Below, piece by piece: positions 1 to 64,000 of a stretch of DNA of 64,000 nucleotides (positions are counted from its first letter, which is position 1; the number at the start of each line of letters is the position of its first letter). Source of the DNA: Massilia timonae CCUG 45783 (GTDB lineage: Bacteria; Pseudomonadota; Gammaproteobacteria; Burkholderiales; Burkholderiaceae_D). The position numbers and the translations under genes are program-made. The notes under the pieces were generated by a model. It worked only from the letters and a program-made list of their open reading frames with translations, searched no databases and had not been told where the DNA came from. The stretch covers positions 1,086,789-1,150,788 of the forward strand of contig NZ_JH992923.1 of NCBI RefSeq assembly GCF_000315425.1, given 5' to 3'.

Positions 1-500
1 GGTAGGCGACATGACCCAGATCGCAACCCGCAACGGCCCCCTCCATCTGGCCGCATTCATCGACCTATGCACACATCGCGTCGTCGGCTGGACCACCGGT
101 GCAAGTCAAACTGCGAAGCTGGCAATCGCAGCGCTGCAGAATGGATTTGAGCAGCAAAAACCGCAAGCAGGTCTGATCTGTCACACCGATCAAGGCTCGC
201 AGTTCGCCTCCGCCATATTCAGAAATTATCTGAAGGATCAGCAGGCGCGACCAAGCATGAGCAGGCGAGGAAACTGCCACGACAATGCCGTGGCAGAGAG
301 CTTCTTTTCGAACCTGAAGAACGAAGTAACCCATCACACGATCTACGATAATCACGAGTCAGCATTGGCTGCAATCGCTGATTACATCGACGTGTATTAC
401 AATCAACAGCGCCTCCACCAAACCCTCGGCTACCGAACGCCCGCTCAGGTGGAAAAAATGCACAGGTGTACCTGATTAACCCTGTCCACCAATCCGGTGC
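1..500 (+). mobile_element. IS3-family insertion sequence, right-hand part only
   Basis: The window opens inside an insertion sequence. Only the end of its transposase gene and a short tail are present. The tail after the stop codon runs towards the 3' end of the GH35 gene. I could not fix the terminal inverted repeat because the left end is outside the window, so the right boundary is approximate. Confidence 0.55.
2..475 (+). CDS. IS3-family transposase, C-terminal part (5' end outside window)
   Basis: This is the catalytic (rve, DDE-type integrase) half of an IS3-family transposase, which cuts and joins DNA ends during transposition. The frame is open to the window edge (V-G-D before the first Met), so the gene starts upstream and the Met at 11 is internal. 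Visible motifs are HTDQGSQF, carrying the second catalytic Asp, and DNAVAESFFSNLKNE, carrying the catalytic Glu. The usual IS3 ending, YNQQRLHQTLGYRTPAQVE, follows. The first catalytic Asp is probably the one in FIDL near the start of the visible part. In most IS3 elements the full protein is made as an OrfAB frameshift product. The element sits just downstream of the GH35 gene and appears not to disrupt it. Confidence 0.9.
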   Translation, partial: VGDMTQIATRNGPLHLAAFIDLCTHRVVGWTTGASQTAKLAIAALQNGFEQQKPQAGLICHTDQGSQFASAIFRNYLKDQQARPSMSRRGNCHDNAVAESFFSNLKNEVTHHTIYDNHESALAAIADYIDVYYNQQRLHQTLGYRTPAQVEKMHRCT

Positions 501-539
501 ATCTCACTCCGACCCTCATTAATGGTGGAATAAGGATCG

Positions 540-3500
540 CTATTTTTGGGGTTGCCCATCCTGGACGGTCATTATCTCGACGGGGACGCCGCCGCGGGTC
601 GTGCGCAAAGTGACCAGCCTTATGGGTTCCAGCGCGTTCTCGGGGCGGCCGTCGGTCGTGACCGCCAGCGCGATCGTGTTCTCGCCGTTCGGGTTCAGGA
701 TGCCCGGCGGGATGACGAAGGTGCGCTGCGGGCCGATGTGGGCGATGAACTGGCCCATGTTCCAGCCGTTGACGAAAATCAGCGCGCGGTTGTCGCGTTC
801 GGAGCGTGGCTTGTCGGTGTCGCCGAAGGCCAGGGCGAGCTGGACGTCGTGGTCGCGCGGCAGGTCGAGCTTGAATTGCGTGCGCAGCCAATAGGTGCCG
901 GCGGCAGGCGGGGCGTCGGTCGGGCGAGCGGACTGCCAGCCCTGGGACGACGCGGTCGGCAGGTGCCAGCCGGCGCGCTCGCCATACAGCCCGCCGTTGT
1001 TCATCGGGCCGCGCACGCGGTCGACCAAGTCCTCGCCGCCCTGGCGGCCCTGGATGCGCCAGGCGATCGGCGTGCCGAAGCGCTGGCCGCCACGGCTCGT
1101 CAGCGAGGCCGAGATCAGGCCGCGCGCCTCGCGATGGAAATCGTCCGCCATCAGATTCCAGTTATGGCCGTTGTTGCGCACCATGACCGCGATCATGTGC
1201 TCGCCCGGCGTGAGCGTGCCCAGGTCGAGCTTGACGCTGTCGGTCGTCTCCGGGAACGAGCGCCCGGTGTCCAGCTCGTGCTGGCCGACGAAGCGGCCGT
1301 CGATCCATACCTGGATCATGCCGGCGCCGCCGGCCCCGTAGAACAGCTCGAGCCGGCTGGCCTTCGGGTCTGAGGTGGTGAAGCGACCGCGATACCACAC
1401 GTCGCCGTGGTGGAAGCCGTAGTCGCTCATCGCCAGGGTCGGCTGCCCGCGTTCCGGCATGGTCCAGGTCTGGGCCGCCGATGGACGCCGGTCGGCCCGC
1501 ACCCAGGCGCTGTCGTCGAAGCGAGGCGCCGCCTCCAGGCTGTCCATGCGCCGGGTCCAGGCCAGGCGCGCCAGGTCCGGCACGCGCACCTCCTCCGGGC
1601 CCTTCAGGCCGGCCGCGCGCACGCTGCCGTCCAGCTGGGGCGTGAGCGCCAGCGGTTGTCCGTTGAAGCTGGCCGTCTCGAACGCCGGCCCCCAGATCTC
1701 GATGGCGCCATCCTGGTCGACATCGCCCGTCATGGCAAGCAGGCCGTCGGCGAGCCGCGCCGATCGCACCAGCGCCGGCGTCAGTTGCAAGGCGCGTCCG
1801 GCCCCGGTGTCCTGGGTCCAGAACCGCATGCTGGTCTGTTCGTCCGCCAGCAGGAGCAGCATCGGGGCGCGCCCACCACCCGAGATGCGCACCCGCGCCA
1901 GGCCTTCGTGCACGTAGTTCAGCATCAGGTCGCCCCTGGCCGCGTCCCAGCGCGACTGCACCCGGCCCGCCAGCACCTCGACCTGCGGCGCGCCGGCATA
2001 GCGCAGCACGGTCTCGCCCTCGAGGCCGTCGCGTCCGTGCAGCAGCACGATGTCGCGTTCACCGTCGCGCAGGTGCGTCTGCAGCTCGGAGGTCGAATAC
2101 ACCAGGCGCTGGCGTTCCATGTCGTAGGAGGCCAGCAGCATGCGCGCGTCCTGCCCGCGCAGAATCGAGGCGATCGTGTACTCGCCGTCGCGCGTGGCGA
2201 GCCTGACGCTGAAGCGCTCCTCGCCCTTGCCATCGAGGGGGTTGTGGGCCGCGAACACCACGTGGGCGCCCAGGCGCTTGTTGACGTTGTGGTAGACCTT
2301 GACCTTGCCGCCCGCCGGCGCCAGCGGCGGCCCCTTGTCCATCTCGGCCAGTACCGCTTCGGCGGCCTGGACGAACATGCCCTGCTGCTTGAGCGCATAG
2401 GCCTTGGGACGCAGGCCGCGGTCTTCCGCAATCGCCGCGCCGTAGTCGTACGAGGTGTAGACCACCGGACCGGCCAGCCAGCCCCACGAAGTGCCGCCGA
2501 AGGTCATGTAGACGTTGTGGATCGTGATCCGGTTGATCAGGTTCGTCCCATAGAACACCCGCTGGTAGCCCTTGCCCTGGCGCTCGGCGGTGCAGGCATA
2601 GGTGCCGTTCGAGCCCCAGTAGTCGAACCAGCCGCCGCCCAGTTCCGCCGCGAAGCCCGGCGTGCCGGGGGAAGACAGCGCACCGGCGCGCGGGCCAGGC
2701 GCGCCATGGATGCCCCAGTCGGGCGCCTTGTTGGCGCCGGCGGGGTTGGCGTGCACGTCGCAGCTGCCGCCCGGGTAGCCGTCGAAGGCATAGATGTCGG
2801 TCGGGCCGGGATTGGCCCACGCCGCGCTCGAGTCCTTCGGCGTCCAGTCGGGCAGGCGGCCGGCGGCGTTGTGGAAGAACGGCACCGTGATGCCGTCACG
2901 GCGCGCCTTGCGCGCCAGGTGCTCCATCTGGCGCACGTGCTTGGGCTCCACCTTGCCCAGTTCGTTCTCGAGCTGGTAGGCGATCACGTTGCCGCCGCCA
3001 TCGGTGACCTGGTGGCGCGCGATGATCGCGTTCACCTGGGTCATCCACTCGTCCACCGCCGCCAGGTACACCGGGTCGTCGGTGCGCGCCTCACCGCGGT
3101 TGCGGAACATCCAGCCCGGATAGCCGCCGCCGGTCAATTCCGAGTTGATGTACGGGCCGGTGCGGGCGATGACGTACAGGCCCTCCTCTTTTGCGATCTG
3201 CAGCGCGCGCTCGACGTTGCGGATGCCCGAGAAATCGTAGACCCCGGGCGCCGGCGAATGGTAGCCCCAGTCAAAATAGAAGGCCACGCCATTGAAGCCG
3301 AGCGCCTTCATCTTCTGCATCACGTCGCGCCACAGGGCTGGGTTGGGCAGGCGGAACGGGTGGATCTCGCCCGACCACACCACCACCCGCTTGCCATCGA
3401 TCTTGAGGGAATACTGATCCCAGCTCACCTTCCGTGGCGCTCCCTTGGGCGCCGACACGCCGACCAGCTCCCCGGCATCGCCCGCCAACGCGCCAAACCC

Positions 3501-4346
3501 CGACGCCATCGCCGCGGTGCCGGTCAGGCGCCGCCGTTCGCCCCAGGTGCGGCCGCCATCGAGGCTGTCGGCGTGCCATGCGCGCCGACCGGCGTCGACG
3601 CCGTACAGGCGCAGGGCCAGGCCATGACGCACCAGGGCCGCCGCCGTCACGCCGGCGCCGAGCTTGTCCAGGGTGGCCTCGACCTTCCATGGGCCGGCCA
3701 GGGAGGCGGCGCGCGCCAGCGCCAGCCGGCCGCCCTGGTGGCGCGCCACCGCCACATAGCCTTCGCCATCGAGCAGAACGGCCGCGTCAAGGTGGCCGGC
3801 CAGCCCTTCCAGCCGCCGTGGCGCCGACCAGTTGGCCAGTTGCGCGTCCGGCGCGACCATGTGGACGCCCCCGGCGTTCGCGAACACGAGCTTGAGAGTG
3901 CCGTCGCGCTCGCGCACCCAGCCGGGCTTGCCGGACTGGCCGGCGCCGCCCAGCGGGATGTCGCGCAAGAACTCCCACTGCCGCAGATCGGGCGAGCGGG
4001 CCAGTCCGATGCCGCCTGCGCCGTTCGCATACGCCAGGTAGTAGCGACCGTCGGCGTGACGCGCCAGCGCCGGATCGCGCAGGTCGCCGGCGGGCGGAGT
4101 CCAGGTCTCGGAAGCCAGCGAGGTAAAATCGGCGCCGTCGTTCGAGACCAGGATGCTCAGCGCATTGGCCGCGCCGGCCGTCAGCGCCGGCATCAGGACG
4201 ACTCGGCCATCGCTGTCGCCTGCCTTGGCGGCGTCACGCGCCGCCTGCATCCCCGAACCCTGGGGAATGCCGAGCTCCTGGGCCGAGGGCAAGCCTGCCG
4301 CGCACAGGGCGGCGCAGGCCGCCGCCATCGAGTGATACCACTTCAT
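540..4346 (-). CDS. GH35 beta-galactosidase with N-terminal GH43-like propeller
   Basis: This is a secreted glycoside hydrolase of about 1268 residues, likely releasing terminal beta-galactose from plant side chains. A signal peptide covers about residues 1-22. Residues 40-300 look like a GH43/sialidase-type beta-propeller, with RDPALARHADGRYYLAY near 90. GH35 proper starts around 306 (KVSWDQYSLKIDGKR). QLENEL near 458-463 supplies the probable acid/base Glu462, and AAELGGGWFDYWG supplies the probable nucleophile Glu568. C-terminal jelly-roll galactose-binding modules follow (FVNGWNMGQF). The ATG at 4346 was chosen because AAAGGAG lies 6 nt upstream and a signal peptide follows directly; longer readings overlap the GH43 gene. 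The gene lies 31 nt after that GH43 gene, probably in one transcript. The propeller fusion is unusual for GH35, and its propeller seems to lack the GH43 acid Glu. Confidence 0.88.
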   Translation of the reverse strand: MKWYHSMAAACAALCAAGLPSAQELGIPQGSGMQAARDAAKAGDSDGRVVLMPALTAGAANALSILVSNDGADFTSLASETWTPPAGDLRDPALARHADGRYYLAYANGAGGIGLARSPDLRQWEFLRDIPLGGAGQSGKPGWVRERDGTLKLVFANAGGVHMVAPDAQLANWSAPRRLEGLAGHLDAAVLLDGEGYVAVARHQGGRLALARAASLAGPWKVEATLDKLGAGVTAAALVRHGLALRLYGVDAGRRAWHADSLDGGRTWGERRRLTGTAAMASGFGALAGDAGELVGVSAPKGAPRKVSWDQYSLKIDGKRVVVWSGEIHPFRLPNPALWRDVMQKMKALGFNGVAFYFDWGYHSPAPGVYDFSGIRNVERALQIAKEEGLYVIARTGPYINSELTGGGYPGWMFRNRGEARTDDPVYLAAVDEWMTQVNAIIARHQVTDGGGNVIAYQLENELGKVEPKHVRQMEHLARKARRDGITVPFFHNAAGRLPDWTPKDSSAAWANPGPTDIYAFDGYPGGSCDVHANPAGANKAPDWGIHGAPGPRAGALSSPGTPGFAAELGGGWFDYWGSNGTYACTAERQGKGYQRVFYGTNLINRITIHNVYMTFGGTSWGWLAGPVVYTSYDYGAAIAEDRGLRPKAYALKQQGMFVQAAEAVLAEMDKGPPLAPAGGKVKVYHNVNKRLGAHVVFAAHNPLDGKGEERFSVRLATRDGEYTIASILRGQDARMLLASYDMERQRLVYSTSELQTHLRDGERDIVLLHGRDGLEGETVLRYAGAPQVEVLAGRVQSRWDAARGDLMLNYVHEGLARVRISGGGRAPMLLLLADEQTSMRFWTQDTGAGRALQLTPALVRSARLADGLLAMTGDVDQDGAIEIWGPAFETASFNGQPLALTPQLDGSVRAAGLKGPEEVRVPDLARLAWTRRMDSLEAAPRFDDSAWVRADRRPSAAQTWTMPERGQPTLAMSDYGFHHGDVWYRGRFTTSDPKASRLELFYGAGGAGMIQVWIDGRFVGQHELDTGRSFPETTDSVKLDLGTLTPGEHMIAVMVRNNGHNWNLMADDFHREARGLISASLTSRGGQRFGTPIAWRIQGRQGGEDLVDRVRGPMNNGGLYGERAGWHLPTASSQGWQSARPTDAPPAAGTYWLRTQFKLDLPRDHDVQLALAFGDTDKPRSERDNRALIFVNGWNMGQFIAHIGPQRTFVIPPGILNPNGENTIALAVTTDGRPENALEPIRLVTLRTTRGGVPVEIMTVQDGQPQK

Positions 4347-4377
4347 ATCGCACTCCTTTGCTGCATATCCACGCTGT

Positions 4378-5409
4378 TCATTGCTTCGCTGCCTCCCTGT
4401 CTGCGACCGGCTCGCCGAAGTCGGGCATGCCGTCGTCGCGCCAGATGATCGCCTTCGCGCGCGTGTGGCGGTTCGGGTCGCGCAGCGGCTCGCCCACGAT
4501 GTCGCGATAGTCGCGCGCATGGTAGACCAGGATGTCGGTCTTGCCGTCCCGGCTGGTGGTAAAACTGTTGTGGCCAGGTCCATACTGGCCGGTCTTCTCG
4601 CTGCTGCGCAGGACCGGCTGCGGCGACTTGGTCCACGCGTCCGGGTCGAGCAGGTCGGCGTCCTCTTGCGCCCACAGCAGGCCGAGCGCGTAGTTGGCGT
4701 CGGTGGCGCTGGCCGAATAGGTCATCAGGACGCGGCCATGCTTGACCAGCACCGCCGGCGCTTCGTTGACCCAGTGGCCGATCCTTTCCCAGGCGTGCTC
4801 GGGACGCGTCAGCAGCACGGCCGGCTGGCGGATCGCCAGCGGACCGTCCATCCGCGCCAGGTAGATGTTGGTGCCCTTGCTGCCGTCCGGCGCGACCTGG
4901 GTCCATGAGAGGTAGCGCTGGCCGCGGTGCGCAAAGGTGGTGGCGTCGAGCGCGAAGCTCTCCCAGCCGGTCTTGAGCTGGCCGCGCTCGATCCATTCGC
5001 CCTCGAACGGATTCTCCGCGCTGTTCTCCAGCACGTAGAGCCGGATCTCCCACACCTTGTCGGCGCGGCCGGCGCTGAAGTACAGATACCACTTGCCGTC
5101 GATGCGGTGCAGCTCGGGCGCCCAGATGTGGGCGCCCATCTCGCCGCTGGCGTGCTTGCGCCAGACGACCCGGGCCTCGGCCTTCCCGAGTTCGGCGAGG
5201 CTGCGCGCGCGGCGCAGCTCGATGCGGTCGTACTCGGGCACCGTGGCCGTGAAATAGTACCAGCCGTCCGGATGCAGGATGACGTGGGGATCGGCGCGCT
5301 GGCGCACCAGGGGGTTGGCGAAGCCGGCATCATCGTCGGATGCGGCCGGGGCCTGGCAGCCGGCCAGCGCCAGCAGCATGCACAGGATTGGCAATGCATG
5401 GGATTTCAT
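4378..5409 (-). CDS. GH43 glycosidase lipoprotein (probable alpha-L-arabinofuranosidase type)
   Basis: This is a 343-residue lipoprotein of glycoside hydrolase family 43. The lipobox LAGC places the acylated Cys at 18, so the enzyme is probably anchored to a membrane facing the periplasm or surface. The three GH43 catalytic positions can be read: base Asp40 (RADPHVI), pKa-modulating Asp155 (ALDATTF) and acid Glu216 (NEAPAVL). The fold markers HIWAPELHRIDGKWYLYF and YGPGHNSFT are also typical. Its layout resembles the single-domain arabinofuranosidase/xylosidase-like GH43 proteins; substrate cannot be settled from sequence alone. The start at 5409 has GAGAGGA upstream. It follows the TonB receptor gene, with an intrinsic terminator in the gap, and precedes the GH35 gene. 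Confidence 0.88.
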   Translation of the reverse strand: MKSHALPILCMLLALAGCQAPAASDDDAGFANPLVRQRADPHVILHPDGWYYFTATVPEYDRIELRRARSLAELGKAEARVVWRKHASGEMGAHIWAPELHRIDGKWYLYFSAGRADKVWEIRLYVLENSAENPFEGEWIERGQLKTGWESFALDATTFAHRGQRYLSWTQVAPDGSKGTNIYLARMDGPLAIRQPAVLLTRPEHAWERIGHWVNEAPAVLVKHGRVLMTYSASATDANYALGLLWAQEDADLLDPDAWTKSPQPVLRSSEKTGQYGPGHNSFTTSRDGKTDILVYHARDYRDIVGEPLRDPNRHTRAKAIIWRDDGMPDFGEPVADREAAKQ

Positions 5410-5425
5410 GGTGTCCTCTCAAGCG

Positions 5426-5459
5426 AAAAAGCCAGCCACCCCATCAAGGTCGGCTGGCT
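5426..5459 (-). terminator. Rho-independent terminator after the TonB receptor gene
   Basis: On the minus strand AGCCAGCC pairs with GGCTGGCT across a loop of about 14 nt, followed at once by TTTTT. This is a classic intrinsic terminator. It lies 20 nt past the receptor stop codon and 17 nt before the GH43 start, so it would reduce read-through from receptor to enzyme genes. Confidence 0.85.
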
Positions 5460-5478
5460 GCAGACATCGGGAACGAGA

Positions 5479-8400
5479 TCAGATCTTGACGCCCAGGGTC
5501 AGGAAGTAGCGGCGTCCAGACCAGGCCAGTTCGTTGATCCGGAACGGGTCGCCCGCATCGCTGCGCTGCACTTCGTCGGTCAGGTTCTTGCCCTCCAGCG
5601 CGATCGACACGCGGTCATTGAAGCGCCACTGGATCTTCGCGTCCAGGAAGCCGGTCTTTTCCTGGAATACCGGGTTGCCCGAGACGTCGTTGGCGCCGGT
5701 GAAGAAGCGGTCGCGGTAGGTATAGGCCAGGCGCGCATTGACCGGGCCCTGGTCATACCACAGCGAGAGGTTGTAGGCGGTCTTCGACATGCCGGGATAT
5801 GGCAGCACGGTGTCGTCGAGCAGGTTCAGGCGCTCCTTGCCCGGCGCGTACTTGTAATCCATGCGGGTGTAGTTGGCGTCGATGCCGAAGCCGCTCAGCC
5901 AGCCCGGCAGGAACGTCAGCGCGGTGCGGCCGGCCAGCTCGATGCCCTTGGTGGTGGCGCCCTCGCCGTTGACGGCTTGGGTGACGTTGAAGCGCTGGCC
6001 GTTCTTGAACAGGTCGACGTCACGGGTGAGCACGCGCTCGATCACGTAGCTCGAGATGTCCTTCTCGAACACGGCCAGCGACAGCTGGCTGTCCGGCGTC
6101 GGGTAGTACTCGAGGCTGAAGTCGGTGTTGGTCGAGCGGTAGGGCTTCAGGTCCGGATTGCCGGCGGTGCAGGTGTCGACGCCTTCGCCGCCGAACTGTG
6201 GGTTGCCGCTGCCCAGGACGCAGGTGGCGTTCGGCGCCAGCAGGTCCATGCGCGGGCGCGCCATCGCCTTGGCCCAGCCGACACGGGCAAGGAACTTGTT
6301 GTCGATGAACCAGAAGGCGCCATTGAAGCTCGGCAGCCAGTCGTGGTAGGTGTTGTCGACCGTGACGACCCCGTTGCTCATGACGACGTCGGTGTAGGTC
6401 GTGGAGCCGGGGGAGGTTTCGGTACGCACCGAATAGCGCTGCAGGCCCGAGGACTTGTTGTCGGTGCGGGTATATCGCATGCCGATATTGCCGTCGACCT
6501 CGTAGCCGAACAACTGCGTGGCCCAGTCCAGGCGCAGATAGGTGGCGGCGATCTTTTCTTCCACGCCGAACGCCGGGATCTGCGGATAGACGTTGCCGTC
6601 GCTGCCGGGCGAGTCATACAGGTAGTCGTGGTTGAAGGCCGACGTGTCGAAGAACGGCAAGGCATTCGCGAACACCGGCGACATCCAGCCGGACGGCATG
6701 CCCTTGACGTCCCCCAGGCCGCCGAAGAAGGTGCCGGGCGAACGGCCGCTGACGGCGCTGATCAGCTGCGCCATTTGCGCGGCGTTGATGTAGCGGGTCG
6801 AATAGCCCGAATTGATGAAGGACTGGGCGTCGTTCGGACGCTGCGCGCCGCCGGTATAGAACGGATCGTAGATCGCGGTCTGGTTGATGTTGGCGCCGCG
6901 CACATTGATGTCGTCGGCGGTCGACGCCGGGTTGGCGCCAGTGCTGGCGAGGTAGCCGCCGCCGTTGTACTGGGTCGATTCGGCCTTGCGCGCCTGGGCG
7001 CCGAACCACAGCTTGGTGAAGAACGGCGTCGTCAATCGATAGCGCAGGTCGACCTTGGCCTGGTCTTCCTGGTTCTTGGTCTCGCTCGGGCGGTACTGGA
7101 GCTGCGCCTGGACGTAGGAGGCCGGATCATCCGGGCTGTAACCGGACGGGAAGGTAAAGCGCGGCAGGCCCTGGTCGTCCAGGGTCACTTTCAGCCCCGG
7201 CGCATTCTGGGTCAGCGCGATGTTGTTGCTGTCGCTGTCGTAGTGCGAGCGCGAGGTGCCGAACAGGCCCTCGACCTCGAGGCGGTCGCGCTTGTAGAGG
7301 AAGCCCGAGGTGGCATAGCGCGAATCGATGTCGAGCTGGAAGTCGCGCGCCGAGGTGCCGAAGGCGCCCTGCCCGCCCCGGCCAGCCGCGTACAGGCAGT
7401 TGCCGACGGTGTAGGAGGTGACGTGGTGGTTCGTGATCACCATATCGTCCGGCGTCGTGGCCGCCGGCACGCACGTGCCGACCGTGGTCGGCACGCCGGT
7501 GGCCGGGTTGTAGACCGGCGCCTGGCCGGCGTTCGCCAGGCGATTCGCATCCGGGAAGTCGGTGCCGAAGTTACGGTCGTTCAGGCGCTGACGCTGGGTA
7601 TTGGCCTGGTAGCTCACCCAGGCGTTGAAGTTCTTGCTGAACTCGTACTGCGCAGTGACCTCGCCCGACGAACGCTTGTGGTCGCGGGTCCAGATGCCGT
7701 AGCGCGCAATGCCCGGCGAGTAGTCGAACCACTGGCGCCGGCAGGCATCCGCCTGGGCGGAGCTCAAGCCCGAGGTGGCGCAGCTGGCCGCATCGCCGAT
7801 CGCGGCCAGGCGCGGATCGGTGCTGACCACGGTCTTCTCGGGCGACTTGTCCCAGTCCTGGATGAAGCGCCACGAGGTGTTGCGCGCGTAGTCATTGCGG
7901 GTGTGAACCTCGTCGTAGACGAAGTTGGCCATCAGGCCCAGCTTGCCGCCCAGGTACTTGTCGGCCATGTACAGGTTGCCGCGCGGCTGGACGCCGCCGC
8001 GCGAAGTCGCGTGTTCGGCCGAGATGCTGGTGCCGATGGTCGGCTCCTTGAAGTCGAGCGGCTTGCGCGTCTTGATCGACACCGAGCCGCCGACGCCGCC
8101 TTCGGTCATGTCCGCGGTGATGCCCTTGTAAACGTCGATCGAGCCGATCAGCTCCGACGCCAGCTCGCGCAGCTCGGCGCCGCGGCCCGCGGTGCCGCTC
8201 GTGTTCAGCACCGACATGCCGTTGATCTCGATGCGGTTCAGGTCCGGCTCGACGCCGCGGATCGAGATCTGCGAGCCTTCGCCGAAATCGCGCGACAGCT
8301 GCACGCCGGTCACGCGCGACAAGGCTTCGCCCACGTTCTTGTCGGGGAACTGGCCGATGTCTTCGGCCACGATCGAATCGGACACGGTGCTGGCGCGCAG

Positions 8401-8658
8401 CTTGCGATCGATGGCCGATGCCACCGAGCGGCGCGTGCCGGCGATGTAGACCACGGCCGGCGCGGTCTCGCCGTCGCTGATGGTGGCTGGCGGGGTGCTG
8501 GCCGATGGCGCGGTCGAAGCCGGGGCTGGATTCGCCGGCGTCTGCGCCGCTTCCTGCGCCAGCGCGCCATGCGCGGCCAGGAGGGCGATCACTGCGGCTA
8601 CCGCCCGCGCGCAGCGGGTCGGGTGAAGCACGTGCGTGCGTGTCGTTGCTTGGTTCAT
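5479..8658 (-). CDS. TonB-dependent outer-membrane receptor (Xanthomonas/Caulobacter type)
   Basis: This is an outer-membrane beta-barrel of 1059 residues that would import an oligosaccharide using TonB energy. A signal peptide ends near AHGALAQ (about residue 35). The plug domain follows, with SDSIVAEDIGQFPDKNVGEAL, VTGVQLSRDFGEGSQISIRG and IEINGMSVLN. These segments are typical of the large receptors found in carbohydrate-use loci of xanthomonads and caulobacters. No N-terminal secretin/STN signalling domain is seen, so it is probably not a transducer type. The barrel runs to the C-terminal end RYFLTLGVKI. It is the first gene of a minus-strand set with GH43 and GH35 enzymes, so the ligand is probably a galactose/arabinose-rich fragment. 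Confidence 0.92.
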   Translation of the reverse strand: MNQATTRTHVLHPTRCARAVAAVIALLAAHGALAQEAAQTPANPAPASTAPSASTPPATISDGETAPAVVYIAGTRRSVASAIDRKLRASTVSDSIVAEDIGQFPDKNVGEALSRVTGVQLSRDFGEGSQISIRGVEPDLNRIEINGMSVLNTSGTAGRGAELRELASELIGSIDVYKGITADMTEGGVGGSVSIKTRKPLDFKEPTIGTSISAEHATSRGGVQPRGNLYMADKYLGGKLGLMANFVYDEVHTRNDYARNTSWRFIQDWDKSPEKTVVSTDPRLAAIGDAASCATSGLSSAQADACRRQWFDYSPGIARYGIWTRDHKRSSGEVTAQYEFSKNFNAWVSYQANTQRQRLNDRNFGTDFPDANRLANAGQAPVYNPATGVPTTVGTCVPAATTPDDMVITNHHVTSYTVGNCLYAAGRGGQGAFGTSARDFQLDIDSRYATSGFLYKRDRLEVEGLFGTSRSHYDSDSNNIALTQNAPGLKVTLDDQGLPRFTFPSGYSPDDPASYVQAQLQYRPSETKNQEDQAKVDLRYRLTTPFFTKLWFGAQARKAESTQYNGGGYLASTGANPASTADDINVRGANINQTAIYDPFYTGGAQRPNDAQSFINSGYSTRYINAAQMAQLISAVSGRSPGTFFGGLGDVKGMPSGWMSPVFANALPFFDTSAFNHDYLYDSPGSDGNVYPQIPAFGVEEKIAATYLRLDWATQLFGYEVDGNIGMRYTRTDNKSSGLQRYSVRTETSPGSTTYTDVVMSNGVVTVDNTYHDWLPSFNGAFWFIDNKFLARVGWAKAMARPRMDLLAPNATCVLGSGNPQFGGEGVDTCTAGNPDLKPYRSTNTDFSLEYYPTPDSQLSLAVFEKDISSYVIERVLTRDVDLFKNGQRFNVTQAVNGEGATTKGIELAGRTALTFLPGWLSGFGIDANYTRMDYKYAPGKERLNLLDDTVLPYPGMSKTAYNLSLWYDQGPVNARLAYTYRDRFFTGANDVSGNPVFQEKTGFLDAKIQWRFNDRVSIALEGKNLTDEVQRSDAGDPFRINELAWSGRRYFLTLGVKI

Positions 8659-8681
8659 CTGTCGTCGTCTCCAAGGGCTCT

Positions 8682-8710
8682 GTTATAGGTGTACTGCTTG
8701 GCCTTGAAAA
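8682..8710 (-). promoter_or_regulatory. Candidate sigma-70 promoter of the TonB receptor gene
   Basis: On the minus strand TTTTCA (4 of 6 consensus positions) and TATAAC (5 of 6) are separated by exactly 17 nt. Transcription would begin about 15-20 nt before the receptor ATG, leaving a very short leader that still contains GGAG. This is a match by eye, not by scoring. Confidence 0.4.
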
Positions 8711-8792
8711 CATTCTATGTGCGTACAGTCGCCTGATTCCATATGGCATTGAAAGAATCATGCACCTGATCGAAAGGGGCGCATTCGACCTG

Positions 8793-8818
8793 GAATCGCT
8801 CAAGCGATTGAGCGATTC
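8793..8818. repeat. Perfect 11-bp inverted repeat upstream of the receptor gene
   Basis: GAATCGCTCAA and TTGAGCGATTC form a perfect inverted repeat around a GCGA centre. It lies between the broken GH2 gene and the receptor promoter, about 80 nt upstream of the candidate -35 box. There is no T-run on either side, so an operator or activator site is more likely than a terminator. Confidence 0.6.
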
Positions 8819-8855
8819 CCTGGGTTTGCATGGCGCACGCGCCGCACCGCCCGCA

Positions 8856-9678
8856 TCACGGCAGCTCGTAGAATTCGGCCTCGATGATCGACAGCTGCGA
8901 ACGCGCCACCTGCCGCGCGCCGGTGTCGGCGTTGGCCTGGTTGGCCACTTCGAGCATCCGGATCGCCCCCGCGTCATCGGCCTGCCCGTCGAGCGCGATC
9001 CTCACCTCGCTGCCGTGGCGCGGCGCCAGCGGCAAGGTGACGTAACCGAGGTTCTTCGGCGTCGTGCCCCGGTACACCTCGGCGCCAGCGGCAAACACGC
9101 GCAAGGGATAGCTGCGCTCGCGCCAGCCGGTCAGCTTCAGCACCAGCTCGCGCAGCAACGCCGGGCGCGCCAGGCGATACGTGATCTCGGCCGGCGCACC
9201 GGGCGCGTTGGCCCAGCTGGTGGTCTCGTCATCGTCCACAGACTGCGCGGCGCGCTCGCCGATGCTGGCCGCCGTGCTGCCAGCCACCGGCACCGCGACC
9301 GGTGTCGATGCCAGCGCGAGCCCGGCCGGCGCCAGGCCGTCGGCGCGCGCCCGCAGCGCGTGGTTGCCGGCGCTCTGCGCGATGCCGCCGCGCCATTCGG
9401 CCGACCCCGCCAGTTCGAACCGCACGCTGTCGAGCGCTAACCGGATTGCGCCGTCCGGCGGCATCGACCGCCTCCGCCTGCACCAGGGCCAGGTTGGCGC
9501 CGTCGTGGAAACCGGGCTGGTAGGCGCCGGCGGGTCGCCGACCGTCAGCTCCCAGCCGGGGAGAAATCGTACTGGGTGCGGGCGGCCCAGGCAGGCATGC
9601 CGATGCCGCGATCGACGGGGCCGCCAGGGCCAAGGCGCCCGGGATGGGCAATGCGGTGCGATCCATGCGTGTCGCCAT
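8856..9678 (-). pseudogene. Broken GH2 beta-galactosidase: N- and C-terminal ends joined, frameshifted
   Basis: Pieces of one secreted GH2-type enzyme lie in successive frames on the minus strand. From 9678 comes a signal-peptide-like start (MDRTALPIPGALALAAP). It is followed in other frames by MPAWAARTQYDF, then PGWELTVGD, then YQPGFHDGANLALVQAEAVD. From about 9460 to the stop at 8856 a 200-residue C-terminal segment stays open (VRFELAGSAEWRGG, later SQLSIIEAEFYELP). The FSPGWELTVGD type of opening belongs near the start of GH2 enzymes, while ALVQAEAVDAAGRR is typical of the C-terminal domains. The catalytic TIM barrel in between is missing. At least three or four frameshifts occur in about 200 bp. 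The family call is by motif memory. The gene was probably a neighbour of the receptor operon. Confidence 0.6.
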
Positions 9679-9872
9679 CCGTCGATGCTGGTCCAGCTGA
9701 TGTCTTCGTACGCCAGCGCCTGTATTGTTCAGCATCCGGCCCCGCCTGTGCGGCCCGGGCGCGAATCACTCAACATCGTGACCGATCGCGCCGGCCGGAT
9801 TGACGGGCGCGCTGAATCATCCGGTAATGGCGCTCCGACCGACCTGCTTTTTCATCTACCGGCACCGAGATC

Positions 9873-10205
9873 ATGAGCAAACCTTTCAAACGCATCCTCT
9901 TCACCGGCACGGCGGCAACCTGGACCGCCGTCTGCGCAAGCGCCTGCACGACTTCGCCGACGTCGTGCGCCTGGCCGACGTGGCCGACATCGGCCTCGCC
10001 GGGGCGAACGAGGAAGTGGTGCAGTGCGACCTGGCCGACCGCGCGCAGGTGATGCGCATGTGCGACAGCGTCGACGCGGAGCTGCACTTCGGCGCGGTTC
10101 ACCCTGGATGGCGGCCAGCCGTTCGCCTATCCGGCGGAGGACGACCTGAGCACCTTCCTGCAGGGCGGCGCGTTCGTGACCACCGGCCCGAAATATCCGC
10201 AATAA
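9873..10205 (+). pseudogene. Broken uronate dehydrogenase (SDR family), internally deleted
   Basis: The reading starts with MSKPFKRILFTGTA, a Rossmann-fold nucleotide-binding start. After a frameshift in the glycine loop it continues as RLRKRLHDFADVVRLADV and EEVVQCDLADRAQVM, closely resembling uronate dehydrogenases, which oxidise glucuronate or galacturonate to the aldarolactone. At about 10090 the reading changes frame again to a short tail ending LQGGAFVTTGPKYPQ, like the C-terminus of that family. Most of the catalytic core, including the Tyr-x-x-x-Lys motif, is absent, so no activity is expected. It ends 7 nt before the GH115 glucuronidase start. An intact pair would release and oxidise uronic acid. 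Assignment of the tail is less certain than that of the head. Confidence 0.6.
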
Positions 10206-10212
10206 GGCGTCG

Positions 10213-12987
10213 ATGAAGATACTCGCCCTGCTCGCGCTTGGCGCACTGGTGGCGAGCGGCGCCGCCCATGCCAGGCCATTCGCGCTGGACCGCAATGGCG
10301 CCCTGCCCGTGCTCGTCACCGACGGCAGCGCCACCTCTCGCCTGGCGGCCGATCTGCTGATCCGCGACCTGGCCGCGCTGACCGGCATCGCCGGCCGGCG
10401 CGTGGAAGGGTTGAGCGACTGCCCGCAACGCTGCATCGTGGTCGGTAGCGCCGACACCGCGCTGGTGCGCGAAGTCGCCAGCGCCATCGGCGCCGACCTG
10501 GCGCCGCTGGCCGGGCAACGCGAGCGCTACATCCGCTCCACGGGCCGCGCCGACGAACGCGACGTGCTGCTGATCGCTGGCGCCGACCGGCGCGGCGCCG
10601 TGTATGGCGTGGTCGACGCCTCGCGCGAACTGGGGATCTCGGCGTGGGAATGGTGGGCCGACGTCAGGCCGGCGCGCAAGACCGGGCTCGCGCTCGACGG
10701 CGCGCCGCGCCTGTCCGCCGCGCCCTCGGTAGCCTGGCGCGGCATCTTCATCAACGACGAAGACTGGGGCTTGCAGCCGTGGGCCGCCAGGACGCATGAC
10801 CCCGCGAAGGACATTGGCCCGCACACCTATGCCCGCGTGTTCGAGCTGATGTGGCGCCTGAAGGCCAACCTGCTGTGGCCGGCCATGCATGACAGCACCA
10901 GGGCCTTCTATACGATCCCCGGCAACGCCCAGGCGGCCGACGACCATGCGATCGTGGTCGGCACTTCGCACGCCGAGCCGATGATGCGCAATAACGTCGG
11001 CGAATGGCAAGCGGGCTTCGGGGAGTTCAACTGGTTCACCAACCGCGATGCGCTGCTGGGCTACTGGCAGCAGCGTGTGGACGAGGTGAAGGGCTTCGAG
11101 AACGTCTACACCCTCGGCCTGCGCGGCGTGCACGACTCGGCCATGGAAGGCGCCAGCGGACCGGACCAGGCCCGCGCCACGGTGGAGGAAGTCATCGCAT
11201 CGCAGCGCGCCATGCTGGCGCACACGCTGGGCCGGAGCGCCGAGCGCATCCCGCAAGCGTTCACGATGTACAAGGAGGTGCTGGATTACTACAACCGCGG
11301 CTTGCGGGTGCCGGATGACGTCACCCTGGTCTGGCCGGAGGATAACTACGGCTACCTGAACCAGCTCGGCACGGCGCGCGAACGCGCGCGCGGCGGCGGC
11401 AACGGCATCTATTACCACGTGTCGTACTGGGGCCGCCCGCACGACTACCTGTGGCTCGGCACCACCCACCCGGCGCTGATCCGCGACCAGCTCCAGCGCG
11501 CCTGGACCACCGGCGCGCAACGCCTGTGGATGCTGAACGTGGGCGACATCAAGCCCAACGAGTACCTGGCCGAGTACTTCCTCGACGCCGCCTTCGACGC
11601 CGGCGTGCTGCGCCAGGACCCGGCGCGCCACCTGGCCGCCTGGGCCGGACGGCAATTCGGCGCCTTTCACGGCGAAGAGATCGCGGCGATCAAGCTCGAA
11701 TACTATCGCCTGGCCTGGGAACGGCGCCCGGAATTCATGGGCTGGAGCCAGACCGAACCCACGCGCCCGGTGCGCGCGACCGACTACATCCGCACCGGCG
11801 GCGAGGAAGCCGAGCGGCGTCTGGCGGCCTACCGCGCGCTGGTGCGCCGCGCCGAGGCGCTCCAGGCCCGGCTGCCGTCGCTGCTGCACGACGCCTATTT
11901 CCAGCTGGTGCTGTACCCGGTGCGCTCCAGCGCCAGCCTGAACGAGCGCATCCTGAAACTCGATCTGGCCGCCGAGTACGCGCGCCAGCAGCGCCCCTCG
12001 TCGAACCTGTACGTGCGCCAGGCGCGGCGGGCGCATGCCGCCATCGCGGCCGATGCCGCCGCCTATGACACGCTGGCCAACGGCAAGTGGGCCCATTTCA
12101 TGGACGTCGCGCCGCGCCGGCTGCCGGTGTTCGCCGAACCGCTGTACCCGAGCTACGACACGTCCACGCGGCGCGGCTGCGGGCTGGTGTACCCGGCGCC
12201 GCATTCGGTCGAGGCAAACCAGCTGGTGGTGCCGGCCGGGCGTGCGGTCAGCCGCACGCTGACGGTGGTCAGCCATGGCAGCCAGGATGTGGCCTGGTCG
12301 GTCGCTCCCGAGGCGCGCGGAATACGCCCAGACCTTGCATCGGGCCGGCTCGACGCCGGCAACGGCCACGAGCAGCGCCTGGTCCTGCATGTCGATGGAA
12401 GCGCCAACCCCGCGCTCACCCTGCGTTGCGGCGCGAAGACGCTGAAGGTGAACCTGCAGGTGCAGGCCCTTGACGGTGGCCTGCCGGGCGAGCGCGAACG
12501 CATCGTCGTGCTGCCGGCGGCCAGCGCTTCAGTGCCGGTGTCACCCGACTGGGAAGCCCTGCCCGGCCTCGGCACGTCCGGCAGGGCCATGCGCGCGCGC
12601 CTGGAGCTGCCTTCACGCGGGGTGGACGCGCTCGCGGGCGTGGCGCCGCTCGAGTACCGCTTCCAGACCCGCAGCGAAGGCGGCGCTACCCTGCGCCTGG
12701 TCGCCGTGCCCGTGCATGCACTGACGTCCGAGAACCGCCTGCGCATCGCGGTGCAGCTGGACGATGGGCCGCTCGAGGTCTTCGATTACACGACGGTCGG
12801 CCGCAGCGATGAATGGAAGCGCAATGTGCTGGGCAATATGGCGGTGCGCAGCAGCACGCTGGCGCGGCTCGATCCAGGCGTGCACACCGTGCGCATCTAT
12901 GCGCTCGATCCGGGCGTGGTGCTGGATCGTGTCGACGTGGTGATGGATGGGGCGCCGGAGTACTATGGGATGCCGCCGATGGACTGA
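10213..12987 (+). CDS. GH115 alpha-glucuronidase, secreted
   Basis: This 924-residue enzyme of glycoside hydrolase family 115 would remove (4-O-methyl)glucuronic acid from xylan or from arabinogalactan side chains. A signal peptide covers about residues 1-20 (LLALGALVASGAAHA). Family landmarks are the N-terminal AVYGVVDASRELGISAWEWW, then WRGIFINDEDWGLQPWA near 176, the long barrel section with FELMWRLKANLLWPAMH, and YYHVSYWGRPHDYLWLGTT. A C-terminal beta-rich part ends VVMDGAPEYYGMPPMD. The start at 10213 has AAGG 5 nt upstream. It is the only intact gene between the broken GH2/uronate dehydrogenase region and the T6SS island. With the lost uronate dehydrogenase it probably formed a glucuronate-release unit. 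Family assignment is firm; the exact glycan is an inference. Confidence 0.9.
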   Translation: MKILALLALGALVASGAAHARPFALDRNGALPVLVTDGSATSRLAADLLIRDLAALTGIAGRRVEGLSDCPQRCIVVGSADTALVREVASAIGADLAPLAGQRERYIRSTGRADERDVLLIAGADRRGAVYGVVDASRELGISAWEWWADVRPARKTGLALDGAPRLSAAPSVAWRGIFINDEDWGLQPWAARTHDPAKDIGPHTYARVFELMWRLKANLLWPAMHDSTRAFYTIPGNAQAADDHAIVVGTSHAEPMMRNNVGEWQAGFGEFNWFTNRDALLGYWQQRVDEVKGFENVYTLGLRGVHDSAMEGASGPDQARATVEEVIASQRAMLAHTLGRSAERIPQAFTMYKEVLDYYNRGLRVPDDVTLVWPEDNYGYLNQLGTARERARGGGNGIYYHVSYWGRPHDYLWLGTTHPALIRDQLQRAWTTGAQRLWMLNVGDIKPNEYLAEYFLDAAFDAGVLRQDPARHLAAWAGRQFGAFHGEEIAAIKLEYYRLAWERRPEFMGWSQTEPTRPVRATDYIRTGGEEAERRLAAYRALVRRAEALQARLPSLLHDAYFQLVLYPVRSSASLNERILKLDLAAEYARQQRPSSNLYVRQARRAHAAIAADAAAYDTLANGKWAHFMDVAPRRLPVFAEPLYPSYDTSTRRGCGLVYPAPHSVEANQLVVPAGRAVSRTLTVVSHGSQDVAWSVAPEARGIRPDLASGRLDAGNGHEQRLVLHVDGSANPALTLRCGAKTLKVNLQVQALDGGLPGERERIVVLPAASASVPVSPDWEALPGLGTSGRAMRARLELPSRGVDALAGVAPLEYRFQTRSEGGATLRLVAVPVHALTSENRLRIAVQLDDGPLEVFDYTTVGRSDEWKRNVLGNMAVRSSTLARLDPGVHTVRIYALDPGVVLDRVDVVMDGAPEYYGMPPMD

Positions 12988-13063
12988 CGCTGCATGGCGC
13001 AGTGTGGCCAATCGCGGCTACCATGGCGGCCAGTGTCGGCGCGCCGAGGTCGGACCGATCGCT

Positions 13064-13582
13064 TCAGCCGGGCAGTTCCAGCACTTGCATGTTCTTCTCG
13101 AGCGCTCCGCTCAATGTCGGTAGCTCTGCTGTCTCTTCGAACACGAACTCGAAACCAAAGTCGATGATTTCGCGCCGGGCGATCACGCGAAAGCCATTGA
13201 CCGTCACGGCGTAGTTCCCTGGCCTGAGCATGACTTCGCGCCAGTTCTCTCCTGGGGCCCATTCTCGAAGCGTTGCCATGTCCGATATCACGGCTTTGGT
13301 GACGATTTTTAATGGAAACGTAGCGTTAGAAACAATAATGGTTTTCGGATCAATCCCTCGAGGTTCCTTATCGGTCCGCAGGATGATCGAGTAGATACCA
13401 TCATCCAAGCCGAGAACAGGCAGGACGATCCCTTGCTCGACCACTCGTTCTCCTTCATCCGATCCGACGAAGCGCGCGTAGAGATTATCGCCAAGATTAA
13501 TCTCGCAAAAATGCCCCGCCAGGACACTGGGATCGAATATCACAATCCCGTTGAAGTCGACGATCAGTTCAAAGTTCTGCAT
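13064..13582 (-). CDS. Hypothetical protein at the end of the Rhs immunity cluster
   Basis: I do not recognise a named family. The 172-residue protein starts MQNFELIVDFNGIVIF; the ATG at 13582 was chosen over a longer reading because GGA lies upstream and the extension has no coding character. It is rich in beta-strand patterns, has no signal peptide or membrane segment, and ends KNMQVLELPG. It is the last of four small genes on the same strand downstream of the Rhs toxin gene, and its start resembles a vestigial fragment between the two Imm26-type genes. Position and small soluble form suggest an immunity or accessory protein. Base composition is more AT-rich than the CAZyme genes, in keeping with horizontal gain. 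Confidence 0.7.
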   Translation of the reverse strand: MQNFELIVDFNGIVIFDPSVLAGHFCEINLGDNLYARFVGSDEGERVVEQGIVLPVLGLDDGIYSIILRTDKEPRGIDPKTIIVSNATFPLKIVTKAVISDMATLREWAPGENWREVMLRPGNYAVTVNGFRVIARREIIDFGFEFVFEETAELPTLSGALEKNMQVLELPG

Positions 13583-13638
13583 CCGATTCCATCCTTTTTT
13601 TGGAATATGGCTACATTGACTTCGCTGTAGCAACCAGG

Positions 13639-13905
13639 CTAGGTAGTCTGGACGAAGAATGTTCCAGCGTCCTTGCCCAGATCGCCCGGGCTTGCTTTCG
13701 GGCGGATGAACAGATAGCCGACTGCGTCGGATAGGCCAAGAGCTCCCCGGAATGGATGAGGAAACCTGGCTCCATAGATTTGTAACGCGAAACACTCGTC
13801 GTTCAAGCCGAGGGGCTCGGCCTGAAGAAGACCCGCTTTACCACCCAATTTAGAACCAGTGTAAGGCTCATCGTCGGCCACCTCGCCCTCTGCCTGCATT
13901 GCCAT
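13639..13905 (-). CDS. Short DUF1963 (YwqG)-like protein
   Basis: This 88-residue protein resembles the C-terminal half of DUF1963/YwqG proteins: GSKLGGKAGLLQ, then FALQIYGARF, then DAVGYLFI, a pattern found in that family (KxGG...LQ ... QI ... GxxYLF). Full family members are usually over 200 residues, so this is either a short version or a truncated copy. It starts 9 nt after the stop of the Imm26-like gene, with no clear ribosome site, so translation may be coupled. DUF1963 proteins are common in polymorphic-toxin immunity clusters, which fits its place behind the Rhs gene. Function is inferred from position. Confidence 0.55.
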   Translation of the reverse strand: MAMQAEGEVADDEPYTGSKLGGKAGLLQAEPLGLNDECFALQIYGARFPHPFRGALGLSDAVGYLFIRPKASPGDLGKDAGTFFVQTT

Positions 13906-13914
13906 TGCAGGAAC

Positions 13915-14487
13915 TCACTGACTGGTATGCCTCACGGACGACTGTCCATAGTGCGGCGGGGGCAGCGCGATTCCCTTGAACAGAAGTTCCTTTGAATCAT
14001 CCCAGTTGACCCCTGTAGCGAAGTATCTGCGCAGGCGCTTGCGGATCTTGCCGGCGTCTCCATACACCCCGCTGAGCTCATGGCGATAAATCACATCCAG
14101 ATCCGTTCTCGGATCGAGGTCGGCCTTGATAATGGCGGCGCCACAGGACGAAAACTGATCGGTCAATCGGATCAGATCCGCGCCATAGGTCCCGGCGCCC
14201 TTGAACACCGCGCTCAACATCACCATTGGAATAGGAGCGGAACTCGGGATCACTCCCGCCTGACCGAGCTTAACGACGATCAGCGAATCCAGATTTTTCT
14301 CTGCGACGTAGATGAAAAATAGCGAGGGGACGTCATTCAGATCGACGCCATCCCATGCGTTCCTGGGCTGGACAATGTCGAAGAACTGCATGATGCCGTT
14401 CTTGCGCATCTGCGCAAGCGTGAACGCTTCATTACCGATCTCGAGAACGACGACATCGTTTTCTTTGCAACCGGTCTTCTTCAGCAT
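13915..14487 (-). CDS. Imm26-like immunity protein
   Basis: This is a 190-residue soluble protein. The ATG at 14487 is preferred because AGGAGG sits 8 nt upstream; a GTG 24 nt earlier would swallow that site. The start ENDVVVLEIGNEAFTLAQM with NGIMQFFDIV follows the pattern of the Imm26 immunity family, in which a short beta-barrel-like start (xGDVFxIPLxxGxYGFGRI) is followed by a dimer-type strand pair. The match is weaker than for the neighbouring gene at 14599. It lies in the same-strand cluster downstream of the Rhs toxin. It could protect against a toxin tip that has since been replaced. Assignment is by motif and context. Confidence 0.6.
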   Translation of the reverse strand: MLKKTGCKENDVVVLEIGNEAFTLAQMRKNGIMQFFDIVQPRNAWDGVDLNDVPSLFFIYVAEKNLDSLIVVKLGQAGVIPSSAPIPMVMLSAVFKGAGTYGADLIRLTDQFSSCGAAIIKADLDPRTDLDVIYRHELSGVYGDAGKIRKRLRRYFATGVNWDDSKELLFKGIALPPPHYGQSSVRHTSQ

Positions 14488-14509
14488 CCCGCATTCCTCC
14501 TGAGCATGC

Positions 14510-14609
14510 ACGCCCCACGCCTGACAAGACGGCCATCGAGATTATCGCCGACGTTGATTCCCAAGAAGCACTCGATCAAATCATCATCGACGGTGAGTTC
14601 AAACTTCTG
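14510..14609 (-). pseudogene. Vestigial start of a paralogue of the gene at 13064
   Basis: Between the two Imm26-type genes one minus frame reads KFELTVDDDLIECF and INVGDNLDGRLV with no start codon. This resembles NFELIVD ... INLGDNLYARFVG near the start of the protein at 13064-13582. It then runs out of register into the ribosome-binding region of the next gene. It looks like a relic of a duplicated immunity gene. Confidence 0.5.
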
Positions 14610-15294
14610 GCTTTTTCAGATGATCAACTATCATTTTTTTGAAATTGAAGTCATCATAGGCGGCGTATTTCGGTAGCCCCTCTGCCTCGCGGATATCGAT
14701 CTCCCTCTCGTTCTCATAAATATCCGTGACGGTCAGGGCGAAAGGCGGCGTACCATACACGTAGCGCAGTGTGGCGTACTCGTCCCCAGGTACGAAATCA
14801 GTCTGGTGCTCTATGATCCGCCAGTCTCCCAGGTCACCGACCTCCAACAAAGAATAGCTCTCGATCGGGACCGGCGGCACCAGCCACGTTTTCTCTTTAC
14901 TGTGGTCGAAAATGGGCTGGCGCGAGAAATAATCAAAGATCTCCGCAATCGCGCCGATCGAGACATTGGCAACGATCCTGCCAAATCCGAATCTACCATC
15001 GTCGAGTCTATAGGCGAAAATATCTCCTGGCGTTACTTTCTGCCTCTTCCTTCGCTTGGCCGTCTTGATCGAAACTTGCTTGACCTCGAGTTCGTCGAAG
15101 CCAGCAAGTACGTCGTTATCCAGGTTTGCCTTGAATGCAAGATCCAATGCGTATTCCAGTTCCTGTAACGACGGCCGCCTCGACAGATCTTCTTGATACG
15201 CCAGACTGAAATCATGTAGAAAGTGGCGTACCGAATCCAGCACTGCGTCACCAATGACCACATCCGTACTGCCTTGCGCGCTCCACCATCCCAT
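14599..15294 (-). CDS. Imm26 family immunity protein, probable antidote to the Rhs toxin
   Basis: This is a 231-residue soluble protein whose centre (KVTPGDIFAYRLDDGRFGFGR near residue 88) matches the hallmark of the Imm26 immunity family. An N-terminal extension, LHDFSLAYQEDLSRRPSLQELEYALDLAF, precedes it. The C-terminal part (WRIIEHQTDFVPGDEYATLRYVYG) also fits that family. It begins 38 nt after the Rhs stop codon on the same strand, the usual place for the immunity gene of a polymorphic toxin. It is therefore the best candidate for neutralising the GIY-YIG-like tip. That pairing is inferred from order, not from a known toxin-immunity match. Confidence 0.75.
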   Translation of the reverse strand: MGWWSAQGSTDVVIGDAVLDSVRHFLHDFSLAYQEDLSRRPSLQELEYALDLAFKANLDNDVLAGFDELEVKQVSIKTAKRRKRQKVTPGDIFAYRLDDGRFGFGRIVANVSIGAIAEIFDYFSRQPIFDHSKEKTWLVPPVPIESYSLLEVGDLGDWRIIEHQTDFVPGDEYATLRYVYGTPPFALTVTDIYENEREIDIREAEGLPKYAAYDDFNFKKMIVDHLKKPEV

Positions 15295-15332
15295 ACTCCC
15301 TCCGTGATTGGTACGCCATGCCGGTCATTCGG

Positions 15333-18300
15333 TTACCCACACCCACCACCAAGTGTCGAACGGGCGTTTCGATATGCCGACTCGAAATAGGCCTGTCGAC
15401 CGCGAGGCCGTGTCGTGTTGTCGTGCGCGAATGAAGCCACTTTATTTCCGCGCTGTTCATAAGTCACTGCTTGTTGCAAATCAAACCCGACGGTTCCTGT
15501 CTTGGTACCCAAGTACTCGATGTGCGCCTGCTCAATGCCTCGGGCTGTGCCATAAGTGACGTTCCTTGCGATCGGACTCATTTTGGCGCCCTCAGGCATT
15601 CGTCCACTCAAGCGATGCTCGCGGCTTCTCCGAAGCAGATCATCCGTAACGCCAACATAGTAAGGTTTGTCGCTGCCCGGCGCATACAGGCCATATACCG
15701 CGTAGCCTGGAGCACTTTCGGAGATCCAACCCCACGGATCGATCCACGCAGTTGGATTCAACGCATAAGCGTACAGGTTCAGACCGCCTGACAACCCAAT
15801 CGGATCCTGACTGACAAACCTCCCCACATCCGGATCGTAATACCTGAACGTGTTGTAATGCAGCCCCGTCCCCTTGTCCGCATACTGCCCAGGATAGCGC
15901 AGCGGCTGCTCGGTGCGCTCCAGCAGCATGGCGTCTTCCCCGCGCTCCACCCGGCCCCAGGCGCCGTATTTCCCGGCCCACGCCAGCTCTCCCGCCTCGT
16001 CGGTCAGCTCCAGCGGCGTCCCCACCGGATCGGTGTGGAAGTGATACACCCTCGACGACGAGCGCGCCTTGTCGATCGTCACACCTGCGATGGCGCCGGC
16101 GACGACCGCATCCACCCGCGCCAGCGGCGTGTACATCGCATCCGGGCTGTACACGTAGCTGCTGACGCTCCCCTCGCGCACCTCCTGCGCCATGCGCAGC
16201 CCTTGCCAGACGAAGCGCCGGCGCTGGCTGCGCGCCAGTCCCGAGGCGTCGCGCCGTGTTTCGCTGCAGGCGATGCGCCGGCCGAGCGGGTCGTACTCGA
16301 AGCGCGTCTCGACCACTCCCTGCGCATCCTCGGTCCACACGCCCGTCAGGCGGTCCTCGGCGTCGAAGGTGAAGCGCTGATCCTGGCGCGCGCCCTTGCG
16401 CTTGTGGCTGACGTTGCCCCAAGGGTCGTACTCGTAACGGATATCGCACCAGACCTTGAGCCGGGTGCCTTCGACCCGGCCCCGGCTCCCGTCCACGCCC
16501 GCCTTCCCTGAGCCGTCGAGCAGGTTGCCGGCCGCGTCCCACGCGAACCGCTCGTCTTCCAGGTCGGCCGCGCGGCTCTGGCGCAGCAGGTGGCCGGCGC
16601 GGTCGTAGCGATAGTCGATGCGGCCACGGACGCTGTCGTGCACTTCTCCCAACTCTCCCTGCAGGTCGTAGCGGTAGCGGCGCCACAGCTGCCCATCGCC
16701 GGGGCCGAGCGCATGACCGAGCAGGCCCGCAGCCTGCCAGCTGCGCCGCCCGAGCACGTCGTAACCGGTGCGCTGCACGATGCGCCCCTGCGTGCGCAGG
16801 ATTTCGCGGTGCAGGTCGTCGCGCTCGATGTCGCTGACAACGCGCCCGCCCACCCGCACCTGGTGCACGTGGCCCGCGCCATAACAGAGTTGCTCGATGC
16901 GCTGGCCATGCGGCAGGTCGATGGCCGCGAGGTTGTCGAGTTCATCCAGCTCATAACGCACCGTGCCCTCGGCGCCGTGCTCGGCCAGCAGGCGCCCGGC
17001 CACGTCGTAGTCGAAGCCGACGCTGCTGGACGTCACCCCAAGCGCGCTGCCGGCGGCGAGCGGCGCCCGGGTCGCCGCGACGAGCCGGTCGGCATCGTTC
17101 CAGGCATAGGTGGACACCGAGGTCGCGCACGTCTGGCGCAGCAGCCTGCCCATCCCGTCGCGCTCGAAGCGCATGGTGCGGCGCGCGCGGGCGAGCGGAT
17201 CGCCCGCCGATGCGCCCAGCTTCTCGAGTTCGACCAGCTCGCCCGCGGCGTCATAGCCCAGCTGCCGCTCCACGCCATCCGGCCTTATCTCGCGCACCAG
17301 CCGATCGCCGCTGTCGTAAGCGAAGTCGTACCGGGTGTCGGGGCCGGACGCCAGCTCGACCAAGCGGCCGCGCGGATCGTAGCGGTAGCTCAGCCGCCGC
17401 TCGGCCGGATCGAGCGCCTCGACCACCTGGCCGCGCGCATTGCGGCGCCAGCGCATCGAGACCTCCCTGTAGCGCTGCCCGACGGGCAGGCCGGCCGCGT
17501 CGTACGCAAACTCCTGCACGCTGCCGTCCGGCAGGATGATCCTGGCCGGCTCGCCGGTCGGCAGGCGCTCGAAGCGCGTTTGCTGTCCCAACGCATCCGT
17601 CACGGTCTCCAGGTAGCCGGCGGCATCATAAGCGTAGCGGGTGGTCTTGCCGGAGCAGTCCGTGTAGGCGGTCAGCTGTCCCAGCGCATTCCAGGCCATC
17701 GTCCGGCGCGCGCCGCGCGCGTCGACATGCGCCACCGGCCACGGACCAAGACCCGGCGCGTACTCATGCCGCTCGACGCGCCCCAGCGGATCGGTCGTGT
17801 TCAGCAAGCGCCCGAGATGGTCATACCCGGCGCGCCAGCGCGCGCCGCCCGGCAGGATCGTCTGCGTGACGCGCAGGCTGTCGCCGTCATAGCTGGTCGC
17901 GGTGCGCCGTCCGAGCGGGTCGGTTTCCAGGACGATCCGGCCCGCCGCGTCATACTCGAAAGCGACGCTGCGTTCGCCCGGCAGCGCGATGTGGGTGGGC
18001 TGGCCGGCGTCGTCGTAGCGTATCCGGTAGGCGCCGCCATCGAGGTCGGTGCAGGCCACGATCCGCAACTGCTCGTCGTAGCGCCAGCACGCCTCGCGGC
18101 CCAGTTCATCGCGCACCGTGGTCTGGCGCGCCTCAAGGTCATAGGTGAATCCGGCGCGCTCGCCTTCGCTGGACCAGCAGGCGACCACGCGCTGGCGCCC
18201 GCCAATGTCGGCCCAGGCGTAGTGCGAGACCAGGCCCAGGGCGCCCGTATGGCTCGTCATCACGCCGTTCTGGTAGCCGAAGCGGCGCACGACCGCCCCG

Positions 18301-19607
18301 TTCGCATCGGTCACCGCGACCAGTTGGCCCAGCGCATCGTAGTCGTAGCGCACCAGCTGGCGCGGGTCGCCGTCCAGGCGCACGATGCCGGCCAGGCGCT
18401 CCGGGTGCGCGGGGCAGTAATCCAGGCGCAGGTCCAGGCCACCGCTGGCGCGGATCGCCCGCACCCGCCCGGCGTCGTCGCGCGCGAATGCCTGCCACTG
18501 CCCGCAGCGGTCTTCGATGCGCTGCAACCATGCCACCGCATCCGGGCCCTGGTCGAGCTGGCCGAAGTCGTAGTAGCGCTCGTTCAGGTCGACCATGAGG
18601 TAGCGGCCGTCGCGCGCGCGGACCAGGTAGCGCTGTTCGCCCGCGCTGTACAGCGCCTGTCCGGGCGCCATGGGCGGAAAACCCGTCTCGCGCCCCTGCG
18701 CGTCGCGCAGCCAGAGCCGCTCGTCGCGCCGCTGCAGGCGCAGTTCCCATGGCAGCACCCAGCCGGCGCCCAGGCCGCCACCCGGGCTCGCATCCAGCGC
18801 GAGGTCGCTCGCATAGAAGCGCGCCAACACGATCGGCAGCGGCCCCGGCACCACGAAATCGACTTCGTCCTGGGCCAGCAACACCTTGCGGCCGGTCGCG
18901 ACCTCCACCGGCCTGCCGTAGAGTCCTCCCATCACGCGTCTGACCACCGGTTCGGCGACATAATGGCCGACCGCCTCGCCAAGCATGAAGCCGCCGATAA
19001 ACTTCGCCGCGCATGGCACGACCGCACGCGACAGGCCGCCGGCCGCCTTGACCAGTCCGGCCAGCCCGCCGACCAGGCCCGCCAGGGCGAAGGCCCAGCC
19101 GACCGTCGTGCGCAGCCACTCGGGCACCTCGTCCTCGACCGGCAGGTAGCCGACCCGGCCGCCGCCGATGAACACGTCGTGCGAGCCGTCGTCGATCTTC
19201 GCGCCGCAGGTGATGGCGTCGTCCTTGCGGGCCGCCGGCAAGCCGTTGATGAATACCGAGCCGGAACCCTCCACCACCAGTGGCGCCGGATTGTGCTTGT
19301 CGCAGATGGCCGTGCTCATGGTGGTGCAGGCCGCGCCGAGGCGGTTGACGAAGACGTCGGGCGAGGCGCTGCCGAGCGTTCCGGAGGGATTCGAGAACAT
19401 CCGGCCGATCGCTTCCCCGAGTCCGAGAATGGCGGTCGCGCCGATCCCGGCGGCCAGGCCGGCCAGCAGCGCCACGCCGAAGCCGCAGGTAAAGGTGGCG
19501 AAGGCCACGGCGGCGATCAGCGCAATGCCGATCACGGCCCCGACCAGGAAGCCTTCGAGCGCGGAGGTATGCGCGATCGGGTCGGTCAGGCGGGCGGCTT
19601 CGAACAT
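15333..19607 (-). CDS. T6SS PAAR-Rhs effector with C-terminal GIY-YIG-like nuclease tip
   Basis: This is a 1424-residue polymorphic toxin carried on the T6SS spike. The N-terminus has a prePAAR motif ([11 protein letters not shown]) and a hydrophobic pair of segments at about 20-65 that an Eag chaperone would shield. The PAAR domain follows ([11 protein letters not shown] ... [20 protein letters not shown]). Many YD/Rhs repeats form the cage from about 230 to 1290. The cage closes at [18 protein letters not shown], the standard Rhs junction. The 131-residue tip reads [19 protein letters not shown] with LLRRSREH and [11 protein letters not shown], matching the GIY, YVG, Arg and Glu positions of GIY-YIG nucleases, so it should cut DNA in rival cells. 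VgrG and EagR genes lie upstream and an Imm26 gene downstream. Confidence 0.92.
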
Positions 19608-19618
19608 GGCGCCAGCCG

Positions 19619-20068
19619 CTAGCGCACCTGGAGCTGGAAGCTATCCAGCCAGGCCCGCCACAGCGCCTCGAAGGCGTCGTCGAACGCGCCCGGCGTCGCG
19701 GCGCTGAACACGAGCACGCGGCCGTCGCCGATGTCGAACGCGGCCTGGCGCTGGCGCACCTGTTGCGCGCCGCTGCGGTATTGGGCGTCGATGCGCATGC
19801 CGGCGTGGGCTCGTGGCCCCGGGCCGAGGCGCTCCTCGTCCCGGGCCAGCAGCTTGTGGCCCGGCAGCCGCGCCTTGAGCATGCCGAGCTGGCGCTCGAC
19901 GTAGGCGCCCAGGGTCTCCCCGCGCTCCAGCCAGTCGCGCGCGATGCTCAGGTTGGGCTGGCGCTGCGGGTCGCCTGGCACGAACAGGTTCGCGCTGCGG
20001 TCCGCGAAGCCGGGCGGCAGCGCGACGCTGCCCTCGTGCAGGTGGATTCGGACTGTCGTCTCGCTCAT
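19619..20068 (-). CDS. EagR-type T6SS effector chaperone (DUF1795)
   Basis: This 149-residue protein of the DUF1795/DcrB-like chaperone family binds the N-terminal membrane segments of PAAR-Rhs effectors and loads them on VgrG. The start [20 protein letters not shown] and the sequence RSANLFVPG...[15 protein letters not shown] are typical of the family. So is the end [18 protein letters not shown]. The ATG at 20068 was chosen because it lies just after the VgrG stop and gives the family length. The gene sits between VgrG and the Rhs gene, 11 nt before the latter, which is the standard order. Confidence 0.88.
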
Positions 20069-20088
20069 GGATGCCTCGCTCGACTGGT

Positions 20089-21990
20089 TCAGGGATTGAG
20101 GAAAATCTTGCCCGCGTTGATCACGATCTCGTCCGGCGTCAACGTGATGGTGCTGCTGCCGACGGCGAAGGTGATCTTGCGCGGCGAGACGACGGTGACC
20201 GCGCCGTCGAGCGAGGTGATGCTCACGTCGCCCTTGACGGTGCTGGTGTGGCGCCCTTCGCTCACATTGAGCGTCAGGTCGCGCCGGATGGTGTGTGTCT
20301 GCGCGCCGCCGACCGTGAGGGTGCGGTCCCCACCGATGCCTTGCGTTTGCGTACCGCCGACCTGCAGGCTGCTGTCGGCGCCGACGGTCCGGGTTTCGCT
20401 GTGCTTGACCACGGTGTCGAGGTTGCGCTCGGCCTGGACCCACAGCTGCTCGCCGCCTTTCTTGTCCTCGAAGCGGATCGCATTGGCGTTGTCGTAGCCG
20501 CCGCCCGGCGAGGAGCGCGACAGCACGCCGCTCTGGGTCTTGTTGGCCGGGAGTTCCCACGGCGGCATCGTCAGCGCGTTCGGCACCATGCCGGTGATCA
20601 GCGGCCGGTCCGGATCGCCGCCCAGGAAGGACACGATCACCTCGGCGCCGATGCGCGGGATCGAGGTCATGCCGAAGTTGGAACCGGCCCATGGGGTGGC
20701 GACGCGGATCCAGGCCGAGCTACGCTCGTCGTGTTGGCCTTCACGGTCCCAGTGGAACTGGACGCGCACCCGCCCGAATTCGTCGGTATGGATCTCTTCG
20801 CCGCGCGGGCCGACCACGGTGGCGCTCTGGATGCCGTAGATGCGGGTCTCGTCGCAATGAAAGCCGCGGCCCGGCCGCCAGGGGATCGCGCGGCGCTGGC
20901 AGGCGACGCGGTTCTCGTAGGCCGGTTCCTCGTCCTGCGCCAGGTAGTTGTTGGTGGCGCGGTGGTGGCAGTCGAGCACGAGGAACTCGCTGGCGCCCTC
21001 GCCGCCGGTATCGAAGTGGCCGTCGAGGCGGAACCAGCGGCCCGGCATCAGGCAGCGGTTGTTGCCCGCCCCCTCGAACAGCTTGCCGCGCGCCTCGGCT
21101 TCCTCCATCCGCAGGCGCGCCAGCGCATCGCCCGCCGCCAGGCCGGCGAAGCCGTAGGCTCCCGCATAGTCGTAGGATTCGAGCGCCGGCACCTGGCCCT
21201 GGCGATTCAGGGTCGTGGTCGAGGCCAGCGCCGCGCGGCCGTTCCTGAAGTCGTAGCTGCTCACGGCGACGCTGGAAGGCACCAGTTGGCGCGCCGCCGA
21301 CCACTCGCCGATGCCGTCTTCCTCGACCGCGCCGCCGTGGCGCTGGTAGGGGACGGCCGGATCGCCGTCGATGGCGGCGGCGCGCGTCGAATCGTCGGCC
21401 AGCACCAGCCGGTGGCCGTCGGCGCCATGCTCGAACCAGTAGTAGATCCCGGCCGCCGCCCAGCGCCGCGCCAGGTAGTTCAAGTCGCTTTCGTCGAACT
21501 GGCAGGCCTGCGTCATCACGCGCTCTTCGCTCCTCACGCGCCAGTCCCAGTCGGCCAGCACGCCATAGTCGGCGAACACGCTGCGCGTCTGGTCGTACAG
21601 GCTCGCGTGGTGGAACAGGTAGTTGTCCTTGCGTAGCGCCAGAAAATCGAGCCATGGTCCCAGCCGCGCTTCGTAGAAGGCGAAGCCACCGTCGACCTTG
21701 AGCAGCGCGAAACGGAATACCCGTCCCGTGAAATGGCGCAGCGTGCCGTCGCGGCGCACCAGTTCCACGCACAGCAGCTTGCCCTGCAGGTCTTTCAGCG
21801 CAATGTGCGCGTCGTCGGACAGCAGCCCGAGCGTGTAGCTGAAGGGCCGCGACAGGCCTTCGGACGCTTCCAGCGTATCGACCAGCAGCAGCGCGGCCGG
21901 GCCGTCCCCATGCGGGAAGGAAAGCCGCAGGATGCGGTTGTGCTGGCTGAGCGTGCTGGCAAGCTCGGGGAAGCGGGTTGCATCGCGCAT
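20089..21990 (-). CDS. vgrG: Type VI secretion spike protein VgrG
   Basis: This is a 633-residue trimeric spike protein combining gp27-like and gp5-like parts. The N-terminal half includes RPFSYTLGLLSDDAHIALKDLQGK and the phage-tail-hub pattern YFWFEH. The OB-fold/gp5 part includes IHTDEFGRVRVQFHWDREG and RVATPWAGSNFGMTSIPRIGAEVIVSFLGGDPDRP, an almost universal VgrG signature. The C-terminal beta-helix (TLTVGGAQTHTIRRDLTLNV) ends at IVINAGKIFLNP with no added effector domain, so cargo is delivered through PAAR-Rhs. GGAG lies 7 nt before the ATG. No sheath, baseplate or ATPase genes are in the window, so the main T6SS cluster must be elsewhere. Confidence 0.95.
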   Translation of the reverse strand: MRDATRFPELASTLSQHNRILRLSFPHGDGPAALLLVDTLEASEGLSRPFSYTLGLLSDDAHIALKDLQGKLLCVELVRRDGTLRHFTGRVFRFALLKVDGGFAFYEARLGPWLDFLALRKDNYLFHHASLYDQTRSVFADYGVLADWDWRVRSEERVMTQACQFDESDLNYLARRWAAAGIYYWFEHGADGHRLVLADDSTRAAAIDGDPAVPYQRHGGAVEEDGIGEWSAARQLVPSSVAVSSYDFRNGRAALASTTTLNRQGQVPALESYDYAGAYGFAGLAAGDALARLRMEEAEARGKLFEGAGNNRCLMPGRWFRLDGHFDTGGEGASEFLVLDCHHRATNNYLAQDEEPAYENRVACQRRAIPWRPGRGFHCDETRIYGIQSATVVGPRGEEIHTDEFGRVRVQFHWDREGQHDERSSAWIRVATPWAGSNFGMTSIPRIGAEVIVSFLGGDPDRPLITGMVPNALTMPPWELPANKTQSGVLSRSSPGGGYDNANAIRFEDKKGGEQLWVQAERNLDTVVKHSETRTVGADSSLQVGGTQTQGIGGDRTLTVGGAQTHTIRRDLTLNVSEGRHTSTVKGDVSITSLDGAVTVVSPRKITFAVGSSTITLTPDEIVINAGKIFLNP

Positions 21991-22293
21991 GGCATGTCTC
22001 CGGCAATGGCCTGCTTCCCAGCGTAATCGCCTTGCAAAAATCGTATTAGTTCTATGACAAGGTTTTACGGTATAGTGAGCAACCGCGAGTTTTGCTTCCG
22101 CTCAACTGCCGCCCGTCTGCTGATCAATCACCAGATTGAACAGACCGGCGGCCGGCCGTGCGGTACTATCGCTGAGCCGGCGTCTTTACGGAGCCGGCGG
22201 CGACGGCACGGCGGCTAACGCCGGGCCCGGCTGACTGATTAATCGAGAACACGACCGGGGCGATCGACCCCGGCGGCACAGAGACATCGACCC
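21991..22293. other. Divergent intergenic region between vgrG and the sugar symporter
   Basis: There are 303 nt between two divergent starts, so promoters for both must be here. A TATAGT box on the plus strand near 22070 is a possible -10 for the symporter, but I see no good -35 at the right distance. A GCCGGGCCCGGC palindrome occurs near 22217. No gene is seen. Confidence 0.4.
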
Positions 22294-23964
22294 ATGACCC
22301 CATTCACCACGCTCGACACCTTCGTCTTCCTGGTTTACTTCGTGGCCATCTCGGCCTATGGCATCTGGATCTACTGGCGCAAGAAGCGCAGCAGCGGCAA
22401 GGCCACCCACGATTTCTTCCTGGCGGAAGGGTCCCTCACCTGGTGGGCGATCGGGGCCTCGCTGATCGCCTCGAACATCTCGGCCGAGCAGTTCATCGGC
22501 ATGAGCGGCTCCGGCTACCGCATCGGCATGGCGATCGCCGTCTATGAACTGATGGCGGCCGTGACGCTGGTGATCGTGGCCGTGTTCTTCATGCCGGTCT
22601 ACCTCAAGAACCGCATCTACACGATGCCGCAGTTCCTCGAGCAGCGCTACGGCAAGGCGGTGGCCACCACCATGGCGGTGTTCTGGCTGGGCCTCTACGT
22701 GGTGGTGAACCTCACCGCCATCCTCTACCTCGGCGCGCTGGCGATCAGCAGCATCGCGGGCCTGGACGTGATGGCCTGCATGCTGTTCCTGGCGCTGTTC
22801 GCCACCGTGATCACGCTGGGCGGCATGAAGGTGATCGGCTACACCGACGTGGTGCAGGTGCTGTGCCTCGTGATCGGCGGCCTGGTCACCACCTGGATCG
22901 CGCTCGACCTGGTGGCGGCGCTGGCCGGCGGCCAGGGCGCCTTGCGCGGCATGAGCGAGCTGTATGTGCGCGCCGGCGAGCATTTCGACATGGTGCTCTC
23001 GCGCGACAATCCGAGCTATATGGACTTGCCGGGCCTGTCGACCATCATCGGCGGCATGCTGATCGTGAACCTCAACTACTGGGGCTGCAACCAGTACATC
23101 ATCCAGCGCGCGCTCGGCGCCGACCTGCACACCGCGCGCAAGGGCCTGCTGTTCGCCGGCTTCCTTAAACTGCTGATGCCGATCATCGTGGTCTTGCCCG
23201 GCATCGCCGCCTATGCGCTCGACCGCTCGGGCACCCTGGGCGACGCCATGCGCCCGGGCGGCGAGCTCAATCCGGACCGCGCCTATCCGACCCTGCTCGC
23301 CCTGCTCCCGGCCGGCATCAAGGGCCTGGCCTTCGCGGCGCTGACGGCGGCCGTGGTGGCCTCGCTGGCCGGCAAGGCCAACAGCATCGCCACCATCTTC
23401 ACGCTCGACATCTACAACAAGCACTTCAACCGCGAAGCCAGCGAACAGAAGATGGTGTGGATCGGCCGGGTGTCGGTGGTAGTCTCGATGGCCATTGCCG
23501 TGCTGCTGGCGCCACTGATGGGCATCGACAAGAAAGGCGGCTTCCAGTACATCCAGGAATACACCGGCTTCGTCTCGCCCGGCATCCTGGCGATGTTCCT
23601 GCTCGGCTTCTACTGGCGCAAGACCACGGCGGCGGCCGCGATGTTCGCCACCATCGGCGGCCTGGTGTTCTCGGTGTTCCTCAAGTTCCTGCCGCTGGCG
23701 ATGGACCTGTCGTTCCTGGCGCCGATCGGCTTCGCGGTCGACAACGGCGCCGGTGTCTACGAGATCCCGTTCCTCGACCGCATGCTGATCGTGTTCATCA
23801 TGGTCGTCATCGGCATGGTCGTGATGAGCAAGATGGCCGAGCAGGACGGCGCGCTCAAGCGCATGCACATCGACCGTTCGCTGTTCCGCGTCGATGGCGG
23901 CTTCGCGCTGGGCTCGGCCGTGATCTGCGTGCTGCTGGTCGCCATCTATGGCATCGGGTGGTAA
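22294..23964 (+). CDS. Sodium/sugar symporter of the SSS family (vSGLT-like)
   Basis: This is a 556-residue inner-membrane transporter with about 14 hydrophobic segments. It belongs to the solute:sodium symporter family, close to bacterial sodium/galactose and sodium/glucose carriers. Family landmarks include WWAIGASLIASNISAEQFIG near residue 50, MPQFLEQRYGKAVATTMAVFW, NYWGCNQYIIQRALGA near 266, and ALTAAVVASLAGKANSIATIFT in the sodium-site region. It is the first gene of a plus-strand unit with galT and galK, which makes galactose the likely substrate. A second sugar such as arabinose cannot be excluded. Confidence 0.92.
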   Translation: MTPFTTLDTFVFLVYFVAISAYGIWIYWRKKRSSGKATHDFFLAEGSLTWWAIGASLIASNISAEQFIGMSGSGYRIGMAIAVYELMAAVTLVIVAVFFMPVYLKNRIYTMPQFLEQRYGKAVATTMAVFWLGLYVVVNLTAILYLGALAISSIAGLDVMACMLFLALFATVITLGGMKVIGYTDVVQVLCLVIGGLVTTWIALDLVAALAGGQGALRGMSELYVRAGEHFDMVLSRDNPSYMDLPGLSTIIGGMLIVNLNYWGCNQYIIQRALGADLHTARKGLLFAGFLKLLMPIIVVLPGIAAYALDRSGTLGDAMRPGGELNPDRAYPTLLALLPAGIKGLAFAALTAAVVASLAGKANSIATIFTLDIYNKHFNREASEQKMVWIGRVSVVVSMAIAVLLAPLMGIDKKGGFQYIQEYTGFVSPGILAMFLLGFYWRKTTAAAAMFATIGGLVFSVFLKFLPLAMDLSFLAPIGFAVDNGAGVYEIPFLDRMLIVFIMVVIGMVVMSKMAEQDGALKRMHIDRSLFRVDGGFALGSAVICVLLVAIYGIGW

Positions 23965-23997
23965 GCTCAAGGCCAACCGACCATGACGAGGAAAGCG

Positions 23998-25071
23998 ATG
24001 TTCAACCCTACCGACCACCCGCACCGCCGTTACGATCCGCTCGGCGGCGACTGGGTACTTGTGTCTCCCCACCGCGCCAAGCGCCCCTGGCAAGGGCAGC
24101 AGGAAGCCCCCGACCGCGCCCCCAAGCCGGCGCACGACCCGGGCTGCTACCTGTGCGCCGGCAATGTGCGCGTCAATGGCGAGCGCAATCCCGACTACCA
24201 GGGCACGTATGTGTTCGCGAACGACTTCGCGGCCCTGACACCCGACACCCCGGAGGCGCCGCCGGGCGCCGACCCGCTGTTCCAGAACATGAGCGCGCGC
24301 GGCACCAGCCGCGTGATCTGCTTCTCGCCCGACCACGCCAAATCGCTGCCGCAGCTGCCCCTGCCGGCGCTGCGCGAGGTGGTCGACACCTGGTGCGAGC
24401 AAGCCGCCGAGCTGGGCGCCAGGTACCGCTGGGTCCAGGTGTTCGAGAACAAGGGGGCGGCGATGGGCTGCTCCAACCCGCACCCGCATGGCCAGGTCTG
24501 GGCCACCAGCTTCCTGCCCGACCTGCCCGCGCGCGAAGACCGCCACCAGCGCGCCTACCACGCCGAGCACGGCCGTCCGCTGCTGCTCGACGTCGCGGAG
24601 CGCGAGGCGCAGGCGCGGGAGCGGGTGGTGGTCGAGACCGCGCACTGGCTGGCCGTGGTGCCGTACTGGGCGGCCTGGCCGTTCGAGACGCTGCTGCTGC
24701 CGCGCTTCAAGGTCGCGCGCCTGGAAGACCTGGACGACGCGCAGCGCGCCGACCTGGCGCTCGCCCTCAAGCGCCTGACCACCCGCTACGACAACCTGTT
24801 CCAGACCTCGTTCCCGTATTCGATGGGCTGGCACGGCGCGCCCTACGGGCAAGACGACGCTGACGACGGCGGGCCGGCCTGGCAGCTGCATGCCCACTTC
24901 CATCCGCCGCTGCTGCGTTCGGCCTCGGTGCGCAAGTTCATGGTCGGCTTCGAGATGCTGGCCGAGGCCCAGCGCGACCTGACGCCGGAACAGGCGGCCG
25001 CCATGCTGCGCGCCGTCTCCGACGACGTGCACTACCTCGACGCCGTTGATACCCCAGCTTCCAACCCTTGA
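23998..25071 (+). CDS. galT: Galactose-1-phosphate uridylyltransferase
   Basis: This Leloir-pathway enzyme transfers UMP between UDP-glucose and galactose-1-phosphate in the cytoplasm. The catalytic His triad motif HPHGQ lies in [15 protein letters not shown]. Zinc-type cysteines occur in GCYLCAGN, and [24 protein letters not shown] is a conserved C-terminal stretch. The ATG at 23998 was chosen over one 15 nt earlier because GAGG lies 6 nt before it. That gives 357 residues, near the usual 350. It lies 33 nt after the symporter and 7 nt before galK, so the three are almost certainly one operon. No galE or galM is seen in the window. Confidence 0.95.
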
Positions 25072-25078
25072 GCGCACG

Positions 25079-26245
25079 ATGAACGATTCTTTGACGGCCA
25101 GAGCGGCCGACGTCTTCCTGGCAGCCTTCGGCCAGCCGGCCACGATCCGGGTCCAGGCCCCGGGCCGGGTCAACCTGATCGGCGAACATACCGACTACAA
25201 CGGCGGCCTGGTGCTGCCCTGCGCCATCGGCTACCGGACGGTGATCGTGGCGCGCCCGCGCGCCGACCGCCGCATGCGGGTGGTGGCCGCCGACTACGAC
25301 GACGCCATCGACGAATATGCGCTCGACGCGCCGATCGAACGCCTGGCCGCGCCGATGTGGGCCAATTACGTGCGCGGCGTGGTGCACGAGCTGCTGCAGC
25401 GCGAGCCCTCGGGCCACTCCTTGCCCGGCATGGACATGGTCATCGCCGGCGACGTGCCGCAAGGCGCCGGCCTGTCGTCCTCGGCCTCGCTGTCGGTGGC
25501 GGTGTGCACGCTGTTCTCCACCCTGCCCGACCACCCGGGCCTGGGCCCGATCGAGGCGGCGCTGGTGGCCCAGCGCGCCGAGAACGACTTCGTCGGCTGC
25601 AAGTGCGGCAATATGGACCAGATCAGCTCCGCCTGCGGCGTCCAGGACCACGCGCTGCTGATCGACTGCCGTTCACTGCAAGTCAGCCCGGTGCCGATCC
25701 CGGCCGGCGCGGCGATCATGATCGTCGAATCGCACATCACGCGCGGCCTGGTCGACAGCGCCTACAACACGCGCCGCGCGCAGTGCGAGCAAGCGGCGCG
25801 CCACTTCGGCGTGCCGGCCCTGCGCGACGTCGACCTGGCCACGCTGGCGGAGAAAGGCGACGGCCTCGATCCGGTCGCGCTGCGCCGCGCGCGCCACGTC
25901 GTCAGCGAGAATGCGCGCGTCGTCGCGGCGGCAGAGGCGCTGGCCGCCGGCGACCTGGAGCGCATGGGCGAGCTGATGGCGGCCTCGCATGCGTCGATGC
26001 GCGACGATTTCGAGATCACGGTGCCCGCCATCGACCGCCTGGTCGACATCGTCAAGGACGCGATCGGCGATGCCGGCGGCGTGCGCATGACCGGCGGCGG
26101 CTTCGGCGGCTGCGTGGTGGCGCTGGTGCCGGAAGCATTGGTGGAGGTCGCGCGGCTGGCGCTGGCGCGCGACTACCGGGCGCCGAACGGCGCGCAAGCC
26201 ACCGTGCACGTCTGCCGCGCGGCGGCCGGCGCCGGCAGCCTGTAG
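25079..26245 (+). CDS. galK: Galactokinase
   Basis: This cytoplasmic GHMP-family kinase of 388 residues makes galactose-1-phosphate for GalT. The galactokinase signature GRVNLIGEHTDYNGG is near residue 30. The ATP loop is GAGLSSSASLSVA, and the third GHMP motif is MTGGGFGGCVVAL near the C-terminus. The ATG at 25079 follows the galT stop; an earlier in-frame start would overlap galT and add residues the family lacks. The gene ends 3 nt before the convergent GH28 gene, with no terminator visible between them, so the two transcripts may overlap. Confidence 0.95.
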   Translation: MNDSLTARAADVFLAAFGQPATIRVQAPGRVNLIGEHTDYNGGLVLPCAIGYRTVIVARPRADRRMRVVAADYDDAIDEYALDAPIERLAAPMWANYVRGVVHELLQREPSGHSLPGMDMVIAGDVPQGAGLSSSASLSVAVCTLFSTLPDHPGLGPIEAALVAQRAENDFVGCKCGNMDQISSACGVQDHALLIDCRSLQVSPVPIPAGAAIMIVESHITRGLVDSAYNTRRAQCEQAARHFGVPALRDVDLATLAEKGDGLDPVALRRARHVVSENARVVAAAEALAAGDLERMGELMAASHASMRDDFEITVPAIDRLVDIVKDAIGDAGGVRMTGGGFGGCVVALVPEALVEVARLALARDYRAPNGAQATVHVCRAAAGAGSL

Positions 26246-26248
26246 GCG

Positions 26249-27547
26249 CTACAACGAGACCTTCCGGCCGTTGACGATCACGTTGTCCAGCCGGACGCCG
26301 CTGGCGCCGGCGATATCGGGCCTGGGGTCGCGCAGTGCGAGCGCGATGTCCTTGAACACGATGTCGCTGATCTCGGTCTGGCCGGGATTCGGCCGGATGC
26401 GCCCGAAACCGCCGTAGCGACCCTCGATGTCCTCCAGCCGGATATTGCGCACGATCGACTTCGGCGGCGGCGCGCCCTTCAGGTCCACGTACTGCGTCCA
26501 CGGCTGCACCGAGACGATGGCGCCGCGCTCCGACTGCAGGCTCAGCTTGCGCAGGTGGACGTTCTCGTAGTGCTGGGGCGTGTCCGGGCGCAGCTTGAGC
26601 ACCGCCACGTTGAGCACGTGGCCCGTCACCCGGCAATCCTCGACCAGGATGTCGCGCACCAGGGTCGCTTCGCTGCCCAGCGTCATGACGCTGTGGCCGC
26701 GCCGGAATTCGCAGTTGCGCACATGGACGCCGACCACCGGCGGGCTGTCCTTGTCCTGCAGCGCGAACGGTCCCCTGGAGCCCTTGGCGGCGATGCAGTC
26801 GTCGGTCACCGAAAAATAACAACCGTCGATCGTCACCCGCTGACAGCTGTCGAGGTCGATCCCGTCGGTGCTCGGCGCCTGCTCGTAATCGTCCGGCACC
26901 ACGAAGCGCGCATGCTTCACCGTCACGTCCTGACAGCGGTACAGGTGCAGGTTCCAGAACTGCGAATCCTTGAAGGTCACGCCCTCGACCGTCACGCCGC
27001 GCGAGCGCTCGATCAGGGCCAGGCGCGCGCGCGGGACGCTGATGTTCGGGAAGTTGCCCGGATCCTTGTAGGCCTTGCGCAGCGTCCAGAACCGATCCCA
27101 GATCGGGCGCCCGGCGCCGTCGAGCGTGCCCTCGCCGCTGAGATGGAAACCGTCGCAGCCGTCGGCATTGACCAGCGCCGGGTTGAAGTTCTCGGCGAAG
27201 TGGCCCTCGATCCGGGTGCGCCGGACCGGAAAATGCGACAGGTCCGTCGAGCACTTGAGGACCGCCCCCTTGGCCAGGTGCAGGTGGACGCCGGGCTTGA
27301 AGAACAACGCCCCACTGACGAAGACGCCGCGCGGCACGACCACCGTCCCGCCGCCGCGCGCGGCCAGCGCATCGATCGTCTGCTGGATGGCGGCGGTGTT
27401 GACGGTCTTGTCGTCGGCCACGGCGCCGTAGGCCGTGATGTCGGACCGCTCGGCGCCCGCAGCCAGGGCCGGCGCGGCGCCGGCGCAGAATGGCGCAGCC
27501 ATGAGCGAGAGCGTCAGGCGCCGGCGAGTGGAATGCGTGTGCGGCAT
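26249..27547 (-). CDS. GH28 family pectin hydrolase (polygalacturonase-like), secreted
   Basis: This is a 432-residue right-handed beta-helix enzyme of family GH28, which hydrolyses galacturonic-acid-containing pectin. A signal peptide lies in residues 1-30 with RRRL at its start, so Tat export is possible. The start ITAYGAVADDKTVNTAAIQQTID is typical. Catalytic Asp motifs appear as STDGIDLDSC and TDDCIAAKG. The usual GHG appears as GHSVMTLGSE, and the RxK position as VLKLRP. The GHG change to GHS suggests a rhamnogalacturonan or exo-type member, not a plain polygalacturonase. AAGGAGA lies before the ATG. It follows the PL26-like gene by 19 nt in the same operon. Confidence 0.88.
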   Translation of the reverse strand: MPHTHSTRRRLTLSLMAAPFCAGAAPALAAGAERSDITAYGAVADDKTVNTAAIQQTIDALAARGGGTVVVPRGVFVSGALFFKPGVHLHLAKGAVLKCSTDLSHFPVRRTRIEGHFAENFNPALVNADGCDGFHLSGEGTLDGAGRPIWDRFWTLRKAYKDPGNFPNISVPRARLALIERSRGVTVEGVTFKDSQFWNLHLYRCQDVTVKHARFVVPDDYEQAPSTDGIDLDSCQRVTIDGCYFSVTDDCIAAKGSRGPFALQDKDSPPVVGVHVRNCEFRRGHSVMTLGSEATLVRDILVEDCRVTGHVLNVAVLKLRPDTPQHYENVHLRKLSLQSERGAIVSVQPWTQYVDLKGAPPPKSIVRNIRLEDIEGRYGGFGRIRPNPGQTEISDIVFKDIALALRDPRPDIAGASGVRLDNVIVNGRKVSL

Positions 27548-27566
27548 GATCTTGTCTCCTTGCGTG

Positions 27567-30344
27567 TCATGGTCCCACCAGGCCGGCGGCGCGCGCCGCC
27601 TCGTCCAGCGCGTCCCCGACCAGCGCCATGTTCTGGATCGCGGCCAGGCTCCACTGCGCCGAGCCGTTGGTGCCGATGTTCGGCAGCTCGTGGAGCTCGC
27701 GCAAGACCGCGACGCCCCCGACCTTTCTAGCCTGCGCGTGCGACTTCATGAAGTTGGACGCGAACAGTTCGCGCCAGGCGCGCACGGCCAGCGCCCGGTC
27801 GCGCTCGTGATGCGCGGCGTAGGCGGAGAGGCGCGAGTGCGAATCGGGCTGGGCCCGGCCGCGCGGCTCGCTGCCCAGCAGCGCGATCAACTCTTCCTTC
27901 GGTGCGTTGTAGTAGCGACAGTACTCGAGCCAGGCCTTGCGGTAACCGGGTTCGTCGACCAGGGTCAGGAGCTCGGAACTCATCTCGACCACGCCGAACA
28001 CGCCGTTCAGTTGCGAGATGCGGGCCTGGTCGCCCGGCCCGCTGAACTTGCCCGTCCTGGGATCGTAGGGCGCGCTTGCTGCGAACCAGCGCCGCTCGAG
28101 CGCGCCGATGGTGCGCATGCCGTTCACGATCTTGTCGCGCCAGCGGGTGTCGCCCGTGCGCTCCCATTCGGCCAGCCAGGCCGCGACCAGCGAACCCCAG
28201 ACGGTGCCGAACGAGGCGGCGACCAGCGCCGGCGCATCGGCCGACCTGCCGGCCGACGGCAGCGCGCCTGGCTTGGCGCCCGGACGCAGCTTGCGGCCGA
28301 TATCGACCTTGTGCAGGTCGGCGTCGGAATCGAGCAGCTCGCGCATCAGGTCGCCCGTGCGTTCGTCGGCGGTGAGGAAGTAATGGATGCGCCGATAGGC
28401 GGCGTTCGACACGCGCGGCTGCTTGGACGAATCGGACCAGTGCTGCACGCCATGGCGCGTGCCGAAGCCCTTGAACGGGCCGGCGTGATACACGTCCACT
28501 TCGCCCGTATGCCGCGTCATCGCCTCGGCGAACTTGAAGATGTCGGCGCGGCCGGTGCGCAGGTAGCTGTACCACAGCCACAGGTCGGTCGACAGCTCCG
28601 AATTGTCCCAGGCATAGCCGCCGATATCGTAGCGCCACATGTGGCGGTCGTTGTCATAGGCGTGCATCACGTCGCCGTACGACCAGAACCCATACCAGCG
28701 GTGCTGCTCGACTTCGCGCAGGTACTGGTCCAGCCTGAATGCGAGATGATCCTCGATCAGCCTGCGCGCCGGCGTGCTGCGGTCGACCACGTCCCAGTCG
28801 CCGAACACGCCGCAGGCGTGGATGCGGGCCGGCGCCAGCACCAGCCGGGCCGGATTGGCCACCTGCTCGGCCATGCCTGAAAAATCCTGGTGCGAAGGCG
28901 TGGCGCCCAGCACCCACAATTGCAGCTCGGTCGTGCGCGCCACACCGGGCGAGGCGTCCCAACCCGGCTCGTAATCCTCATAGGTGATGTTCAGGCCCGC
29001 GATCTGTTCTTCGAAGGTGTCCATGCCGTCGGCCGAGCGGTAGGAGCGCATGTCCATCGCCGGGCTTGACGGTGACCAGAGCCAGGCGGTGACGTCGGCC
29101 ATGGCGGTCGCAGCGTTACGCACGTCCAGCTGGCTGGGCGTGCGCTGCCAGAAGTCCTTGAAGCCGAGCGCCACGCCGCCCGTCGCGCCGCCGGCATACA
29201 CCAGTCCCTTCGTCCGTGCGCCGGCATTGGCGTCGATCCAGGCATGCCCGCTGCGGGTGCGCTTGCGCAGCACGAAGCCGTCCGGCGTGGGTTGGGTGAG
29301 CGAAAAATCGCCCCACTCGGGAATCCAGCGCAGGCCATCCTGCACCGGCTTGGCCATGCCGGACAGTGGCGGCAGCGCCCTGCCGGCGACCTGCGCGTCC
29401 TTGTATTCCTGGCCGGGATCGCGCCGCAGGCCGGTCACCGGCCGCACCGCTTCGCCCCACACGCCGACGCCTTCGCCGGCGAAGCGCACGTGGCGGTCGT
29501 GGGTCGCGTCGAGCATGGCTACCCGCGCCGTCACGCCGAGTCCTGCGATGAAATCCCGGGCCGGATCGCCGTCATAGATGAAGGAGTGAACGATGCGCAC
29601 GCTGTCCGAACCGGCATAGAAGTACAGGCGCACCGAGAACGGGAGCCAGTCGCGCCCGGGCGCCGCGCGCGCCGCGTGCACGCCGTCGAGCTTGACGACG
29701 GCCCGCACCGGCCCCTCCTGCTCCAGCGTGACGCGCGTGACCTTGCTGGTGAAGAGTTCGCGGCGCACGCTGCCCGCGCCTTCCGGCTCGGCGCCGTCCT
29801 GGCGCAGCGCGACCAGGCGCAGGTGCTGCATCGTCACGCGGCCGGCGCGGGTCGCGCGTTCGACCAGGTATTCGCCGCTCGTCGGCACGGTCCACGTCAG
29901 TTCGCCTGCACTCACCGTCAGCGCGTCGGCGGACTGCCTGACCGAAACGCCTGCTTTCACCGCGCCGGCGCCCGCTTCCAGATTCCAGCCGGAGGCGGTC
30001 ACGCCGCCGGCCACCGCATGCGCCGTCCACTTGAGCGAGCCGTCCGGCCAGTAGGCCAGCGGCCACGATTGCAGCGCCGGCCCGTTGCTGCCCAGGGTAA
30101 AGCGCAGGGTCTTGTCGGCCGGCAGGCGCAGGGCGCCGCGCGGCCAGGGCACGCCCAGGGTCGCGCCTTCGAAGCGCGCTGGCGGCTGGCCATCGAGCCA
30201 GCGCAGCGCGGTGCCTGCGACCGGCTGGCCTTTGCCGCCGACATTCGCGGTCGCGGCCTGGGCATTGATCGGCGCGCCGGGCACGGCGGCCAGCGCGGCC
30301 GCCATCTGCACGAAACGCCTGCGGGAAGGGAGGAATGGTGGCAA
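27567..30344 (-). CDS. PL26-like exo-rhamnogalacturonan lyase (YetA/PcRGLX type), Tat-exported
   Basis: This 925-residue protein resembles the PcRGLX/YetA family, whose characterised member is a PL26 exo-rhamnogalacturonan lyase. Landmarks are the beta-rich start (WPLAYWPDGSLKWTAHAV) and RLYFYAGSDSVRIVHSFIYDG near 240. An alpha-barrel core follows, with RWYGFWSYGDVMHAYDNDRHMWRYD and YAWDNSELSTDLWLWYSYLRT. A Tat signal (SRRRFVQM) opens the protein. The start is TTG at 30344: GGAG lies 7 nt upstream, and the next in-frame ATG would remove the twin arginines. It lies between GH2 and GH28 genes and is the clearest pointer to rhamnogalacturonan I as substrate. Confidence 0.82.
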   Translation of the reverse strand: MPPFLPSRRRFVQMAAALAAVPGAPINAQAATANVGGKGQPVAGTALRWLDGQPPARFEGATLGVPWPRGALRLPADKTLRFTLGSNGPALQSWPLAYWPDGSLKWTAHAVAGGVTASGWNLEAGAGAVKAGVSVRQSADALTVSAGELTWTVPTSGEYLVERATRAGRVTMQHLRLVALRQDGAEPEGAGSVRRELFTSKVTRVTLEQEGPVRAVVKLDGVHAARAAPGRDWLPFSVRLYFYAGSDSVRIVHSFIYDGDPARDFIAGLGVTARVAMLDATHDRHVRFAGEGVGVWGEAVRPVTGLRRDPGQEYKDAQVAGRALPPLSGMAKPVQDGLRWIPEWGDFSLTQPTPDGFVLRKRTRSGHAWIDANAGARTKGLVYAGGATGGVALGFKDFWQRTPSQLDVRNAATAMADVTAWLWSPSSPAMDMRSYRSADGMDTFEEQIAGLNITYEDYEPGWDASPGVARTTELQLWVLGATPSHQDFSGMAEQVANPARLVLAPARIHACGVFGDWDVVDRSTPARRLIEDHLAFRLDQYLREVEQHRWYGFWSYGDVMHAYDNDRHMWRYDIGGYAWDNSELSTDLWLWYSYLRTGRADIFKFAEAMTRHTGEVDVYHAGPFKGFGTRHGVQHWSDSSKQPRVSNAAYRRIHYFLTADERTGDLMRELLDSDADLHKVDIGRKLRPGAKPGALPSAGRSADAPALVAASFGTVWGSLVAAWLAEWERTGDTRWRDKIVNGMRTIGALERRWFAASAPYDPRTGKFSGPGDQARISQLNGVFGVVEMSSELLTLVDEPGYRKAWLEYCRYYNAPKEELIALLGSEPRGRAQPDSHSRLSAYAAHHERDRALAVRAWRELFASNFMKSHAQARKVGGVAVLRELHELPNIGTNGSAQWSLAAIQNMALVGDALDEAARAAGLVGP

Positions 30345-30459
30345 GCGGCGTCTCCGATATTTCAGTGCGATGGATTATGCGGCCGTGACCAGCGCCTGGG
30401 GCTTCCTGACCAGAAATAATCAAGCAATGGATCGATTCATGTGCGAGCGGCCTGCCACT

Positions 30460-32811
30460 TCACCGCGTCGACGCCGGCGCGCCGGCAAGCGCGCCACGCA
30501 GGGCGCCCGCCTGCGCCGTGGCGTCGACGCCGGCGCGCGGTCCGTTCACGCGCACCAGCACGCTGGCGATCCCGGCCTCGGTCGCGACGACCTGACTACC
30601 GACGATCTCGGCGCCTTCGATGCCGGAGAACGCAACCTGTGCGCCGCTCGAAGGCACCGTAGTGCCATCGGCGTCGCGCAGGCGCGCGCGCAGGAATACC
30701 AGGTCGCCCTCGGCCACAGGCACGCCGAGGTCGTCGAGTTCCAGGGCCAGCGTCGTCGCCTGCCGGGGCGTGCGCACCCGGTGCTCGGCCACGACCCGCC
30801 CGCCCGCATAGGCCAGCGCCACGAGTTCGCCGGGCGCGTAGCCGCCGGTGTCGAATTCGAGCGGCGGATGCGCCAGGCGCGGATGGACTGTTGAGGGCGC
30901 GCTTCGTTGGCGGCCGATCGGCCTGCCGTTCAGGCGCAGCTCGACTTCCTCGGCATTGCTGAACACACGGACGCGCGGATTCGAGCCAGCCTGCCAATAG
31001 CTGGCGATGAAGACCATCGGGCCGCCGCCCCAGCGCGGCGAGCTTTCCTCCCTGCTCCGCTGGGAGCGGAAGAATTCAGCCGCGAACTTCGGCACGCGTT
31101 CGATATTCAGGAGGCCCGATTCTTCCAGGTCCGGCGCATAGCCGCGCGCATAATCGAACATCACCCAGTAGCCGTCGGCGAAGGCTGGCGTGGCGGCATT
31201 GTCGTCGTGGGCCTCGGCCACGTTGCGGGCCTGCTGCAGCAACCGCGTTTCGCCGCTGCCCAGCGCCTGGCGGCTCGAACGGTCGGCCGGCTTGAGGTCG
31301 GCCCAGGCGTCCTGGTTCAGGCCCGCGTTCATCGCATAGTATTCCCAGTCGCCATACTCGGACACGATCAGCGGCTTGGCCGGCGCCCTGTGCTTGCTGC
31401 CGATCCTGTGCTGGCGCGCCTGCAGGTAGAGGTCATAGGTCTGCGGCACCCAGCCGGCGGACCAGGCCTGGTCGCCCGGATATTCCTGGTGCACGGTGGC
31501 GTGCAGCGCCTGCACCAGCGGGTCCGGCATGCCGGTCTCGTTGAGCGAGCATTCCCAGGCCACGACACTGGGATGGTTGCGGTCGCGCCGGATCAGGTCG
31601 GCGCAGGTGCGCACCACCTGGCGCGCGAAGGCCGGGTCGGGATTGTGGAACTGCCAGCCGGGGATGGCCGGCAAGACCAGCAAGCCCAGTTCGTCGGCCG
31701 CCGCCATGAAGGCCGGCGACTGCGGATAATGCGACAGGCGCACGAAGTCGAAGCCATAGCGCTTGATCAGCAGCGCATCGCGCGCGTCGGCCTGCGCCGA
31801 CAGCGCATAGCCGACGTAGGGGTATTCCTGGTGGCGGTTGACGCCGCGCAGGCGCACGGGCTCGCCGTTGAGCAGCAGGCGCCCGTCCTCGAAGGCCAGG
31901 CGGCGCACGCCGATGCGGGTCGCGACCATGTCTTCGCTGCCGGCGGCAACGACCCTCGTCTCCAGCCGGTACAGGTTGGGCGAGCGCGGCGACCACAGTC
32001 TCGGCGCGCGCAGGGTGAGCGGCAGCGTGACGTGGCGGCGTTCGCCCGCCGCCAGGCGCAGCTGCTGCTCGGCCTGCGCCACCTGCCTGCCGTCCCATGC
32101 CAGCGTGTGGCGCACGGTGACCGCCTGCGCGCTCCGCGACGTGTTGCTGACTTCGGCCTTGACCTCGACCCGCGCCTCGTCCCTGGCGACGCGCGGATAG
32201 GTCACGAACACCCCGCCGCCGCCCGGCGTGGCCGAGAGCATTTCGTCCGTGACGTGCACGGCCGGCTTGATCACGAGCCGCACGTCGCGGTAGATGCCGC
32301 CGTGCTGGATGTAGTCGAGCTGCTTGAGCGGCTTGGGGCCGGTGATCGGGTTGTCCTCGTTATTGGCGCGCACCACGAGCTCGTTCGCCCCCGTATCACG
32401 CAGAACGTCGGTCACGTCGAAGGCGAACGGCAGGTAACCGCCCAGGTGCTGTCCCAGGTGGCGGCCGTTCAGCCAGACGTCGGCCACGTTCATCACGCCC
32501 TCGAAACGCAGGATGGCGCGCTCGCCCGGCCGCAGCCTGACGTCCAGGCGCTTCCTGTAGAACACCGTGCCCTGCCACGGCGCCGTGGGCACGCGCGGCT
32601 CGATGCGCGCCGCGTGCGGGAGGTTCACCTCGGTCCAGGCGCCGTTTGGCACCTGGTCCGCGCTGGCGAGCTGGCCGCCCTCGTCGCGGAAGAACTGCCA
32701 GGAGGCGTTCAGGTTCAGCTCCGCCGCCTGTGCCGGCGCGACGGGCGCCATCGTCAGCACGAGCAGGGCCGCACGAGCCGCGCCAAACAAGATCATGGAA
32801 ATGTTCATCAT
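30460..32811 (-). CDS. GH2 glycosidase (probable beta-galactosidase), secreted
   Basis: This 783-residue family GH2 enzyme has a signal peptide at about 1-30 (MAPVAPAQA). The sandwich domain contains VFYRKRLDVRLRPGE and MNVADVWLNGRHLGQHLGGY. The barrel contains RLRGVNRHQEYPYVGYALS. The acid/base Glu is in CSLNETGM and the nucleophile is in LIVSEYGDW, so both catalytic residues are present. C-terminal Ig-like domains end the protein, including FSNAEEVELRLNGRPIG and a bacterial-Ig-like VRVNG segment. The ATG at 32811 overlaps the stop of the preceding GH43 gene (ATGA), so translation is coupled. Beta-galactosidase is preferred from the NRHQE motif and the neighbours; beta-glucuronidase is a weaker alternative. 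Confidence 0.9.
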   Translation of the reverse strand: MMNISMILFGAARAALLVLTMAPVAPAQAAELNLNASWQFFRDEGGQLASADQVPNGAWTEVNLPHAARIEPRVPTAPWQGTVFYRKRLDVRLRPGERAILRFEGVMNVADVWLNGRHLGQHLGGYLPFAFDVTDVLRDTGANELVVRANNEDNPITGPKPLKQLDYIQHGGIYRDVRLVIKPAVHVTDEMLSATPGGGGVFVTYPRVARDEARVEVKAEVSNTSRSAQAVTVRHTLAWDGRQVAQAEQQLRLAAGERRHVTLPLTLRAPRLWSPRSPNLYRLETRVVAAGSEDMVATRIGVRRLAFEDGRLLLNGEPVRLRGVNRHQEYPYVGYALSAQADARDALLIKRYGFDFVRLSHYPQSPAFMAAADELGLLVLPAIPGWQFHNPDPAFARQVVRTCADLIRRDRNHPSVVAWECSLNETGMPDPLVQALHATVHQEYPGDQAWSAGWVPQTYDLYLQARQHRIGSKHRAPAKPLIVSEYGDWEYYAMNAGLNQDAWADLKPADRSSRQALGSGETRLLQQARNVAEAHDDNAATPAFADGYWVMFDYARGYAPDLEESGLLNIERVPKFAAEFFRSQRSREESSPRWGGGPMVFIASYWQAGSNPRVRVFSNAEEVELRLNGRPIGRQRSAPSTVHPRLAHPPLEFDTGGYAPGELVALAYAGGRVVAEHRVRTPRQATTLALELDDLGVPVAEGDLVFLRARLRDADGTTVPSSGAQVAFSGIEGAEIVGSQVVATEAGIASVLVRVNGPRAGVDATAQAGALRGALAGAPASTR

Positions 32812-34319
32812 TCGCGCACCAGGCTGAAGTCGTCGAGGGCGAGCCAATCGCCATCCTTCCCTTCCGAGTAGACGCCGATCTGCACGCTGCCGGTAGTGAC
32901 CTGGATGCCGGACAGCGTCACCTCGGTCCACTGCGCCAACTTGTCCGGCAGGGAGCGGGCGATCTCTGCGCCGCCGTGGCCCGACGCGTACAGGCGCGCC
33001 ACGCGCTGGCCGCCGCCGCTTTTCACCCAGGCCCTGAGCGTGTAGCGGCCGTTCGGCAGCGTGACGTTCTGGATCGCGCTGCCCATCGTCTGTCCCGCAT
33101 GGCGCAGGCTCAAGGCCCAGCGCCCGGTGCGACCATCGGGCGCGTTCATGAACGGCGCATCGCCCTTGATGCTGGTCCAGCTGCTGATCCATCCGGCGAC
33201 GCTCGTCTGGCGCACCCTGTCCGCCTCGAAGCCGGGGTTGAGCAGGTAATTATTGCCTTTGCCGACGGCCCAGGCGCCGCGCGCGGCGTCCAGCGTGAAT
33301 TCGCTGAGCGAGTTGAAGCGCGGCGCCGTGCCCTCGAACGACAGCGGCGCCCAGACATGGTAGCCAAGCCCGTTCCCGGCAAAATTGCTCCAGCGGTCAC
33401 CCGCATACAGGACCGTGGCGCCGGCGCTGCCCTGGACCGGGATGAAGAAGCCGTTCTGCGACACGTGAGAAAAATCCGCCTCGGTGCCCTCGATGATCCG
33501 CTCCGGCGTATACGGGCCGGTGATGTTCGGCGACGTCATGTAGAAGCTGCGCGAGGCGTTCCAGCCGTGCAGGTCGGACGAGCAGAAATAGTACAGGCCC
33601 CGGTGCTTGAACATCGCATTGCCTTCGCGCCCGCCGGCCGGCGCGCTGTGGATGTTCGTGGCCGCGTCGACCTGCAGGAAGTCGGACGGCCGCAGCGGCG
33701 CCACGTACAACTGGCGCCGGTCGCCGTTGCTGCTGAAGATCAGGTAAGGCTGGCCATCGTCGTCGGTGAACACGGTCTGGTCGCCCGAGGTCGGAGTGGC
33801 GACGTTCTCGATGCTCGCCTGCAGGCGTGCGAACACGAAGGGGCCGTTGGGACTGTCGCTGGTGGCGAACAGCACGCCGCCGCCCGTGCCCTTGCTGCTG
33901 TACTGGGTGACCAGCACGTACTTGCCGGTCGCCTTGTGGTACACCACGCCCATGCGTCCCAGCCAGGCCTTCGGATCGTGCAGCGCGCCCAGGCCCTGCG
34001 GCGTGAGAACGTCGCCTTCGAAGGTCCAGTTCACCAGGTCGGTCGACGAATAGGCGGTGACCGCGCTGAAGTGCGGCTGAGCGAACGCCTGTCCGGGCGC
34101 GTCGGCGTAGCGCACCGCTTCGGCATACTTCACGCCATACCAGTAGTACTTCGCGCCGACCTTGAGCATGCCGCCGCCCTGCGAGTAGATCGGCGTGCCG
34201 GCGCTGTCCTTCCAGAAGACGCCATTACGGATGGTGGTTTCGGCGGCGACTGCCTGGTGCGTCGCGCCAGCAAGGGCCAGGCAGGCGATCCAGCCGCTGC
34301 GGCGGAAATGCTCGATCAT
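32808..34319 (-). CDS. GH43 subfamily-24-like exo-beta-1,3-galactanase with C-terminal CBM
   Basis: This is a 503-residue secreted enzyme (signal peptide about 1-26). The start GTPIYSQGGGMLKVGAKYYWYG resembles exo-beta-1,3-galactanases of GH43 subfamily 24, where AHGGG replaces the usual catalytic-base Asp. SGDQTVFTDDDGQPYLIFSS gives the second Asp, and GREGNAMFKHRGLYYFCSSDL gives the probable acid Glu. From about 350 (NNYLLNPGFEADRV) a jelly-roll carbohydrate-binding domain runs to the end. Such enzymes strip galactose from the backbone of type II arabinogalactan. GGAG lies 5 nt before the ATG at 34319. It heads a minus-strand operon with GH2, PL26 and GH28 genes and diverges from the tandem GH43 gene. 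Confidence 0.8.
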   Translation of the reverse strand: MIEHFRRSGWIACLALAGATHQAVAAETTIRNGVFWKDSAGTPIYSQGGGMLKVGAKYYWYGVKYAEAVRYADAPGQAFAQPHFSAVTAYSSTDLVNWTFEGDVLTPQGLGALHDPKAWLGRMGVVYHKATGKYVLVTQYSSKGTGGGVLFATSDSPNGPFVFARLQASIENVATPTSGDQTVFTDDDGQPYLIFSSNGDRRQLYVAPLRPSDFLQVDAATNIHSAPAGGREGNAMFKHRGLYYFCSSDLHGWNASRSFYMTSPNITGPYTPERIIEGTEADFSHVSQNGFFIPVQGSAGATVLYAGDRWSNFAGNGLGYHVWAPLSFEGTAPRFNSLSEFTLDAARGAWAVGKGNNYLLNPGFEADRVRQTSVAGWISSWTSIKGDAPFMNAPDGRTGRWALSLRHAGQTMGSAIQNVTLPNGRYTLRAWVKSGGGQRVARLYASGHGGAEIARSLPDKLAQWTEVTLSGIQVTTGSVQIGVYSEGKDGDWLALDDFSLVRE

Positions 34320-34513
34320 CGGTTCTCCAGTGTGGCGCCCGACGCGCCGGGCATGCGGGCCTTCCCGCTCCGTCCGGCAGTATAAGAGCCACCTGCCGCC
34401 TGCGGCGACGATCCTCCGATCAACATGCTGAGCAATCCTCCGCTTGCCGTTCGGGCCTGGGACACACCGCCCATAATGACAGTCTGTCCATCCTGTACGG
34501 AACCCGACCCAGC

Positions 34514-36460
34514 ATGCATCGTCTCGTCTCATCGATCATCGCATTCGCGGCCACCGCCCTGTTCCCGGTGCAGGCGCAGGACGTGGCGCCCGCGCCCGCG
34601 CTCGAGGGTTTCACCGCCGACCCGTCGATCCGGGTGTTCGGCGACACGTATTATCTTTACCCGACGTCCGACAAGCCGAACTGGATGACCACCGACTTCT
34701 CGGTCTGGTCCTCGAAGGACCTCGTCAAGTGGAAGAAGGAGCGGATGGTGCTGGACGTCGCCAACGATGTGAAGTGGGCGAATATCAAGGCCTGGGCGCC
34801 CGACGCCATCGAGCGCAACGGCACGTATTATTTCTACTTCAGCGCCGACCACAAGATCGGCGTGGCCACCGCCAAATCGCCGCGCGGACCGTTCGTCGAC
34901 GCCCTCGGCGCGCCGCTGCTGGTGCGCACCAGCACGATGACGACGAATACGATCGATCCCTACCCCTTCATCGACGACGACGGCCAGGCCTATCTGTACT
35001 GGGGCAACGGCATCGAGGCCAACGCCTACAAGCTCAAGCCGGACATGGTCAGCGTCGAAGGCGAGGTGCATCGCATCCCGATGAAGGATTTCCGCGAAGG
35101 CGTGGTGGTGTTCAAGCGCCAGGGCAAGTATTACTTCATGTGGTCGATCGACGACGCGCGCAGCCCACATTACCGGGTCGGCTGGGGCACGGCGGATTCG
35201 CCATTGGGACCGGTGAAAGCGGCGACGAAGAACTTCATCGTCCTGCAAAAGAACGGCGCGGCGGTCGGCACCGCCCACCACAGCGTGGTCCAGGTGCCCG
35301 GCACCGACCGCTGGTATGTGGCCTACCACCGCCATGCCATCCCGGACGGCAACGGCTACCAGCGCCAGACCGTGCTGGCGAAGATGAGCTTCGACGCCGA
35401 CGGCAACATCCTGCCGATGGACCCGATGCAACCGGCCTTCCAGCCTGGCGATGTCGGCGAGCCGATCGTCGACGGCAAGGGCTTGAACGGCGGCGTGTCC
35501 GCGGGCCGCCCCAACTACCTGCTCGCCCACTTCACCAGCGAGACCGCCGACGGCGAGCAGATCCACTTTGCCACCAGCCAGGACGGCTATCTTTGGTCCG
35601 ACCTGAACGGCTCGAAGCCCATCCTGCGCAGCACGACGGGCGAACAGGGCGTGCGCGATCCGGCGATCGTGCGCTCGCCGCGGGGCGACAAGTTCTGGAT
35701 TCTCGCCACCGATCTGCGCATCGCCAACGGCAAGGGCTGGCAAGCCGCCATGCACAAGGGCAGCACGAAACTGATGATCTGGGAATCGACCAACCTGGTC
35801 GACTGGTCGGCGCCGCGCCTGGTGGACGTGGCCGGCGCCATTCCCGATGCCGGCTGCGCCTGGGCGCCCGAAGCCATCTACGACGAGCGCAGCGGCGACT
35901 ACCTCGTCTACTGGGCCACGATTTCGCCGGCCAACGGCGTCACCAAGCCGCGCATCTATTATTCACGCACGCGCGACTTCGTCCGCTTCACGCCGGCCAC
36001 GCTGTATATCGACCGTCCCGGCGCGCATGGGCTGATCGACACCCAGATCGTCAAGATCGACGATCCGCGCTCACGGTATCGCTACGTCCGCGCTTCCGGC
36101 GATGGCCAGCTGACGCTGGAGGGCGCCAATGAACTCCTGGGCCAGTGGGACATCCTGGGCGACCTGCGGCCGCTCGGCCTGACCGGCAAGGACGTCGAAG
36201 GGCCGATCCTGTTCAGGGTCGCGCAGAGCGGCGAATGGGCCATGTGGGTCGACCAGTACGCGCGCAAGGCCGGCTACCTGGCGCTGACCAGCGACGACCT
36301 GACGCGGCCAGAGCGCTTGCGGCGCGCGGACCCGGCCAGGATCGACCATGGCCACAGCAAGAAGCGCCACGGCGCTATCCTGAATATCAGCAGCGACGAA
36401 TACCGGCGCCTCATGGCCCGCTGGCCTGTTGCCGCGCCACGCACAGCGAGCCCGCCATGA
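34514..36460 (+). CDS. Tandem GH43-GH43 two-domain glycosidase, secreted
   Basis: This 648-residue protein has two five-bladed GH43-type propellers in one chain after a signal peptide (about 1-22). Domain 1 (about 28-325) shows FTADPSIRVFGDTYYLYPTS, IDPYPFIDDDGQAYLYWGNG and DFREGVVVFKRQGKYYFMWS. Together these carry all three acidic positions. Domain 2 (about 345-640) shows GVRDPAIVRSP, LIDTQIVKIDD and DVEGPILFRVA, so it too keeps the acidic set. Two active sites are therefore plausible. The likely activity is removal of arabinose or galactose from side chains. Its stop overlaps the start of the next GH43 gene (ATGA). It diverges from the galactanase operon, so a shared control region probably lies at 34320-34513. 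Confidence 0.85.
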   Translation: MHRLVSSIIAFAATALFPVQAQDVAPAPALEGFTADPSIRVFGDTYYLYPTSDKPNWMTTDFSVWSSKDLVKWKKERMVLDVANDVKWANIKAWAPDAIERNGTYYFYFSADHKIGVATAKSPRGPFVDALGAPLLVRTSTMTTNTIDPYPFIDDDGQAYLYWGNGIEANAYKLKPDMVSVEGEVHRIPMKDFREGVVVFKRQGKYYFMWSIDDARSPHYRVGWGTADSPLGPVKAATKNFIVLQKNGAAVGTAHHSVVQVPGTDRWYVAYHRHAIPDGNGYQRQTVLAKMSFDADGNILPMDPMQPAFQPGDVGEPIVDGKGLNGGVSAGRPNYLLAHFTSETADGEQIHFATSQDGYLWSDLNGSKPILRSTTGEQGVRDPAIVRSPRGDKFWILATDLRIANGKGWQAAMHKGSTKLMIWESTNLVDWSAPRLVDVAGAIPDAGCAWAPEAIYDERSGDYLVYWATISPANGVTKPRIYYSRTRDFVRFTPATLYIDRPGAHGLIDTQIVKIDDPRSRYRYVRASGDGQLTLEGANELLGQWDILGDLRPLGLTGKDVEGPILFRVAQSGEWAMWVDQYARKAGYLALTSDDLTRPERLRRADPARIDHGHSKKRHGAILNISSDEYRRLMARWPVAAPRTASPP

Positions 36461-37407
36461 TGCGCCACCTGCCGCCCGCCCTCCTCTTCTGCATCGCCGC
36501 CGGCGCACATGCCGCCAACCCGATCGTGACCGACATCTTCACCGCCGACCCGGCCGTGGTGGTCGACGGCAAGCGCCTCTACCTGTACACGGGCCGCGAC
36601 GAAGCCAGTCCGGGCGAGACGACCTACAGGATGAACGAGTGGCGCGTGTTCTCGACCTGCGATATGCGCAACTGGACCGATCACGGCGTCGCCGCCATGG
36701 TCAAGACCTTCGCCTGGGCCAAGGCCGATGCGTTTGCCGCCGACGTCGTCAGGCACAAGGGAAAATATTACCTGTATGCGCCGGTCAAGCACGCCACGAT
36801 CCCCGGCTTCGCGATCGGCGTCGGCGTGTCGGACACGCCCACCGGACCGTTCAGGGATGCGCGCGGCTCGGCCCTGGTGACCAACGACATGACGCGCGAA
36901 ACGCCGAACGGCTGGGACGACATCGACCCGGCCGTGTTCGTGGACGACGACGGCCAGGCCTATATGTACTTCGGAAACAAGGTGCTCAAGTACGTCAGGC
37001 TCAAGCCGAACATGATCGAGCTCGATGGCACGATCCGGACCGTGGGCCTGTTCAATTTCGAAGAAGCGCCCTGGCTGCACAAGCGCGACGGGGTGTACTA
37101 CCTGAGCTATGCGAGCGGCCTGCCCGAGGTGATCGCCTATGCGACGGGCCCGAGCCCGACCGGCCCCTGGACCTATCGCGGCGTGATCATGGACAAGAAC
37201 AAGGTGACGCACACGATCCACCAGGCGTTCGCCGACTTCAACGGCAAATCCTATGTGTTCTACCATAACGAGATGGTATCGAACGCCGATTACCGCCGTT
37301 CGGTCGCGGTCGAGGAATTCAGCTACGGGAAGGACGGCGCGATTCCCCGCATCGCCCAGACCCGCGCCGGCCCGGCGGCCAATCCGGCGCCGGGCTGCAA
37401 CAACTAG
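36457..37407 (+). CDS. GH43 glycosidase (arabinofuranosidase/xylosidase-like), secreted
   Basis: This is a 316-residue single-domain GH43 enzyme with a signal peptide ending near AGAHA (about residue 19). The base Asp is in FTADPAVVVDGKRLYLYTG (about residue 31) and the modulating Asp in DDIDPAVFVDDDGQAYMYFG. The acid Glu is in NFEEAPWLHKRDGVYYLSYAS (near 203). The sequence resembles the arabinoxylan or arabinan-debranching GH43 subgroups, which remove arabinofuranose. The ATG at 36457 overlaps the stop codon of the tandem GH43 gene, so the two are translationally coupled. It ends 1 nt before the convergent aldehyde dehydrogenase gene. Confidence 0.88.
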   Translation: MMRHLPPALLFCIAAGAHAANPIVTDIFTADPAVVVDGKRLYLYTGRDEASPGETTYRMNEWRVFSTCDMRNWTDHGVAAMVKTFAWAKADAFAADVVRHKGKYYLYAPVKHATIPGFAIGVGVSDTPTGPFRDARGSALVTNDMTRETPNGWDDIDPAVFVDDDGQAYMYFGNKVLKYVRLKPNMIELDGTIRTVGLFNFEEAPWLHKRDGVYYLSYASGLPEVIAYATGPSPTGPWTYRGVIMDKNKVTHTIHQAFADFNGKSYVFYHNEMVSNADYRRSVAVEEFSYGKDGAIPRIAQTRAGPAANPAPGCNN

Positions 37408-37408
37408 A

Positions 37409-38860
37409 TCACACTCCGACCATCGAAACGGCCTTGGTGTTGAGGTAGGATTCCAGCGCCTCCGGACCGCCTTCGGAACCGTAGCCCGAATCCTTGACGC
37501 CGCCGAACGGCAGTTCGGCGCTTGGCGTGGCCGGCTGGTTGATCCACAGCATGCCGACTTCGACGCGGTTCATCAGGAGCTGGGCGTTCTTGATCGAGCT
37601 GGTGAAGGCATAGCCGGCCAGGCCGTACGGCAGGCGGTTGGCCTCCTGGATCGCATCCTCGAGGCTGTCGAAGCCGCGGATCGCCGCCACCGGGCCGAAC
37701 GGCTCGTCGTTGAACACGCTCGCCTCCAGGGGCACGTCGGCCAGGATGGTCGGCGCGAAGAAGTTGCCGGCGTCGCCGACGCGCGCGCCGCCGGTGGCGA
37801 CCACCGCGCCCTTGGCGCGCGCGTCGTCCACCAGCTGCGACATCGCGGTCAGGCGGCGTGGATTGGCCAGCGGCCCGAGCGTGGTGCCTTCCTGCAGGCC
37901 GTCACCGAGCTTGAGGCTTTCGGCATGCTTGACCAGCGCGCGGGTAAACTCGTCCTTGACCGCGTTGTGCACCAGGAAGCGGGTCGGCGAGATGCACACC
38001 TGGCCCGCATTGCGGAACTTGGCGCCGCCGGCGGCCTTGACGGCCAGCGCGACGTCGGCGTCGGCCGCGACGATCACCGGCGCATGGCCGCCCAATTCCA
38101 TGGTCACGCGCTTCATGTGGGCGCCCGCCAGGGCGGCCAGCTGCTTGCCGACCGGGGTCGAGCCGGTGAAGGTGACCTTGCGGATGACCGGGTGCGGGAT
38201 CAGGTAGCCGGAGATTTCGGCCGGGTCGCCGAACACCAGGCCGACCACGCCCGGCGGCACGCCGGCGTCGACGAAGCACTGGAACAGCGCGGCCGGCGAC
38301 GCCGGGGTTTCTTCCGGCGCCTTGCACAGGAAGGAGCAGCCGGTGGCCAGCGCCGCGGCCAGCTTGCGCACGACCTGGTTGATCGGGAAGTTCCACGGCG
38401 TGAAGGCGGCGACCGGGCCGACCGGTTCCTTCAGCACCAACTGCTGGGCGGCCGGATTGCGCGATGGGACGATGCGGCCATACACGCGCATGCCTTCTGC
38501 GGCGAACCAGTCGATGATCTCGGCGCCGGCCAAGGCTTCCATCTTCGCTTCGGCCAGCGGCTTGCCCTGTTCCTGGGTCAGGAGGCGCGCGATGTCGCCG
38601 GCGCGCTCGCGCAGCAGGTTGGCGGCGCGGCGCATGGTGGCGGCGCGCTCGGCGGCGGGAACGAAGCGCCAGGCCTCGAAACCTTTCTGGGCGGCGGCCA
38701 GCGCGCGGTCCAGGTCGGCGATGGCGGCATGGGCCACGTTGCCGATCGGCTGTCCGGTGGCCGGGTTGACCACGGGAATGGTCTTGCCGCCGGTGGCGTC
38801 GACCCATTCGTTGGCGATCAGGAGGCGGATGTCGGGATAGCTGGAGGTCGTCATGAGCAT
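37409..38860 (-). CDS. NAD(P)-dependent aldehyde dehydrogenase (succinate- or ketoglutarate-semialdehyde type)
   Basis: This 483-residue cytoplasmic enzyme belongs to the GabD-like branch of aldehyde dehydrogenases. The substrate-pocket stretch [20 protein letters not shown] is present. The general-base Glu is in [12 protein letters not shown], the catalytic Cys in [14 protein letters not shown], and the end motif is [17 protein letters not shown]. Family knowledge allows succinate semialdehyde, glutarate semialdehyde or alpha-ketoglutarate semialdehyde as substrate. The last is the final intermediate of oxidative arabinose and galacturonate catabolism, which would suit this locus, but the neighbours of that pathway are not in the window. 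The start at 38860 has GGA 5 nt upstream; an ATG two codons later is possible. Confidence 0.88.
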
Positions 38861-39098
38861 CAAGGTCCGGTTGGTAAAGCGTTCATGATAGTCCTTTTCG
38901 CGAAGGTTGGCCGAGAGCGCCACGATATGGCCGCTCACGCCCGGCCCTTGCCGGCCACGGTCCTGTCCAGGACAGCGCGTATCGTGCGCCCGGTCGATAT
39001 TTGTGGCCAGGTGACATAGAATCACCCGGCATTCGTACCTGATTCAGATGTCCACGGAAAGTGCACACCTGCGCCCGCTGGACCGCGGAGTACCTGCC

Positions 39099-41244
39099 AT
39101 GCTCATCCCCCAAGCCCGCGTCGCCCCCGCCGCGAACCAGGAGGCGCCGGCGGTCCTGCTGGTCAATGACGACCCGGGCGCGCTGTTCGCCCTGCGCAGC
39201 GTGCTTGGCGACCTCGACGCCGACCTCGTCACCGCCAGCTCCGGCGAACAGGCCCTGCTGCGCCTGCTCAAGCAGGATTTCTGCGTCATCCTCATGGACG
39301 TCAAGATGGCCGGCCTGGACGGCTTCGAGACCGCGCGCCTGGTGCGTGCCCGGCCGCGCTCGCGCGCCACGCCGATCGTGTTCCTGACTTCGCACCGCGC
39401 GAGCGACCTCGATCGCAGCCGCGGCTTCGAGGTCGGCGCGAGCGACTACGTGTTCATGCCGGTGGCGCCCGAAGTGCTCAAGGCGAAGGTTCAGGCTTTC
39501 CTCGATGGCGCGCCCGAGCGGCGCCCCGTGCGCGCCCTGGCGCCCGGGGCGCACGGCGAGGCGCCGGACGCCGGCATCGAACGCCTGATCCTCGAGCACG
39601 CGGGCGACTACGTCGCGCTGCTCGACCCTGCCGGGGCCTGGCTGTACACCAGCCCCAGCTACCGCGCCGAGTTCGGCGCCGCCGTCGGCCCCGGCGCGCG
39701 CTACCTGGAGATCGTGCAGGTGGACGATCGCGAGCGGGTGCGCGCCCTGGTCGAGCACCCGCCCGCCGGCGAATCCCACTGGCGCCTGCAGTACCGCGTG
39801 CTGGGCCGCAGCGAGCGGTATTTCGAATCCGACGCCAGCCTGATCCGCGCGCCGAACGGCGCCGTCTCGCAACTGGTGCTGATCTCGCGCGACATCACCG
39901 AGCGCAAGGAAATGGAGGCCTACGTGCTGCACCAGTCCTTCCACGACAGCCTGACCGGCCTGCCGAACCGGCTCTTGCTGCTCGACCGCCTGGGCCAGGC
40001 CACGGCCCAGCGCGAACGCCAGCGCGCCCAGGTCGCGGTGCTGTTTCTCGACCTCGACCATTTCAAGGAAGTCAACGACACCCTCGGCCACGCCGCCGGC
40101 GACCGCCTGCTGCAGGTGGTGGCCGAGCGCCTGGCCGCCAGCGTGCGCGAGGGCGATACGGTGGCGCGGGTCGGCGGCGACGAGTTCGTGGTGATGCTGG
40201 TCGAGCTGCACCAGCTGGCCGACGCAGCGCTGGTGGCCGAGAAGATCATCTCCGCCGTCTCGGAAGCCTGCCAGATCGAGGGCAGCGAGCTGCACATCGT
40301 GCCCAGCATCGGGATGGCCATCTTTCCCGGCGACGGCGGCGACCCCGACACGCTGCTGCGCAACGCCGACATCGCGATGTACCACGCCAAGCGCGACGGC
40401 GGCGCCCACTACTGCTTCTTCACGGCGCAGATGCAGGAGGTGGCCAGCCACCGCCTGGCGCTCGGCAGCGCGCTGCAGCGCGCGATCCGCAACGACGAGT
40501 TCGTGATGCACTACCAGCCGAAGGTGCAGGCCGCCAGCGGCGCCATCATCGGCTTCGAGGCCCTGATCCGCTGGCCGCAGGCCGACGGGGCCACGATCTC
40601 GCCCAGCCAGTTCATCCCGATCGCCGAGGAAACCGGGCGCATCGACCCGATCGGCGCCTGGGCGATCCGCCAGGTGGCGGCCGAGCTGCAGCGCTGGACC
40701 GGGCTCGGCTTCGCCGACGTCCCGATCGCGGTCAATGTCTCGGCGCTGCAGTTCCGGCGCGAGGACGTAGCGCGCTGCCTGGGCGCCGCGGTGGACGCGG
40801 CGCGCATCGAGCCGGCCATGCTCGAGGTCGAGCTGACCGAATCGGGCGTGATGAGCAACCCGGCCCAGGCGATCGAGACCCTGCACCAGATCCACGCGCT
40901 GGGCATGACGATCGCGATCGACGACTTCGGCACCGGCTACTCTTCGCTCGCCTACCTGAAGCGCTTTCCGATCGACAAGCTCAAGATCGACGCCTCCTTC
41001 GTGCGCGACATCGCCACCGACCCCAGCGACGCCGCGATCGTGCTGGCCATCATCGGCCTGGCCCACGTGCTCGAGCTGACCGTGATCGCCGAAGGGGTCG
41101 AAACCCGGGAACAGGTGGACTTCCTGGTCGCCCACGGCTGCGACGAATTGCAGGGGAACTACTTCAGCGCCGCGGTTTCCAACGAAGATGCGGTCGGCCT
41201 GCTCAGGCGCGGACCGTTCCGCATCGAGGCCACCGGGGAACACG

Positions 41245-41270
<26 letters not shown>
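39099..41270 (+). CDS. REC-PAS-GGDEF-EAL cyclic-di-GMP enzyme
   Basis: This is a soluble protein of about 723 residues that makes and/or degrades cyclic di-GMP. A receiver domain opens it (VLLVNDDPG, phospho-acceptor in [11 protein letters not shown], then FLTSHRA). A PAS domain follows ([20 protein letters not shown] ... [11 protein letters not shown]). The GGDEF domain has an intact RVGGDEF motif and the [14 protein letters not shown] region. The EAL domain has an intact [24 protein letters not shown] and AEGVET, so phosphodiesterase activity is expected. The ATG at 39099 is preferred because GGAG lies 8 nt upstream; an ATG at 39048 lacks one. Its 3' end overlaps the giant histidine kinase gene by 26 nt, so the pair is probably one signalling unit. 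Confidence 0.88.
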
Positions 41271-46569
<5,299 letters not shown>

Positions 46570-46712
46570 GCAGTCTTTCGAACCCGCGTCCCCTGGTGCT
46601 GGCGGTCCCGGCAGCTGCGCGCCGTCAACCCGGGAATCCGAAAGCCGGCTATGCTCTTCCGACTATCAAGTCGGTCGGCCGTTCGAACGCATTGGGATCC
46701 TGGTGAGCAACC

Positions 46713-47582
46713 ATGCCGAAGCTTATTCCTGGGGCAGCATTCATGTTGATGTTCGGCCTGGGCGCCGTGGGCGCCATCGAATCGCGGTACACCACCGTCC
46801 TGGACAATTTTGCAGCTGGCAACAAGGCAGATAAGGACACCATCAGGATGCGCATTACCATCGCAGGCGACGCGCAGCAGCCCGAGCGGAACGTGCGTAT
46901 CGGCGATATCCTGTTATGTTCCCGCTCGGCATGCTACCGGGCCCGCACTTCCGGTATCGTCGCTGTCGAAAGCACATCCCGAGGCGTTGCCGAAGTCGTG
47001 GCCGATGTGAAACTACCGTTTACAACAGTGACGGATATCTATTTCACCGATGTGGCAGGGATGTCGACCGTCCAAGGCCACCTGAAACTGGAGACGCCGC
47101 TCGCGGTCGAAAAAGGATTCCAGGGGCTCGAGCTCATGATCGCCGTGCGCAGGCTGGCATGGCCCGGGCGAACGCGGTATGTTCCGACCGCGGCCGCCAG
47201 CATGTATTTCCATCCCGAAGGCCATGTAGTGCGTTACCTGCCGACCGTGCGCACAGTGGCCGCATTACCCTTTGGCGCAACCTTGATCATTCCCGCCGGC
47301 GCGCTCGCCAAGCTACAGGTCTTCCATATCGGTGTCAGTGATACTGGCGATGTCTTTCCGATGATAGATATTTATCCGTATATAAAGCTACGCAAGGCAG
47401 CGACTGTCCAGGCCATGGCGTTTGCGGGACGCAGTTCCCGCCGTGGTCAGATGGTAGTCCCGGCAGCGATGGGCCCGGCCGAAGGGATGGCCATCCCGGC
47501 CCAGCTTGACGCAAGCAGGACGGCAAGGATTTCCCTGATGCAAACCATGTTGGTCAGACCCGGGGCGCTGGAAGGGTTTTAA
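46713..47582 (+). CDS. Hypothetical exported protein
   Basis: I do not recognise a family. The 289-residue protein begins with a likely signal peptide (MPKLIPGAAFMLMFGLGAVGA). It has no further clear membrane segment, is rich in predicted beta-strands, and contains a possible disulfide pair (LLCSRSACYRA). A GGTGAG-like sequence lies 8 nt upstream. It converges with the TadF-like gene, with 69 nt between their stops, and lies 143 nt after the kinase gene. Nothing in it points to a catalytic activity. A link to the neighbouring Tad-type genes is possible but rests on closeness alone. Confidence 0.6.
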   Translation: MPKLIPGAAFMLMFGLGAVGAIESRYTTVLDNFAAGNKADKDTIRMRITIAGDAQQPERNVRIGDILLCSRSACYRARTSGIVAVESTSRGVAEVVADVKLPFTTVTDIYFTDVAGMSTVQGHLKLETPLAVEKGFQGLELMIAVRRLAWPGRTRYVPTAAASMYFHPEGHVVRYLPTVRTVAALPFGATLIIPAGALAKLQVFHIGVSDTGDVFPMIDIYPYIKLRKAATVQAMAFAGRSSRRGQMVVPAAMGPAEGMAIPAQLDASRTARISLMQTMLVRPGALEGF

Positions 47583-47651
47583 GCAGCCCGGAATATCGCT
47601 GTGGCAACGCGATCGACGCGGCACTGGCGGCGCCGGCGCGCTACCGGATCA

Positions 47652-48263
47652 TCATGGGCACGCGCAGGGAACGCCTGCCGGCATGCCCAATGTCTCGGCG
47701 GTCGCGATCGTCATCGATACCGGCAGCCCGAACGAGAACGGCACCATCGACACCAGGCTCCGATAGCTCACCGGATCGCAGTCATCCGCGCTGGCTGTCT
47801 GGCATACGCGCACGCGCACCAGCCGTATGCAGCCTTCACTGTAAGGATCGCCGAGACAGTTCGCAAAATTGGCGGCCGGGCTTGCGGGCAGCGATCCGGA
47901 TGGAATTGCCACCATGGTCATCACCCCACCGCTGCGCTGAATCCACATGTAGTCGATGATGATGTGCGTGTCGGTGACCGGCTGTGCGAACAGCAGGAAT
48001 CCTGGCGAGTCGCGGAAGATGGCGCGCTGACGTACCGCTTGCATGGCTGCGGCATTGCTGAAGTCGGTATTCGTCGCAAGCGCGGCCGCACGACGCGTCA
48101 CCTCCTGCAGTGTATTGATGACGTACATCGCGCGCGACATTTCGACCATACCGAAGAACAGCAGAAAGAAGACGATGCTCACGACCGAGAACTCGACGGC
48201 AGCAACGCCCTGCTGCTTCCTGCTGCGCGTCGGCCTCGTGCGGCGCTGCTCAATTACCCGCAT
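47652..48263 (-). CDS. TadE/TadF-like minor pseudopilin
   Basis: This is a 203-residue protein with the TadE-family start: a basic tail, then QQGVAAVEFSVVSIVFFLLFFG, a pilin-like hydrophobic segment preceded by Gly and containing the conserved Glu. Such proteins are processed by a TadV-type peptidase and join the Flp pilus or a related surface apparatus. The remaining part is periplasmic, with four spaced cysteines (CLGDPYSEGC ... CQTASADDC). It overlaps the preceding TadE-like gene by 14 nt, so translation is coupled. It is the last of a three-gene set. Confidence 0.82.
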   Translation of the reverse strand: MRVIEQRRTRPTRSRKQQGVAAVEFSVVSIVFFLLFFGMVEMSRAMYVINTLQEVTRRAAALATNTDFSNAAAMQAVRQRAIFRDSPGFLLFAQPVTDTHIIIDYMWIQRSGGVMTMVAIPSGSLPASPAANFANCLGDPYSEGCIRLVRVRVCQTASADDCDPVSYRSLVSMVPFSFGLPVSMTIATAETLGMPAGVPCACP

Positions 48264-48729
48264 AGCGCACCGTGACGTCTGCGGTCAGGAGCAGCCCGTC
48301 TTCGCCGAAGAGCGGGGCGGTGACGAATCCAAAGATATCGTCACGAACACGTATCTGGACGGCCACACGTACCGTGGATGGAATGCTCAATCCACCACAG
48401 ATCAGACCATCACACAGGACCGACGGCGTCACCCCGACCAGGCCGGGCCTGATCTCATCGAGCTCGGCGTTGACAATCGCCTTCGCGAGCGCCGCAACGG
48501 CGGGTTCCGCGCCGCCAGTGGAATCCTGAATTTCCATGCGGGTTGCCTGGGACATGAATCGTGCGCCGTCGTGGGCCGCCTTTTCAGCCACACTGTAGTA
48601 CCAGAATATTCTTGCCATAAAAAGGGGAACCGCCAGGAACAGGATCAACACTGGAAGGATGATCGCCGCCTCGACAGCGACGCTGCCGGTCTGCGCACGC
48701 CGTGCGCCTCGGTTGAATCGTGCTTTCAT
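48250..48729 (-). CDS. TadE-like minor pseudopilin
   Basis: This is a 159-residue protein with TGSVAVEAAIILPVLILFLA, the pilin-type N-terminal helix of the TadE family, including the conserved Glu and Pro. A short periplasmic domain follows (TPSVLCDGLICGGLS with a Cys pair) and ends in VTVRYAGN. Its ATG overlaps the TadG-like stop (ATGA), and its 3' end overlaps the TadF-like gene. The three are clearly co-translated. It would assist assembly of a Tad-type surface structure. Confidence 0.85.
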   Translation of the reverse strand: MKARFNRGARRAQTGSVAVEAAIILPVLILFLAVPLFMARIFWYYSVAEKAAHDGARFMSQATRMEIQDSTGGAEPAVAALAKAIVNAELDEIRPGLVGVTPSVLCDGLICGGLSIPSTVRVAVQIRVRDDIFGFVTAPLFGEDGLLLTADVTVRYAGN

Positions 48730-50198
48730 GGATAAAGCCTCACTCGCGTACGTAACGTCTGTTCATCCGCCAGGCCGGCGAACTCGGCGTACAGATGGGT
48801 ATCGTCGGCCTTCACGGTCATGAAGAATCTGCCGATTCCCTTCACCGTCGCACGCCCCCCCGATACGGGACACGAGAGCAAGGGAATATTGAGCACCCGC
48901 CGGTCGCGCACGCCAGCGTTGACGGGAGCCAGACCATACGTCGCGCCGCCGGCCGTATAAGGGGGCGATGACGGATAACTGGACTTGGCGGTTGGCTCGC
49001 CTGGGGTGTACAGGTCTTTCCAGCTCGATGTGGGGAAGGCGGCGTAGCCTCCTGACGGCATGGGATCGGCAAACCGGACTGCCCTGGCATAAGACCAGAG
49101 CGGGCCATACTGCGCGCCACTCGTCCCGGCCGGCGATGGATAAGGCCCCGCCACGGTCCAGCGCTTGTGATTGTCGTGGTCCTCATACAATACCGACGCC
49201 TGGGCCTGTGGTGTGGTCGTCATCCACGGCACGCTGCCATCATTGAACTTGTAAGGTTTGATGTTCCTGTCGGGCGGCGCGGTGCTGGGGGTGCATGGCG
49301 CGGTATATTCATCGAAGCGCGAATTGAATTGTTGGTAGTATTCGCTGAGGGCGAATGGCGACTGCACCGAGACCTTTCCTCCCGATATGCGCGCCATCCC
49401 CATCATCCCGGTGCAGACGGACGGCGCGACCGTATTGAAGTCGGCCGCCGCCGACGACGCGGCGCCGGGGCCGACGAACGGATGGATCAGGAAGGTCTGC
49501 CCTGCACCCGCCGATTCGGGGTTCAGTTGCATGAGGTCATAGCCGACACCGCGCCGAAAACCGTATTCTTCCAGCTCGCCATTCCGGTTACGCTTCTCAT
49601 CATCGTGCATTGCACATATCCCGAATGGCATGACGCCGATCGCAGTCGGGCCAGCCACGGCACGTGCGCTTGTCGAGGTCACGGTATCGCCGGACGCGAC
49701 AACTGGCAGAAACAGGGTCTCCACTTGCCCGTAATCCGGATCCAGTCCCGCGGTATCGATGCGGACGTACAGAAGGCCGTTGGGTGCGCTTCTCGCCGCT
49801 GCCTCGCCACTCGTGAGCCATGGACCATCAGGTGAAGCCCCGAATCTGATGGCGTCGTCGGACCAGTCCATCGCTGCCGCCAGGTAGCCATAACTGGGGC
49901 CGCCGTACATGACGGGTATCGCAAACAGCGAGGCTGCCTTCTGTGCCGCCTTGGTCAGGCCAGCTCTGGTGCCGTCCAGCTCGATCGCGGCGCTCACCGC
50001 AGCGGCGTCGGCGGCGCTCTGGAGTTCCATCTTCCGGTTGTAAACGCGGGATAGGTCCAGTGCCAGGCTGCAGAACCCGCATATGATGATGATGGCTGCA
50101 ACGCCCATGATTCCTATTGCGCCATGCTCGCGGCCCGGACGCCTGAAAGCCACGGGACTAGCGCGTCGCATGCGGGGCGTGCCTCTGTTGATGCCCAT
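48726..50198 (-). CDS. TadG-like Flp pilus accessory protein
   Basis: This 490-residue protein starts with the Tad N-terminal domain: EHGAIGIMGVAAIIIICGFC, a single anchor segment, then LALDLSRVYNRKMELQSAADAAAVSAA, the hallmark of TadG-type proteins. The rest is a large periplasmic or surface part with no von Willebrand MIDAS motif seen. The ATG at 50198 was chosen because GGAGGAGG lies just upstream; an earlier start adds 12 residues but has no site. It heads the TadG-TadE-TadF set. No CpaF ATPase, TadB/C, RcpA secretin or Flp pilin gene is nearby, so this trio is an orphan or works with machinery elsewhere. Confidence 0.85.
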   Translation of the reverse strand: MGINRGTPRMRRASPVAFRRPGREHGAIGIMGVAAIIIICGFCSLALDLSRVYNRKMELQSAADAAAVSAAIELDGTRAGLTKAAQKAASLFAIPVMYGGPSYGYLAAAMDWSDDAIRFGASPDGPWLTSGEAAARSAPNGLLYVRIDTAGLDPDYGQVETLFLPVVASGDTVTSTSARAVAGPTAIGVMPFGICAMHDDEKRNRNGELEEYGFRRGVGYDLMQLNPESAGAGQTFLIHPFVGPGAASSAAADFNTVAPSVCTGMMGMARISGGKVSVQSPFALSEYYQQFNSRFDEYTAPCTPSTAPPDRNIKPYKFNDGSVPWMTTTPQAQASVLYEDHDNHKRWTVAGPYPSPAGTSGAQYGPLWSYARAVRFADPMPSGGYAAFPTSSWKDLYTPGEPTAKSSYPSSPPYTAGGATYGLAPVNAGVRDRRVLNIPLLSCPVSGGRATVKGIGRFFMTVKADDTHLYAEFAGLADEQTLRTRVRLYP

Positions 50199-50284
50199 GC
50201 TGCCTCCTCCGGAATCCACACGCCTTCGAAACACGTATCAGCAAGTCTATTAGTCCTTAGACTATGCAAATTGATTTCTAGCAG

Positions 50285-50470
50285 TTGGCGCGGGATTTCT
50301 GGGAATCGGCATTACCGAATTGCCGGCTGGCGCCGCGTATCGGCCAGCTCGCGCTCCACACCTTGGTCGGGCCTGGGCGCTGGGCGGCATCGCGCTCTTG
50401 CTGGCGTACCCAGCGGCGCAATGTCTCCGGGGTGCAGCCGATCCTCATCGCTTGCTTTTTTCAAATTGGA
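50285..50470 (-). pseudogene. Remnant of an IS3-family OrfA
   Basis: A minus-strand reading from about 50452 gives IGCTPETLRRWVRQQERDAA, a standard helix-turn-helix of IS3-type OrfA proteins. It is followed by a frameshifted echo of the leucine-zipper part (VERELADTRRQPAI). There is no OrfB, no start codon region and no visible inverted repeat, so only a scrap of the element remains. It occupies the intergenic space between tadG and eutB, which diverge. Apart from this remnant I see no gene between 50199 and 50613. Confidence 0.65.
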
Positions 50471-50613
50471 GTTTCCACAAGACTTGGGGCGATTTACATC
50501 GACGCTGCTTGATCATGCACGCATTCATCATGAATATGTGGCAGGATCGTCATTGGTATAGACCAGGTTACACAGCCTTCATGTCCATCATCTGCAACTG
50601 ATCGGAACCAGCC

Positions 50614-52005
50614 ATGAGTCAAATTACTCATACCGTAGGCAAACGGACATATACCTTTGCCGACCTGCGCGAACTCCTGGCCAGGGCAAGCCCGGCACGC
50701 TCGGGAGACCATCTGGCTGGCGTCGCGGCCGGCAGTGCGGAAGAACGCGTGGCCGCGCAGATGGCCCTGGCCTCTCTCCCTCTCACGACCTTCCTGAACG
50801 AGGCCGTCGTGCCCTACGAGACGGACGAAGTGACTCGCCTGATCCTCGACGAGCACGATGCCGGCGCTTTCCAGCGCATCCGCCACCTGACTGTCGGCGA
50901 CTTTCGCAACTGGCTGCTGGGCGATGACGCCGACACGGCAACCCTGAGCCAGATCGCCCCGGGAGTCACACCGGAGATGGCCGCCGCCGTGTCGAAGATC
51001 ATGCGAATCCAGGACCTGGTGCTGGTCGCGCGCAAATGCCGGTCGGTCACGCGGTTTCGCAACACGATCGGCCTGCCGGGAACGCTGTCGACGCGCCTGC
51101 AGCCGAACCATCCGACCGATGACGCGTTCGGCATTGCAGCCAGCCTGCTCGACGGTCTTCTTTACGGCAATGGCGATGCCGTCATCGGCATCAACCCGGC
51201 CACGGACAACGTGCAGCAGGCGATCCGCATCGTCGGGATGCTCGATGAGATCATCGCCCGTTACCAGGTTCCGACACAGTCGTGCGTGCTGACCCACGTG
51301 ACCAACACGATCGCGGCCATCGAACGGGGCGCGCCGGTAGACCTGGTATTCCAGTCGATCGCCGGCACCCAGGCCGCGAACGCCAGTTTCGGCATCGACC
51401 TCAAGCTGCTGGCCGAAGCGCAGGCGGCCGCCCTGTCACTGGGGCGGGGCACGGTCGGCGACAACGTGATGTACTTCGAGACCGGCCAGGGAAGCGCGCT
51501 GTCGGCCAACGCCAGCCACGGCCTCGACCAGCAGACCTGCGAGGCGCGCGCCTATGCCGTGGCGCGCAAGTTCAAGCCGCTGCTGGTGAACACCGTCGTC
51601 GGGTTCATGGGACCGGAATACCTTTATGATGGCAAGCAGATCATCCGCGCAGGACTGGAAGACCACTTCTGCGCCAAACTGCTGGGCCTGCCCATGGGCT
51701 GCGACGTGTGCTACACGAACCATGCCGAGGCGGACCAGGACGACATGGACGTGCTGCTGACGATGCTCGGTGTGGCTGGCTGCACGTTCGTGATGGGCAT
51801 TCCCGGCTCGGACGACATCATGCTGAACTACCAGACGACCTCGTTCCATGATGCGTTGTACGCGCGGCGGGCGCTCGGTCTTGCGCCGGCGCCGGAATTC
51901 CATGTGTGGCTGCGCGACATGGGCATTTTTGCGGGCGATGGCGAAGTCGCGCTGGGCCGCAGCTTGCCGGCGCCATTCCAGCGCGCGCTGTCGCGCATTA
52001 CCTGA
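50614..52005 (+). CDS. eutB: Ethanolamine ammonia-lyase large subunit
   Basis: This 463-residue catalytic subunit of the cobalamin-dependent enzyme converts ethanolamine to acetaldehyde and ammonia. Family signatures include GDAVIGINPATDN near 190, TQSCVLTHVTNT, FQSIAGTQAANASFG, MYFETGQGSALSANA and GCDVCYTNHAEADQDDMD. C-terminal VMGIPGSDDIMLNYQTTSFHD is also conserved. Length is normal for EutB. It lies 10 nt before eutC. No microcompartment shell genes, eutA reactivase or transporter is in the window, so this is the simple cytosolic arrangement found in many proteobacteria. Confidence 0.96.
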   Translation: MSQITHTVGKRTYTFADLRELLARASPARSGDHLAGVAAGSAEERVAAQMALASLPLTTFLNEAVVPYETDEVTRLILDEHDAGAFQRIRHLTVGDFRNWLLGDDADTATLSQIAPGVTPEMAAAVSKIMRIQDLVLVARKCRSVTRFRNTIGLPGTLSTRLQPNHPTDDAFGIAASLLDGLLYGNGDAVIGINPATDNVQQAIRIVGMLDEIIARYQVPTQSCVLTHVTNTIAAIERGAPVDLVFQSIAGTQAANASFGIDLKLLAEAQAAALSLGRGTVGDNVMYFETGQGSALSANASHGLDQQTCEARAYAVARKFKPLLVNTVVGFMGPEYLYDGKQIIRAGLEDHFCAKLLGLPMGCDVCYTNHAEADQDDMDVLLTMLGVAGCTFVMGIPGSDDIMLNYQTTSFHDALYARRALGLAPAPEFHVWLRDMGIFAGDGEVALGRSLPAPFQRALSRIT

Positions 52006-52015
52006 GGTGAACACG

Positions 52016-52825
52016 ATGTCGGAGACCGTCATCCCCAACCCCTGGCAGGCACTGCGCCAGTTCACGGCCGCGCGCATTGCGCTCGGCCACACCGGCGTCA
52101 GCCAACCCACGTCCGCCCAGCTCGATTTCCAGCTGGCGCACGCGCGCGCGCGCGATGCCGTGCACCTGGCGCTCGACACCGATACGCTGAGTCGGGCGAT
52201 CGAGACCGCATGGCCGGAAGCGGGCCTGTGCAAGGTACTGCACAGCGCCGCTGCCAACCGCAACGTGTACCTGCAACGGCCCGACCTCGGGCGGCGGCTG
52301 GCACCGGAGGCGAGCGCGGCCCTTGCCGCCACGCGCGATCCCTCTGTCGAAGGCCGTCCCTACGACGTCGCGTTCGTCATCACGGACGGCCTTTCCGCGC
52401 TGGCAGTCGCACAGAACGCCGCGCCATTCTTGCAGCTGCTGCGCACGCGACTGCTCGCACAGCGCTGGGCAGTCGCACCGCCATCCGTTGTTCTACAGGG
52501 CCGCGTGGCGGTCGGTGACGAGGTGGGAGAACTGCTCGGCGCCAAGATCGTTGTCGTCCTGATCGGCGAGCGTCCAGGCTTGAGTTCGCCCGACAGCATG
52601 GGCCTGTACATCACGTGGGCGCCGGCCGTCGGCCTGACTGACGAACGGCGCAACTGCATCTCGAACGTACGGCCGGCGGGGCAACCCTATGACGAGGCCG
52701 CGGCGCGGCTCCATTACCTGCTGTCCGAAGCGCGCCGGCGGGAGCTGACCGGCGTGGGGCTCAAGGACGAAACCATTGGAACGGTTGCGCTCGATGGCGA
52801 GCTAAAGCCCAATTTCCTGCTCTAA
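52016..52825 (+). CDS. eutC: Ethanolamine ammonia-lyase small subunit
   Basis: This is the 269-residue small subunit that completes the cobalamin-binding interface with EutB. Conserved parts are the N-terminal NPWQALRQFTAARIALGHTG, the middle YDVAFVITDGLSALAVAQNA, and GRVAVGDEVGELLGAKIVVVLIGERPGLSSPDSMG. The end region ERRNCISNVRPAG is also typical. The ATG at 52016 has GAGGTG 6 nt upstream; readings that start earlier overlap eutB and are not family-like. It forms a two-gene operon with eutB. Confidence 0.95.
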   Translation: MSETVIPNPWQALRQFTAARIALGHTGVSQPTSAQLDFQLAHARARDAVHLALDTDTLSRAIETAWPEAGLCKVLHSAAANRNVYLQRPDLGRRLAPEASAALAATRDPSVEGRPYDVAFVITDGLSALAVAQNAAPFLQLLRTRLLAQRWAVAPPSVVLQGRVAVGDEVGELLGAKIVVVLIGERPGLSSPDSMGLYITWAPAVGLTDERRNCISNVRPAGQPYDEAAARLHYLLSEARRRELTGVGLKDETIGTVALDGELKPNFLL

Positions 52826-53577
52826 TCACTGCGTCATCGCGAGGATTGCTCGCGGAAGCGGGGACGTTGGCAGCGTCGACGCAAGCGCGATCCCAGATGA
52901 TCTGATGGCGCGCGCGCAGCCGTCACAGGTCGGCCTCCTGGACGCGCTGTCACACTGAGCTTGCATTCGTGGGACCGGGACCGGCGCGTCAGCACACTGC
53001 CGCAACCTGGGCCGCGCGGCAAATATTCCCACGGTATCCCAATCTTCAAAACACGCAAAAATACCTGTCAGGGTCGCGCGATCATCGAGACGCGCCCCCT
53101 CCTCTTACCGATCTATGGCGGCTCGACAGATGCGTTGCCGCAAGCAAACAAAGGTACTCGAGAAAAAAGCGCTCGCGCCGTGGTACAGGTCCGTCCAGAA
53201 AGACAGGGCGGTCACACGTCATCCACTTTTCCTGTCCTTGACCAATCATGAAGGCTGTTTCGATCGCGGATTCATCTTGCCCTATGCGTATAAATGTTTT
53301 CCGAAATTAATGTATGCGTGTGGCGCCTTGAAATTTCTTATGCATACAGATTAATACAATTTCAAATAACTTATCGGTATAAGATTTATTTGACAATTCT
53401 TGATCGGATACCAGACATTAATTTTCGCGGCCGCGATTTCCTTCAATACCCTTCTGTTGCTCAGTGATAATTCGCTGCCCGGATTGCTGTTGAAATGGTC
53501 CTCGTCGAAAGGTTAGCCGATGCGTTGTAGAGTTGTAGATTCGTTCATTCATTTTTTATCTTAGGAATAAACCAACC
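52826..53577. other. Intergenic region between eutC and the PEP-CTERM gene
   Basis: There are 752 nt with no convincing gene. A small perfect hairpin (CGCGAG-GATTG-CTCGCG, 52838-52854) follows eutC but has no T-run. The first half is GC-rich. From about 53280 the sequence turns clearly AT-rich, with TTGACA near 53390, and probably carries the promoter of the PEP-CTERM gene; no well-spaced -10 was found. Confidence 0.5.
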
Positions 53578-53959
53578 ATGGTCCGAAAATTAATAATGGC
53601 CTTCACGGCCGCCCTGTTAACAAATTCCGCAATGGCTGCGACAATCGACTTTGAGTCTCAGGATGGTGGCTACGGATACTACGACTACAGCTTTCTTGAA
53701 GATGGATTCAAAGTTAGTTATTCAGCGATCGATCCATTCGGATTTTATCTTATGGATAACCCCGCTGACCATTTAGGCATGTGCGGCACCGGCTGCGCTT
53801 CAAATGGAACGACTGCATTCTATGGTTTTAATGGGAGTAGTATCACCTTCAATCTCGAGAACAAAGGCTTGTTCTCCTTCACATCATTGGATGTCGCCCA
53901 GACCTTTCTTGGCTACGGTCGTCCCTTGACCCTGACGCTCACTGCGATGGGGCTTAATG
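53578..53959 (+). pseudogene. PEP-CTERM exported protein, 5' part (split by IS)
   Basis: This is the first 127 codons of an exported protein with a signal peptide (MAFTAALLTNSAMAATIDFE) and a Gly/Tyr-rich start of the mature part. It then reads SSITFNLENKGLFSFTSLDV and is cut at AMGLN by the insertion sequence. As it stands the reading continues 15 codons into the element and stops. It would lack the membrane-sorting tail that lies beyond the element at 55445-55707. Joining the two sides and dropping one copy of the 9-bp repeat restores one open frame of about 211 codons. Confidence 0.85.
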
Positions 53960-55444
53960 CACCTCGTTATACACAAGTCCGCCAGCCTCACCACGCCGGC
54001 TGAAAATCCCGTTTACTTTCAATGACTTGCCAGCGCCCTTGTAAACCTTTGCAAAATCGCGTTTACTCTCGTCTTTTGCGTGGCGCAATTGGCGAGCAAA
54101 TCGAAGGGATGGACCGATTCGGAGTTTGAGCAACTCGACCTGGGCGACGCGCGCCTGAACCGGCGAGCGAGGACACTGATGGAAACAATGGCGGGGGCAC
54201 CGACGGCGAGCGTGCCAAAGGCCTGTAACGGCTGGGGTGAGACGATGGCCGCGTATCGCTTCTTCGACAATGACGGCGTCGACTGGCGGGCAATCCTGGA
54301 GCCGCACTGGCAGCAAACGGAACAGCGAATGGCCGAGCAGTCGGTGGTGCTGTGTCTGCAGGACACGACCGAACTGGACTTTAACGGACAGCAGGCGCGC
54401 GGCCTCGGACCGCTCAGCTATGAAGCGCAGCGCGGCATGTACGTCCACCCCACCTACGCGGTGACGACGGCGCGCGAGCCGCTGGGGATCCTGGACGTGT
54501 GGATGTGGGCGCGCGCGCTGCGCGACACCAACGGCCAGCGCGGCGGCCCCAAGGAAAGCCTGCGCTGGATCGAAGGCTACGAAAGACTGGCGGAACTGGC
54601 ACCGCGCCTGCCCGCCACGCGCTTGGTGTATGTGGCCGACCGCGAGCCGGACATGCTGCCCTGGATGGCGCGGGCGCAGCAGCTCGACTGCCCGGTGGAC
54701 TGGCTGGTGCGCGCCGCGCACAACCGCTGCTTGCCCAACAGCGAGAAGCTGTGGCCGCATGCCACGGAAGGCGCGCCGCTGGGGGAAATCGAGTTCGCGC
54801 TGGCCGCGCGGCCGGGCGCCAAGGCGCGCATCGTGCGCCAGCAGCTGTGGGCACGCCGGGTCGAACTGAACGCGGGCAAGGGCAAGGTGGTGACCGCCAC
54901 ATGCATCGTGGCGCGTGAACACGGCGCTCCGGCCGGCGTCAAGCCGATCGAATGGCGCCTGCTGACGAACCGGGTCGCCACCAGCGCGGCCGAGGTGGCC
55001 GAATTGATCGACTGGTATCGCGCCCGCTGGGAAATTGAAATGCTGTTCAATGTGCTCAAGAACGGCTGCAAGGTCGAGGAACTTCAGCTGGGCACGATCG
55101 AGCGCATCGAGCGCGCACTGGCGCTGTACTTGGTCGTAGCCTGGCGCATTGCCTATCTGGTACGCATGGGCCGTACCTGCCCGAACCTGGATGCCCACTT
55201 GTTCTTTGATCCCGATGAGATACGCGGCGCCTACTTGCTCAACAAATTACGCCCCCAGCCCAACCCGGCGTTAAACGAAGTAATACGCTTGATCGCCCGC
55301 GCGGGCGGCTTCTTGGGCCGAAAAGGTGATGGCGAACCTGGTGCCAAGACCCTCTGGGAAGGGCTGCGCGACGTGCGCGCCTCAGCTCTCACCCTTCAAG
55401 CACTACGCGAACTTGGAGACTGACGAGTTGTGTATAACGAGGTG
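53960..55444. mobile_element. IS4-family (IS50-like) insertion sequence, complete
   Basis: The 1485-bp element is bounded by perfect 17-bp inverted repeats, CACCTCGTTATACACAA and its complement. It is flanked on both sides by the direct repeat GGCTTAATG (53951-53959 and 55445-55453). A 9-bp target duplication is usual for the IS50 group of IS4. One transposase gene fills it. It splits a PEP-CTERM gene, and the perfect duplication indicates a recent insertion. Confidence 0.92.
54080..55423 (+). CDS. IS4-family (IS50/Tn5-type) transposase
   Basis: This is a DDE transposase of about 447 residues. The N-terminal DNA-binding part reads WTDSEFEQLDLGDARLNRRA. The first catalytic Asp is in VVLCLQDTTELDF, the second in YVADREPDM, and the Glu is in the YREK-type motif YRARWEIEMLFNVLKNGCK. 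These match Tn5/IS50-type transposases. The listed start is a GTG at 54080; no strong ribosome site is seen and a nearby alternative start cannot be excluded. It lies wholly inside the intact element, so it is probably active. Confidence 0.88.
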   Translation: MAQLASKSKGWTDSEFEQLDLGDARLNRRARTLMETMAGAPTASVPKACNGWGETMAAYRFFDNDGVDWRAILEPHWQQTEQRMAEQSVVLCLQDTTELDFNGQQARGLGPLSYEAQRGMYVHPTYAVTTAREPLGILDVWMWARALRDTNGQRGGPKESLRWIEGYERLAELAPRLPATRLVYVADREPDMLPWMARAQQLDCPVDWLVRAAHNRCLPNSEKLWPHATEGAPLGEIEFALAARPGAKARIVRQQLWARRVELNAGKGKVVTATCIVAREHGAPAGVKPIEWRLLTNRVATSAAEVAELIDWYRARWEIEMLFNVLKNGCKVEELQLGTIERIERALALYLVVAWRIAYLVRMGRTCPNLDAHLFFDPDEIRGAYLLNKLRPQPNPALNEVIRLIARAGGFLGRKGDGEPGAKTLWEGLRDVRASALTLQALRELGD

Positions 55445-55707
55445 GGCTTAATGGCGTCGTAACGAACACGATCTTCGTGGAAGAGAATCTGGCTGAATCA
55501 TTTTCAAATTTTAACTTTAAAGACTTTGTCAACATTTCGTCACTGACGATCACCGGCGGACAAGAATTCCCGGAGTTTGCGATTGATAATGTCGTCCTCT
55601 CTCCCGCAGAGGTTCCAGAACCCGCATCCTGGGCAACGCTGATTGCCGGCCTTGGAATCATTCGCTCAGTTCGCCGCCGGCGCTTGCCCAGTGGCCTCGC
55701 CCGATAG
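55445..55707 (+). pseudogene. PEP-CTERM exported protein, 3' part (split by IS)
   Basis: In the frame of the 5' part this reads GVVTNTIFVEENLAESFSNF, then SSLTITGGQEFPEFAIDNVV, and ends with VPEPASWATLIAGLGIIRSV followed by a run of arginines. That is a PEP-CTERM sorting tail: the VPEP motif, a membrane helix, and a basic end, recognised by exosortase. Such proteins are typically exported with exopolysaccharide. Without the upstream part it has no signal peptide or start, so the protein is lost in this strain. Confidence 0.85.
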
Positions 55708-56120
55708 AATCGTTGTTCGGTAAATAATATCGAGCTCCGCATTCCTCAGGCTCGCGCGCCAAAGCCAGCTGTCCAGTCTTGCTTGGTCATTGACCCGTTT
55801 GACGTACAGCTGCATTCTGGACGAAATAGGCCTCACGCCGTGCGAATGCGAACCATGCAGAAGCCAAGTTGGACGTTTGCCATTACACTGCCGGCTTCTA
55901 CGACTGCGAGTGCTCGCATTCTGTATCGGGCAATCCGCCGCCCGGCGTCCAGGAACGCAAAATGGCAGAGGAAGGACATATCGTCGTGTCTGAAATTACT
56001 TGACCTCCACAGTTCAAGAATGTCTACAATTGTCATGACGATTCACACGTCTCAATATCCTGGCTTAACGCGGAATCCAGCTAGCATTGACAATAGTCAC
56101 CGGTACCTGTGCGTCGCCGT
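55708..56120. other. Intergenic region with no supported gene
   Basis: There are 413 nt between the PEP-CTERM gene end and the convergent sensor-kinase end. Short open frames exist, but none has a ribosome site or a recognisable product. No strong terminator hairpin with a T-run was found. Confidence 0.4.
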
Positions 56121-58033
56121 CTATCGGCTGACCCTGGCTACCGTTGCAATGAACTGATCAAAATCAACCGGTTTTCGAATATGCGTCTCGAATCCTGCGG
56201 AGAGCGCATGGCTCACATCGGTGGGGCGGGTGAAGCCGCTCAGTGCGATCGCCGGGGTGCTTGCAGTGGCTTGCAATGTACGGAGCGCCGCCAGTAAAGC
56301 GTATCCATCCATCTCCGGCATGCCAATGTCCGAAATAATCAAATGAAAGGTTTCTGCGGCGCCATCCACAAGTTCCAAGGCCTGGGAAGGGCCAGGTGCC
56401 GATGTCACTTGCGCCCCTTCGGTTTCCAACAGCGCCGCAAGCGCTTCGACCGTCTCGGTGGCATCGTCTACGAGCAGGATACGCTTGCCGACCAGGCCTC
56501 CTGTTTTCAAGGTATCGGTCGACGGCAGCGATGACTGCGGGTTCGTAACTGGAAAATAGATGCGGAACGTGGCGCCAAGCCCCACTCCCTTGGACTCGGC
56601 CTCTACCCTGCCCCCGTGACTGTCGATAAGCTCTTTGACGAGCGCCAAGCCAATACCCATGCCCCCGTACTGCCGAGCGGTACCGTTGTTCCCTTGACGG
56701 AACATGTCAAATATATGGGGAAGGATATGGGGAAGGAGTTCTGGGGCAATTCCGCTTCCGGTGTCCGTGACCTCGATGCATGCTACATCATCGAATTCAC
56801 GTCGAACCTGCACGCGCACTGTTCCACCCTGTGGGGTGAATTTCAATGCATTGCTCAGCAAGTTCCACACGATCTGCTCAATCCTGACAACGTCGCCTTG
56901 GATGATCAGCTCGCCAGTACAGACATCGGTGTGAAGCGTCAGTTTTTTTTGCTTCGCCTCGTCTTCCATCAGTTTGACGACCTGGCTTACACTTTCCGCG
57001 AGGTCGAGCTGCGAATATGTCAGGGTCAGCTTGCCAGTGTGCAAGCGCGACAGGTCCATCAAGTCATCGATGATCCGCGCTTGCCCCTTCACCATGCGCT
57101 TGATCGTGTCAGTCCCGCGCGCGACCACAGGAAGCGCGGCGGCCTCGGGAAGACGGCTCAGCATTTCCGCGGTCAGCTGAATCAGATTCAGCGGTTGTTT
57201 GAGCTCGTGGGAGAGCACGGCAAAGAATTCATCACGCACTCGCGCAGCCTCCTCGGCCCGGATTCTTTCCTGTTTTTCCGATTCCAGCCTGGCATCCTGC
57301 TGATCGTGCCGCCATTTGGAATCGGTCATGTCCCGGGCAATCTTGACGAAACCGCCGATTTCGTCGTCCACCAAAGGCGAGGTAATACCACTGCAGAAGA
57401 CGCGCGTGCCATTGCGACGCACATGCCAGCGGTCGTCCTCGGAACGGCCGTCCATTCTTGCACGGTGCAGTTCTTCAGTGAATATGCCGGCATCGCGGTC
57501 TTCGGGCGTGTACAGAATATCGCCGCCATGGCCGACGATATAGGATGCAGGATAGCCGAACATCCGCTCGGCACCACCGTTCCAGCTGGTAATGATGCCA
57601 TCGTTGTTCATCGTGGTAATCGCATAGTCGCGGGTGCTGGCTGCAATGAGGCGCATCTGTCGCTCACTGCCAAGCAGCCTTTCTTCGGCCAGCTTGCGAC
57701 GGGAAATATCGATGAACGACAACACCAGCCCCTCGATCCTGTCTTCCGCCGTGCGGTAAGGCAAAAGGCGGGCGATGTACCACGTGCCATCGGTCGTGCC
57801 GCGCACTTCACGCTCGACCGGCTGCAGCGTGGAGAACACTTGTTCTATGTCGCTTTCCATTGAGGGATAATCCAGCCGACAATTTATATCGAGGATAGAA
57901 CGTTCGATATCGGCGCTGATCAGGTTGAACAGTCGCGTGCAGGGCTTCGAATAACGCTTGATGTTAAGGTTGCGGCCGATAAAAAGGATCGCGATTTCGG
58001 TTGCCGAAAGAAAGTTCTGCAGGTCGTCGTTGG
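56121..58033 (-). pseudogene. CheB-CheR-PAS hybrid histidine kinase, 3' part (split by IS256)
   Basis: This is the C-terminal half, about 635 codons, of a large chemotaxis-like sensor kinase. From the insertion it reads SNDDLQNFLSATEIAILFIG, a PAS domain. A second PAS domain follows (ASTRDYAITTMNNDGIITSWN). Then come HisKA (FFAVLSHELKQPLNLIQLTAE), a HATPase domain (WNLLSNALKF, DTGSGIAPELL, YGGMGIGLAL) and a C-terminal receiver (ILLVDDATET, LIISDIGMPEMDGY). It has lost its own start. Reading through the IS end in the same frame gives an artificial N-terminus. Removing the element and one direct repeat rejoins it to the CheB-CheR part at 59398-61659. Confidence 0.88.
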
Positions 58034-59397
58034 AGCCTGTCAGAATTTCTGTGTGGAACGGGGTCATGAAATAATCCCGAAAGGACTGTTCCATGACCGA
58101 AGTGATGACCACCAAGAAGCCCAAAAAACAGAAAGCAGCGTACCCGTTTCCCGTTGAGCTGATCGACCAGTTGCTGGCCCAGGTTGAGAACAAGGACGCC
58201 GAGTCGATCCTTGGCGAATCGGGCCTCGCCGGGCAGCTCAAAAAAATGCTGGCCGAGCGTATGTTGTCGGCCGAGTTGAACCACCACCTGGCCAACGAGG
58301 AAGACGGCAGCAGAAACCACCGCAACGGTAGCAGCCCGAAGAAGGTCTTGACGCCAGGCGGGGAGCTCCACCTGGACATTCCGCGCGATCGTCTGTCGAG
58401 CTTCGAGCCCAAACTGGTGGCCAAACATCAGCGCCGGATGTCGGGCTTCGACGATCACGTTATCAGCATGTACGCTCGTGGTATGAGCGTGCGCGAGATT
58501 CAGGCGCATTTGCTGGAGTTGTACGGCACCGAGGTGTCGCCAGACCTGATTTCGACCATCACCGACGAAGTGCTCGAGGAGGTCGCGCAGTGGCAGCAGC
58601 GGCCGCTCGAGGCGATGTATCCGATCGTGTATTTCGACGCGTTGCGCCTGAAGATCCGGGACGAAGGCACGGTCAAGAACAAGGCCGTATATCTGGCCTT
58701 GGGCATTCGTGCCGACGGCCGCAAGGAAGTGCTGGGTCTGTGGATCGAACAGACCGAAGGCGCCAAATTCTGGCTGAAGGTTTTCAACGAACTCAAGAAC
58801 CGCGGACTGGACGATATCCTGATCGCCGTCGTCGATGGCCTGCGCGGCTTCCCGGAGGCCATCGAGGCCGTTTATCCGCAAGCGCAGATCCAGACGTGCA
58901 TCGTGCACCTGATCCGCAATTCGACGACGCTTGCGGCCTGGAAGGACCGGAAGGAACTGGCAGCGGCGCTCAAGCCGATCTACCACGCTGCCAACGCCGA
59001 GCTGGCCGAAGCGGCGCTGGATGCCTTTGCAGAAGGCCCATGGGGCACCAAGTTTCCGACCGTGGCCGCGATGTGGCGGCGCCAGTGGCAGCAGGTGATT
59101 CCGTTCTTTGCCTACCCACCTGAAGTGCGCACGATCATCTACACGACCAACGCTATTGAAAGCCTGCATATGCGTCTGCGGAAGATCGTCAAGAACCGTG
59201 GTCACTTCCCCAGCGACGAAGCCGCGACCAAGTTATTGTTCCTGGCCTTGCGCAATATCGAGAAAGATTGGAAGATGCCACAGCGTACCTGGAAGCAGGC
59301 TGCCAACCAGTTCGCCATCATGTTCGGCGAGCGCTTCACGAACGCGATTATCTAACTACGAATTCTGGCCCCGCACACAGAATTTCTGACAGGTCCC
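58034..59397. mobile_element. IS256-family insertion sequence, complete
   Basis: The element is about 1364 bp with ends carrying CCTGTCAGAA(A/T)TTCTGTGTG as inverted repeats. It is flanked by the direct repeat GTCGTTGG (58026-58033 and 59398-59405), within a shared CGTCGTTGGA on both sides. An 8-bp duplication is normal for IS256. The exact last bases of each end are ambiguous by 1-2 nt. It splits the CheB-CheR-kinase gene. Confidence 0.88.
58093..59355 (+). CDS. IS256-family (mutator-type) transposase
   Basis: This is a 420-residue transposase of the IS256/MULE type. Landmarks are AGQLKKMLAERMLSAELNHHL near the start and DDHVISMYARGMSVREIQAH. The first catalytic Asp is in IVYFDALRLKIRDEG, the second in IAVVDGLRGFPEAIEAVYP, and IVHLIRNS follows. 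The last catalytic Glu is in IYTTNAIESLHMRLRK. Length and motifs are complete. It is the only gene of the element and is read opposite to the interrupted kinase gene. Confidence 0.93.
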   Translation: MTEVMTTKKPKKQKAAYPFPVELIDQLLAQVENKDAESILGESGLAGQLKKMLAERMLSAELNHHLANEEDGSRNHRNGSSPKKVLTPGGELHLDIPRDRLSSFEPKLVAKHQRRMSGFDDHVISMYARGMSVREIQAHLLELYGTEVSPDLISTITDEVLEEVAQWQQRPLEAMYPIVYFDALRLKIRDEGTVKNKAVYLALGIRADGRKEVLGLWIEQTEGAKFWLKVFNELKNRGLDDILIAVVDGLRGFPEAIEAVYPQAQIQTCIVHLIRNSTTLAAWKDRKELAAALKPIYHAANAELAEAALDAFAEGPWGTKFPTVAAMWRRQWQQVIPFFAYPPEVRTIIYTTNAIESLHMRLRKIVKNRGHFPSDEAATKLLFLALRNIEKDWKMPQRTWKQAANQFAIMFGERFTNAII

Positions 59398-61659
59398 GTC
59401 GTTGGATTTCGCCGTCTCGTCGACCTTCATCTTCAATTCGGTGTTGACGGTAATGAGTTCCTCGTTAATCGACTGCAATTCTTCCTTGCTGGTTTCGAGT
59501 TCCTCAGCAGTCGAACGCAACTCCTCATTGCTCGCCTGCAACTCCTCATTCGATCCTTTCAGATCCTCCAGTGTCGTTTCATATTGTTCGATCGCGGAAT
59601 GCAAGTGTTCCTTCGTCTGCTTTAATTCCTGTTCAAGGTGCAATGCAACGACGTTGTCGCCATTCTGTAGACCGGATGGACTGGTGTCGATCGAACTCTC
59701 GCGTTCCTCGAATACCAGCAGCATGACGCCTGTAGCGGCATCGCGGTCGCGAGCGGGATGGATGTTGATGCGGACGAAAATTTCAGCATTCCCATCACGT
59801 ATCGACATGAAGCGCGTCTGCACATCCACGTGATTCTGTGTCGCCTGGAACAAGGCGGCGCGAAATTCCAGCTGCAGATCTGGATGCAGGGTCGCCATGA
59901 TGTCGTGCGAGGGCTCGCCGCCTGAATGGCGAAGGAATCTCCAGGCTTGTTTCGTGGCATAGATGATCTGGTGGCTCCGGTCGAGGAGTACGCCGGGAGG
60001 GCCAGAGATTTCCACGAGCTTACGGTATAAGTCTTGCGGAGAGACGCGCTGCTGGTCCGTGCTGTTTGTCGTCGCCTTGGCGGGTACGCCTTCGGGTCTA
60101 CCGACGAGGAGCGGCACGTGAAACGCCCGTTCCGGCCGAGCGTTTACGGGCCGATAAATACGGTTTTTCTTGTCGACTGGAGTGAAATAACGTGCGACGG
60201 CCTCTGCCGACTCGGCCGTACCCAGAAACAGATAGCCGTTCGGACGCAAGGCGTAATGCAGAATTTCCATCACCTTGGTCTGGATATCCCGATCGAGATA
60301 GATCAGCAGGTTGCGACAAGATATCAGGTGCAACTGCGAAAATGGGGGATCCCGCAAGATGTTGTGGATCGCAAACAGCACCTTTTCCCGTATCTCCCGT
60401 TTCACGCACAAATGCTCATCCTGTCGGTCGAAATATTGCCGCAGCCGGGAAGGGGTGACATCGGTAACGATCGATCCGGGATACCTGCCGGTGCGTGCCG
60501 CGGCAATAGCGCGCTCGTCGATGTCGGACGCAAATACCTGTACTGGCCTGGGTGTGGCCAACAAGCTGTTCTGGTCGGCGAAAAGCATGGCGATCGAGTA
60601 GGCCTCTTCGCCGGTAGCGCATCCCACCGACCAGGCACGGACTTGTTCCGTCTCCTTCACCTCCTCGAAAATATGTGGAATGACATCGCGCTCCAACGCG
60701 TCAAAAGCGATGCGGTCGCGAAAGAAATTCGTGACGCTGATGAGCATGTCTTGGAGTAATGCTGCCGCTTCCTCGCTGTGCTCTTCGAGGTAACGCCGGT
60801 AGGCGACGACATCGGCCAGGCCGCGAACCTGGAGCCGCCTTTCGATCCTGCGCAGGACGGTTGCACGTTTATAGTGTTTGAAATCGTGGCCCGTTCGCTG
60901 GTGCAGCAGCTGCAGAATGTCGCGCAGTGCAAGTTCTGCTTGCTGTGCGTGTGCTTCGGCACTATCGATGTAAACGCTCCGCTCCAGATGTCCTGCCGTA
61001 GGCAGCTGCAGTACGCGTGCGTTACGGCCTAATTCGAGCAACTTCTGCGGCATCTCGCTTGCCGGCAATACCACGTCGACCGTCCCCCTTTCCAGCGCAC
61101 TGCGCGGCATGCTGTCGTATTCGGCATCGTCGGGTGACTGGACGAATGTCATGCCCCCCTTTTCCTTGATTCTTGCAATGCCGACTGCACCATCGGAGCC
61201 TGCCCCCGACAGAATGACGCCGATTGCCCGTTCCCGATGTACTTCGGCAAGGGTGCGAAAGAACATGTCGATGGCAACATGGCGGCCGCGAGGACGCGCG
61301 GCCGAGACGACCTGCAGCGAGCCGTCGTTCATCAATAAATCCAGCGCCGGCGAGATGAGATAGACATGGCCAGCCTCGATGGGCGTGACTTCCGTGACCT
61401 GAGTGACCGGCATCCTGGTTTTCGCTTGCAGGATCTTGTCGAGATTGCTTTCGTGCTTTGGCGAAAGGTGGAGGACGACGACGAATGCCATGCCGTTTTC
61501 GGCTGGCATTGCCTCAAGAAAGCGGCTCAGCGCCTCGATCCCCCCCGCGGAGGCGCCAATGCCGACAACGGGAAACTCCAGCGTGCTCGGGATGAAATCG
61601 CGATCAGGTGGAGGGAATTCCAACACTTTACGTTCGTTATCGTTCATGGAAATACTCAC
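59398..61659 (-). pseudogene. CheB-CheR-PAS hybrid histidine kinase, 5' part (split by IS256)
   Basis: This is the first 750 or so codons of the interrupted sensor. The CheB methylesterase domain has GIGASAGGIEAL with the catalytic Ser, VLHLSPKHES with the His, and GAGSDGAVGI with the Asp. The CheR methyltransferase domain has HYKRATVLRRIERRL, SVTNFFRD and GCATGEEAYSIAML. A PAS domain follows (RKLVEISGPPGVLLDRSHQ) and then a long heptad coiled coil (NEELQASNEELRSTAEEL), where the element sits. A GTG at 61659 with AAAGG 5 nt upstream is preferred; an ATG at 61647 is possible. Truncated here, it ends in IS-derived residues and lacks the kinase. The intact protein would have had about 1388 residues. 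Confidence 0.88.
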
Positions 61660-61697
61660 ATTGGCCTTTGGGTCAAGGAACGAGCATAACGCGTTTT

Positions 61698-62081
61698 TTA
61701 TGTGAAATCCGTGCGGGCGCCGATTAAATATTTGGTGGCGGGCGGTGCTTTGCCTTCACTTGACCATGTACCTGGTTCCATCGAGATCCCCAATTTTTCC
61801 GTGCGCGCGCAGTCAAAGATGCGAGTGCCTTGGCACGCCGGATACGTTCTCGACGAAGATCTCAAATGGATGCCGAACCTGTACGCATGTTGTTGCCACA
61901 AGTCCTGTCCATATGCCTGCGCCACAAGGCCGCCAAGGTCGATATGCTGCGCTACGATATAGATCGGGTTCAGACTCGTATCCAGGCGAACATCCGTTTC
62001 CGACCATGCAGAATGAAGGCGCTCGATCTGCGGCAACAGCCATCGGATTCTGAACGCCCGATTGGGCGTCACGGTCGGCAC
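61698..62081 (-). CDS. Possible small hypothetical protein
   Basis: This is an open frame of 127 codons with fairly GC-rich third positions, beginning with GTG and reading IERLHSAWSETDVRLDTSLN then HIDLGGLVAQAYGQDLWQQH. It resembles no family I know and has no clear ribosome site. It ends 38 nt before the CheB-CheR gene on the same strand, so it could be a short leader gene. A chance open frame in GC-rich DNA is equally possible. Otherwise the region 61660-62226 holds only the promoter at 62123. Confidence 0.3.
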   Translation of the reverse strand: MPTVTPNRAFRIRWLLPQIERLHSAWSETDVRLDTSLNPIYIVAQHIDLGGLVAQAYGQDLWQQHAYRFGIHLRSSSRTYPACQGTRIFDCARTEKLGISMEPGTWSSEGKAPPATKYLIGARTDFT

Positions 62082-62122
62082 GGCGCCAGCATCATACCGT
62101 CAGTCAGTTGATTATTATTAAT

Positions 62123-62150
62123 TTGACAATTAATGAGGCGTTGTTATACT
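62123..62150 (+). promoter_or_regulatory. Strong sigma-70-like promoter
   Basis: TTGACA (6 of 6) and TATACT (5 of 6) are separated by 16 nt in an AT-rich stretch. Transcription would begin about 70 nt before the ATG at 62227 of the REC-PAS-GGDEF-EAL gene. It is the best promoter match I found in the window. Confidence 0.7.
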
Positions 62151-62226
62151 GGGTTTATTCCATCAGTCAACGGTTGCGGCGTAGTCGATGCCCGCCAGTC
62201 CACCAGCAATACCAGCGGGAGACGCC

Positions 62227-64000
62227 ATGCCTCACCGAGTGCTTATCCTCTCTTCCGACGTGGATGATGTCCGCATCCTGCACGAGGCTCTCGGCAACGC
62301 GCACGATGGCCCGTTCGATGTGGAGGATGTCGCTTGCCTGGCCGACGGACTACTTCGAATCCACAGTGGACCGATCGATGCGATCCTGCTGGATCTGCTG
62401 CTCCCCGATTGCCAAGGGCTGGATTGCTTCGATCGCGTGCATGCAGCCGCACGCCATATCCCGATCCTGACCCTATCCCGGCTCGACAACGAAGCCGATG
62501 CCATCGAAGCGGTCCAGCGAGGTGCGCAGGGCTGGCTGACGAAGGGCTTCTTCAATAATTATCTGGTGCCGCAGTCCCTGCGCAACATCATCGAGCGCAT
62601 GAAGGTTGAGCGAGGATTATACGTTGCCCAGGCGCGTGCGGAAATCACGCTCAACTCGATCGGCGATGCGGTCGTCTCCGTCGACATGAACGGGCGCGTG
62701 GACTATCTGAATATCGCTGCTGAGCAGGCCTGCGGCTGGACGCGGGAAGAGGCGCGCGGACGGCCCATTGCCGAAGTGATCGAACTCGTCGACGAGCGCA
62801 GCGGCCGCACCACCGCCAGTCCTGTGGACGATATCCTGCATACGGATCAGGCCTCGAGCCTGAGCGGGAACGCGGTCCTCGTTTCACGTCACGGCCAGCG
62901 CATCCCGATCGAAGACTCCGCCGCCCCCATTCGCGACTGGGACCGACAGCTCGTTGGCGCCGTAATGGTGTTTCGGGATATTTCCGACACTGTGGCGCTG
63001 ACCACCAAGATGCGGCATCTGGCGCAACACGATTTTCTCACCAACCTGCCCAATCGCGCTTTTCTTCACGATCGCGTCACCCAGGCAATTGCCATGTCCA
63101 GGCGCAACGACACCTCTCCGGTGCTGCTATTCCTCGACCTGGACAAATTCAAGAACATCAACGACTCCCTGGGCCACGCGGTCGGCGACCGGCTGCTGCA
63201 AGCGGTGTCCCAACGGCTGCTGGCCTGCGTTCGCACCTCCGATACTGTAAGCAGGCACGGGGGTGACGAGTTCGTGATTCTGCTGGCAAACGAACGTCGT
63301 GCGCGGGATGCCGCATTGGCGGCCGACAAGATTCTGCTGGCGCTGTCGGAGCCATTCGTCATCGGGACGCACGAACTGCATACGTCGACCAGTATCGGCA
63401 TCAGCGCCTTTCCCCTCGACGGGATCGATGCCGCCACCCTGATCAAGAACGCCGACACCGCCATGTACCACGCCAAGGAACGCGGACGCAATAACTACCA
63501 ATTCTTCCGCCAGGACATGAACACGCGTGCTGTCGAGCGGCAGCTAATCGAAACCAACCTGCGGCGGGCGCTGGAACACGGCGAATTCGCGCTGCATTAC
63601 CAGCCCAAGGTCGACCTGCAAACCGATCGCATTACCGGTGTCGAAGCGCTGCTGCGCTGGATGCATCCCGAGTGGGGCGTGGTCATGCCGGAGCGGTTCA
63701 TATCGGTCGCAGAAGAGTGCGGCCTGATCATCCCGATCGGGCGCTGGGTATTGAGCGAAGCGTGCGCGCAACTGGTACGCTGGAGCGAAATTGACATTTT
63801 GGAAGTGTCGGTTGCCGTAAACATTTCGACCCTGGAGTTCCGGCACCGGGATTTCTTGGCTAACGCGCTGGCGATCTTCGACGCCACCGGCGTGGACCGG
63901 GCACGTATTCAGCTTGAGCTGACTGAAAGCGTTCTGATGCACGATGTCGCCGCCAGCGCCCTGCTCCTGGCGAAGTTCAAGGCGATGGGAGTACAGATCG
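62227..64000 (+). CDS. REC-PAS-GGDEF-EAL cyclic-di-GMP enzyme (3' end outside window)
   Basis: This is the first 591 codons of a cytoplasmic signalling protein. A receiver domain opens it (VLILSSDVDD, acceptor Asp56 in ILLDLLLPD). A PAS domain follows (NSIGDAVVSVDMNGRVDYLN ... VMVFRDISD). The GGDEF domain has FLDLDKFKNINDSLGH and an intact HGGDEF. The EAL domain has GVEALLRW and LELTES, and the window ends inside it. Both active motifs present so far look intact. GGGAG lies 5 nt before the ATG at 62227. It diverges from the CheB-CheR kinase gene and has its own strong promoter. Its layout matches the gene at 39099, but the two are not close copies. Confidence 0.9.
   Translation, partial: MPHRVLILSSDVDDVRILHEALGNAHDGPFDVEDVACLADGLLRIHSGPIDAILLDLLLPDCQGLDCFDRVHAAARHIPILTLSRLDNEADAIEAVQRGAQGWLTKGFFNNYLVPQSLRNIIERMKVERGLYVAQARAEITLNSIGDAVVSVDMNGRVDYLNIAAEQACGWTREEARGRPIAEVIELVDERSGRTTASPVDDILHTDQASSLSGNAVLVSRHGQRIPIEDSAAPIRDWDRQLVGAVMVFRDISDTVALTTKMRHLAQHDFLTNLPNRAFLHDRVTQAIAMSRRNDTSPVLLFLDLDKFKNINDSLGHAVGDRLLQAVSQRLLACVRTSDTVSRHGGDEFVILLANERRARDAALAADKILLALSEPFVIGTHELHTSTSIGISAFPLDGIDAATLIKNADTAMYHAKERGRNNYQFFRQDMNTRAVERQLIETNLRRALEHGEFALHYQPKVDLQTDRITGVEALLRWMHPEWGVVMPERFISVAEECGLIIPIGRWVLSEACAQLVRWSEIDILEVSVAVNISTLEFRHRDFLANALAIFDATGVDRARIQLELTESVLMHDVAASALLLAKFKAMGVQI

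Follow-up and report, generated by a model that had tools for sequence, protein, structure and literature searches.

Which polysaccharide does the carbohydrate gene cluster of Massilia timonae CCUG 45783 serve, do its genes form one system, and why is the cluster interrupted? We addressed these questions in a 64,000-nucleotide stretch of contig NZ_JH992923.1 (the window), which a first-pass annotation had read as a split locus for the use of rhamnogalacturonan I (RG-I) and type II arabinogalactan through a TonB receptor. The best explanation of our results, which we consider probable, is an RG-I uptake locus, presumably controlled by the rhamnose regulator RhaR, which has gained an arabinogalactan module and is eroding in this lineage.

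Every gene family named in that annotation was recovered by Pfam searches of independently called ORFs (30 gene calls scanned, with five ORFs beyond 52.8 kb left out; we trimmed the start codons of GH35, GH2, GH43_24, and the last GH43), and the observation of the locus as a whole is confirmed. Positions 540-37407 hold PL26, GH28, a GH43_24-like gene, one complete and one broken GH2, GH35, GH115, a TonB receptor, a sodium/solute symporter (SSF), galT/galK, and three further GH43 genes with four GH43 domains in total:

2..475, + strand: left-edge fragment of a transposase integrase core (rve), presumably IS3-type (Pfam rve PF00665, 2.8e-20)
540..4346, - strand: GH35 beta-galactosidase (PF01301, 5.2e-80; PDB 3og2/5ifp across 304-1232)
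4378..5409, - strand: GH43 arabinofuranosidase beside the receptor, GH43a (PF04616; PDB 9nxj, 3akf)
5479..8658, - strand: TonB-dependent receptor TBDR1, TIGR01782 type (PF00593, PF07715; TIGR01782 562 bits, cut-off 310)
10213..12987, + strand: GH115 glucuronidase (PF15979, 1.6e-120; PDB 5by3 567 bits, next best 398)
22294..23964, + strand: sodium/solute symporter (PF00474, 4.1e-58; 98% to M. arenae)
23983..25071, + strand: galT, galactose-1-phosphate uridylyltransferase (PF01087, PF02744)
25046..26245, + strand: galK, galactokinase (PF10509, PF00288, PF08544)
26249..27547, - strand: GH28, rhamnogalacturonidase-like (PF00295; NF049899 350 bits)
27567..30344, - strand: PL26 exo-rhamnogalacturonan lyase (PF21346, PF21345, PF19501 above cut-off; PDB 5xq3 PcRGLX, 3.7e-210)
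30460..32811, - strand: GH2, beta-galactosidase-like (PF02836/02837/00703; GalA/GalB models under cut-off)
32808..34319, - strand: GH43_24-type exo-beta-1,3-galactanase (PDB 3vsf 3.8e-33, 7bys 1.6e-29)
34514..36460, + strand: two-domain GH43 arabinofuranosidase (PDB 3qz4, 1.7e-61; NF052546, BAD1527 type, below cut-off)
36445..37407, + strand: GH43 arabinofuranosidase/xylosidase (PDB 3qed, 3.7e-101)
37409..39025, - strand: flanking alpha-ketoglutaric semialdehyde dehydrogenase-like gene (ALDH), membership uncertain (PDB 9zh8 845 bits, 5x5t 843 bits)

Both the nearest characterised relatives of these proteins and the synteny described below agree with the combined RG-I and arabinogalactan reading, which overall is partly supported. 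PL26, with three PcRGLX domains over its full length and the PcRGLX structure aligned across 46-915, belongs by family to the exo-rhamnogalacturonan lyases and is predicted to act as an RG-I lyase, whereas GH28 is labelled rhamnogalacturonidase-like only, because its NF049899 score of 350 bits falls under the NCBIfam equivalog cut-off of 650; polygalacturonase models score lower. The GH43_24 assignment stands, given that characterised galactan 1,3-beta-galactosidases are its closest relatives within GH43: the top PDB matches are 3vsf, 7bys/7byv/7byx, and 6eug at 105-118 bits, compared with just 40-43 bits for 5a8c and 4nov. Among these, 7bys is titled galactan 1,3-beta-galactosidase, and 3vsf, an entry named ricin B lectin, we take to be a 1,3-galactanase. 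Two accessory domains had been overlooked, namely, a C-terminal binding-module match in the GH43_24 protein (2xom at residues 354-503), presumably CBM61, and a GH43-like beta-propeller fused to the N-terminus of GH35 (residues ~45-300; AlphaFold2 pLDDT 81.5; Foldseek 7bys, E 2.7e-9). GH43a is presumably of the exo-alpha-1,5 type, the specificity we assume for 3akf, and 3qef, the sister entry of the 3qed matched by the last GH43, is titled arabinan-specific alpha-1,2-arabinofuranosidase. The earlier count of four GH43 domains in three genes also holds, in that NF052546, a model for alpha-arabinofuranosidases, recognises the latter half of 34514-36460, albeit at 237 bits against a cut-off of 500; with 3qz4 taken to be BT_3675, the two domains of this gene would be GH43_34-like and GH43_22-like. 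BAD_1527 is assigned to GH43_22 in the enzyme descriptions of PMC8939339. GH115 scores 567 bits against 5by3 (BtGH115A) and at most 398 against five others in pairwise comparison, which hints at a grouping with BtGH115A and not with xylan alpha-1,2-glucuronidases; BtGH115A is described as acting on arabinogalactan and as inactive on xylan-linked glucuronate.

Colinearity of the retained genes in M. arenae at 88-98% protein identity, together with dN/dS of 0.09-0.23 in 15/15 genes compared with that species only (two of them flanking genes), argues that this gene set is not a chance one. M. arenae holds the same genes intact, its homology beginning at position 511, right of the transposase fragment (blastn breakpoint), and there they are contiguous with genes for rhamnose catabolism, a PL11 endo-lyase, a second PL26, and a GH88-family hydrolase. 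As first drawn, the locus is therefore incomplete: here, the rha operon and these three genes sit on another contig, C5. In M. arenae, the sequences at the window edge and at the beginning of C5 match adjoining points, which is compatible with either a real rearrangement or contig joining.

Several Massilia share a recurrent core of receptor, an arabinofuranosidase, GH35, symporter, and PL26, so that the "one system" proposed earlier is borne out for the core but not equally for GH43_24, which occurs in just 7/62 genus genomes, lies near TBDR1 in four of these seven and not beside it in the other three, and has a promoter scoring only 3.6 bits for the motif described below. These distributions (from tblastn, with pieces under 8-10% of the query and weaker overlapping matches dropped) also bear on a rival explanation that we hold to be possible but rather unlikely, namely, that the locus serves mainly type II arabinogalactan or arabinan side chains, with the RG-I backbone enzymes as passengers and an arabino- or galacto-oligosaccharide as the receptor ligand. 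TBDR1, GH43a, GH35, SSF, galT, galK, GH43_24, and GH2 have been retained throughout a four-way comparison (the window, M. arenae, M. aurea, and G224). In G224, by contrast, PL26, GH28, GH43b, GH115, and the uronate dehydrogenase gene (udh) are either eroded or missing, absence in M. aurea and G224 meaning not found within the fetched 55-kb stretch; furthermore, the most constant neighbour of TBDR1 is not PL26 but GH43a (13 of 15 TBDR1-bearing genus genomes, the 16th, G254, being left out), and GH115 is nearest to an arabinogalactan-active enzyme. Against this rival, PL26 of this type (at least 73% identity) lies within 25 kb of TBDR1 in 7/9 genus genomes possessing it, and the TBDR1 promoter has a motif in common with the rhamnose operon.

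This operator-like motif, which had gone unnoticed, and a related block are located as follows:

8751..8773, - strand: operator-like motif TCGATCAGGTGCATGATTCTTTC, ~90 bp upstream of TBDR1, conserved in nine genomes, its core being one of three exact genomic matches
30413..30435, - strand: operator-like motif 69 bp upstream of PL26, a one-mismatch match (23.7 bits, outside the training set)
22121..22143, + strand: conserved block ahead of the symporter, a degenerate version of the motif abutting an island edge (four-genome alignment; PWM 6.2 bits)

What is new here is that the receptor gene and PL26 share the motif with the rhaR-rhaEW promoter. The exact core occurs at three sites in 6.1 Mb, at TBDR1, at rhaR/rhaEW, and at a GDSL-GH88 unit near PL11, all inside the window or the rha/RG-I stretch of C5, and at most one mismatch yields 13 genomic matches versus 2 for the reversed pattern. 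A PWM built on 6 distinct sites out of 9 aligned gave 54 matches at a 20-bit threshold across 927 kb of relatives, 8 of them training sites and 46 not, the latter against 0.33 expected (3 simulations per sequence); 40 control loci from other lineages (L026-L065, of similar size but unmatched composition), 851 kb in all, gave none. These matches are not independent, given that the relatives are akin to one another. G257, G242, and G210 each contribute several sequences, and 20 kb of C5 come from the present genome. The rha genes were identified by TIGR02637, NF006189, and TIGR02629, and a DeoR-family regulator is encoded beside the catabolic genes. All 8 Massilia sequences with rhaR in view have a site either in the rhaR-rhaEW gap or immediately ahead of rhaR; it scores at least 20 bits in seven of them and 19.3 in G171, and the present genome has three sites between rhaR and rhaEW. 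Within the locus, only two transcription units of this genome carry a clear motif, the PWM detecting none at the GH43_24, GH43b, GH115, and ALDH promoters. The PL26 match does not settle the matter by itself: simulated windows are expected to contain 0.1 matches each scoring 20 bits or higher, and 1/40 simulations reached 26 bits; the same position scores 19.4 bits in M. arenae and 16.8 in M. aurea, and the PL26 promoters of BSC265, 9I, G257, G243, and cavernae score just 4.6-8.1.

Conceivably, though again we doubt it, the motif is bound by another regulator or serves as a general promoter element of outer-membrane carbohydrate receptors, with RhaR uninvolved. Of eight other genomic matches, three are intergenic, and two of those, each with one mismatch, precede other TonB-type outer-membrane protein genes, so that the motif may lack rhamnose specificity. 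The symmetry of the motif, too, appears to differ from that published: ATCA-N6-TGAT is an inverted repeat, with GAT recurring at a 12-bp offset (by eye), whereas the DeoR-type RhaR operators described in PMC3870299 are tandem repeats. Moreover, in Comam and Burk, the two sequences from outside Massilia that include rhaR, the site at rhaR scores just 11.5 and 12.9 bits, unlike that at their TBDR1-like genes (22.0 and 19.5 bits). Nevertheless, the confinement of all three exact sites to rha/RG-I stretches, the cluster of three sites between rhaR and rhaEW, and the strong rhaR site in 7/8 Massilia sequences favour control by RhaR.

The interruption of the locus is real, but the element responsible had not been identified. 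Since the M. arenae locus is colinear and intact, the "split" corresponds to a type VI secretion (T6SS) island between GH115 and the symporter, which the first-pass annotation missed along with the uronate dehydrogenase remnant:

12994..22120, - strand: inserted T6SS island of ~9.1 kb (Pfam, NCBIfam; missing at the site in M. arenae)
14599-15294, within the island: Imm26-type gene
15333-19607, within the island: PAAR-Rhs
20089-21990, within the island: VgrG
8856..9576, - strand: remnant of a second GH2, comprising its C-terminus and a short N-terminal piece (the M. arenae copy, 986 aa, is intact)
9875..10202, + strand: remnant of a uronate dehydrogenase-like gene with a ~470-bp deletion (intact 269-aa copy in M. 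arenae)

An arrangement as a polysaccharide utilization locus (PUL) in two operons was dropped in favour of the insertion and deletion history read from the M. arenae breakpoints. The island, which also holds two genes without a family match, combines VgrG, PAAR-Rhs, and a downstream immunity-type gene in a genome with a T6SS (three matches to TssK, PF05936). M. arenae, M. aurea, and G224 lack it at the corresponding position. Among 61 other genus genomes, three have 6-7 kb matches at 76% elsewhere in the genome, the remainder having shorter or weaker matches. PADLOC found nothing in four island proteins, and a consensus promoter/terminator scan of the island region returned about as many sites as shuffles (1 vs 1.5; 5 vs 4.9). 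The broken GH2 reported earlier is indeed one: 8856-9464 and a short N-terminal piece remain of the 986-aa protein after an internal deletion of ~2 kb and small gaps. The M. arenae counterpart of the other remnant matches the uronate dehydrogenase PDB 3rft (2.6e-72), and a second TonB receptor, located in M. arenae between GH2 30460-32811 and PL26, has been deleted here according to breakpoint mapping.

Two gene remnants, a lost receptor, and ~9.1 kb inserted within the cluster might signify that the locus is dead in this lineage, inactivated by these events. We find this improbable, given that all other genes are open with low dN/dS, although this is only moderate evidence because most divergence may predate the insertion; that the symporter retains its conserved upstream block, of which the window holds no further copies at up to 3 mismatches; and that C5 carries an open paralogue (61%) of the uronate dehydrogenase gene. 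Xylan as the main target is most improbable and was rejected: GH115 and GH43 families include xylan enzymes and several PDB matches are named xylosidases or xylanases, but this GH115 is nearest to BtGH115A, we know of no role in xylan for PL26, GH28, or GH43_24, and the 30 scanned gene calls include neither GH10 nor GH11.

Thus, returning to RG-I uptake under rhamnose control, we propose that the locus is the receptor-and-debranching half of a Massilia RG-I island, the other half of which (PL11 endo-lyase, second PL26, and rha operon) lies on contig C5. TBDR1 would import decorated RG-I or arabinan/galactan oligosaccharides, from which GH43 and GH35/GH2 enzymes, presumably periplasmic, would remove arabinose and galactose, with PL26 and GH28 trimming the RG-I backbone from its ends and GH43_24 and GH115 acting on type II arabinogalactan. 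The symporter, a probable sugar transporter, and galK/galT would channel galactose into the Leloir pathway. Control of TBDR1 and PL26 probably falls to the DeoR-family regulator encoded next to rhaEW, acting via the shared operator ATCA-N6-TGATTNTTTC, presumably with induction by rhamnose. In the history of the lineage, the VgrG/Rhs island entered between GH115 and the symporter, the second receptor was deleted, and the second GH2 and uronate dehydrogenase were reduced to remnants.

Proteobacterial CUT loci combine a TonB receptor with carbohydrate enzymes without SusD, and the present locus, a receptor clustered with CAZymes and an inner-membrane sugar transporter and kept across species, resembles them, differing in its composite RG-I/arabinogalactan content and the T6SS island inside. 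The SusC/SusD pair of Bacteroidota PULs is missing: the receptor is of the TIGR01782 type, and no SusD family was found among the 30 scanned gene calls. Compared, largely from general knowledge and partly from the literature, with the arabinogalactan and RG-I loci of Bacteroides thetaiotaomicron, common elements are GH43_24, a BtGH115A-type GH115, a BT_3675/GH43_34-like arabinofuranosidase, a rhamnogalacturonidase-like GH28, and TonB-linked uptake; here, in contrast, a sodium symporter accompanies galTK, no endo-galactanase family appears among the gene calls scanned, and control is probably by a DeoR regulator rather than the hybrid two-component systems of Bacteroides. Exo-beta-1,3-galactanase is also common to Bifidobacterium longum. 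The type II arabinogalactan enzymes of that species (PMC8939339) likewise include a two-domain GH43_22/GH43_34 arabinofuranosidase, with the domain order apparently reversed here (GH43_34-like first, if 3qz4 is BT_3675), but as described there they are Gram-positive surface enzymes, with no receptor and no RG-I lyases. As in the RhaR (DeoR) regulons outlined in PMC3870299, rhaR lies beside an ABC rhamnose transporter, kinase, RhaI, and RhaEW; that outline has RhaR co-regulating rhamnose oligosaccharide genes in Thermotogales and Actinomycetales, but its listed lineages do not include betaproteobacteria, and it names no TonB receptor or PL26 as a target. The T6SS island has the VgrG, PAAR-Rhs, and Imm26-type genes in the usual order and is particular in its placement within a carbohydrate locus. 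In the open-licence PMC literature searched, we found neither a Massilia/Oxalobacteraceae locus of this kind nor a T6SS island inside such a carbohydrate locus.

More broadly, we see an even chance that one rhamnose-sensing DeoR regulator places a TonB receptor and PL26 under joint control with the rha operon throughout Massilia and perhaps in further Burkholderiales, as an undescribed betaproteobacterial RG-I uptake regulon with an arabinogalactan module added in one clade, parts being lost, and a T6SS island lodged inside; under the same reading, the symporter/GH35 and GH115 promoters would join this regulon in several relatives. For Massilia, our findings provide a testable regulatory code for RG-I use, one operator and one regulator, and name TBDR1 as the likely entry point. 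The four-genome series shows a polysaccharide locus assembled from modules and then eroded, in which a contact-weapon island landed without removing the conserved upstream block of the symporter.

Open reading frames in the window were picked by codon-position GC, and a Pfam scan of 30 of the 35, those up to 52.8 kb, recovered every family that the first-pass annotation had named, each where it had been placed. The locus is real and its gene list correct, and the function assigned to it, use of the hairy regions of pectin, is plausible. By sequence, the genome is Massilia-like, since the PL26 encoded in the window shares 95% identity with its M. arenae counterpart and 85% with that of M. aurea. 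The same genome holds 72 TonB-receptor matches. The genes discussed by coordinate are:

540-4346: GH35
4378-5409, minus strand: GH43 (GH43a)
5479-8658, minus strand: TonB-dependent receptor (TBDR1)
22294-23964, plus strand: sodium/solute symporter (SSF)
32808-34319, minus strand: GH43_24-like protein
34514-36460, plus strand: two-domain GH43 (GH43b)
36445-37407, plus strand: GH43 (GH43c)
37409-39025, minus strand: aldehyde dehydrogenase (ALDH)

The PL26 protein matches PcRGLX over nearly its full length, and the top NCBIfam model for GH28 is the BT4153 rhamnogalacturonidase, with a score under the model's cut-off. The GH43_24-like protein is nearest to 3vsf and 7bys; its C-terminus matches the 2xom module, which we take to be CBM61, a beta-galactan binder, and this module could couple type I with type II galactan. 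GH43a is nearest to the arabinofuranosidases 9nxj and 3akf, GH43b matches 3qz4 in its first half and an alpha-arabinofuranosidase model, below cut-off, in its second, and GH43c is nearest to 3qed; the title of its sister entry, 3qef, reads arabinan-specific arabinofuranosidase. The N-terminal ~300 residues of GH35 found no match in Pfam or PDB sequence searches and are predicted to form a beta-propeller (AlphaFold2, ten orthologues; pLDDT 81.5), whose top structural matches, at TM ~0.5, include Pc1,3Gal43A and lectins. This fusion of a GH43-like propeller to GH35 is conserved in ten Massilia orthologues; because one putative catalytic position varies by eye among the ten, binding seems a likelier role for the propeller than catalysis. 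GH115 matches BtGH115A at 567 bits and five other GH115 proteins at no more than 398 bits. A 2022 study (PMC9063842), in the portion available, describes BtGH115A as the sole characterised member with arabinogalactan activity, leaving xylan-linked glucuronate unattacked, and calls the linkage into question. On the right flank, ALDH, a possible member of the locus, is nearest to an aldehyde dehydrogenase and a ketoglutaric semialdehyde dehydrogenase; no copy was found in the fetched M. aurea stretch.

Further right lie a 1793-aa hybrid histidine kinase (41188-46569; eight HAMP_2 stretches, GAF, three receiver stretches) adjoining a GGDEF/EAL protein, EutB and EutC of ethanolamine ammonia-lyase (50614-52825; the frames overlap in the ORF call), and two minus-strand ORFs, both exactly 767 aa long (56121-58424 and 59356-61659), around an opposite-strand 420-aa ORF.

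The synteny search proposed in the first-pass annotation matched the gene order in M. arenae, and neighbours were compared across genus genomes. The M. arenae order is ALDH, GH43c, GH43b, GH43_24, GH2, a second receptor (TBDR2), PL26, GH28, galK, galT, SSF, GH115, the uronate dehydrogenase gene udh, a second GH2 (GH2_2), TBDR1, GH43a and GH35. The locus had been called split; it is indeed interrupted, and what this means is an island insertion of ~9.1 kb plus deletions relative to M. arenae. By blastn, 9165 bp between GH115 and SSF replace 140 bp (~9.1 kb when a conserved block at 22121 counts as original sequence), GH2_2 has a 2-kb deletion and small gaps, udh lacks ~470 bp, and TBDR2 is lost through a 3.7-kb deletion. 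A search of the window genome turned up no orthologue of TBDR2 (best match, at the threshold used, 43%) and one udh paralogue, at 61%. The retained genes have dN/dS of 0.09-0.23 against M. arenae.

The island carries VgrG, PAAR-Rhs and three genes, one of Imm26 type. Downstream of PAAR-Rhs (15333-19607), the stretch 13064-15294 has low GC (0.55 at 14-16 kb) and holds the Imm26-type gene and two genes that match no family; this is probably the variable end, with effector and immunity functions. Among 61 other genus genomes, island-like DNA (6-7 kb at 76%) occurs at other sites in three and as a 3-kb match at 69% in a fourth, the rest being short matches; TssK is matched three times in the window genome. 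G224, the closest relative as judged by the receptor (97%), has no island; the stretch fetched from it contains PL26, GH43b and udh as fragments, and GH28, GH43c, GH115 and GH2_2 were not found there. GH115, GH43c and GH2_2 were likewise not found in the fetched stretch of M. aurea.

Across 62 genus genomes, TBDR1 relatives occur in 16 (E <= 1e-100), PL26 in 25 (E <= 1e-100; nine at at least 73%) and GH43_24 in seven (E <= 1e-30). In 7/9 genomes with PL26 at 73% or more, this gene and TBDR1 are at most 25 kb apart, the exceptions being G210 (separate contigs) and G242 (no TBDR1 match). Of the 15 genomes fetched, 13 have GH43a near TBDR1 (exceptions G251 and G171), and GH43_24 lies within 25 kb of TBDR1 in four of seven. 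From these counts, therefore, the arabinogalactan module looks like a later, clade-level addition onto an older core of receptor and rhamnogalacturonan I (RG-I) genes. In M. cavernae, GH43a appears as two overlapping tblastn pieces (L091:19280-20220, running on into the adjoining stretch), a possible frameshift.

Window positions 1-510 are foreign sequence by blastn against M. arenae. Position 511 and position 403 of another contig of the genome, C5, match points ~280 bases apart on a single M. arenae contig, C5 resuming where M. arenae sequence goes on past GH35. Its 1-28 kb region holds:

sugar uptake and kinase: FGGY kinase; ABC sugar transporter with rhamnose-type binding protein (TIGR02637)
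rha genes: DeoR regulator (RhaR); bifunctional RhaEW (NF006189); RhaI (TIGR02629)
other proteins: two GDSL proteins, GH88-family hydrolase, GH43-like protein, second PL26, DUF4861, PL11

The DeoR protein of C5 shares 98% identity with its M. arenae orthologue. The second PL26 (C5:19208-21877; equivalents in G212 and G224) has one TGA within the match in three genomes; the match may simply extend beyond the stop, because fetched sequence L114 has an open 893-aa frame. PL26 proteins of Asticcacaulis (Alphaproteobacteria; L013-L020) are 62-67% identical to the window PL26, and the second PL26 just 53%, which suggests transfer between classes.

An operator-like candidate, TCGATCAGNTNNNTGATTCTTTC, lies ~90 bp before the TBDR1 start codon in 9/9 genomes with aligned upstream regions, and a matrix built on six distinct sites was used for scans. 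The second-best match in the window (23.7 bits; the next scores 16.0) lies 69 bp upstream of PL26. Because simulations reach similar scores (0.1 matches of at least 20 bits per window; 1/40 reached 26), this site draws support also from its position and its counterparts in M. arenae (19.4) and M. aurea (16.8). C5 has four matches of at least 20 bits against 0.025 expected: the rhaR-rhaEW interval holds three, and the fourth precedes the GDSL-GH88 unit. A scan of 24 sequences (927 kb) gave 54 matches, 46 of them non-training, against 0.33 expected, and 22 of the 46 lie at most 450 bp from a mapped gene's start; there were none in 851 kb from 40 control loci of other lineages. The site is also carried by the common GH35/SSF promoter in five relatives, precedes SSF in M. 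cavernae, scores 19.9, 18.3 and 14.2 at GH115 promoters of BSC265, G243 and G257 and 16.6 at GH43_24 of M. aurea, and reaches 22.0, 21.8 and 19.5 bits upstream of TBDR1-like genes in three non-Massilia sequences. Where rhaR is in view, the site scores at least 20 bits in seven of eight Massilia sequences and 19.3 in the eighth (G171), and just 11.5 and 12.9 in the two others, Comam and Burk.

The whole genome has just three exact copies of the core, always within the window or the C5 rha/RG-I stretches. With up to one mismatch there are 13 sites: five fall in these stretches and five inside ORFs, two precede other outer-membrane receptors, and one adjoins a transposase gene. At L134:3480 and L135:7474, copies with one mismatch precede two other genes for TonB-type outer-membrane proteins by 131-190 bp, and one of these genes is divergent from a LacI-type regulator. 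Against such a regulon count the absence of the motif at GH43_24, GH43b, GH115 and ALDH of the window genome, its degenerate SSF site (6.2 bits) and, in five more distant relatives, PL26 promoter scores of 4.6-8.1.

In the simplest model, the PL11 endo-lyase would free RG-I fragments that TBDR1 imports; GH43a, GH43b and GH43c would strip arabinose and GH35 and GH2 galactose, at proposed locations, GH43_24 and GH115 would take off type II arabinogalactan decorations, and PL26 and GH28 would cut the backbone. Galactose would enter through SSF and pass to GalK and GalT, and rhamnose through the ABC system to the kinase, RhaI and RhaEW, with RhaR predicted to tie receptor and lyase to rhamnose, the proposed inducer.

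PMC8939339 describes GH43_22/34 enzymes acting on arabinogalactan protein, and PMC11036162 describes how Maribacter uses arabinogalactan, with GH115 and GH43_34; our literature search found no description of such a locus in Massilia. Rhamnose regulons, including that of DeoR-type RhaR, were described in 55 genomes, and the groups named in the available text include no betaproteobacteria (PMC3870299). What this analysis adds is the history of insertion and deletion and a predicted rhamnose regulon that would take in the receptor.
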